Part shown: positions 1 through 37,418 of the stretch, in pieces
How the letters are laid out: every line of letters starts with the position of its first letter
How positions within the stretch are numbered: position 1 is the first letter of the stretch
Source: a virus
Reading direction: 5' to 3' (one strand)
Virus record (IMG/VR): IMGVR_UViG_3300013103_000029
Span: 1 to 37,418 of that record
DNA: 37,418 nucleotides
Notes under the pieces: model-generated
What the model saw: only the letters and a program-made list of their open reading frames with translations
Database searches by the model: none
Told to the model about the DNA's origin: nothing
Program-made: the position numbers and the translations under genes

Positions 1-123
1 AGTTATACCATAACCACTGATTGTAGTTGGTTTAGATGACAATGAACTGAAAGCTCCATCAAATGCATCAGTTATACCATAACCACTGATTGTAGTTGGT
101 TTAGATGACAATGAACTGAAAGC
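1..123 (-). repeat. 69-bp tandem repeat in tail fibre
   Basis: The 54 bases at 1-54 recur at 70-123, giving a 69-bp period that equals 23 codons. Each unit encodes a segment starting FSSLSSKPTTISGYGITDA. A diverged copy of the same motif (SNLSGVPTTVSGYGITDA) lies further upstream in the protein. Further units may lie beyond the left edge. Confidence 0.85.
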
Positions 124-1092
124 ATGAGTATGGATTCCATCCAACGCAAAAAATGATGACCAATTTGAACCATCATAACTATATACGATTCTGTCTGATT
201 GTACAACACATAAATCGTTTGCTTCCGCAACCAATGCATTCCTTGCAGCGATATCAGCGACGCTGAATTTAATACCTTGTTCAGAAGTAGAAACCAGTGT
301 ATCAACCTCCCCCTTTGTATATGCATCAGTAATGCCATACCCAGATACAGTTGTAGGAACTCCGGATAAATTAGACCAATCTAAATAATAAGACCCTTGT
401 TGACCATCTAAAAGGTCAGCATCAAGACCTGAACCAGCACCGTCTACATTTTTTACTTTGTCCAAAATGGCTTGGTCACCAAAAGTTGTTAGTGGAACAT
501 ACCCACTTATATATGTAAAAATCTTATTTGCTGTCCAACCTTTTGAGGTTGAGTTTGTACTCGTATCATCAAAAATAGAGCTTGGGTCAACGCTTGTATC
601 TCCCGGAAGATTTACAGCACCTGAAAAATTCACAGTGCCTGAGAATTCTTTGTCACCTGAAACAGTTTCAGTCCCTAAAATATGAACATAATCAGTCTCA
701 GTAAAGTCAGCTATGTCTTCTTTATTAGCATCGCCTGCCGTAACAACTAGACCCTTTTCATTTACAGTAACTTTTGAATATGAACCAGGAGAACCCATAA
801 CAGTTTTCAGAACTAACTTATTAGATTCTGTAGCGTCAGTGTTTGCATCACCATTTACATAAGTACCGTAAATGTCTAGGTTTGTATCGTATTGTGTAAT
901 CGCATCAGAAATTTTAGTATCAACTGTAGTTTCAGAAACAGTATCAGCTGAATCTGCCTTTGTAGTAAACAAAGTATTCATATCAGTATCAATAGCTTCT
1001 GTTGTGATCTTTAATAAATTATTTGAAGACTCAAGGTCTTCATCTTTCAGTGGGAACACATAGTTCCTATATTGTGTATTAATAGTTGACAT
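1..1092 (-). CDS. Tail fibre protein (partial, C-terminus beyond left edge)
   Basis: The frame is open from an ATG at 1092 to the left edge with no stop, so only the N-terminal 364 residues are visible. The start is preceded by AAGGAGTAATAA, a good ribosome-binding site. The segment encoded near 378-436 contains GLDADLLDGQQGSYY, a motif very common in phage tail fibres and adsorption proteins. It is followed by repeats of the form SxLSxxPTTxSGYGITDA. The last 69-bp (23-residue) unit occurs twice in tandem at the edge. This gene lies directly downstream of two long tail proteins, as expected for a receptor-binding fibre or its shaft. The N-terminal ~45 residues lack repeats and are probably the attachment end (inference). 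The receptor-binding tip lies outside the window, so specificity cannot be read. Confidence 0.85.
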   Translation of the reverse strand, partial: MSTINTQYRNYVFPLKDEDLESSNNLLKITTEAIDTDMNTLFTTKADSADTVSETTVDTKISDAITQYDTNLDIYGTYVNGDANTDATESNKLVLKTVMGSPGSYSKVTVNEKGLVVTAGDANKEDIADFTETDYVHILGTETVSGDKEFSGTVNFSGAVNLPGDTSVDPSSIFDDTSTNSTSKGWTANKIFTYISGYVPLTTFGDQAILDKVKNVDGAGSGLDADLLDGQQGSYYLDWSNLSGVPTTVSGYGITDAYTKGEVDTLVSTSEQGIKFSVADIAARNALVAEANDLCVVQSDRIVYSYDGSNWSSFFALDGIHTHAFSSLSSKPTTISGYGITDAFDGAFSSLSSKPTTISGYGIT

Positions 1093-1103
1093 TTATTACT
1101 CCT

Positions 1104-4100
1104 TTATATCTTTTGTGAATTTAGTCTAAGATTAGAAATTATCGGTCTATTCTTATCATTTGGCGTTGTCATTATCATCTTAATCCTAGATGTTTCTTGA
1201 GCAGGGTCCATAATTGGCGTTCCACCTGATTGAAGTGGTAACGTATATGTAGTTTCAACCCACTCATTACCAAGTGGTGTAGAAGTTGGTGAGATTGTCA
1301 TATCTACCCATGTTTCAACTCCTGCAACATAAACTTGTATCTGCACACCAATCGTTGTTCCAGATGGTTTATAATTATCCATCGCTACGATGATTGAATC
1401 ATCATTTCTATCAACTGGGAAACCAAGTGAAGTATATCTAGATTCTCTATATGAGTAACCTAAAGACAACTGAATATTTGGGTCAAGAACTGGACTATAT
1501 AATCCATTTGAAGCAAATACCGCAGTCACTCTAATTCTACCAAAGTATGCCACGTCAAGTGGGAACTGTGAATATGAGTTCACTAAGAATTCTCTTTCAA
1601 GGGTTGCACTTATCGGTCTATCTAAAAGTTCAACTCTATATTGAATTGAAGTACCCTCATAAACTTTCGCATTTGCAAGAACCATAATATCCGTCACACC
1701 ATTTGGATAAACTGTGTTTGGGTCTTCTGCTAAAGTGAGAACATTAAATTCAGTAAATGGTGCCTCATAATCATGATCAAAATCACAACCATAAATCCAA
1801 AACCTCATATCTTCCTTTTGAAGTGGAGTCCAAGCTGAGTTATTACTTGAATTATACAACGTACCGACTGAATAAGCCTGACCAGTCAACCAAATCTTTG
1901 GATTGTCCCAAGTCTTCTTACCTAGTTCCGCAACTTGTACAGAACCAACAGCATCTTTACAAATAATAATAAATGCATATTCTTTACCCTTAGTCAACAC
2001 CATCTTGTTATCGAAAACAAATGGTTGTGAATGACCCACTGACTCTAATTCTGAAGGAGCAAGTGTTTTAGAAATTATAGCCTTATTCTTATCAGGGAAA
2101 CCAGCTGATGTTTCACATACAACACACGAAACATCAGTTGTAGGCAACGCACCAAACACTACACGGATTGTATCCAATGCTATTGTTTGATTCAATACAA
2201 ATGATTGTGCTACTGGGTCAGCTTCTCTCCAAATAGTGCCTTGTCTTCTAACAACCCATCTCCACCAAGAAGTTACAGATGTTTGAACAGTTCTTGAAAG
2301 TGGTTCTGCTCTAAATAGAGTAGTACCTGAAACTGAACTTACAATTCCAGTTGCTTTTACTTCTTTAGAACCACTTAATGTACTTGCTGGAATTATAAAC
2401 GATCCATTTAATGTACCGTACCCATCAGCATTAATTGTACTAGCAGTCTTCCCGTCAAATGTAACCTTAATTGGCTCGTTGGCGTTATACGCTCCCCAAT
2501 TTGAACTAATTCTAATCCTAATTCTAGGGATAATAGAAGGAGTTCTTGATTGTTGAATACTTGAAGATCTACTCACTGAAGAACCAAGAACTTGTCTAGA
2601 AACACTTGTCACTCTTGAAGTTGTCATAATTACTGAGTGCCATTTATGCGTACCAAAAGTTCTATATCTAGTTGTCCAAGAGTTAATCCCCCTTGTTGCT
2701 ACTTGCACTTGTCTTACAAATGTTCTATAAGATGTTTTTGAAATCCATCTATAAACTGAAGGAGTAATCTTAATCTTAGCTCCTGGAGGTGATTTGAATA
2801 GGTATTCATTAATCAATCTAGTTTTTGTAACGTGTGGTTGACTAAGAATAGAAGAACCTCTAATCGTACTTGGCATTTCAATTGACATTTGCTCTTCAAG
2901 AAGTGCGGATGCTGGGTCAAGGTTTTCATTATCCCAATCAATATCCATAATTAAGTTACCACCAATTGACATAGCATTGTTTTCTAACCCATCAATCCCA
3001 GCGTCTCTAAGATCGTCATTTTCAAAACTGTCAACGAATTGACCTTTCAATCTTGCTCCTGGTTGTGCTTCAGCAATATTTGTTTGTAACGCCATTCTTG
3101 TCAAGTTGTATTCATTTTGCTTAATTGAATCCAATAATAGTTGAATATCTGACATCTTAAACACTCTTTGTGAAGAAAGTGTAACGTATGGGTCAGCATC
3201 ACCACTAAGAAGAATCTCAGCAATCTTCAAGGTTAAATCCTTATCAGTATCTGGTACTCTAGGATCATTCTCATCAGGAACACCCTTTACAAATCCAATT
3301 TTACCCGTTGCGTCAATAAACATTGCATCAATACGTTGCAAAATAAAGTCGTAATCATACTGAATATCTGTCCCATCAGCAAATCCATAGAAATATATAC
3401 CCTTAAGGTCTTCAGAAATATCACCCATGAATTTCCCTGCATTAGATGGGTCTTCTGAAAAGTTACCCTCTGTTTCAGTGTACTGATATTTAAAATTCAC
3501 AAAATATGTTGATGATGGTGATGGTTCATTCCCACCTTGCAACCAAGTGATTGAGTCCCCAACTAATTCATAATCTACACCTGCAACATATATTGTATTT
3601 GCTAGATCATCAACATCACTTACACCCTGCCATACGACATCCAAGCTTCTTACTGGTTGGTATTCATTTGGAAGTTCATCAGATGCACCAATAAAACTAC
3701 CGTGTTGCATACTTTGAGAATTGATTTGTCTTTGACCAGACACTCTAAATACTTTACGAATTGGTGAGTGTCTTACTGGGTATGTCCCATCTCCACTTGT
3801 GAATGAAATTGGCTCATCTTGTTTTAGTTCAAAATCTATAAGTGCATCAAGGTCTACTTCTTGAGAAACATCAATTTCAAAGTTGTAACCGTCAACGTTT
3901 GCTGAACCGTCTGCTACTGAAAACCTAAATGGTCCGAGATTCGACGTATATGTACCACCGTTCCCATCATCAAGTTCAACTCTCTCAAGGAATGCTGTTT
4001 CATAACCTTCAACCAAATAATTTCCATTGGCATTTCTATCGTACTTAGCAACGATGTTAATAACATCTTGCCTAAATGTATTGAAGCCTTCGGTCTCAGT

Positions 4101-4691
4101 CTCTTCTTTATTACGGTTGTAAATTTCACCACGAACAATATCATAAAGAGGGAAGAACTTGTTGTCTTCAGTTTCTTGATAATCATCTTCTAATATGTAT
4201 TTACCTAAAACTTTGAGTCTTCCTGCTCCTGGTTGCCCATAGTTTCTTGTTTCAACTGCTGGGTCCAACAGACTTGAATCATCGGAGTTAGTCACTTCAA
4301 AATATTCAATTAGAACACCAATAGTAAATGAAGATTCCGGGATATATTGGTCAATCCCAACTACCACACTATCTACCACACGAACAAAATAACCGTCAGC
4401 AAACATAGTGGACTCATCAAACTTACATGAAATATCATATAGGTCTTGTCCTGCATCATTTTGGTTGCCAGTTTCTTCATTGGTAATTTGTGCGTCTCCA
4501 CCTCTAATGATTTCACCGTTTCTCAAGAACCTAGAAGCCAAGTCATTGACGTCATTCTTGAAAGTCTCTTGGATTTCATTCATTTCAGCTGATTGTAATG
4601 CATCTCCTGCTCTAAATAGTAGAGATTTATAATCATCGTATTGTGGATTATCTTCAAATCGATTATAGTATCGTTCTAATTCAATATTCAT
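1104..4691 (-). CDS. Large tail/baseplate-distal protein, paralogue B (DUF4815-like)
   Basis: This 1195-residue protein is clearly paralogous to the next gene upstream (4749-8216). Both open with a conserved block of about 60 residues (RYYxRFxxxPxxxDYKxxLFRAGDALQSAEMNE). They share further blocks such as KIKITPSVYRWI, a TPSIIP-x-I-x-IRI-x-SN stretch and a KEDxRFWxYxC segment. The N-terminal region is reminiscent of long phage proteins annotated as DUF4815, which sit near tail fibres; that assignment is from memory and is tentative. The middle and C-terminal parts look beta-rich. It lies between its paralogue and the tail fibre, so it probably belongs to the adsorption apparatus at the baseplate periphery. 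A GGA-containing ribosome-binding site precedes ATG 4691, and an ATTAAATA box lies 49 nt upstream. Confidence 0.75.
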   Translation of the reverse strand: MNIELERYYNRFEDNPQYDDYKSLLFRAGDALQSAEMNEIQETFKNDVNDLASRFLRNGEIIRGGDAQITNEETGNQNDAGQDLYDISCKFDESTMFADGYFVRVVDSVVVGIDQYIPESSFTIGVLIEYFEVTNSDDSSLLDPAVETRNYGQPGAGRLKVLGKYILEDDYQETEDNKFFPLYDIVRGEIYNRNKEETETEGFNTFRQDVINIVAKYDRNANGNYLVEGYETAFLERVELDDGNGGTYTSNLGPFRFSVADGSANVDGYNFEIDVSQEVDLDALIDFELKQDEPISFTSGDGTYPVRHSPIRKVFRVSGQRQINSQSMQHGSFIGASDELPNEYQPVRSLDVVWQGVSDVDDLANTIYVAGVDYELVGDSITWLQGGNEPSPSSTYFVNFKYQYTETEGNFSEDPSNAGKFMGDISEDLKGIYFYGFADGTDIQYDYDFILQRIDAMFIDATGKIGFVKGVPDENDPRVPDTDKDLTLKIAEILLSGDADPYVTLSSQRVFKMSDIQLLLDSIKQNEYNLTRMALQTNIAEAQPGARLKGQFVDSFENDDLRDAGIDGLENNAMSIGGNLIMDIDWDNENLDPASALLEEQMSIEMPSTIRGSSILSQPHVTKTRLINEYLFKSPPGAKIKITPSVYRWISKTSYRTFVRQVQVATRGINSWTTRYRTFGTHKWHSVIMTTSRVTSVSRQVLGSSVSRSSSIQQSRTPSIIPRIRIRISSNWGAYNANEPIKVTFDGKTASTINADGYGTLNGSFIIPASTLSGSKEVKATGIVSSVSGTTLFRAEPLSRTVQTSVTSWWRWVVRRQGTIWREADPVAQSFVLNQTIALDTIRVVFGALPTTDVSCVVCETSAGFPDKNKAIISKTLAPSELESVGHSQPFVFDNKMVLTKGKEYAFIIICKDAVGSVQVAELGKKTWDNPKIWLTGQAYSVGTLYNSSNNSAWTPLQKEDMRFWIYGCDFDHDYEAPFTEFNVLTLAEDPNTVYPNGVTDIMVLANAKVYEGTSIQYRVELLDRPISATLEREFLVNSYSQFPLDVAYFGRIRVTAVFASNGLYSPVLDPNIQLSLGYSYRESRYTSLGFPVDRNDDSIIVAMDNYKPSGTTIGVQIQVYVAGVETWVDMTISPTSTPLGNEWVETTYTLPLQSGGTPIMDPAQETSRIKMIMTTPNDKNRPIISNLRLNSQKI

Positions 4692-4715
4692 ATTAATTTT
4701 TCCTTTATTAAAGTT

Positions 4716-4732
4716 GGAGGGGAAGCCCCTCC
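4716..4732. other. GC-rich hairpin between paralogue genes
   Basis: This is a perfect 7-bp inverted repeat (GGAGGGG / CCCCTCC) with a 3-nt loop. On the minus strand it lies about 10 nt downstream of the ATTAAATA box at 4741-4748, so it would form at the very 5' end of the transcript of the 1195-residue protein. No T-tract follows it on the minus strand, which argues against an intrinsic terminator. Confidence 0.6.
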
Positions 4733-4740
4733 TTTGACAT

Positions 4741-4748
4741 TATTTAAT
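4741..4748 (-). promoter_or_regulatory. Candidate late promoter box ATTAAATA
   Basis: ATTAAATA in coding-strand sense immediately follows the stop codon of the 1155-residue gene. It lies 49 nt upstream of ATG 4691. It is one of nine such boxes in the window. Confidence 0.6.
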
Positions 4749-7700
4749 TTATATTTCAACCGTGTTAAAACGTAAATTTGATATCACTGGTCTGTGTTCG
4801 TCATCACCAGTTGCCATTTCAAGTTTTATTCTTGTAAGGTCTTGGTCTACGTGGATAACATGGTTTCCACCATTTTGAAGAGCAAATGTAAATTTAAGTT
4901 CTTGCCAATCATTACCAAGTTCCTTCACCTTAGTCGCTCTTGTCATTGTTCTCCAAGATACAACTTGAGTATCTGCATCAATAATTTGAATCTTTGCCGT
5001 GATATTGGTGTTGTCAGGCTCGAAACAATCTATGAACGCTACTGCTTCAATATCTTGGTAATCAACTTCAATACCTTTAGAAGTATATGCTGAAGTTCTT
5101 TCAGACGTACCTATTGATAATTGAATGTTTGCATCCAACATAGGTGACTTATGTCCATTAGATGTCATAATAGCAGTGATTTTAATGTCACCAGTATATG
5201 AATCAGTTAATGGAATTTGGTCCATTGCGTCTACAATATATTCAGTTGGTACTGAAGATCCAGTTCTATCTAGAAGCTCAACTTTATACTTGATTGAAGT
5301 TCCTTCATAAACAGTTGCATCTGAAAGTAACATAAAGTCAGTTGCATTTGAAACACTTTTAGTTTCATAAACAAATTCACCGTTGTTATCAAACGCACAG
5401 TCATATAACCAGAATCTAATATCTTCTTTCTGATGAGGTGTCCAAGCCGAGTTGTTAGCACTTGAGAATAATACTCCCGTTTGGTACGCTGGGTCAGTCA
5501 ACCATCTTGAGTTTGCACCCAATGTTTTCTTACCTAGTTCAGCAACATGAATTTCAGCAGTTGGGTCATCATTAATAATAATAAACGCGTACTCTTTCAT
5601 TCCAGTCAAAAGAACCTTGTTATCAAAAACAAATTCTTGCTTTGTATTTATCGCAGCAAGGTCAGCAACTTTAACAGTTTTGGAAACTACTGATTTAGTC
5701 TTATCTGGCATACCAGCTGTAGTTTCAGTTATAATACAAGTAACATCAGTTACACTCTTTGTACTAAACATAACTTCTAATCTATCAAGTACAGTATCTT
5801 CTCTAAGGGTAAATGTCTGTGCAACTGGGTCACGTCTTACTGGACGCAAGTTTACATTTCTTATCCAAAGTCTTCTAATTACTCTTCTGAAATAAGTTGT
5901 CGTAACTGAAGTTACGGTTCTTGTTAATGGAATAGCTTGAAATACAGTTGTTCCTTCAACGCCTGAAACTGCTCCTTCTACACGAACTTCTTTTGCACCA
6001 CTAAGTGAATTATGAGGTACTGAGAAAGCACCTGACAATGTACCTTGAGCGTTCGCAGTCAATGTTCCACAAGACAACCCGTCCATAGTAATATTTACGA
6101 CTTCATTCGAGTTGAATGCTGCGTAATTAGAATTAATTCTTATTCCAATAGTAGGAATTATAGATGGAGTTCTCTTTGTACTAATTCTTGTTGAAGTTCT
6201 TGGCTTCAATGTGTACTTATTAGTATAATCATTAATATAGAAATAAGATTTATTCCAACCATTCCAATTATAACGCACTAAATGCGTATCAATCTTCAAT
6301 GTTTCTAGTTGTCTAAATCTATTGAAGTGTAAGTAATTTACTTTGTCAATCCATCTATATACAGAAGGAGTGATTTTAATCTTAGCTTGTGGTGGAGCTT
6401 GGAACAAGTATGAGTTTACTTTTCTAGACTTTGTCCAAAAAGGTTGTGAAAGAATATGTAGTGCACTTGGCGTACTATCCATTTCAAAATACTCTTGTTC
6501 TTCATGTAATTCATCCAATGCTAGGAAATCTTGAGTTGCCCAGTTGATATTCATAATCAAGTTATCACCAACACACATTGCTGTATTTTCTTGACCTTGA
6601 TCTCTACTGTCATCATCGTTAAATGTATCAACGAATGCACCTCTTAAAGAAGCTCCTGGTTGATTTTTCATCATATTGACTTCAAGCGCAACTCTACTCA
6701 AGTTATAATCATTGTCCTTAACTGCGTCAAGTATCAATTGAATATCTGACATTTTAAATGTTCTATTAGTAGTCAAGTTTACTACTGGATCAGCATCACC
6801 ACTAAGAAGTATCTCAGCAATCTTCAATGTCTTTTCAGTATCATTCTCAGGTGCTTTAGGAGTATCTTCTGCAGCAACGCCTTTAATAACCCCTAAATTT
6901 CCATTTGAATCAATGTAAACTGTGTCGATTCTTTTTAGAACAAAATCATAGTCATATTGAACTTGAGAACCGTTACCGAACCCGTGAATGTAAATACTTT
7001 TCTTATCAGAAGATAGTGTACCCATTGAATAGTTACCATCTGAAGAGAAGTTACTTTCTGTTTCTGTATACTGGTAATTAAACGTCGCAGTATAAGAAGA
7101 GTTTGGTGCTGGCTCTTGCCCACCATTTAACCAAGTGATTGTATCCCCTACAAGAGCATAATCTGTCCCTTGTACAAATACAGTACCACCTTGATTAATA
7201 TTTATAATTGATAATACTGGTTGATATTGTGCTGGTATTTCATCAGAAGCACCCGCAAAAGACCCGTGTGTCATTCCTAAATTGTTAGCAATTTTTGAAC
7301 CAGTAACTCTGAACGCTCTATTGACTGGAGTGTGTCTTACTGGATACCACCCATCAACCGAAAATGTTTGTGGTTCATTTTGCTTAAGTTCGAAATCAAC
7401 TAATGCATTCAATTCTAGGTATCTAGACTTTTCAACTTCATAGTTGTATCCATCAACGTTTGAAGAACCATCAGCTACATTGAACCAAAATGGACCTACG
7501 TTTGTTCCTATCGAACCATTGAATGGATTAGTAGTCCCGATGTATTCAATTTCATGACCGTTGATTAGGTAGTTTCCGTTTGAATTTCTATCGTATTTAG
7601 CTACTATGTCAACAACATCGCTTCTGTATTTTTCAAAACCATCTTCTTCTACTTCCATTGGAACTACAATTTCACCTTGTGCTATTGTAAATAAAGGGAA

Positions 7701-8216
7701 TAAGAGTGTATTGGATGCGTCAACATAACTGTCTTCAAGAATTACTTCACCAGTAATTTTTAGTCTTCCAGCACCAGCTTGTCCGTGGTTTCTTGTTTCA
7801 AGTGCAGGATCAAGTAATGTAGCATCATCATCATGTGTGATTTCTTCATATATAATCTTAGTTGCAATCTTAAATTCAGAAGTCAGAAGTGTCTCACCAG
7901 CTTTCGTAAATGAAGCTGGTGGCACGGAGACATATTCACCGTCCGCAAAAATAATACCACCTGATACATTAACAATAATGTCAGTAGTAACTCCATCAGC
8001 ATATTGAGTGTCAACCTCTATTCCACTAATAATACCACCATTAGCAACAAATCTTGATGCAATTTTAGAAAGGTCATTCTTTAGAGCAGATTGCATCTCA
8101 TTCATTTCAGCTGATTGTAATGCATCTCCTGCTCTAAATAATACTGCCTTATAATCTGAATGAGAAGGTTCAGTATCAAACCTATCATAGTATCTATCTA
8201 ATGTAATATCGTACAT
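4749..8216 (-). CDS. Large tail/baseplate-distal protein, paralogue A (DUF4815-like)
   Basis: This 1155-residue protein is the paralogue of the 1195-residue product encoded downstream. Similarity is visible over most of the length, and 43 bp are identical at the N-terminal LFRAGDALQSAEMNE block (8098-8140 against 4576-4618). The start is ATG 8216 with AAGGAG eight bases upstream (AAGGAGACTAAATG). It follows a 160-residue baseplate-like gene with a 9-nt gap, so it is probably co-transcribed from the box at 8733-8740. By position and size it is inferred to be an adsorption or fibre-network protein attached to the baseplate. No enzymatic motif was recognised. The DUF4815 label is tentative. Confidence 0.75.
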   Translation of the reverse strand: MYDITLDRYYDRFDTEPSHSDYKAVLFRAGDALQSAEMNEMQSALKNDLSKIASRFVANGGIISGIEVDTQYADGVTTDIIVNVSGGIIFADGEYVSVPPASFTKAGETLLTSEFKIATKIIYEEITHDDDATLLDPALETRNHGQAGAGRLKITGEVILEDSYVDASNTLLFPLFTIAQGEIVVPMEVEEDGFEKYRSDVVDIVAKYDRNSNGNYLINGHEIEYIGTTNPFNGSIGTNVGPFWFNVADGSSNVDGYNYEVEKSRYLELNALVDFELKQNEPQTFSVDGWYPVRHTPVNRAFRVTGSKIANNLGMTHGSFAGASDEIPAQYQPVLSIININQGGTVFVQGTDYALVGDTITWLNGGQEPAPNSSYTATFNYQYTETESNFSSDGNYSMGTLSSDKKSIYIHGFGNGSQVQYDYDFVLKRIDTVYIDSNGNLGVIKGVAAEDTPKAPENDTEKTLKIAEILLSGDADPVVNLTTNRTFKMSDIQLILDAVKDNDYNLSRVALEVNMMKNQPGASLRGAFVDTFNDDDSRDQGQENTAMCVGDNLIMNINWATQDFLALDELHEEQEYFEMDSTPSALHILSQPFWTKSRKVNSYLFQAPPQAKIKITPSVYRWIDKVNYLHFNRFRQLETLKIDTHLVRYNWNGWNKSYFYINDYTNKYTLKPRTSTRISTKRTPSIIPTIGIRINSNYAAFNSNEVVNITMDGLSCGTLTANAQGTLSGAFSVPHNSLSGAKEVRVEGAVSGVEGTTVFQAIPLTRTVTSVTTTYFRRVIRRLWIRNVNLRPVRRDPVAQTFTLREDTVLDRLEVMFSTKSVTDVTCIITETTAGMPDKTKSVVSKTVKVADLAAINTKQEFVFDNKVLLTGMKEYAFIIINDDPTAEIHVAELGKKTLGANSRWLTDPAYQTGVLFSSANNSAWTPHQKEDIRFWLYDCAFDNNGEFVYETKSVSNATDFMLLSDATVYEGTSIKYKVELLDRTGSSVPTEYIVDAMDQIPLTDSYTGDIKITAIMTSNGHKSPMLDANIQLSIGTSERTSAYTSKGIEVDYQDIEAVAFIDCFEPDNTNITAKIQIIDADTQVVSWRTMTRATKVKELGNDWQELKFTFALQNGGNHVIHVDQDLTRIKLEMATGDDEHRPVISNLRFNTVEI

Positions 8217-8225
8217 TTAGTCTCC

Positions 8226-8708
8226 TTAAAAAGTAATAACGTATTCGAAGATTTCTCTTGTAGCTGAGTTTCTGAATACAACGGGTTGGTTTTCTAAAAG
8301 AATTAGCTTCCCAACATTGTCTATGTTTGATGGTTGTAAATAATCTTCATTTTCTGAACCACTTGCTGGAACTGTGTCTGTGAATATCCCTAATTGATAA
8401 ATTGAATCACTTGAGTTCATTTCTTGTTCAAAAACAAATTTCAAATAAACAAACTTAGTTGGGTTCTGAGATATAGACCATTTTACGCCATCTATATCAA
8501 TAATACCAGCATTATCAGGAACTACATATTCCTTAACTTGTGATTTAATTCTACCAACTTCTAATGTTAATTGAGTTGAATTCAAATCTTCTGGAAGAGG
8601 AGCATCTGCCCACCCTTGCCCTGAGGGTAAAGAACCCCAACCTAATCTATAATCTTCATCGTACATCTCTTCAGCGAGTTTCACGTGTCCTACTTCTACC
8701 AATACCAT
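8226..8708 (-). CDS. Small baseplate-periphery protein, unknown
   Basis: This 160-residue protein has no motif I can assign with confidence. It contains a run rich in beta-strand-like residues (FVYLKFVFEQE, YQLGIFTDTV) and ends with a conserved-looking VFRNSATREIFEYVITF segment. That ending is reminiscent of small phage proteins encoded between the baseplate wedge and the tail fibres. ATG 8708 has AAGGAG upstream, and an ATTAAATA box lies 24 nt before it, so it likely heads a unit with the two large paralogues. A role as connector or chaperone for them is inference from position only. Confidence 0.6.
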   Translation of the reverse strand: MVLVEVGHVKLAEEMYDEDYRLGWGSLPSGQGWADAPLPEDLNSTQLTLEVGRIKSQVKEYVVPDNAGIIDIDGVKWSISQNPTKFVYLKFVFEQEMNSSDSIYQLGIFTDTVPASGSENEDYLQPSNIDNVGKLILLENQPVVFRNSATREIFEYVITF

Positions 8709-8732
8709 ATTATAACTCCTTTTTGTTTTTAT

Positions 8733-8740
8733 TATTTAAT
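8733..8740 (-). promoter_or_regulatory. Candidate late promoter box ATTAAATA
   Basis: ATTAAATA in coding-strand sense sits in a 39-nt gap, 24 nt upstream of ATG 8708, followed by an A-rich stretch and AAGGAG. It would drive the 160-residue gene and paralogue A. Confidence 0.6.
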
Positions 8741-8747
8741 AAGAGGT

Positions 8748-10823
8748 TTACTCTCTAATTTTCTTTGAGTAAACCACTTTGAATGTCGGTTCATCCAATT
8801 TTTGATTGTAAGATAATTGATTATCTTCCCAATATTTTATATTTTCTGAGGTCACTGGAGGGATATCTCTCAATGAACTAGAATACACATCTTTATTCCC
8901 AAACCCATCTAACAATAGATTCCCAGAGTAAACTAAATCTTTCCAATAGTGAACTATCGCACTGTGGTTATTTTCATTTAAATCAAATACCGTAACTTCA
9001 TAAGGATCTGTAATCCCATCTACATAAGGAACATCTCCCCATAATGAAACGGACGCCTGATTTATAGAAGAAGTATCTTCCCTCATCTTATTACCATATA
9101 CTGGTTTGATGATTGTATCATCTAAGATGATATTCTTCGAAAGTTTAAATTCATCCCAATAATTGACCATATAAGAATTCATTTCAGCTACGTTAACATT
9201 GTTTTCTGAATACGCGATTCTTGTTGGTTTATCATCTAATAATAGGTTATCAGAGTATCTAAGTACGTCCCAATAATGAACTACCTTGTCATTCTCATGT
9301 TCAGATAAATTGAAACTGAATACCGTAACTTCATAAGGATCTGTAATCCCATCTACATAAGGAACATCTCCCCATAGTTCAATATTCTCAAACGTATGTC
9401 TTGAAGTGTCTTCTCTGGTTTTTTCTGAATATATTACCTTTAATCTAGTTTCATCGAGGATTAAGGTTTTACTCAACTCATCTTCACTCAACCAGTAATT
9501 AATAATTCTATTTTTTCCTGAGAATACACTTGCTGATTCATCATAGACGCGTTGTCTCTTTGAGAATATTATTGGTTGATACAATGAACGCCCTGAGGTT
9601 GGTCCAAACCCAGTTATGAAATTTCGATCTTCATAATATTCTGCTTGACCTGATGGTGGTTTATTATAAACCCACTCTTCAGGGTCACCAGTCCAACCTA
9701 TCCATCTTCCCCATACGTCTGCGTCGGTCCAGAACAGTGGCTCTCTTTCCTTATCTAAAAAGTTACGAACCAAGTTAGTCACCAGAACTGATCGCCAGTC
9801 ATAATGGTCTTCCCACGTTACTCCTGCTTCCCAAGTATTTGTACCTTGTGGCACCCAAGCTGGTAACATTTGGACAAATCTTCCTGGTCTGTCAGGTGTG
9901 TGAGTACCGTAAATTTTATTTTCTACTAAGTCGTCCATTTCAAAGTCAATTGAAAGTTTCTTGGTGTGATAATAGTCAATTATTTCAGTGTGCCATTTTG
10001 TATAGAACTTTTGGATTCTAAATAGGTCTGCATATTGTGGGACTTCCCCATCAACGTACCTTTGAAAACAAATGTTCACACCTTCAAATCTTAAAGCCGT
10101 AATGTCTGAAAGGTAATCCGTATCTAAGAAACTGTGGGATAGAATAAATCTATTTGGGCAGTTTTCATCTTTAATAGAAATTAATATCGACTCAGCATTC
10201 TTTAATAACTTAGAACCAATAATTAGTATCTTTGTTTTTTCCCATCCTGGAAATTCTTTAAACTGAAAACTATATGCATTAATAATATTGTCATTTTGAT
10301 ACCAGTCGATGATCTCACCATCAATACCCTCTAGTTTTTCAAGAAGCTTTCTTTGAATTAAGTTTGTACCGACGTAAGGTTCTAAGAACCACGTATAATA
10401 ATTGAAACCCTCTTCATCAAATGCATTATCATTGGCTGCTGAAAAGCTTAACCAAATGTCCTTCGTACTTAGAGGATATTTACTATAAAAATCATCCCCT
10501 GAAAAATCAGTCCCGATATAATTGACTTCCCAGTTAAATGCTGATGCATCTATCCAACTTAAAAGTGAATACCAATTTAAAATTTTGAATCCACCAGCCC
10601 CAGTTCTATAGAAATCATCGATTGTATCTAAGTACATCTTTAAATCTAAGTCTGACCAAGTGTTTTCATACCTACACATCAATTCACCTATCTTAACAAA
10701 AAGAGGTGTATCTCTCATGTTTTTAGGCATATATCTCTCGACACAACCTAAGTCGCATTGAGTATTGATCGTTGCCCCATATGCGTGATAAGCAGGGTGA
10801 GGATTTTTTGTTAATATACCCAT
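8748..10823 (-). CDS. Baseplate-associated protein with C-terminal YW/LLLD repeats
   Basis: This 691-residue protein follows the gp6-like wedge gene with an 8-nt gap, the position where P2-like phages encode tail protein I and T4 encodes gp7/gp8. I cannot assign it to either family. The N-terminal ~420 residues look globular and rich in Trp and Tyr. The C-terminal ~270 residues contain five copies of a motif with the pattern YWxxxxLSxNxxLDxxxxxxVYS. The longer segment LWGDVPYVDGITDPYEVTVF occurs twice, 111 residues apart. Residue 1 is ATG 10823, with AGGAGGGGTT upstream. A role as wedge periphery or fibre-attachment protein is inference from position. Confidence 0.7.
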   Translation of the reverse strand: MGILTKNPHPAYHAYGATINTQCDLGCVERYMPKNMRDTPLFVKIGELMCRYENTWSDLDLKMYLDTIDDFYRTGAGGFKILNWYSLLSWIDASAFNWEVNYIGTDFSGDDFYSKYPLSTKDIWLSFSAANDNAFDEEGFNYYTWFLEPYVGTNLIQRKLLEKLEGIDGEIIDWYQNDNIINAYSFQFKEFPGWEKTKILIIGSKLLKNAESILISIKDENCPNRFILSHSFLDTDYLSDITALRFEGVNICFQRYVDGEVPQYADLFRIQKFYTKWHTEIIDYYHTKKLSIDFEMDDLVENKIYGTHTPDRPGRFVQMLPAWVPQGTNTWEAGVTWEDHYDWRSVLVTNLVRNFLDKEREPLFWTDADVWGRWIGWTGDPEEWVYNKPPSGQAEYYEDRNFITGFGPTSGRSLYQPIIFSKRQRVYDESASVFSGKNRIINYWLSEDELSKTLILDETRLKVIYSEKTREDTSRHTFENIELWGDVPYVDGITDPYEVTVFSFNLSEHENDKVVHYWDVLRYSDNLLLDDKPTRIAYSENNVNVAEMNSYMVNYWDEFKLSKNIILDDTIIKPVYGNKMREDTSSINQASVSLWGDVPYVDGITDPYEVTVFDLNENNHSAIVHYWKDLVYSGNLLLDGFGNKDVYSSSLRDIPPVTSENIKYWEDNQLSYNQKLDEPTFKVVYSKKIRE
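8986..9376 (-). repeat. Two 58-bp exact repeats, 333 bp apart
   Basis: Bases 8986-9043 and 9319-9376 are identical and encode the VDGITDPYEVTV region. The 333-bp offset is 111 codons, so this is an in-frame duplication inside the 691-residue protein. The intervening sequence has diverged. Near-perfect nucleotide identity within a diverged frame suggests recent conversion or strong constraint. Confidence 0.85.
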
Positions 10824-10831
10824 AACCCCTC

Positions 10832-12193
10832 CTATCTAGTGTAGTTAATGTTTAAATTTTCAATACTGTTCAATGGTTCAATATAAACATTTTCATCAAG
10901 TGTTGCATAAAATTTACCACCAGGAGCAAGATGAGTCAAATCAACAGCTATATCCGCACAAGCCAAGTAATACCCAGAGTATTTTATTTTGTTTTCTTTT
11001 TGTAATCTATAAGCACTAATTATATCTCTTAAGAATTCATCAGTATCGCTCCCCACATAATGGATACCGAAACTTAAAGTCAAGCGTTGGTCACTATATG
11101 GGTCAAGATATACCGTGTTAATTTGGGTAGCGTTTCCCCTTTTATTATTAATTAGTGTGTCTATTTCGAGCTTTACTTCTGGTGTTATGTAGTCTTCACG
11201 TGGAAGAATAGTAATATTTTCAGACGGGTATTCATCTTTCACTAATATATCATAAATGTATTGCCCAAATTCTCTCAATATACCATTTTCATAATCTTGT
11301 GTTTGAACCCAACGACCATCTACTGAATTTCTTATCGCAATCTTTCTTAAGATTTCCTTATCAATATATTTTGTTGGTTTTCTTAATACTTCATACCCTA
11401 AAATTTCAGATGCTTGTACCAATGCATTAAGGTTGATAGAGCTTGTTGAGAAATTTTCAAGTAAATCTTCACCGAATGAAATGAATGAGAAATTCACCTC
11501 ATCATTGATATTCAATCGCTTGCCTATCACACCATCACCGAATACTAACCGAGTGAAGTTTTCAAACGTTAGTCGTAAGCATGAATTCGGAAGTCTATCA
11601 TCATATAGGTTCAACTCCTCATCAATCAAGTCAATTGTATCGGCAGTACCGTCTTCAAGTGCAATTGAAAGTTCTTGGAACTCACCACTAATGTAAATGT
11701 GTTGAGCAGGAATATCAATTTGGTAGAATTCAGTAGCATCTAATGCAATCTTCTCAAATTTTTCTAGCGTACCTACAGTCACATTCACTTTATTTTCATT
11801 CCCGAATATATATTCGGTCTTTTCTATAACAATTAGGTCATAATTCTTATATGACCCGATAACTTCCCCACGATTTAACCATCCTGATGAGTAAGCTTCG
11901 AAAGTTATTTCTATTATGTATGACTTTGCTGGTGGACGGTAGACTCCCTTATTAATAGCCAATTCCGTGACACTAGAGTCTAATTTAGCATACTGTAATG
12001 TACTTTCTCTCACACGCATAAGATTATAGTGGTTTTTAATTGCTTGAGACCCAGCAATTAATTCAATGATAGTACGACCTGCACCACCTGCAAAATAGTC
12101 TTCCCATGCTTCTCCTTCAGGTAATGTTGAGACTGCATCCTGAAGTTCTTTAGCGATTGCTACTGGTGATAAATTCTTTTTACTGAATTTCAT
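10832..12193 (-). CDS. Baseplate wedge protein, gp6 / gpJ family
   Basis: This 453-residue protein is of the family that forms the baseplate inner-ring wedge dimer (T4 gp6, P2 gpJ). Supporting sequence is an N-terminal region with RTIIELIAGSQAIKNHY and the diagnostic VFGDGVIGKRLNINDEVNFSF around residues 216-236. The C-terminal half has a segment with VDLTHLAPGG near the end. The start codon at 12193 lies within the last 14 bases of the upstream gp25-like gene, indicating translational coupling; gp25 and gp6 proteins interact in the wedge in known phages. At 453 residues it is shorter than T4 gp6 (660), closer to the P2/Mu size class. Confidence 0.85.
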   Translation of the reverse strand: MKFSKKNLSPVAIAKELQDAVSTLPEGEAWEDYFAGGAGRTIIELIAGSQAIKNHYNLMRVRESTLQYAKLDSSVTELAINKGVYRPPAKSYIIEITFEAYSSGWLNRGEVIGSYKNYDLIVIEKTEYIFGNENKVNVTVGTLEKFEKIALDATEFYQIDIPAQHIYISGEFQELSIALEDGTADTIDLIDEELNLYDDRLPNSCLRLTFENFTRLVFGDGVIGKRLNINDEVNFSFISFGEDLLENFSTSSINLNALVQASEILGYEVLRKPTKYIDKEILRKIAIRNSVDGRWVQTQDYENGILREFGQYIYDILVKDEYPSENITILPREDYITPEVKLEIDTLINNKRGNATQINTVYLDPYSDQRLTLSFGIHYVGSDTDEFLRDIISAYRLQKENKIKYSGYYLACADIAVDLTHLAPGGKFYATLDENVYIEPLNSIENLNINYTR

Positions 12194-12575
12194 AAAAATT
12201 CCCCTTTTGTTTCCTTGATATTCTCGACTGATATAAATAAGTTTCAGAAACCTTTCCCTTTATAGAAAAAGCAATCTCAGCATATACTTCATGGTTGTCC
12301 GTTGACCGAACAAATGATAACCCGTTATCAATTTCAATTCTAGGTTCATGTTGTTTCAATGCGTCATAAATTTCTTTGTAAATTAACTTCTCAGCCACTG
12401 GTGTCAGTAGGTCAAAAAGAAATTGTTCTAAATTTATCCCAAACTCAGGGAAAAACAAACGTTCTCCCTTTTCTGTATTTAATATATTATGGATAGATTG
12501 ATATATGTCCTCGAGGTCAAAGATTTTATCTTGGACCAAAGGGTCTTGTTGATTTACGTCGCTATAAAATGTCAT
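12180..12575 (-). CDS. Baseplate wedge protein, gp25 / gpW family
   Basis: This 131-residue protein matches the length and motif pattern of the gp25-like family, which links the baseplate wedge to the sheath and starts sheath assembly. Visible family features are IYQSIHNILNTEKGERLFFPEFGINL near residues 25-50, where a GER..F.PEFG pattern is typical. The HEPRIEI segment corresponds to the conserved EPR core. The family was once called a lysozyme but is structural. It overlaps the gp6-like gene by 14 bases. Start ATG 12575 has a GGAG ribosome-binding site. Confidence 0.88.
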   Translation of the reverse strand: MTFYSDVNQQDPLVQDKIFDLEDIYQSIHNILNTEKGERLFFPEFGINLEQFLFDLLTPVAEKLIYKEIYDALKQHEPRIEIDNGLSFVRSTDNHEVYAEIAFSIKGKVSETYLYQSRISRKQKGNFYEIQ

Positions 12576-12584
12576 TTATTTCTC

Positions 12585-13625
12585 CTATGGTATAGACGGA
12601 GTTGTGATACTTGGTCCAGGTTTTACACCAGCATGTTTATGTCTTTGTAATCCAATTATACCAGATGTTACTTCTCCAGTAGCTGTTACTGTACCATTTA
12701 CAATTACGTTCCCATTTATTGTTGTTATTGGCGTATTCATTGTACACGTCGGGGCATTAACAACTACAGATGATGCTGCCGTTATATTAATGCTTCCGCC
12801 AGTGCTTGTGATAGTTATTTGACCGTTCACGATAAGTGTATCATTCGCTCCGACAGTACAAGATCTTAAACCAGTCACCGCAGTTGACTGGTAACCACCA
12901 ACACTCAATGTATCGTTTGTACCGACAGCCGTATCTCTAAACGTACCAATCACATTTCTGAAATAAGTACCGATAGTAGAATCAAAGTAAGTCCCAATTT
13001 TTGTTTTGAAATATTGACCTACGTCTCGAAGCTCATGTAAATTAATCTTAGTCGATGAATATTCATCTATTTGCCATTTATTATACGCTTCAATATATAC
13101 GTTCAACCAATCTCTAATATTTACCTTAGTCGCTCCCGCAGCATCTATGTGTGCGTCAGTCTTACTTGTGTGTAAAAAGTATGCACTTTTGTCTTTCATA
13201 TTAAGCCTATAACCAGACCCAGTCTTGTCCTTAGCACCCCAAGTATTTGGATAATCTTTCTGTAACCAACCTAATTCAGAATGTTTGGTTGTCATTACTT
13301 GATTAATTGCTTGCCAAGTATAGTCATCATTCCCAACTTTCTTAACCTTAACCTTCGTCCCCAGTGCTGGGACAGTTAATGAAACACCCTTACCAGTCCC
13401 AGTATTAACGGGAACAAGTTGAGTCACCCATGGTAAATCCTTTACTGGAATTTTATCATTATAACCCTTCACATGAACCTTAACTCTCCCAAGCATTTTT
13501 CCTGATTCAGGGTATTTTTCCTTGGTATCTTCATTTTCAACAATTACACCATTGACCTCTTCATCGACCTTCTGTAATTGGTCCATGAATCCTGGCAACG
13601 TTACTCCACCACCTTTACTACTCAT
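12585..13625 (-). CDS. Baseplate central spike protein (gp5/gpV-like, no lysozyme domain)
   Basis: This 346-residue protein begins with a linker and an OB-fold-like part (about residues 40-115: GRVKVHVKGYNDKI ... DLPWVTQLVPV ... GTKVKVKKVGND), typical of gp5, gpV and VgrG-like spike proteins. A repetitive triple-beta-helix-like region follows (IGTYFxxxIGTYF, VGANDTLIVNGQ, NGNVIVNGTVTATGEV). The C-terminus LQRHKHAGVKPG resembles the metal-binding HxH tip of P2-type spikes. Unlike T4 gp5 there is no lysozyme domain; murein hydrolase-like domains are found in the tape measure instead. It lies between hub and gp25-like genes, the standard arrangement. Confidence 0.88.
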   Translation of the reverse strand: MSSKGGGVTLPGFMDQLQKVDEEVNGVIVENEDTKEKYPESGKMLGRVKVHVKGYNDKIPVKDLPWVTQLVPVNTGTGKGVSLTVPALGTKVKVKKVGNDDYTWQAINQVMTTKHSELGWLQKDYPNTWGAKDKTGSGYRLNMKDKSAYFLHTSKTDAHIDAAGATKVNIRDWLNVYIEAYNKWQIDEYSSTKINLHELRDVGQYFKTKIGTYFDSTIGTYFRNVIGTFRDTAVGTNDTLSVGGYQSTAVTGLRSCTVGANDTLIVNGQITITSTGGSINITAASSVVVNAPTCTMNTPITTINGNVIVNGTVTATGEVTSGIIGLQRHKHAGVKPGPSITTPSIP

Positions 13626-13648
13626 CTTTATCTCCTTTATTCAACATT

Positions 13649-14815
13649 TTAAAACCACCCACCAGACATATTATTCATTCCGTCTCTAGATATCGTTATC
13701 ATTATTACTGCACGTTGGTCTGCGAAGAACCGTGAAATCCTTGTTATTACATATTCCCCACCAACAGAACCCATCTGGGATACTTGCATCTTTTGATTTG
13801 ATGAAAATGGGGTAAAATGGATCTTATCCAATAATAAGTAGTCCTGCCACTTATTTTCAATCGTAATATTTAACTCAAGGGAATTAACCATTGCTGTCTT
13901 AGATACATTTACTAGCCTTGCCTTTGAATAATTGTCATGGAAATTATCCGTATCAATAGTCTTTTCAAACTCCGTCTTCTTTGGAGCGTCTTTCATCCTA
14001 TTTATGTTTCCTGCTACCAATAATGGTGAAATGCTTGGAGTCTCAACTTCCTTTGATTGCTCATCGTTACTACTGTGAATTGGAGTTACCTTAGTATTTG
14101 TAATCATATTGTTCAGTAATCCAAAGTCAGATGAAATCTCATAATTTGGGTTAAATGCTGCGGTCATTGGGCGTACTTCATCAAGTGGGTACTGTTTTAA
14201 CCACCACTTAGTCGGTTGTTGGGCAATCATCTTAATGTCTGTCAATAAAAACTTTCCTGACATCTCAACTGCTATCACCATAGCATTATCATCATTTATA
14301 TAAGAACGTTTCCATGTATCTTGGATAAATTTATAAGGTGTGAAATTCGGTCTAAGCCAAGTCATTTCATCATCTGGTTGTTCACTCATCCAATCTACTA
14401 CTTCAAAATATTTGCCAGCTGTCTCTTTAAGGACGTCAATAGATTTTTTCTTAGGGAATGACTTTTGTTCATTCTCCTTAAGATAGTTAATCCCATTCAT
14501 GATAATTCCTTTCACATTCACATGAACAAATTCTGAATCATCTACATGATGATTGAATTTTTGTACCTGCATTTGAGCGTACTTGTAATTCAACATATCT
14601 TTACCATAGACTATTTGGACATTTGCACCTTCATTCAGTTGTTGAATTACTGATGCATTTGCTGTAGAAAACGCAAATTCAAATGCTGGTACATCACCAC
14701 CGACTTTTTCTTCCATAACAAAGTGCTTGATTGTTCCTGCTTTCCCTAAAAAATCACCAACCCCTTCTATCGTAATAGACATAAAGAATTGATTTAATAT
14801 TCCTGCCATTGCCAT
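13649..14815 (-). CDS. Baseplate hub protein (gp27/gpD-like)
   Basis: This 388-residue protein is directly upstream of the spike gene, the usual place for the hub subunit that connects tube and spike. Its N-terminus (MSITIEGVGDFL ... FEFAFSTANASVIQQLNEGANVQIVYG) fits the tube-like first domain of gp27/gpD hub proteins. A central segment (KSIDVLKETAGKYFEVVDWMSEQPDDEMTWLRPNFTPYKFIQD) is similar in style to hub proteins. The C-terminal part has a beta-rich segment (IHFTPFSSNQKMQVSQMGSVGGEYVITRISRFFADQRAVIMITISRDGMN). Assignment rests on motif style plus strong synteny. Confidence 0.8.
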   Translation of the reverse strand: MAMAGILNQFFMSITIEGVGDFLGKAGTIKHFVMEEKVGGDVPAFEFAFSTANASVIQQLNEGANVQIVYGKDMLNYKYAQMQVQKFNHHVDDSEFVHVNVKGIIMNGINYLKENEQKSFPKKKSIDVLKETAGKYFEVVDWMSEQPDDEMTWLRPNFTPYKFIQDTWKRSYINDDNAMVIAVEMSGKFLLTDIKMIAQQPTKWWLKQYPLDEVRPMTAAFNPNYEISSDFGLLNNMITNTKVTPIHSSNDEQSKEVETPSISPLLVAGNINRMKDAPKKTEFEKTIDTDNFHDNYSKARLVNVSKTAMVNSLELNITIENKWQDYLLLDKIHFTPFSSNQKMQVSQMGSVGGEYVITRISRFFADQRAVIMITISRDGMNNMSGGWF

Positions 14816-14828
14816 TTAACATTACCTC

Positions 14829-15215
14829 CTATAAAAACGATTGTTTTACTTTTCTTATATTAGCTAAATTCTGTCTGGATATCATCGTATCTTTCAATTC
14901 GAAGATCTCACCAAAATCTGGTATCTTAAGAATCTTGGTTGATTTTACATCCCAATCTATGTAGTCATTATATTCCATAACAAACCACCACAATCCAGGA
15001 GTTTGAAACATTGCGTGTGATAGATTATCAAATCTACATTCATTTTCAGCTACCCTCATTTCCCCCGTTTGGGAAACCTTTTCGTTCATTTCCCTAAGGA
15101 ACACTGACCCTAAAACATCATATGTGTCTTCATTGTATTCCATGAAAGCATCTTGTGGCATACCCTTATCAAGATCTCCAAAGTTTTGGTCTAAGTTTAT
15201 AAAATAATCAGACAT
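14829..15215 (-). CDS. Baseplate wedge protein, gp53-like (LysM-like)
   Basis: This 128-residue protein contains ECRFDNLSHAMFQTPGLWWFVMEYN followed by IDWDVKSTKILKIPDFGEI. This is the gp53 / tail protein X-like pattern (R-D-x-xS-x-xxY/F-xx-LWW-x-x-x-x-N ... L-x-IP). Family members connect the baseplate inner ring around the hub. It is packed between the tube-like protein and hub genes, with 1-nt and 13-nt gaps respectively. The start ATG 15215 overlaps closely with the upstream stop. Confidence 0.8.
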   Translation of the reverse strand: MSDYFINLDQNFGDLDKGMPQDAFMEYNEDTYDVLGSVFLREMNEKVSQTGEMRVAENECRFDNLSHAMFQTPGLWWFVMEYNDYIDWDVKSTKILKIPDFGEIFELKDTMISRQNLANIRKVKQSFL

Positions 15216-15216
15216 A

Positions 15217-15849
15217 TTAATGACCTATGAACCATGACTTTACAAAATCCTTATCAAACTCTCTTGATGGATTTAATGTCATGTCTATTTTTGCCCACAA
15301 AGGAATATTAGTACCCTTCACGCGTTGTTTAGAAATTTCTACTTGTGCGTTCGATATAACCCACGCATCAGGTGCATAAAACCAATCCCCAATCCAAATT
15401 GAAACTTGGTTAATTTGAGTTCCCGCAGCATTGGTAGCATAACCACCAGGAGTTGTTTGGAACATACCACCAGCATGTTGACCAGGAAGTACATAGTCCC
15501 AAACCTTCTTCACCTCAACTAGAGGATTGATGCCACTCTTATGAGCAATTACAGTTATACTGAAAGGTACAGCATTAAATGCCGAGTTCTGCCAAGTAAC
15601 TGTAGACATTCTAAATGATCTAAAAACTTTGTCCGATTGAATAGTATTGGCTGCCATCTTCCCTGCAGATTCAATTGTTTCATCGGCACCTTTCCAAGGA
15701 ATAGAAGTATCATATGTTGAACTTGCCCCAAATGTCGTCGACCCATCAACGAACCCCCACATTGCTTGGGTCAGTGGTCCACCAGTAATGATTGCGAGGT
15801 TTTTATTTCCCCTTTGGTATAAACCGTCTATGTAGTAATTATTGTCCAT
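15217..15849 (-). CDS. Baseplate tube-extension protein (gp48/gp54-type tube-like fold), probable
   Basis: This 210-residue protein follows the tape measure gene. The C-terminal segment (WVISNAQVEISKQRVKGTNIPLWAKIDMTLNPSREF) has the strand pattern QVxxSxQxVxGxxxPLxAxxxxTL seen in tube-like baseplate proteins that join the tube to the hub. An FSITVIAHKSGINPLVEVKKVWDYVLPG segment is also typical of tube-fold proteins. It heads the baseplate unit: ATG 15849 has TAGGAGATAAAG upstream and an ATTAAATA box 20 nt upstream. Exact T4 equivalence is uncertain. Confidence 0.65.
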   Translation of the reverse strand: MDNNYYIDGLYQRGNKNLAIITGGPLTQAMWGFVDGSTTFGASSTYDTSIPWKGADETIESAGKMAANTIQSDKVFRSFRMSTVTWQNSAFNAVPFSITVIAHKSGINPLVEVKKVWDYVLPGQHAGGMFQTTPGGYATNAAGTQINQVSIWIGDWFYAPDAWVISNAQVEISKQRVKGTNIPLWAKIDMTLNPSREFDKDFVKSWFIGH

Positions 15850-15869
15850 CTTTATCTCCTATTTACCTT

Positions 15870-15877
15870 TATTTAAT
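15870..15877 (-). promoter_or_regulatory. Candidate late promoter box ATTAAATA
   Basis: ATTAAATA in coding-strand sense lies in the 43-nt gap after the tape measure stop codon, 20 nt upstream of ATG 15849. It would drive the seven-gene baseplate cluster down to the 691-residue protein. Confidence 0.6.
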
Positions 15878-15892
15878 TTCTCTGAGAAGGTC

Positions 15893-18800
15893 TTACGACC
15901 CTCCCAACATACCTCTCAATATATCCAATGAACTATCAGAAACTGATGAAACGTAAGGGATAGTTGCCCCAGCACCAGTTCCAGTCATGTTTCCTAATGA
16001 ATTTCCTAATCCACTCATCCCTTGTGCTAATGCATTATTGGATGATAACATTGATGAATTGAATCCACCTTTACTACTATTGATCTGGTTCATTAAACCG
16101 TTGAATGGTAATGAATCCATGTTTCCCAATGTTTGGGAAAGTTGACCACCGATAGATGACTTACCATCGGTAGATGAATTACCAAAAATAGATGACAACG
16201 TATTGGTTAAACCTGAAGGTAGTGCAGATGCTGCACTACCAATTATCTTATTAAGTTCAGAATTTCCACCTAATACTTTTGCCACTATTGGACCGAATTC
16301 ACCACCACCCAATTTCTTAGAAATATCAGAGAGTATTGATGTCCCATTTGCTCCATTTTTGCCAGCGATATTTGAACTATTTCCAGTAGAACCACCTTCA
16401 GCAAAGCCAGCACCTGCACCACCACCTGATGAAGAAACTCCTCCACCTGATGAAGAAACTCCTCCACCTGAGGGAGCACCACCCGATGATCCACCGTAAG
16501 TACCAGCACCGTTTCCACCACCAGTACTTTTAATCATACCACTCATTTCCCCGATAGACTTACCTTTCATATTAACTGCTGACCCTTCGTTGGTATATCT
16601 AAACATATGAGATAAGTGCTTTGCACCCCACCCTTCTGTTAAATACGTTTTCGGTCCTTCAACCACGTTGTTGTGTGTAGATGAACTATGTATGATCGAA
16701 TTATCCGAAGCCATCATAACAACGTGGTGAGCACTGTTCATGAAGTATACCAAGTCACCAGCCTTCAATTCACCTACAGAACCAACTGGCACTACAGATT
16801 TATCCTGAGATTGTGCCTTCTTTGTGAGGTATGGTACTTGAGTTGCTGTTGTACTTGGGAATTCTTTATCAATCCCCGTACCACGAATAACCTTTTGAAC
16901 AAATAAAGAACAGTCAAGGTAATCAACGCCCCCAGAACTCATCCCTCTTTTATTCATACTATATTGGAACTTCCCTTTAAATTGCTTAGCAAAGTTCGCA
17001 GCATTATTCCCACCACTTTCAGCACCCGCAGGACCTACAGCCCCGATCGATGTCGTCGTCGGAGCCATAGTATTTCTTGGACCCATTGCACCTGAAGCAC
17101 TTGACATTGTCGGTACAGCACTTGCTAATGGACCTCCTTTTGGTGCTGGTAAAAATGATTCAGAAGCGTTTCCACCTTGAGAAACAGTTCCCGATGTAGT
17201 TGACTTTGGTGATCCACCAGAACCTGATGTATGGGAAGGTGTTTGTTGTGCTTGTTCTGGTGATCCACCAGAACCTGATGTATGGGAAGGTGTTTGTTGT
17301 GCTTGTTCTGGTGATCCACCAGTAGCATTTGCACCTAAGTTATAATATTCGGTCCAAGTTGTACCATTGGCATCCGATCCTCCTGGACCTTTTTTAGCAC
17401 CACCAGCACCGAGTAAGTGTGATGCTGCAAGCATTCCTGCTATCTTACCTTGAGTGTCACCTTTAGCATTTCCTAAATATCCAGCATTAATGTTGAGTAA
17501 TTTATCCATGGCAGTTTCTTGTAATTCAGCATTTTGTAAGAAACCTTTCTTACCACCTTGGATTAACCAATTTGATGGGTTGTCTAATTGATTATTCTTC
17601 ACACCCTTCTTAACAAGTCCTATATCTGCAAGTGCCATTGCACCCATTTGGTACTTACCAACATAACCGAGTTGATTTACTGCTTGATAATTATTTGAAG
17701 ATTCTCTCATACCAAGTGCTGCCTTAAGGTTAGTTGTATTTGAATCACTTAACCCAGTTTTATTACTTTCCGGTGATAGGCTAGAACCTTGTGCCAGCCC
17801 AGCACCTACACTTCCACCAGACGCATTCTTGTATTTTCCAGTACTAACATTATAATTACCATACTTGTCACCACCAGCACTTCCATTCCCTGTACCGTTC
17901 CAATCATCCTTAAAGTCGCCAACTGCAACACCCAATGCTGCCATGGTCTTTTTATAAGCACCCTTAGCAGTATCTAGACCAGCTAAAATTGCCTTCTTAG
18001 AATAATCACCAACCTTCTCTATGGTAGATTTATTCTTTTCTTCCCTTTCCTTTTCCTCTTTCTTAATCTTTTCCTTCGGAGCAGTAACTGATTTATCTGC
18101 TTTTGCCTTAGCATCAGCTTCTTTTAATTTTTGAGCCTTGTCTTTTTCTTTATCATTTAAACTAACAAGTTGATCACGAACTTCTTCAAGTATTTCACTG
18201 TCTTTATTAACTACTACGACACCAGGAGTTTCAAAACTTTTCTTATTAAACTCATAAGCACTTGCCAAACCATTTGAAGATTTCTTCTTATGAACCGTTG
18301 GGTTATTGGCAGATATTGCTGGTGATGAAGTTAATACAACCTTTCCCTTTGATGCGTCAAAATTATCCATCACGGATGGATTGTTTTCACTTTCTTCTTT
18401 ATAGTCATCAAACATTTTATAAATATACGCAGCATCAAATCCTAAACTTGCTGCCGTTCCTGGTCCAGCGAACACACTTGATACCCCACTTGCTATTTGT
18501 AATCCAGCCATTCCCATTTTACCTTCAGAAAGATCAGACGCAGCAAAGCCTGCACTCATGAGTAAACCAAACACTGGGATCTTCTTAACAAGTATCTTAC
18601 TTGCCTCTTTCCTCACCATTTTTTCAGCCACTTTGCGTGGTATATATTTAGGTAATTTTATATTTTTCATCATCTTAGTAGTAAGATCATCAAGAGCCAT
18701 CGCGTATTTTTGCTTTTGTTTTCCGAGCCAACCCTTAGCAATCTTAGGAGACAACTTTGGCATGCTCTTTGGAGCATATTTAGGATTATTTATCAACGGT

Positions 18801-20908
18801 GCTTGACCCAATCCTTTCAACATAGAAGGTTTTGGACCCTTAGTAATAAAATCAAATGCGTGGTTAGCACCATTAGCGACAACTGGTGCTTTTTGTATTA
18901 CGTTATTTGCAACTTTTGGGACTACTGCTACAGCTTTTGGCACGACCTTTGCAACCTTAAGTTCTGAAACAGCTTTTGGCACGACCTTTGCAACTTTGAG
19001 AGCTTCTGCTGCTTTCGTCACAACCTTTGCATCTTTTGCTGCTTTAGCAACCTTGAGAGCTTCGGTAGATGCCTTAGTAGCTTCCGCAACAGTTTTAGTA
19101 CCCTTGAATATATCAGAGAATACTTTAATAGCTCCACCAAACATAGTAGACATCAATAAAGTTTTTGCACTCAATTTAGTAAATGCGTCGACCATACTAC
19201 CTACGACTTTTCCAAGCCCAAATTTACTTAAGATTGTCTTAACAACTTTCATGCCCATTAATTTAGGTAGAAGTTTTTTCATTAGAAGAAGACCAGCACC
19301 CATCCCAAGGACACCACTAAGCCAACCACCACTAGAAGGTTTTGTTTGATTCTTTAATGAGTTCCCCTTCCCAAGCCCGTTACCTACACAACACACCCCT
19401 AACTTCTTAAGGATTAGTTGTAAAGTATTCAATGACTCTTCTTTTATCTTCAATTCATGTTTACGCTTAAGGAAGTTGTCTCTAAATTCAGCCTTTCGAT
19501 CATCAATTATTTCAGCTTCTGCTTCCATAGTCTCTTGGTGTCTTTCATCTTCTTTCTTTTCTGTGTCATCCATTTTCTTAACGACAACAGCTGAACTTGT
19601 CTTAGTAGCGTCAGTCAATGCAAGGTGTCTATCTTGGTCTGACTCATCACCATCAACCAATACATCTATAATATCGTCAGCTGATTCTCTACTCGCACCA
19701 GCCAACATCTTAGTATTGTCTGCTAATTGTTTTCTTGTTTCCTTTTCTTCAACAATTTCTACATCGTGTGCTTCTTTAATATAGTCTAAATAGTCCCTCA
19801 TAATTTGACTTTGTTTAGAAGAATCTTCTTTAATTAGTTTAAGTAACTTTTCTTGTGCCTCACTACCTTTTCCAAATACTTCAAAAGAGTTATTTAGTTC
19901 TTGTTCTGCATCATAGTCACGTTGGATAGATTTTGCTATACTATCATTGAGTTTTTTGTTCTCTTTAATAAATTCTTTTATGTTATCTACATCGTTGGTT
20001 TCTAGGATTGTAGCAAAGTCCGTGCTTAATTTCTTAGCAAGTTCTTCTCTTTCTTCACCCCACTTAGCTTCGAAACGGTCATCATTTTCTTGAAGTTTAT
20101 CACCCAACTTCTCAATGATGTCAATCATATCATTAGAAATGCCGTCGAAGTTGTAATCATTTTCTTTGATTAACTTGGCAAAGGTTTTTTCAGATCTTGT
20201 CATTTGACTTTCAGCAGTGTTTGCCATCTTGTCAAGCATGTCTTCACTTCTTTTTCTAAGCTCGTCTTTCTCCTCTTTCTTTTCTGATTTTGTTTGTCTT
20301 AATTTGATCTTAGTTGTTTTATCTATATTAGTAACAACCTCATCTACTTTGTCAGTAAATGCATCCTTTGTATCACCAATCCATTTATCAAAGAAACCAC
20401 GCTCTTCTTTAGCCTTTGCTCTCTCTTCCTTTTCTTGTCTTAGTTTTTTCTTTGCAGCTTGGGCAGCACGTTGAGATTCACGGTCATATCGACTTTTTTC
20501 CTCATCATTCATAGAATCAAAACCACCATTGATGGCATCAATCATGTCCTCTTGCATATCGATTTGTTTTTTAAATCTTTTTGCCTCAGCCTTGTCCTTC
20601 TTTTCTTCAGCCTTTTTATTGTCTACACCAGCTTTCTTGTTCTTTTTCTTTTGACCCTTGAGGTCAGCTAAATAAGCCTTAGTATATTTCTCAGTAGCCA
20701 TTGCCCCACGAGCAGCAATATAGTCTGATTGACTTGCACGTTTTCCAGTTACGAAAAGCGTTGGTTTTACGGACTTGACTGGGCGTCTGCTTTCACGGCT
20801 TTCCCGTGATTCACTATCTTCCGTTAATTGCTCAAGGACTTCATTAGAATTCTTTTGTTCTTTTAATAGTCGTTCTAATAACTTTTCTACTTCTGTTGGT
20901 CTAGCCAT
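15893..20908 (-). CDS. Tape measure protein with lytic transglycosylase-like and NlpC/P60-like domains
   Basis: At 1671 residues this is the largest gene, and it sits between the tail chaperone and baseplate genes as tape measure genes do. Residues ~1-480 are highly charged and coiled-coil-like. Residues ~510-820 contain hydrophobic patches (GVLGMGAGLLLMKKLL; PVFGLLMSAGFAASDL) and Ala/Val/Lys repeats. Around 1060-1170 is a lysozyme-fold, transglycosylase-like segment (LGMRESSNNYQ, candidate catalytic Glu1069, then VGKYQMGAMALADIG). Around 1310-1430 is an NlpC/P60-like cysteine peptidase segment with Cys1333 in DCSLF, His1394/1395 in SAHHVV and a following IIHSS. The remainder is Gly/Ser-rich linker. 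These domains probably open the cell wall during DNA ejection. The start ATG 20908 overlaps the end of the frameshift extension ORF by 8 bases and has GGAGG upstream. Confidence 0.88.
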   Translation of the reverse strand: MARPTEVEKLLERLLKEQKNSNEVLEQLTEDSESRESRESRRPVKSVKPTLFVTGKRASQSDYIAARGAMATEKYTKAYLADLKGQKKKNKKAGVDNKKAEEKKDKAEAKRFKKQIDMQEDMIDAINGGFDSMNDEEKSRYDRESQRAAQAAKKKLRQEKEERAKAKEERGFFDKWIGDTKDAFTDKVDEVVTNIDKTTKIKLRQTKSEKKEEKDELRKRSEDMLDKMANTAESQMTRSEKTFAKLIKENDYNFDGISNDMIDIIEKLGDKLQENDDRFEAKWGEEREELAKKLSTDFATILETNDVDNIKEFIKENKKLNDSIAKSIQRDYDAEQELNNSFEVFGKGSEAQEKLLKLIKEDSSKQSQIMRDYLDYIKEAHDVEIVEEKETRKQLADNTKMLAGASRESADDIIDVLVDGDESDQDRHLALTDATKTSSAVVVKKMDDTEKKEDERHQETMEAEAEIIDDRKAEFRDNFLKRKHELKIKEESLNTLQLILKKLGVCCVGNGLGKGNSLKNQTKPSSGGWLSGVLGMGAGLLLMKKLLPKLMGMKVVKTILSKFGLGKVVGSMVDAFTKLSAKTLLMSTMFGGAIKVFSDIFKGTKTVAEATKASTEALKVAKAAKDAKVVTKAAEALKVAKVVPKAVSELKVAKVVPKAVAVVPKVANNVIQKAPVVANGANHAFDFITKGPKPSMLKGLGQAPLINNPKYAPKSMPKLSPKIAKGWLGKQKQKYAMALDDLTTKMMKNIKLPKYIPRKVAEKMVRKEASKILVKKIPVFGLLMSAGFAASDLSEGKMGMAGLQIASGVSSVFAGPGTAASLGFDAAYIYKMFDDYKEESENNPSVMDNFDASKGKVVLTSSPAISANNPTVHKKKSSNGLASAYEFNKKSFETPGVVVVNKDSEILEEVRDQLVSLNDKEKDKAQKLKEADAKAKADKSVTAPKEKIKKEEKEREEKNKSTIEKVGDYSKKAILAGLDTAKGAYKKTMAALGVAVGDFKDDWNGTGNGSAGGDKYGNYNVSTGKYKNASGGSVGAGLAQGSSLSPESNKTGLSDSNTTNLKAALGMRESSNNYQAVNQLGYVGKYQMGAMALADIGLVKKGVKNNQLDNPSNWLIQGGKKGFLQNAELQETAMDKLLNINAGYLGNAKGDTQGKIAGMLAASHLLGAGGAKKGPGGSDANGTTWTEYYNLGANATGGSPEQAQQTPSHTSGSGGSPEQAQQTPSHTSGSGGSPKSTTSGTVSQGGNASESFLPAPKGGPLASAVPTMSSASGAMGPRNTMAPTTTSIGAVGPAGAESGGNNAANFAKQFKGKFQYSMNKRGMSSGGVDYLDCSLFVQKVIRGTGIDKEFPSTTATQVPYLTKKAQSQDKSVVPVGSVGELKAGDLVYFMNSAHHVVMMASDNSIIHSSSTHNNVVEGPKTYLTEGWGAKHLSHMFRYTNEGSAVNMKGKSIGEMSGMIKSTGGGNGAGTYGGSSGGAPSGGGVSSSGGGVSSSGGGAGAGFAEGGSTGNSSNIAGKNGANGTSILSDISKKLGGGEFGPIVAKVLGGNSELNKIIGSAASALPSGLTNTLSSIFGNSSTDGKSSIGGQLSQTLGNMDSLPFNGLMNQINSSKGGFNSSMLSSNNALAQGMSGLGNSLGNMTGTGAGATIPYVSSVSDSSLDILRGMLGGS
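17208..17321 (-). repeat. 51-bp tandem repeat in tape measure linker
   Basis: Two adjacent copies of a 51-bp unit (17208-17258 and 17259-17309) are followed by a 12-base partial copy. Each encodes a 17-residue linker of the GGSPEQAQQTPSHTSGS type. It lies between the transglycosylase-like and NlpC/P60-like domains. Confidence 0.9.
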
Positions 20909-21131
20909 TATTATATGCCTCCATTTCTTGTTCTAAAAATTTATATAATTGTTGTTCTATGAAAATTACATCCAAAAACTCCATATCTTTAAGAGTACTT
21001 GGAGGCATCCCCATTTTATACGCCAAAATGGATTCTTTTTCTAAGAGAATCTTTGGTTCGATCTGTGGAACTAACGTATTCAATGATGTCGAGAAAGGGT
21101 ATGTCGTGTAAACGACCACATACCTCCCCAC
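20901..21131 (-). CDS. Frameshifted C-terminal extension of the tail chaperone/hub gene (no independent good start)
   Basis: This open frame overlaps the end of the 307-residue gene by 116 nt in the +1 frame and ends 8 bases inside the tape measure gene. Its first possible start is a GTG without a convincing ribosome-binding site. The part downstream of the gene stop encodes LAYKMGMPPSTLKDMEFLDV followed by a Glu/Gln-rich helix. That resembles the C-terminal T-like part of tail assembly chaperone frameshift products. It therefore probably is translated only by frameshifting from the upstream gene. A candidate slip is AGA AAA AGA, where Lys-AAA can re-pair one base forward within the A5 run at 21036-21040. 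The fusion would be 345 residues. Confidence 0.55.
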   Translation of the reverse strand: MGRYVVVYTTYPFSTSLNTLVPQIEPKILLEKESILAYKMGMPPSTLKDMEFLDVIFIEQQLYKFLEQEMEAYNNG

Positions 21132-21939
21132 TACCTAAGATTTCTTTACCATCTTCATTGTGTTCTTTATTCAGTTTATTTTTACAGTTAAACTTTAAAC
21201 TCTGTACACCATGGAATAATGATACGTCTATTGTCTCCAATAGATTGATATTAACCCCGTTCATCACCTCTTTAATAATTTCAACTCTATCTGACTCTGC
21301 ACCATCAACAATACAGTTCGCCATATACAAATCAAGATCTTCCCTCTTACCATCCTTAACCATCTTTTTAAATCTGCCAATAGTAATTGGCGTGAAGTTT
21401 ATCTTAGATGCCTCATAGTCTGTACTCGTGCTTTTAAACGTACTATCTAGGTCAACTGTAATGGGTAACGGTACTCTAATCTCTTCAAATAATAAATCAT
21501 TAACTGAAAATGGAGCTTTGTTCAATGCCCCACAACTCGAACATTCATAACTCATATTGAATTCAAGTTCACCGAATGTTGCTAATTTAATCATCGTCAC
21601 TATATAATAGAAATCGAAGTAAGTCAAATCTTCCGTTGGGAAATTAGAATGAATCTTCTTCAAGAAAAAGTTTATGGTCTCAGTGTCTGATAATGTACTA
21701 ACACTAAGATATTTCATTTCACCGAATGTCAGTGGGGAATAATATAGTTCAAGACCATCTCCATAAGCCTTACCACCTGATGGCAAAGTTTCAGGCACAA
21801 GATTGTTTACTGATGATGGGCGTTCACCCTCTGGGATGACTGGTTTTGGTTCAGGGACAATCATAGTATCGTTTTCTTCAGCGATACGTTTTGCTTCCAA
21901 GCTTTCTGCGTATGTAATAGGTCGTAATCTTTCTGTCAT
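21016..21939 (-). CDS. gp26-like baseplate hub assembly / tail assembly chaperone-like protein
   Basis: This 307-residue protein precedes the tape measure gene. After an N-terminal extension, the LPSGGKAYGDGLELYYSPLTFGEMKYL block (residues ~52-78) matches the style of T4 gp26-like baseplate proteins and their relatives. Cys133/Cys136 (CSSC) with Cys252 and Cys274 could bind zinc. The position immediately before the tape measure, plus the overlapping +1 frame, fits the tail assembly chaperone (gpG/gpGT) arrangement. The start ATG 21939 has AAGGATAAAAT upstream and an ATTAAATA box 30 nt upstream. Which role dominates, hub assembly or chaperone, cannot be decided from sequence alone. Confidence 0.7.
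   Translation of the reverse strand: MTERLRPITYAESLEAKRIAEENDTMIVPEPKPVIPEGERPSSVNNLVPETLPSGGKAYGDGLELYYSPLTFGEMKYLSVSTLSDTETINFFLKKIHSNFPTEDLTYFDFYYIVTMIKLATFGELEFNMSYECSSCGALNKAPFSVNDLLFEEIRVPLPITVDLDSTFKSTSTDYEASKINFTPITIGRFKKMVKDGKREDLDLYMANCIVDGAESDRVEIIKEVMNGVNINLLETIDVSLFHGVQSLKFNCKNKLNKEHNEDGKEILGSGEVCGRLHDIPFLDIIEYVSSTDRTKDSLRKRIHFGV
21036..21040 (-). other. Candidate +1 frameshift site (A5 run)
   Basis: On the coding strand, frame 0 reads CTT AGA AAA AGA ATC and ends at a TAA 24 bases beyond the A-run. A +1 slip of tRNA-Lys on AAA gives GAA TCC ATT TTG and the extension ORF. A -1 shift would not reach the extension frame; +1 (or -2) is required. The exact site is inference. Confidence 0.4.
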
Positions 21940-21969
21940 ATTTTATCCTTTTTATTTAAACATTTTATG

Positions 21970-21977
21970 TATTTAAT
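21970..21977 (-). promoter_or_regulatory. Candidate late promoter box ATTAAATA
   Basis: ATTAAATA in coding-strand sense lies 30 nt upstream of ATG 21939, in the 125-nt divergent gap shared with the plus-strand gene. A near-copy (TTTAAATA) lies at 21953-21960. It would drive the chaperone-like and tape measure genes. Confidence 0.6.
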
Positions 21978-22022
21978 TTGGCCAAAGGATTGTGTTCATG
22001 GATAATTAAGCAAGATCAAAGG

Positions 22023-22038
22023 TATAATAGGGTATAAT
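22023..22038 (+). promoter_or_regulatory. Tandem TATAAT boxes, candidate promoter of the plus-strand gene
   Basis: The decamer GGTATAATAG occurs twice in tandem at 22021-22040, placing consensus -10 hexamers at 22023-22028 and 22033-22038. They lie 26 nt or more upstream of ATG 22065. No good -35 hexamer is visible at 16-18 nt spacing, so activity is uncertain. The element differs from the ATTAAATA box used on the other strand, which suggests recognition by the host's main sigma factor. Confidence 0.45.
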
Positions 22039-22064
22039 AGGGGAAAGAATTTAAAGGATAAAAA

Positions 22065-22355
22065 ATGAGAAAAGGTTTTGTTGATATATTATTACTGTTG
22101 ATTATTTTATTTGGTTTACCCATTTACATCATGATAACGATTGCTCAAGATCACTTTGATGAAATTAATAAACATATCCAAAGTGGTGGTGGGATTCTGT
22201 GTACGCAATATGATAGTAATGGTACTATCATAAAGTCTATAAAAATTACTGATTATACTAATTGGACATTAACTGAAAAGAATATTGAGAATGATGGAGT
22301 GATGTTAAATTTAATGAAGTGTGAGAAAGTTATTGAGATAAATGGAGTAGAGTAG
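22065..22355 (+). CDS. Small single-pass membrane protein on opposite strand, moron-like, unknown
   Basis: This 96-residue ORF is the only convincing plus-strand gene. It starts at ATG 22065 with AAAGGATAAAA upstream. Residues ~7-27 form one hydrophobic membrane segment after a short basic N-terminus (MRKG). The remaining ~70 residues are soluble and probably outside the cytoplasmic membrane, with Cys46 and Cys86 able to form a disulphide. Its stop codon abuts the stop of the convergent tube-like gene with no gap. Size and topology fit superinfection exclusion or lysis-control proteins (antiholin RI-like topology), but I see no sequence match. Own promoter-like boxes and opposite orientation suggest a moron acquired into the tail operon. 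Confidence 0.7.
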   Translation: MRKGFVDILLLLIILFGLPIYIMITIAQDHFDEINKHIQSGGGILCTQYDSNGTIIKSIKITDYTNWTLTEKNIENDGVMLNLMKCEKVIEINGVE

Positions 22356-22838
22356 TTACCACTTAAGGGAACCAGCTACCACCATAAAGTTTACTTGATA
22401 AATAGGAACAGACCCATCTGAGTCTCCCGTATAGGTTATATTACCAGAAGGTATCACTTTCCCTTGCCAAGTGTGTTTCGTTTCGTTTGTCGAAAGAGTT
22501 TTAAATACATTGAAGTCTTTGGCAGCATCTGCTACCGTTTCGACTTCATAGCCATCTTCTGATACACAATCTTGCATCCACTTAGTAAAGAATTGAGTAA
22601 TTTTCAAATCCTCTGAGTCGACGTAAGATATTGTTAAGGTTGGATATGTATGACCAGATATATATTCTGTACCAGTCGACCCCAATGCCTCAGTAGTGAC
22701 TCCGAAGAATCCTATCTCTAGGCTGGTTGTCGATGTCCAACCACCAAACTTTTCATTAAGTCCTTCAAGTTCAAATTCCCATTTATTACTTTTATCCCAT
22801 TGGACTGTACGAATACGTTCGATGGTTATCTTTTTCAT
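22356..22838 (-). CDS. Second tail-tube-like protein (gp19-fold), probable tube initiator or terminator
   Basis: This 160-residue protein follows the main tube gene and has similar features: an N-terminal ERIRTVQWDKSNKWEFEL segment, a PTLTISYVDSEDLKITQFFTKWMQDCV block like the tube's ITLTLVESDDEGPVHDFIRSWREYI, and a beta-rich C-terminus. I infer a tube-fold paralogue that caps or nucleates the tube, comparable in concept to T4 gp54/gp48 or gp3. The start ATG 22838 has AAGGAG upstream, but that site can pair with CTCCTT just after the previous stop codon. The C-terminal end abuts the plus-strand gene. Confidence 0.65.
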   Translation of the reverse strand: MKKITIERIRTVQWDKSNKWEFELEGLNEKFGGWTSTTSLEIGFFGVTTEALGSTGTEYISGHTYPTLTISYVDSEDLKITQFFTKWMQDCVSEDGYEVETVADAAKDFNVFKTLSTNETKHTWQGKVIPSGNITYTGDSDGSVPIYQVNFMVVAGSLKW

Positions 22839-22843
22839 GTGAA

Positions 22844-22862
22844 CTCCTTAAGGTCCAAGGAG
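22844..22862 (-). promoter_or_regulatory. Hairpin sequestering the ribosome-binding site of the second tube gene
   Basis: CTCCTT and AAGGAG form a 6-bp stem with a 7-nt loop between the tube stop codon (22864-22866) and the next start (22838). The downstream arm is the Shine-Dalgarno sequence itself. A ribosome terminating at the tube stop would open it, so translation may be coupled. Confidence 0.45.
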
Positions 22863-22863
22863 A

Positions 22864-23448
22864 TTATCCTTGGTATCCTACTTCTGGCTCTAACTCTACG
22901 AATGTATCTTGCTCTTCGAAGTAATCATAAGAAAGAGTCATTGAAGGTTGAACGATATCGCCAGTCTCTGTCAATTCCCCAAGCTCATAATCTTCAAGGA
23001 ATACGCCCTTTAGAATCCATGAAGTTCCATAAGTTGAGTCAGCCGAGTTTTGTCTGTTAAGTCTCGTAAGTTTTACAATACCTTCAACATCTTTCTTCTT
23101 GTACTGGTATCCAGTGTTAGTACCAATAATGTATTCTCTCCACGATCTAATGAAATCGTGAACTGGACCCTCGTCATCTGATTCCACAAGTGTCAATGTA
23201 ATTTGACCTGAGTAATCATAATCTCCTGGTTGCTTAACTTTATGTCCTCTGATTGTAATCTCTAGTGAGTTACCAGTTCTCTTAGGGATTTCTGCTGAAA
23301 TCGCTCTAAGGTTTACTTCAGACATAAATACACCAAAGTCTCCCTGCAAAACTGTAGGGACTTGGTCAAATTCTACTGTCCATAGGTTAGATACCATCGC
23401 ATCACCGATGTTAGCTCTGATTCTTTCCATAGTTGGTCTTTTTGCCAT
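22864..23448 (-). CDS. Tail tube protein, gp19-like
   Basis: This 194-residue protein lies directly downstream of the sheath, as in T4 (18-19). The N-terminus MERIRANIGDAMVSNLWTVEFDQVP, the VNLRAISAEIPKRTGNSLEITIRGHKVKQPGDYDYSGQITLTLVE core and the FIRSWREYI segment fit the gp19-like tube family. The protein stacks as rings forming the inner DNA channel. It is somewhat longer than T4 gp19 (163 residues). ATG 23448 has a ribosome-binding site (GGAG) that overlaps the sheath stop codon TAA, indicating tight coupling. Confidence 0.88.
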   Translation of the reverse strand: MAKRPTMERIRANIGDAMVSNLWTVEFDQVPTVLQGDFGVFMSEVNLRAISAEIPKRTGNSLEITIRGHKVKQPGDYDYSGQITLTLVESDDEGPVHDFIRSWREYIIGTNTGYQYKKKDVEGIVKLTRLNRQNSADSTYGTSWILKGVFLEDYELGELTETGDIVQPSMTLSYDYFEEQDTFVELEPEVGYQG

Positions 23449-23459
23449 GTTCTTTCTCC

Positions 23460-25838
23460 TTAAGCCGAAAATTCTACTTCATTGTTATTAATGATAGTAG
23501 TAAAGTTAATAAATTCAATAGAATAAATTGGTCTAATATAAACATCTACATTTAATGTATTGTTCACCTCATCTGCTGGAGAGTTGTTTGTAGCATCACA
23601 CACAACTTTAAAGTCAGATATACCGTCTCTTGAGTGAATATCAGTCAAGTAATTTCTGATTGTAGTAGCAATTGATGCTCTTATATTACCAGTATTAAGT
23701 TCGAACAAGTAGTGCTCAAGGAATGCAGCGATCGCTGGCTTCAATGTGTTAAGAAGCAATCTGATGTTTATTCTATCAAATGCTGAAGGAATAAGAGCTT
23801 GAGTCAATTGACCCCAAATAGCCACACCTTTTCCTGGAGCAAATCTGATTTGGTTAATCCCTTTGTCTGCAAGCAAGTCAAGGTCTCCATCAGTAAACTT
23901 AATATGAACATCATTAACAAACATTCTACCTCTTTTAAATCCTGCTGGTGGATACCAGATTTCATAGTTCGAAGCTGAAAGGTTGATTGCTGCTGCAGCA
24001 AAACCGTCTGGAGAAATAAATATTTCTCTGTTATTATACTTGTCTGTAATCTTAACATGTGAAGTATAAAGACCAGCAAATGAAGTGTTTAGGTTCAATG
24101 TTGTTGTTCTGTAATCTACGATGTCTTGTACATAAGAAATTGGATTCATTTCAACTTCATAAGGAACTGAAAGAACTGCAAATGCGTCATCTCTGCGCTC
24201 ACAAATTTGTGCGATTTTTCTTTGATACGCTGGAGCTGTCCAACCACCATCAAGGAATACTGAAAGAGGATAGTTGTTTTTATTATCCATAAGTTCTGCT
24301 GCAAAGATCATTTCTGAATCTGTTACTGCTTCACCGTCATCACCACCAACAAATTTGATGAAATTCTTTTCAATCACGTTACCTTCTGAATCTCTCACTA
24401 CAGTTTCTCTTGGCATTACTGCTTTATCGATAACTGGGTTTGAAATTGCATTGATATAGCTTGAAGCTTGAAGAACAGTTTCTACGAACATGTTTCTACC
24501 GTACCCGTCAACTGCGTCAATATCTCTTGAACAAATCCACTTTTCTAATGGGTTCACAGTATTTGATTTAGCATAAACATTAATTTCAAATGCATCTGGA
24601 GTTCTAAGTCCTTCTGTGATAACCTCAACTCTTACATCTTTTGACCAATCACCCTCATTAATAGAGAACAAAGCCACAACTGAATAGAAATCAGATGGGT
24701 CAAAGTTTACAAGATCACCTTCTGGTTGTTCAATAGTAGAAGCATCTGCAAAACCGTCAGCTTGTGCTGCTTGGTATGGTGCTTCACCAGTTGAAACATC
24801 AATAAGTGATGGGTTGTTGATACCAGATTCGAAATCGATCTCAGCACCATTTACGTTGCTGACAACTGAACTAATAACAAGTGTTGAAGCGTCATTCATA
24901 TCAGCGACGATATCTAGCGTTTCACCTTCAAGATCATCAATAGTCATATATGCCGGAGCAATATTTGAAATTGTTACCTTATCAGCACCATCAACAATTC
25001 CTGTTACAGATGAAGTGATTGCTGGTTTTCCTCTAAATCCTGAACCAATTTGGTTCGTTACTGAAGGAGTTGCAACGTCAACTGTTAAAGTTGAAGCAGT
25101 TACGTCAGTTACTGTTCTTGAGAATTTTACACCATCTGCTACAAAAGAAATTACTCTATTGTTAAGGTCAGATGGAGTTCCAGTTGAAAGATTTGATACG
25201 TCAATAGTAGTTGCACCACCACCTGCACCAAAGTCTGCGTCAAAAGAAATAAATTCAGCACTCTCTGCAACTGTTCCTGCACCAGTACCTACAAAAGATA
25301 CACTTGAAACAACTGGAGCATCTAGTGTTAATTCAACACCATTCACTGAAGCAACAACATAAGTTACTTGACCAGCACCTAGAATGTTAATTGTTCTACC
25401 AACCAATTCGTCTGGAGTTCCACCGATGATGCTACCAACAGTAACTTTGTCGGAACCATCAACTATATTAGAAACTGAAAATGAAATTGCTTTCAACTCT
25501 GGAGAAGTTTCATTAATTTGTTTATATACATCGCTAACAGTACCTGCTTGGTTTACGAAAGCCCCACCGTTAAGTGCTCCGTTTGCAACTCTAATTGTCC
25601 ATAGTGAATTTGTTTGTTGTAGAACTGTGAGTGCACTGTAATATGCAATATTGTATCCTACCTTAATTGTTCCGTCTGGCGTAAATCTATTCAATAGATC
25701 ATTCTCTCCAGTTACTAACACTGGAACGTTAATTGGTCCTTTCTTAGCTGGAATACATATAGCGTTATAAACACCTTCATTTCCACCTACTCTTGGCACC
25801 ATCGCCTTTTCGAAAGTTCGTACGTTTGCTGCTGGCAT
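23460..25838 (-). CDS. Tail sheath protein with inserted repeat modules
   Basis: This 792-residue protein is the contractile sheath. The C-terminal domain carries family signatures: INLSASNYEIWYPPAGFKRGRM, FAPGKGVAIWGQLTQ, SAFDRINIRLLLNTLKPAI and the final IEFINFTTIINNN strand that joins subunits. Residues 1-~112 form the start of the sheath fold (VPRVGGNEGVYN ... ITVPV-like strands). Between ~113 and ~350 are three related beta-rich modules, beginning near residues 117, 206 and 275, containing IVDGSDKVTVGSIIGG, TTIDVSNLSTG and IVDGADKVTISNI. They probably decorate the sheath surface. The core resumes at ~380. Length exceeds T4 gp18 (659). Confidence 0.95.
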   Translation of the reverse strand: MPAANVRTFEKAMVPRVGGNEGVYNAICIPAKKGPINVPVLVTGENDLLNRFTPDGTIKVGYNIAYYSALTVLQQTNSLWTIRVANGALNGGAFVNQAGTVSDVYKQINETSPELKAISFSVSNIVDGSDKVTVGSIIGGTPDELVGRTINILGAGQVTYVVASVNGVELTLDAPVVSSVSFVGTGAGTVAESAEFISFDADFGAGGGATTIDVSNLSTGTPSDLNNRVISFVADGVKFSRTVTDVTASTLTVDVATPSVTNQIGSGFRGKPAITSSVTGIVDGADKVTISNIAPAYMTIDDLEGETLDIVADMNDASTLVISSVVSNVNGAEIDFESGINNPSLIDVSTGEAPYQAAQADGFADASTIEQPEGDLVNFDPSDFYSVVALFSINEGDWSKDVRVEVITEGLRTPDAFEINVYAKSNTVNPLEKWICSRDIDAVDGYGRNMFVETVLQASSYINAISNPVIDKAVMPRETVVRDSEGNVIEKNFIKFVGGDDGEAVTDSEMIFAAELMDNKNNYPLSVFLDGGWTAPAYQRKIAQICERRDDAFAVLSVPYEVEMNPISYVQDIVDYRTTTLNLNTSFAGLYTSHVKITDKYNNREIFISPDGFAAAAINLSASNYEIWYPPAGFKRGRMFVNDVHIKFTDGDLDLLADKGINQIRFAPGKGVAIWGQLTQALIPSAFDRINIRLLLNTLKPAIAAFLEHYLFELNTGNIRASIATTIRNYLTDIHSRDGISDFKVVCDATNNSPADEVNNTLNVDVYIRPIYSIEFINFTTIINNNEVEFSA

Positions 25839-25853
25839 ATTAAAGCCCTCCTT

Positions 25854-26009
25854 TTATTTTACTTGAACTTTTCTTAGTCCAGCTGGTAAAACAGCTGGCA
25901 AAAGTTCAGGGTTATTGATTTTAATAGTCTCACTTGGTGACACTACGATTGTTTGTCCATTATATTTCACAGAAACTGGGTAATTTACTGTGGAAATTAT
26001 CTTAGTCAT
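25854..26009 (-). CDS. 51-residue small protein upstream of sheath
   Basis: An ATG at 26009 with AAGGAGATTTAT upstream opens a 51-codon frame ending at TAA 25854-25856. The product begins MTKIISTVNYPVSVKYNG and ends LPAGLRKVQVK. A 25-nt spacing to an ATTAAATA box and a 15-nt gap to the sheath start, which has its own AAGGAGG, support it as a real gene at the head of the sheath unit. Sequence resembles a short beta-hairpin protein with a Pro-rich C-terminus (PELLPAVLPAGL). I recognise no family. Such small ORFs before the sheath could encode a tail assembly or decoration peptide. Confidence 0.7.
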   Translation of the reverse strand: MTKIISTVNYPVSVKYNGQTIVVSPSETIKINNPELLPAVLPAGLRKVQVK

Positions 26010-26034
26010 ATAAATCTCCTTAATTGATTTTAAT

Positions 26035-26042
26035 TATTTAAT
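26035..26042 (-). promoter_or_regulatory. Candidate late promoter box ATTAAATA
   Basis: ATTAAATA in coding-strand sense lies in a 48-nt gap, 25 nt upstream of ATG 26009. It would drive the 51-residue gene, the sheath and both tube genes. Confidence 0.6.
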
Positions 26043-26057
26043 AAGCAAATAATTTAT

Positions 26058-26717
26058 TTATCCAGTAATTGTCTCTTCTTGTATTAAAGAAGGAGTTTCA
26101 ACTGGGTATTGCCATAATTTGTAATTTATTATCTCTATCACACTTGCTTGCTTCAATGGCATAATGACTGGGAAGTTTATATTAACTTGTAACCCAACTG
26201 CCATTACTGGTCCCAACTCATTCAGGTCTTCCTTCTCGAACGTTGTAGTTGTAGAAGGTTGTGCTGAAAGGTTGAAGATGCCATTCTCGCCATAATCTGC
26301 ATCAAACACTAGAAACTCACCAGTATTTACATAAAGGTGCTCTTCTATCTGCTCAGCTATGGCAATGTTGTTAGTAACTATCTTTATTTCGACATCTAAA
26401 GATGCCATTCTCATATTTGTTGTTGAGTTTGCTTGGTTAGCCGTACTTGGGTCTTCAAAGTTAGCCGTAATTTGCATTGGTCTATTATTCCAATTAGCTT
26501 CTTGTAGCGAACTTCTATTCCAAATAATAAACACCCAATCTTTTGGGACTTCACCCTCAGCAAATTCAAATATCCCTTCCCTAGTTACCCATTGAGATGC
26601 TCTCCCTCTAAAGTCAAGCGTCTCATCATAAATATATGTATCAAGGACTTCAAAATATTGAAGTGTTGTTTCTTTTAGATGGTCAAGTAATCCCATTATA
26701 GCAGATGATGTATTCAT
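26058..26717 (-). CDS. Tail completion/terminator candidate
   Basis: This 219-residue protein is the last of the neck cluster before the sheath unit. It contains an N-terminal helix, a strand-rich centre (MASLDVEIKIVTNNIAIAEQIEEHLYV) and a C-terminal FEKEDLNELGPVMAVGLQVNINFPVIMPLK region. That mix and its place are reminiscent of tail terminator or sheath-completion proteins (T4 gp15/gp3-like roles), but I see no decisive family motif. Start ATG 26717; the next gene upstream ends 9 nt away. Confidence 0.55.
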   Translation of the reverse strand: MNTSSAIMGLLDHLKETTLQYFEVLDTYIYDETLDFRGRASQWVTREGIFEFAEGEVPKDWVFIIWNRSSLQEANWNNRPMQITANFEDPSTANQANSTTNMRMASLDVEIKIVTNNIAIAEQIEEHLYVNTGEFLVFDADYGENGIFNLSAQPSTTTTFEKEDLNELGPVMAVGLQVNINFPVIMPLKQASVIEIINYKLWQYPVETPSLIQEETITG

Positions 26718-26726
26718 TAATTATCC

Positions 26727-27152
26727 TTAAGCAATAGGCACGATTGAATGGATACCGTATAGAGGGTCTCCATTAACTGCGTTTACTATCATTGAGTTTT
26801 GTGTTCTGAATCTTTTAATACCATCTTCAAAAAATACTTCTATCTTAGAGTTACGTGGTATCTCAAGGTTTTCACCGATTGTGTATATCTTACCCTCATC
26901 ATCATTGAATGAAGAATATCCCTCTAGTCCTAAGCCAGTCATTTCCTGAAGTCCATATATTCCAGTTACAAGAAACCTTCCGTCATCATCAGGAAATTTA
27001 TTGTACTCATATAGTTGTGAACTATCATTATATAATGCAGGTTTGGATATTGGGTGGTAGATATTACAAGGAAGTCCTTGTAAATATTGCATGTGCTTAA
27101 TAGCCATGTAGTTTCTTTTAGTGTTTTGTCTAAATGATATTTCCGTAATCAT
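26727..27152 (-). CDS. Neck / head-closure candidate
   Basis: This 141-residue, beta-rich protein has a conserved-looking C-terminus (FEDGIKRFRTQNSMIVNAVNGDPLYGIHSIVPIA) of the sort seen in small head-closure or neck proteins. No enzymatic residues are evident. It is tightly spaced in a run of four small genes between the capsid and sheath modules, which usually encode adaptor, stopper and tail-completion proteins. The function is inferred from position. Confidence 0.5.
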   Translation of the reverse strand: MITEISFRQNTKRNYMAIKHMQYLQGLPCNIYHPISKPALYNDSSQLYEYNKFPDDDGRFLVTGIYGLQEMTGLGLEGYSSFNDDEGKIYTIGENLEIPRNSKIEVFFEDGIKRFRTQNSMIVNAVNGDPLYGIHSIVPIA

Positions 27153-27160
27153 ACTATCCC

Positions 27161-27445
27161 CTATTCGCTATCAGCATAACCCTGAATATCCTGTAACCAT
27201 TTCACAAAATTGTCAAGGGTTTTGCGTCTAACTCTTATTGTAAAGAATGTCTTATTTAAAATCCATTCCCATTTGAAGTAGATCAATTGACCTGAAACAT
27301 TTACTTTCATATTTGTTTTAAAGGTTTTGAATATTACATCAACCAACCCTTCATTAATATGCGTACTATCTTCTTCGATCAGTTCAGGTTCTTCTTCACC
27401 TGACTCAAAATACTCTACAAAATCTAGACCTTTTTTATTTTCCAT
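27161..27445 (-). CDS. Small neck-region protein, unknown
   Basis: This 94-residue protein has an acidic N-terminal third (ESGEEEPELIEED), a short central segment and a basic, Trp-containing C-terminal half (FKWEWILNKTFFTIRVRRKTLDNFVKWLQDIQGY). It lies 8 nt and 10 nt from its neighbours in the neck cluster and is surely co-transcribed with them. I recognise no family. A role in head-tail joining is inference only. Confidence 0.5.
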   Translation of the reverse strand: MENKKGLDFVEYFESGEEEPELIEEDSTHINEGLVDVIFKTFKTNMKVNVSGQLIYFKWEWILNKTFFTIRVRRKTLDNFVKWLQDIQGYADSE

Positions 27446-27455
27446 TTACATTACC

Positions 27456-28037
27456 TTATAAAATTCCAAGATACCAATTATCTTGTTCAGTCTTTAACGA
27501 CTCAAGTGTCGTCTCCCACAATTCCTTACCGTCTGAATATATTTCAGCACCGTCATTCTCAAATGGTTGATCACCAAATGTAAATGCCTTCCTACTAGAA
27601 CCTACATACATCATATACAAACCAAGCAACATATCCATTAATTCAATATTACTCTCATCATAATCTTCTAATGTTCCCATCACTAAAGTTTCAGCTGTAT
27701 AGCTACCCGTGATTTCTGTTTTAAATCGACCGTTATCTTTATTGTATTCCCAGTTCCATGGTATGGCACCAGCTTCACCCGCAATTGCAGGTTCGAAAAA
27801 ATAAAGATTAACTATATTGAGGATTCTACGACCTGACGAATCAAGTTTAATAGTTGTCTCATAATGGTCAATATCTAGTTCTGTAAATGAGTATAGTGGA
27901 CGCCAGTTGGCATATGTAGCAAGGGCTCTTTTGGAAAGCCCTTCAAGTACCTCGTCTGTGACCTCTATATCATCAGCCCCAACGAAGTATTGTAAGGAGT
28001 TGATAAGGAGGTAGTCTTTTAGATTAGCTAAAGTCAT
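27456..28037 (-). CDS. Head-tail adaptor candidate
   Basis: This 193-residue, mostly helical protein includes LKDYLLINSLQYFVGADDIEVTDEVLEGLSKRALATYANWRPLYS at the N-terminus and a MDMLLGLYMMYVGSSRKAF helix near residue 140. It is the first of the small neck-region genes after the capsid-associated genes, the usual place for a portal-binding adaptor. No diagnostic motif was found, so the role is inferred from position and predicted helicity. AAGGAGG upstream of ATG 28037 is an excellent ribosome-binding site. Confidence 0.5.
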   Translation of the reverse strand: MTLANLKDYLLINSLQYFVGADDIEVTDEVLEGLSKRALATYANWRPLYSFTELDIDHYETTIKLDSSGRRILNIVNLYFFEPAIAGEAGAIPWNWEYNKDNGRFKTEITGSYTAETLVMGTLEDYDESNIELMDMLLGLYMMYVGSSRKAFTFGDQPFENDGAEIYSDGKELWETTLESLKTEQDNWYLGIL

Positions 28038-28057
28038 AATGACCTCCTTATGTTATG

Positions 28058-28867
28058 TTAGTCTATTAGACTCTCTAATAGTGATACTGAACCAGTCTTT
28101 CTTTCTACTGACTCTACGTTTCCACCGATAAGACCTTCAAGGAATGCTTCTTTTTGCTCTTTTTTAACAGCAACTTTTTCTTCACCATCTTCACCATCTT
28201 TACCGTCTTTGTCATCAGCGTCTTTGTCATCAGCGTCTTTGTCATCAGCTTCATCTTTCTTGTCAGCGTCTTTGTCAGCGTCTTTGTCACCATCTTTAGC
28301 TTTCTTCTTAGCGATTGCTGCTTTAAGTGCTGGTGGTAATTCACCTTCTTCAAGATCTTCTACGCCTTCAACAAGTGCATCGATTCCTGCTTCAACTCTT
28401 TCTGTAACCATAGCTTCAAGCTCTTCGTCAATTGCGTCCATCATTTCTTCATCAAGCATAGTAACACCGTCTTCTTTAAGCTTTTCAACAATTTTTGCTT
28501 CCATTGCTTCTTCAACTGACGCAATTTGACTTTCTTCAATCACAAGTGCACCGTCTTCTTTAAGCTTTTCAACAATTTTTGCTTCCATAGCTTCTTCAAC
28601 TGATTCAATTTCTGACTCAGATATCAATAGGTCACCATCTTCTTTAAGTGCTTCGATAACTTTAACTTTCATAGCTTCTTCAACAGAAACAATTTCTGAC
28701 TCAGCAATAACCGTATAACCAGCTTCTTTCACAAGTGCTACTGCAGAAGACTCATCGATCTCTACGTCACCCTTTACGACAGAATACCCGTCATTTTCTA
28801 AAAGCTCTTTTGCTTCACTTAGTTTAATTTTTGCTTCGTTTAAATTTCTTAAATCTTTAATTGCCAT
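28058..28867 (-). CDS. Acidic 28-residue-repeat protein with Asp/Lys-rich tail
   Basis: This 269-residue protein has tandem repeats of 28 residues at about 51-78, 79-106, 107-134 and 135-161. The core pattern is SEIxSVEEAMxxKIVExLKEDG, with a short hydrophobic strand in front. Residues 23-50 may be a degenerate first copy. A low-complexity acidic region (about 188-230, repeated DADDKD and DKDAD) follows, then a basic stretch and a C-terminal tail. Two repeats are nearly identical at the DNA level, with an 84-bp period. It lies in the cluster after the capsid gene and may be a capsid-associated or scaffold-like protein. No family was recognised. Confidence 0.7.
   Translation of the reverse strand: MAIKDLRNLNEAKIKLSEAKELLENDGYSVVKGDVEIDESSAVALVKEAGYTVIAESEIVSVEEAMKVKVIEALKEDGDLLISESEIESVEEAMEAKIVEKLKEDGALVIEESQIASVEEAMEAKIVEKLKEDGVTMLDEEMMDAIDEELEAMVTERVEAGIDALVEGVEDLEEGELPPALKAAIAKKKAKDGDKDADKDADKKDEADDKDADDKDADDKDGKDGEDGEEKVAVKKEQKEAFLEGLIGGNVESVERKTGSVSLLESLID
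28385..28717 (-). repeat. Four 28-residue (84-bp) tandem repeats
   Basis: These encode residues 51-161 of the acidic repeat protein. The best-conserved pair at the DNA level starts at 28465 and 28549, exactly 84 bp apart, and shares a long run including the codons for KIVEKLKEDG. The fourth copy is diverged and one residue shorter. Confidence 0.85.
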
Positions 28868-28868
28868 C

Positions 28869-29399
28869 TTATTCTCCTGATACTAATATTGCAGTGTCTG
28901 TAATTTCTATTACAAGCTCTGGGTTCAGTGCATCGATTGCTTCAGCAACTTCCGATTTGTTTGCACACTCTATTTTTAATCCGTCTTCGTGAATTTCAAT
29001 GTCTATCCCTTCTGCATCAATTGCTTCAGCAATAGCTACAAAATCAAGAACGTCTTTTTCACTTTCTTCAATACTTTCTCTCACACCTTCTTTACCTTTA
29101 GGTGTTGCAGTCACTTGGTATGCACCAGTTACTTTGAAACTATATTCTGCTCCAAATACGCTCATCAATAACATCATAAATGATTGACCACTGAATTCAG
29201 TTGTATCAATTACATAGCCGTTACCTTTAGCAGTAATATTTGGTTCTCTTTCATAAACCTTTACAAAGTTTACGATATCTGTAGGAATTACTTTTCCTTC
29301 ATCCATCTTATCTTTAACAAGAAGACCTTCTTCAGTCATAGTGACTTCAAGGTTCTCATTCGCTTCAAGGATGTTTGCTAGTTCTTCTAATTTTATCAT
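28869..29399 (-). CDS. Acidic protein with beta-alpha repeats, unknown
   Basis: This 176-residue acidic protein precedes the repeat protein with only a 1-nt gap. Three segments share a strand pattern: ENLEVTMTEEGLLVKD near the start, EGIDIEIHEDGLKIEC near residue 137 and PELVIEITDTAILVSG at the end. The latter two follow helical AIAEAIDA / VAEAIDAL segments. A middle region (SFMMLLMSVFGAEYSFKVTGAYQVTATPKGKEG) is more hydrophobic. I recognise no family. Its place between capsid and neck genes suggests a virion protein. Confidence 0.6.
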   Translation of the reverse strand: MIKLEELANILEANENLEVTMTEEGLLVKDKMDEGKVIPTDIVNFVKVYEREPNITAKGNGYVIDTTEFSGQSFMMLLMSVFGAEYSFKVTGAYQVTATPKGKEGVRESIEESEKDVLDFVAIAEAIDAEGIDIEIHEDGLKIECANKSEVAEAIDALNPELVIEITDTAILVSGE

Positions 29400-29410
29400 A
29401 CGAACTCCCC

Positions 29411-29788
29411 TTACTTTTCTTCAGTCTCAATCTTTACAGACTTCTTACGACCTCTTGCTGGTGCTTTCTTAGCTTCAACTTTCGGCTCCTCTTTCACTTC
29501 TTCTTTAATCTCTTTCTTTGCAACTTTTGGCTTAGATTCAGATTTAGGAGCTACTTTAGGTGCTTCTGTTTTTGCTTCAACTTTAGGTGCTTTTACTTCA
29601 CCTTCTTCCTTGAGAGTTAGTGTCATGTACGACGCTGGAAAAGTTACACTATGTCTTTCATTAATGAATACTTCAATATCAGTACCCTTTCTCAGTGTAT
29701 AAGGTTTTCCATCAACTCTAAACATTACCGAACCGTCGTTGTCTGTACTCGCAACGTACAACCCAGTCTTTCTAGTGGCTTTCTTCAT
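29411..29788 (-). CDS. Small protein with Lys/Glu/Ala/Pro-rich tail, unknown
   Basis: This 125-residue protein has an N-terminal ~60-residue beta-rich domain (SVMFRVDGKPYTLRKGTDIEVFINERHSVTF) and a disordered C-terminal tail of KVEAK, KEEVK and APKV motifs. It is the first gene after the capsid terminator and has its own ATTAAATA box 34 nt upstream. Small beta-domain proteins in this place may decorate the capsid or bind its vertices, but there is no recognisable family here. ATG 29788 has AAGGAG upstream. Confidence 0.55.
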   Translation of the reverse strand: MKKATRKTGLYVASTDNDGSVMFRVDGKPYTLRKGTDIEVFINERHSVTFPASYMTLTLKEEGEVKAPKVEAKTEAPKVAPKSESKPKVAKKEIKEEVKEEPKVEAKKAPARGRKKSVKIETEEK

Positions 29789-29822
29789 ATTAAAAATCTC
29801 CTTGTTTTGATTATTATACTTT

Positions 29823-29830
29823 TATTTAAT
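29823..29830 (-). promoter_or_regulatory. Candidate late promoter box ATTAAATA
   Basis: ATTAAATA in coding-strand sense lies 34 nt upstream of ATG 29788, just downstream of the capsid terminator. It would restart transcription for the seven decoration and neck genes. Confidence 0.6.
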
Positions 29831-29871
29831 TACTAAAAACATAAGAATAAAAACGCTGTTCTCTTTAACGC

Positions 29872-29899
29872 AAAAATCCCCGAGCCTAAGCCCGAGGAT
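29872..29899 (-). terminator. Intrinsic terminator after major capsid gene
   Basis: On the minus strand a 10-bp stem (ATCCTCGGGC with GCTCGGGGAT, two G-U pairs, loop TTAG) is followed directly by TTTTTG. It starts about 25 nt after the capsid stop codon. This is a textbook rho-independent terminator and the only convincing one in the window. Confidence 0.85.
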
Positions 29900-29924
29900 T
29901 ATTGTTTCTTCAAGTGATCGTTAC

Positions 29925-31319
29925 TTATGCAGTAACGATTGTGATCTTAGTGATCAATGTTGGAACTGGAGCCAACATACCAGCTTGAAGTGCCACACCT
30001 TTTTGAGACTTCAATGGGTTGTGATCAATACCGTCAGTCATATTCGTTACGAATAGTGGAAGGTAAGGAGCATATACCAAAGATGTATCAAACATAGATG
30101 TACCTTTTGAGATCATAAGAATCTCTTGATCAGGAACTACAGATGATCTAAGAACTGGCTTACCATCAAGTGTACCGAAGAAGTGAGTACCAAGTACTGC
30201 ATTCAAGTCACCAGCTGGTTTGAAACCAGGAAGAGTTCTAATAATTGCTGTTGCTTGGTGTCCTGCAACTAGAGCTGATGCTCCACCTGATCTACCAGCG
30301 TTGTTAAGAATCATTGATTCAGCGTATGCCAATGCATCAAAGAAAGTAAGCTTGTGCTCTGTGAATGAAATTCCTGCAGGTGCAGTTTTGTTCCAGTCAA
30401 TGTTTCCAGTTGCATTTACATATGCTTCCATAACTACGTTTGAAGCAACTTCAGTTGTAAGTTCTTGAGTCAAGTCCTTAGCCATTGTTTCTTCTACGTT
30501 AATTCCGAATCTTTTACCCAATGAGTAAGATTTGAATAGACCGATATCACTTCTTAGTGCATAAGTACGTGCTCTAATTGGTAGTGAGTCGAATTCACTT
30601 CTAATAGTAGGGATTTCTGTAAGTGCTTCAAAGTTTGTTGCATAGTTTACAGTTACGTCTGAACCAGCTTCTGGAGCTACAAGGAATGTTGCTGAGAACG
30701 CACCTGATTCATAATTGATAACACCTGAACCACCAACACCAATCAAGTTACCTTGACCATCATCGATAAGTTTCTTTTGCTCACCACCAACAGTAGCGTA
30801 AACTTCAACTTCTCTCTTACGAACTGGCATATATACCACTGTTCCTGAGAATGTCAATGTAGCGTCATCACCAGCACCGATAACTTCACCTTTAATGTCT
30901 TCACCAGCATAGTTTGTAGTTCTCTTAACACGACCATGAATTGGGTCTACCAATACGTCGTTATCAACAACACCACCTCTAGTTGTTTCAGCGATAACAT
31001 TCTTGAAGTAGATTGTACCTTGTTGCTCTTGCAACGGCTGAATAGATGCGATCAAAGGAATTGGAGACTGTGCTGTAGATGCAGTAATAACATCAAGTGC
31101 AATGTTTGGAAGAACACCAAGGTCACCGTAACCACCATTAGCTTCTGAGAATGCTTGGAAGTTTTCATACTGCTCTAGTTGAGTACCTAGTGCAAAAAGA
31201 TCTTCGTTTGTAACACCTCTTGTTTTAGCTACTGTCGACTTGTTTTCAAAGAAAGTCATGTAGTCTGAGTATTTGTCGAAAAATTGTTCAACTTTTTCGT
31301 GTAATTTAATTTGTTCCAC
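29925..31319 (-). CDS. Major capsid protein, T4 gp23-like
   Basis: This 464-residue protein forms the head shell with the HK97 fold. Family signs are PIPLIASIQPLQEQQGTIYF near residue 90 (gp23 has an equivalent VQPM...G.IYA block) and the C-terminal SKGTSMFDTSLVYAPYLPLFVT followed by QKGVALQAGM. The middle (about 145-235) has a beta-rich part with GVINYESGAFSATFLVAPEAGSDVTVNY, likely in the extended-loop or an inserted subdomain. The start is GTG 31319 with AGGAGGATATAAAC upstream. The gene is flanked by its own ATTAAATA box 104 nt upstream and a strong terminator, so it appears to be a one-gene unit. It is shorter than T4 gp23 (521 residues). Confidence 0.93.
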   Translation of the reverse strand: MEQIKLHEKVEQFFDKYSDYMTFFENKSTVAKTRGVTNEDLFALGTQLEQYENFQAFSEANGGYGDLGVLPNIALDVITASTAQSPIPLIASIQPLQEQQGTIYFKNVIAETTRGGVVDNDVLVDPIHGRVKRTTNYAGEDIKGEVIGAGDDATLTFSGTVVYMPVRKREVEVYATVGGEQKKLIDDGQGNLIGVGGSGVINYESGAFSATFLVAPEAGSDVTVNYATNFEALTEIPTIRSEFDSLPIRARTYALRSDIGLFKSYSLGKRFGINVEETMAKDLTQELTTEVASNVVMEAYVNATGNIDWNKTAPAGISFTEHKLTFFDALAYAESMILNNAGRSGGASALVAGHQATAIIRTLPGFKPAGDLNAVLGTHFFGTLDGKPVLRSSVVPDQEILMISKGTSMFDTSLVYAPYLPLFVTNMTDGIDHNPLKSQKGVALQAGMLAPVPTLITKITIVTA

Positions 31320-31325
31320 GTTTAT

Positions 31326-31339
31326 ATCCTCCTAAGGAT
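31326..31339 (-). promoter_or_regulatory. Small hairpin over the capsid ribosome-binding site
   Basis: ATCCT and AGGAT form a 5-bp stem with loop TAGG, placing part of the TAGGAGG Shine-Dalgarno sequence in the hairpin, 6 nt from the GTG start. The stem is short and could be coincidental. Confidence 0.3.
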
Positions 31340-31423
31340 TAATTTGTTTTTTGTTTAAATTTGCATTTGTCGGAGGGCATTTTGTGCTACCGAATCAGAC
31401 TCAACAATCTTTTAACTTACAGT

Positions 31424-31431
31424 TATTTAAT
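31424..31431 (-). promoter_or_regulatory. Candidate late promoter box ATTAAATA of the capsid gene
   Basis: ATTAAATA in coding-strand sense lies in the 170-nt gap between protease-scaffold and capsid genes, 104 nt upstream of the GTG start. It is the longest box-to-start distance in the window and gives the capsid mRNA a leader of about 95 nt. Apart from this box and the ribosome-binding site region, I see nothing else in the gap. Confidence 0.6.
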
Positions 31432-31489
31432 AACGTAACTTAAGAGAACTTTAAAATTCCCTTAAATTTTCTTTAAACCTCTAAAATCT

Positions 31490-33529
31490 TTATCTAGTCA
31501 AACCCTCAAGGAATTTAGATTTAGACTCTGAGTGTCTTGATGAAGGTTTGTATTCAGGAATATCAGGGATGACTGCTGACGCAGACTCACGCTTAATGAT
31601 CTTTTCTTCCTTTTGAAGATTAGCCACTAAGTCCTTTTCATTTTTATATGTTTCCATAAGCTTCTTAACTTCTGGCAACTCTACCTTATATACATTCGAA
31701 TAATACTTAGCTTTAGTCTCAAGCATTGCTTCCCTATATTCAGATGAAAGTTGTACAGCCTTGACTTTGTCTTTCTTGTACCCTTCTACCTTATTTTCCA
31801 ATTCTTCATATAACCCAGTAACTTCATCATATTCCTTTTTCTTGTCTTCAAGTATTTCACGGAACAACTCTTTATCCTTCTCTTCCTTCTCATCGATTGA
31901 GTCATTGAGTTTATTGAAGTCTTCAGATATATAATTGAATTTGTCTTCGAGTTCTTTATACTCACGTTGTGCTTCATCGAGCTTTTCTTCAATAGAAATA
32001 CGCTTATTAACTTCAGACTCAAGCTCTTCACTTAATTCTTCAGCGTGTTTCTTTTCTTTGATAATAGTCTCATGAATATCTTCAGGTACTTTATACTCGA
32101 TCTTTGTTTCAGTAACCTTCTCAATCTTAGGAGCTTTGGTCATTTCTTCATCAAGCTTCTTAGTAAGGAATTTAGTCGCTTCTTTCATTTGAAGTAATTG
32201 ACCCTTAAGTTCACGGATAGCATCTTCATCCTGAACCTTAGTTATCTTTTCCATTATAACGATTTCAGGCTTCATAAGAGTCATGACATAGTCAACAAAT
32301 GATTCTCCTGCTGCTTTTACTTCAGTTGAGTCATCTTCAGTGTCTTTTCCCTTTGGTTTATCATCTTCACGCTCTTCAGCATTTTTTCCTTCTTTGTCTT
32401 CTTTCTCATTATCGTCACCGTCATCATTCATTTTACTAGCAAGTTCTTTAATACGCTCACATGTACCAGTGATAGATTCTTCAACATCTTTCTCTTTAAG
32501 GATTTCATCACAAATCTTATCAAGCTCTTCCATATCTGAAGTAGTGAGTTTTGAATCTTTGTCTAGGAATTCAATAAGTTGGTCATAATACTTTTCATAT
32601 TCAACATTATAACGAACCAACTTAGTAAGCAACTCAACATATGATACATAGTTCATCATAAGTTTTGCTGATACCATCATATCGTCGTCTGCAGTTTCTT
32701 CATCAACCTTATCAATCAATATGTTGTTTTCATTCACCACGTTTTCTAACATAGTAATTACGTCTTCCTTACTTAACTCCTCTAATAAATCTCTATCAAT
32801 ATTCACATTATCCCCTTTTACCTCGGATTCTCCAGGTATTTCATTTTTATTAATCATATCATCAATCACCTCATTCTGTGAGGGGAACTTTAGTCCACAA
32901 ATTCCATCTATACAGTCAACTGGGTGATCAATAGCTTTTTCTTGTAAAGCCAAAAAGTCTTCTTGTAGTGCTTCCATAAGCTTTGGTTTGGTCTCTAGGA
33001 ATCCTGGTTGGATAACAAAGTCAATACTTTCGATGACAAAGTTTTTCTCATCTAACACTTTATATTTCTTTCCATTCTTACTCTTGGTCTCATTACTGAA
33101 ACCACCAAACGCTCTAGTTGATACATACATGTCCGAACCTGAACGTAAAATAGTATTGAGGATTCTACCTGACTCAGTATCGAGTATTTCATAGTCAGCC
33201 ATACCTTCGCCAGTCTTTTCATCAATATAGATTTTAGTGACCTTGTGAGATACACGTCCTGATTCAAGTAATTCATCTAAGCTGTAATCTTTTGGGTGAC
33301 CAATACAACCGAACATAAGCCCTCTACTAAGAGCTTCTTTTGTATCAGCGTTCTTTAGTGCATTTTCCCAAAGCTTCTTAGGATAGAATCTACCGTTTCT
33401 AGAGTACCCGTCTAAGAAGAACGATGGTCCTGAAACCTTAGCCAGAACCCCTTCTTGAAGTTTCGAAGCACTAGCTTCTGTTATGACTAATCCCTTTACG
33501 TCGTGATTTTCATATAAATAGTTTTTCAT
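31490..33529 (-). CDS. Prohead protease fused to coiled-coil scaffold-like region
   Basis: This 679-residue protein has an N-terminal prohead serine protease domain (about residues 25-185). It carries NGRFYPKKLW, GCIGHPKDYS with candidate catalytic His78, MYVSTRAFG with candidate Ser137 and IESIDFVIQPGF, as in the gp21-like families. Residues ~240-679 are highly charged and coiled-coil-like (KEDKEGKNAEEREDDK; long Glu/Lys helices), typical of scaffold or prohead-core proteins that the protease later degrades. A GTG at 32806 in the same frame is preceded by AAAAGGGGATAAT and could start the scaffold part separately (438 residues). The main start ATG 33529 has TAGGAC upstream, a weak site, and an ATTAAATA box 26 nt upstream. 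Confidence 0.88.
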   Translation of the reverse strand: MKNYLYENHDVKGLVITEASASKLQEGVLAKVSGPSFFLDGYSRNGRFYPKKLWENALKNADTKEALSRGLMFGCIGHPKDYSLDELLESGRVSHKVTKIYIDEKTGEGMADYEILDTESGRILNTILRSGSDMYVSTRAFGGFSNETKSKNGKKYKVLDEKNFVIESIDFVIQPGFLETKPKLMEALQEDFLALQEKAIDHPVDCIDGICGLKFPSQNEVIDDMINKNEIPGESEVKGDNVNIDRDLLEELSKEDVITMLENVVNENNILIDKVDEETADDDMMVSAKLMMNYVSYVELLTKLVRYNVEYEKYYDQLIEFLDKDSKLTTSDMEELDKICDEILKEKDVEESITGTCERIKELASKMNDDGDDNEKEDKEGKNAEEREDDKPKGKDTEDDSTEVKAAGESFVDYVMTLMKPEIVIMEKITKVQDEDAIRELKGQLLQMKEATKFLTKKLDEEMTKAPKIEKVTETKIEYKVPEDIHETIIKEKKHAEELSEELESEVNKRISIEEKLDEAQREYKELEDKFNYISEDFNKLNDSIDEKEEKDKELFREILEDKKKEYDEVTGLYEELENKVEGYKKDKVKAVQLSSEYREAMLETKAKYYSNVYKVELPEVKKLMETYKNEKDLVANLQKEEKIIKRESASAVIPDIPEYKPSSRHSESKSKFLEGLTR
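32804..32817 (-). promoter_or_regulatory. Candidate internal ribosome-binding site and GTG start for a scaffold product
   Basis: The coding-strand sequence AAGGGGATAATGTG places a Shine-Dalgarno-like AGGGG five bases before a GTG that encodes residue 242 of the 679-residue protein, at the protease/coiled-coil boundary. Initiation here would make a 438-residue scaffold without protease. Confidence 0.45.
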
Positions 33530-33544
33530 ATATAGTCCTATTAG

Positions 33545-34273
33545 TTAGTTTTTATTATTTAATAAGTCTTCAAATACTGAATCTAACTTATCGAATGTCT
33601 CGTTACTAGGAGCCAACGGGTCTGATTTCTGAACAGCTTGTAACATAGCTCTGAACATTTCATCGTCTTGGTCATTCCGCATACCAACTAATTCCCTCTT
33701 AGCATACATATACATTTTAGGGTCATTAAAGAATTGAACCATGTCTGTTAATAGATCATAATTTTCCTTTTCAATTTTTCCTGAAACATATGCTGCTAAC
33801 AACTCTACCTTTAGTACACTAGAGTCCTTAACAAAGGCATCAAGCAACTCTAAGAACTGGACCATGGCTTCGGCATCAGCTTCATAATATTGAAGCTCAA
33901 GGTACAAATGTGTTTCTATTGAACTTAGACCAAGGAGTGCATCATTAACTTGTGTCATTGAAAGGTCAACATAATTCATGCCTGAAATTAAATCTTGATT
34001 ATAGTACGCTGTGCTGCCAGAAGTTGATTCTCTTAACGCGTTGAATCTACCTAGTGCTCTATGAAATCTCTTACCAGCTGTTGATTTGTTCCATTTCGCA
34101 ATACCCTTCTTCATACCAGCTTTATTTCTACGCCATTGGTTCTTCATATTTCTTGAAGCATTATGGTCTTTAGCAGTCTTGACCTTAGCCATACCAATTC
34201 TCTTCTTAACCTCTACCTCATTAAGCCCTAATACTTTATATTGAACCTCATCTAATTTAGTTTTGAATTTCAT
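33545..34273 (-). CDS. Basic protein between portal and protease, prohead-core candidate
   Basis: This 242-residue protein has a very basic N-terminal ~85 residues (KNQWRRNKAGMKKGIAKWNK region) and a helical, acidic C-terminal part (THLYLELQYYEADAEAMVQFLELLDAF). T4 encodes small prohead-core proteins gp67/gp68 at this place, but I see no clear sequence match. The basic end could contact DNA or acidic scaffold. It follows the portal stop by 9 nt, and its last codons contain an ATTAAATA box for the next gene. Confidence 0.55.
   Translation of the reverse strand: MKFKTKLDEVQYKVLGLNEVEVKKRIGMAKVKTAKDHNASRNMKNQWRRNKAGMKKGIAKWNKSTAGKRFHRALGRFNALRESTSGSTAYYNQDLISGMNYVDLSMTQVNDALLGLSSIETHLYLELQYYEADAEAMVQFLELLDAFVKDSSVLKVELLAAYVSGKIEKENYDLLTDMVQFFNDPKMYMYAKRELVGMRNDQDDEMFRAMLQAVQKSDPLAPSNETFDKLDSVFEDLLNNKN
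33556..33563 (-). promoter_or_regulatory. Candidate late promoter box ATTAAATA within a gene's last codons
   Basis: ATTAAATA in coding-strand sense overlaps the codons for the LLNN segment near the C-terminus of the 242-residue protein. It lies 26 nt upstream of ATG 33529 of the protease-scaffold gene. Confidence 0.55.
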
Positions 34274-34282
34274 TATATCCCC

Positions 34283-35779
34283 TTACCAATCTGAACTTTT
34301 GTCATCTTCACCATTATCTCCAGCAGCATCTGTTTCCTTCAATTGAAAGATATCGAAACCAGCCATAGTAGCAAATTGTTTATTCAAGAACTTAACATAC
34401 TCTTCCATATTGATATCTATTTCATCATGGTCTTCAAAATCTGTTACGAATGATTTGAAGTTATCTACCATTGACACCGTAAGGTCTAAGAATTCAAGAC
34501 GCTCAAGGTCATCTGTGTTCAATATGTTTAAGAATGTAATCTCAATGTTTTCCTTGACATAGTTTCTGAACCCTATGTTAGTCAAGTGGACAATGATTAG
34601 TCTTTGTAGACCTTCCTTAAGTGCAAATTGAATACTTTTAAGTTTCTTAGTATATCGAATATGATCCTTAATTACGTCTGACTTAATACCTTCTTCATCA
34701 ATAATTGAAGCTGGTACACCAATAGTGCTTAGTGCCATCTTTCTTATATCAACAATCTTTTCATGCATCTCATCATAATTACTATCTGAATTAAAGTCCT
34801 CAGCTTGTAGCTCACCTTTGTCACCAAAGTTAGGAATAACCTTTACTTCACCGACTCTAGCTCCTACAGTCTTAAGGATTTCATCGTCTGACTTTTCAGC
34901 TGTACTGACTCTAAGAGTTTTGTTTACCATTTTCTCATACATCTGTGCAATCTTTTGTGCTTCTGCTGGCTTAGTAGTCGCAGGCACTGATACAGATACG
35001 AGCTTGGTTGCTAAAGCATCGTTAATGAATCCCAACGGCACTAAGTTCTCAAGAAACTTTAGCTCTTTAATTAGTCCGTAAGATGGGTATAATACTGATT
35101 TCCCCATTCTAAGATAAAGAACCTTTTCATTAAGCCCGTCAACCTTTACTCTAATCCTTGACGATGGTAATGAAAAGTATATCATTGATGTTGGTTGTAA
35201 CGTTTCAATTTTCTTTTTACCTAATGACAAGTAGTAACTTACATCACTGTCTCTAAATACTGGGATAACTGTTGTCATATCCACGTCATCGTGAATTGTC
35301 ATAATACCTTTTTTAGTACCGTGTTCATCACCTTGACCGTTTACATCTATTCTTAAAAAGTATTCTCCATAGTATAGTAAGTCATTAGCTATATCTACAA
35401 TCATCTTTTGTATATTGAATTCATCAACAAAATCATTTACCAATTTTGAAGTAGCTTCATCGACTTCACCGACTGAATTCTTAATCTTAACGTCAAATAG
35501 CTTATGCTCATTTCCCGTTGGGTTCAATGCATCATCCATAATTCTGTCAACTATCAATTGACTAAAATAGAAGTTCTTTATTGAATCTATATCTGCAATA
35601 ATTCCTTTCTTTGTTTCATTAATTTCCAAAAACTTTGTTAGTAAAATATTATTAACTGATGGTTCTACGTCTCCGTGGTTTACCATTTGCTGTGCTTGTA
35701 CTGCAGGGTCTAACTGCATTGACCAGCCAAAAAGTTTGTTGGTTAAATTTGAAAAGTTGTCACCTAGTTCTTTAAACAT
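34283..35779 (-). CDS. Portal protein, T4 gp20-like
   Basis: This 498-residue protein is the head-vertex portal through which DNA is packaged. Family features visible are LLYYGEYFLRID near residue 140, GKSVLYPSYGLIKELKFLENLV around 228-249, the EVKVIPNFGDKGEL block and LSTIGVPASIIDEEG followed by a long amphipathic helix (YTKKLKSIQFALKEGLQRLIIVHL). Length agrees with T4 gp20 (524). It lies between terminase and the prohead genes, in the normal order. ATG 35779 has AAGGAGAACAT upstream and an ATTAAATA box 21 nt upstream. The acidic C-terminus (DNGEDDKSSDW) is typical of exposed tails. Confidence 0.9.
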   Translation of the reverse strand: MFKELGDNFSNLTNKLFGWSMQLDPAVQAQQMVNHGDVEPSVNNILLTKFLEINETKKGIIADIDSIKNFYFSQLIVDRIMDDALNPTGNEHKLFDVKIKNSVGEVDEATSKLVNDFVDEFNIQKMIVDIANDLLYYGEYFLRIDVNGQGDEHGTKKGIMTIHDDVDMTTVIPVFRDSDVSYYLSLGKKKIETLQPTSMIYFSLPSSRIRVKVDGLNEKVLYLRMGKSVLYPSYGLIKELKFLENLVPLGFINDALATKLVSVSVPATTKPAEAQKIAQMYEKMVNKTLRVSTAEKSDDEILKTVGARVGEVKVIPNFGDKGELQAEDFNSDSNYDEMHEKIVDIRKMALSTIGVPASIIDEEGIKSDVIKDHIRYTKKLKSIQFALKEGLQRLIIVHLTNIGFRNYVKENIEITFLNILNTDDLERLEFLDLTVSMVDNFKSFVTDFEDHDEIDINMEEYVKFLNKQFATMAGFDIFQLKETDAAGDNGEDDKSSDW

Positions 35780-35800
35780 ATGTTCTCCTTTGATTTTAAC

Positions 35801-35808
35801 TATTTAAT
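35801..35808 (-). promoter_or_regulatory. Candidate late promoter box ATTAAATA
   Basis: ATTAAATA in coding-strand sense lies in the 40-nt gap between terminase stop and portal start, 21 nt upstream of ATG 35779, followed by an A-rich stretch and AAGGAG. Confidence 0.6.
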
Positions 35809-35819
35809 GTGTTTCTTTA

Positions 35820-37418
35820 TCAGTGTTCTAGGAATCGACCTTCCGTTCCTTCCCCAAATATACTTGAGTATGGGTTATCTTCATCAAAGTCATCCCCAAT
35901 CACTTCTTCCATTTCCTCTATGAACGCTGAGTTCAAATAAGGTCTATATTCAACTTCCGTTGTTATGTTCCATAGAGCATTGGCAATTGCATCGGCGATA
36001 TCCTTTGAACCCCTAGTTCCATCTGGGTTGGCTTCAGGGTGATCAATTTTCTTCTCATCTTCTTTAAGGAATACAAGCTCACGGTACAATATTCTGTTAT
36101 TGGGCATCTTAATCCTTTCAGATATGATTGCATCTCTTAGAGCATAGTACGCTTCTTTCTTTCGGTCAACTGAATACATTTTAGTCTTCATACCTTGTTG
36201 CTCTAGAAGTTGTAGTGTTTCCTTAGATTGAAAACTATCCGATACGACTAACTCAACACCAACTCCCCTACGATATAACTCATTAATGAATTCACGGACT
36301 TTGTATAGCTTAAGTTGTTCACCCTTCGGAGGTCTAATCCCTATGGCAAAGTCAACCCAATATTGTCGCTCTTGTAATTCACCCTCACCAACAGTATCGT
36401 GAATATGAAGCATAGCCAATCCATACCTATCCCCAGCATACGCAATATCTAGCCCGATAACCTTTTGACTTCCTGGGAGAAATATGTCTACTTGCTCATC
36501 TTTAAAGTAATCCATAAGATCACCATCTTCACCGAGTATCACCTCATCCATAGCACAACCCGTTTGTAGGATTAGTGCTTCTTTAATCTTATCTTTGAAC
36601 GGAATAAATGTTCTTACATCTGATACAGCCATACCTAGAACGTCACGGATACCAGCATAGATATCATCAAATTCCTTTCGGTGTTCCATTGGTACTTCAA
36701 ATATCTTCGTTGGGTCGTATGTTTCAGCCCGTTGTCTATCCTCTATGTTATTTATAAAGAAAGGGTCTGATTGATAATCCCCAATAAATATTTCAAATGT
36801 TTCACCTGAATAGTGTGTCTTGTGTTTAAGGACTTCAAATCTCGGAGCTGATATGACTAAGATATCACTTGCACTGAAGTTTACGTTATCCCCTTGAGTT
36901 TCCTCAGCGTTGTCTATCATAGTTTGTATTACAGAACCCTCAGTCGTTGCTGATGAGATAATAGAGTAATGACCACCCCATTTATTTCCCTTCAATAAGA
37001 ATCTTGAGTTAATTCTGTTATACATTTCCGTAATGATATTTTGTGAACCACCCTTGCGGACCTCTTGGTTTACTTCATCCGATGATGCACTAAAAACGTT
37101 CTTACCAACAAGTTGTCTCTTTTGTGAAACCATACCTATATCAATGTTGTTAATGAATAGTGAATTCCTAGACTTAGTGTTGTTAAACTTTGAACGGAAG
37201 AACGGTGACTCTCTTATCAATGCAATAATAGGGTCGAAGTTTACTTGCTCAATATTTTCTAGCGTGGAGTTTGTTAGCGTAAAAAACATCTTTGCTGATT
37301 TAGGTAGCTTGAACTTTAATTGCGGTTCATCCATACATAAGAGACGAGCCATATCGTACAAGAAAATAATCGAGGCAACCGTTGTGTTATGGTGGATGCT
37401 TCCGTCTGGCGTACAGTA
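35820..37418 (-). CDS. terL: Terminase large subunit (partial, N-terminus beyond right edge)
   Basis: The frame is open to the right edge; 532 residues are visible, so the Walker A region lies outside. The TTG at 37361 is not needed as a start because the frame continues upstream (GSIHHNTTVASIIFLYDMA). Numbered from the edge, a Walker B-like SASSDE with Asp114-Glu115 is followed by SSATTEG (156-158 SAT, coupling motif). The C-terminal RuvC-like nuclease shows GLDIAYAGD (Asp324), VVSDSF (Asp394) and GSKDIADAIANAL (Asp473). It cuts and pumps DNA into the prohead through the portal encoded next. The gene ends 40 nt before the portal start. Confidence 0.92.
   Translation of the reverse strand, partial: YCTPDGSIHHNTTVASIIFLYDMARLLCMDEPQLKFKLPKSAKMFFTLTNSTLENIEQVNFDPIIALIRESPFFRSKFNNTKSRNSLFINNIDIGMVSQKRQLVGKNVFSASSDEVNQEVRKGGSQNIITEMYNRINSRFLLKGNKWGGHYSIISSATTEGSVIQTMIDNAEETQGDNVNFSASDILVISAPRFEVLKHKTHYSGETFEIFIGDYQSDPFFINNIEDRQRAETYDPTKIFEVPMEHRKEFDDIYAGIRDVLGMAVSDVRTFIPFKDKIKEALILQTGCAMDEVILGEDGDLMDYFKDEQVDIFLPGSQKVIGLDIAYAGDRYGLAMLHIHDTVGEGELQERQYWVDFAIGIRPPKGEQLKLYKVREFINELYRRGVGVELVVSDSFQSKETLQLLEQQGMKTKMYSVDRKKEAYYALRDAIISERIKMPNNRILYRELVFLKEDEKKIDHPEANPDGTRGSKDIADAIANALWNITTEVEYRPYLNSAFIEEMEEVIGDDFDEDNPYSSIFGEGTEGRFLEH

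Follow-up and report, generated by a model that had tools for sequence, protein, structure and literature searches.

A predicted T4-type late promoter box with AT at -13/-12 in an uncultured phage

Which polymerase would read the AT-rich octamer ATTAAATA, which recurs between the genes of an uncultured phage, and for what kind of transcription? The stretch of DNA analyzed here (the window) is a 37,418-base IMG/VR fragment (G000), in which head and tail genes form a block on the minus strand. Family matches identify genes for the head protease, the capsid, the tail sheath, the tail tube and the baseplate hub, the terminase was assigned by homology and the portal by synteny with annotated phages, and a tRNA search of the window revealed none. 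For comparison we used 13 related IMG/VR contigs, two of them about 155 kb long (G009 and G011); genes were called by a small finder based on codon usage, and its calls for the window agreed with the gene set there except for small differences. An earlier note on this DNA had read the octamer as a late promoter for a gp55-like sigma factor with altered specificity, and both the conservation of the box and the presence of gp55-like genes in the relatives support this reading. Judged from the sequence data, ATTAAATA is very probably the -13 to -6 element of late promoters in a T4-superfamily myovirus with a gp55-type system, and the evidence from the relatives argues for a gp55-type late promoter that carries AT instead of TA at -13/-12.

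Octamers in the gaps between genes

The nine coordinates at which the earlier note placed ATTAAATA are all exact and lie on the minus (coding) strand, and the plus strand of the window holds none. Late boxes are located at 35801-35808 upstream of the portal gene (34283-35779; predicted +1 at 35795), at 33556-33563 upstream of the head protease gene (31490-33529; predicted +1 at 33550), at 31424-31431 upstream of the major capsid gene (29925-31319; predicted +1 at 31418, leader about 100 nt) and at 29823-29830 upstream of gene 29411-29788 (predicted +1 at 29817). Behind the capsid gene there is a terminator-like hairpin (29900-29875), and the last of these boxes lies some 45 nt further downstream. 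Further along the coding strand, boxes precede gene 25854-26009 together with the tail sheath gene 23460-25838 (box 26035-26042, predicted +1 at 26029), the baseplate-hub-like gene 21016-21939 (21970-21977, predicted +1 at 21964), gene 15217-15849 (15870-15877, predicted +1 at 15864), gene 8226-8708 (8733-8740, predicted +1 at 8727) and gene 1104-4691 (4741-4748, predicted +1 at 4735). The distances of these nine boxes to the start codon are 20, 21, 24, 25, 26, 30, 34, 49 and 104 nt, and the copy at 33556-33563 does, as described before, overlap the end of a gene, namely the 3' end of gene 33545-34273. A tenth copy, absent from the earlier list, lies at 12476-12483 (-) within gene 12180-12575; it combines the octamer with an A at the sixth base after the box (box+6), and its role as a promoter is doubtful. 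As a separate observation, genes 1104-4691 and 4749-8216 (-) are adjoining long paralogues, which share one best match in G009.

It had also been claimed that each gap of at least 39 nt contains exactly one box. This holds for the eight true gaps, but plain ORF calling gives nine, of which the 107-nt gap 20909-21015 is boxless. As a small ORF conserved in the relatives fills this gap, the statement stands for true gaps. The ORF encodes about 35 amino acids (20901 to about 21007, minus strand) and is situated between the hub-like and the tape-measure-like gene; short genes at the matching place occur in the phages Melnitz and CP81 as well. The longest gap of the window (21940-22355, 416 nt) harbors a box and, in addition, an ORF with a hydrophobic N-terminus (22065-22355, plus strand), the sole plus-strand gene called, for which no match was found among the genes of three relatives.

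The total of ten copies in the window is modest, as shuffling gave a mean of 4.9 and at least ten copies in 5 of 100 shuffles. The distribution over the gaps is different: ATTAAATA is present in 8 of the 25 window gaps versus a mean of 0.33 in dinucleotide shuffles, and in none of 3000 shuffles did any 8-mer reach eight gaps (largest number, 6).

Predicted start position and conservation in related contigs

An alignment of box contexts, for which TTAAATA alone was required, comprised 83 contexts from ten records, including the window. An A is found at -13 in 71% of them; counted from the end of the box, the sixth base is A in 85% and the seventh in 72%. The T4 late box has been placed at -13 to -6 (PMC1524935), and with the same placement these two bases correspond to +1 and +2. 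We therefore infer that transcription would start at the A at box+6, which falls within the range of 6-12 nt downstream predicted in the earlier note and is present at all eight non-genic boxes of the window and also at the ninth at 33556. The signal is weaker in G011 (0.58). The identical pipeline applied to the T4 late region yielded 11 TATAAATA boxes, 73% of which have A at box+6, and it also recovered the published CTAAATA of phage Aeh1. The absence of a consistent -35 element was confirmed, because none was visible in the 83 aligned contexts, nor was there any other upstream element or an extended -10. Sigma-70-like sites in the window occur at chance level, and the boxes do not conform to a host sigma-70 promoter (-35 hexamer and TATAAT at a spacing of 16-18 nt).

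We compared the junctions upstream of orthologues of the window genes in 11 contigs, that is ten contigs and the more distant G011. At junctions orthologous to boxed window junctions xTTAAATA was present in 56 of 64 cases, 42 of them exactly ATTAAATA, and at junctions orthologous to unboxed ones in 10 of 147. For gaps of at least 30 nt the numbers are 46/50 (boxed) versus 5/26 (unboxed), and the comparison of all boxed junctions (56/64) with unboxed gaps of at least 30 nt (5/26) gives a Fisher p of 9e-10. The other 55 words composed of five A and three T average 4.9. This conservation reaches down to about 54-87% capsid identity. Enrichment outside the window, as implied by the earlier reading, was found; most close relatives show it clearly, the AT-richest ones (G003 and G011) less strongly. 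At the portal junction, all 12 relatives readable there have xTTAAATA or a T4-type box, and at the head protease junction nine relatives carry ATTAAATA. The box at 15870-15877 is matched by xTTAAATA in three of five relatives and that at 8733-8740 is conserved in three of three; the box at 4741-4748 was conserved in none of the three relatives readable at that junction. The sister contigs G010 and G013 (54% capsid identity) have a T4-type box, TATAAATA or AATAAATA, at the portal junction, and AATAAATA is also located upstream of their capsid gene, directly ahead of a conserved leader element.

This leader element is the 15-base sequence GGTAGCAMARAATGC (31377-31391, minus strand), positioned in the window between the late box and the capsid start. 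Related contigs with this element have a single copy, always upstream of the capsid gene, contigs with TATAAATA included. A comparison with Rfam gave no match for the element, and exact 16-mer hits outside the window's group look like chance matches. Furthermore, the palindrome ATCCTTAGGAGGAT (about 31327-31340, minus strand) places the Shine-Dalgarno sequence of the capsid gene inside a small predicted hairpin, which is conserved in several relatives; a translational control of the capsid gene by this hairpin is possible.

Late-transcription genes and alternative readings

A search for the gp55-, gp33- and gp45-like proteins expected from the earlier reading was positive for gp55 and gp45 in both G009 and G011, and for gp33 with support in G011 and tentatively in G009. 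The gp55-like proteins match phrog_234 at 4e-11 (G009) and 5e-13 (G011). The gp45-like clamp was detected at 1.3e-20 in G011, where it is 35.5% identical over 228 aa to the corresponding protein of G009, and a clamp is also present in G013; the fragments of G010 and G013 do not include a gp55 gene. The gp33-like protein scored 1.6e-5 in G011, and the candidate in G009 shows weak homology to the G011 protein; a gp44-like loader is encoded in both. Genes for gp55, gp33, gp45 and gp44 are absent from the 37-kb window, which is a fragment, and judging from its relatives the phage would be expected to carry them. A phmmer search with the G009 sigma against PDB sequences gave no match, a scan of viral contigs with each gp55-like sigma returned only its own record, and AlphaFold2 modelling of the gp55-like pair reached a pLDDT of 49. 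A "sigma factor" annotated between capsid and sheath in a Cobetia phage was rejected, since it has no PHROG support.

In G009, 19 late boxes are situated in the virion region (145-155 kb plus 0-43 kb), which makes up a third of the record, and 11 elsewhere on the coding strand. Host-type GTATAATA elements are distributed the other way round, with 35 of 39 outside the virion region (Fisher p 5e-6). One of them, at 41393, precedes the gp55-like gene (41428-41913), and the endonuclease VII-like gene just before gp55 has a ATTAAATA box. In G011, reading by eye places TTGACT-17-TATAAT ahead of the gp55-like gene and TTGAAA-17-TATAAT ahead of the clamp gene. The host-type promoters of G009 have the form TTAAGC..TAAGC..GTATAATATAGTATA (39 sites, mostly at 41-144 kb), in which TTAAG repeats at intervals of about one turn of the helix. 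We take them to resemble the sigma-70 promoters of Campylobacterota, which would be a hint at the host.

If the boxes were -10 elements for a host sigma factor, no phage sigma would be needed. They are AT-rich and lie at -10 relative to the conserved A, and the capsid protein, when scanned against cellular genomes, gave no relative that would point to a host. Nevertheless, we regard this explanation as very unlikely, because the boxes stand without -35 or extended -10, clear host-type promoters (GTATAATA; TTGACT-17-TATAAT) are found in front of other genes of the relatives including gp55, at orthologous junctions the sister contigs show the T4 late box, and the relatives encode a late sigma.

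A function in the mRNA, as RNase processing sites or ribosome-binding enhancers between genes, would fit AU-rich, strand-specific sequences closely upstream of start codons. However, in line with the earlier statement that boxes are absent from short gaps, short gaps with a good Shine-Dalgarno sequence are never boxed, the spacing to the start codon is variable (about 16 to 114 nt) whereas that to the A at box+6 is fixed, and a terminator-like hairpin lies directly before one box; we consider such signals slightly less probable still than host -10 elements. That the pattern arose by chance, or follows from AT-rich gaps and the TAA of stop codons, is extremely unlikely: the genome is AT-rich and the count in the whole window alone is unremarkable, but no shuffle placed any 8-mer in eight gaps, and the conservation at orthologous junctions refutes it.

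A possible change of sigma specificity at the -12 base

For sigma replacement and clamp-activated transcription, the late system of T4 is a textbook example. Its promoter (TATAAATA, used with gp55, gp33 and gp45) and the boxes of the window have in common the core TAAATA at -11 to -6, the lack of a -35 element, the position ahead of virion genes and an A or purine at box+6, and the relatives have gp55-, gp45- and gp44-like genes together with a gp33-like gene that is tentative in G009. One difference is at -13/-12, which is TA in T4 and AT in the window. As this pair varies among T4-like phages (PMC1524935), AT can be regarded as a variant and membership is not excluded. The published precedent is the Aeromonas phage Aeh1, a T4-like phage with the late promoter a/gCTAAATA and hence a changed -12 (PMC1524935; PMC2988020), but there C stands at -12 and mostly G or A at -13, and the gp55 of Aeh1 has retained Y97, with differences at L54 and R57. 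A single T4 site with a change from TA to AT is noted in a review (PMC2988020). The Campylobacter phage CP81 and the Methylophilales phage Melnitz likewise encode a gp55-like protein and have boxes with a TAAATA core ahead of genes, but both keep TATAAATA and Y97. Among the matches listed in a literature search there was no phage late promoter spelled ATTAAATA, which does not prove novelty, and among those listed for TAAATA and late promoters none had this spelling by title. What may be new is the AT spelling at -13/-12 of a gp55-type promoter; a change at -12 is already published for Aeh1.

In the cryo-EM structure of the T4 complex, the adenine at -12 flips into a pocket, where it stacks on gp55 Y97, and those at -9 and -8 make contacts with N13/H95 and T99 (PMC7892883). 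An alignment of eleven gp55 proteins has Y at residue 97 in nine (T4, Aeh1, nt-1, S-RIM8, S-N03, Melnitz, Atu_ph07, CsaM_leB and CP81) and W in both proteins of the window's group (G009, where it is W118 of the protein, and G011). This is a correlation and not a proof, two sequences are few, and the alignment near residue 97 runs across an insertion. The insertion lies before the recognition helix; furthermore, the group has S or T at T99 and D at N13. The comparison of gp55 with promoters covered T4, nt-1, Aeh1, Melnitz and CP81. L54/R57 was dropped as a determinant of -12, since CP81 retains TATAAATA in spite of I/M at these positions, which leaves residue 97 as the only one that separates the groups. 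With a little less than an even chance, in our estimation, the late sigma of the phage clade changed its specificity at -12, from A to T, through an altered gp55 pocket (Y97W, to which the adjacent insertion may have contributed), the promoters changing along with it and the sister contigs keeping the T4-type box.

According to the gp55-type model, host RNA polymerase would act early in infection on host-type promoters, including one ahead of the gp55-like gene of the relatives. The gp55-like sigma would then bring the host core polymerase to ATTAAATA, standing alone without a -35, and a gp45-like sliding clamp and a gp33-like coactivator would link late transcription to replication. Starting at the A six bases past the box, transcripts would have mostly short leaders with a Shine-Dalgarno sequence, and each box would drive one block of head or tail genes. 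Recognition of the box by the sigma and the late timing are both inferred from sequence comparison. Many late promoters with one base changed, unchanged contigs alongside and a candidate pocket residue would show, as in a natural experiment, the joint change of a sigma factor and its set of promoters, and the box may serve as a simple marker of late operons in uncultured phages of this group.
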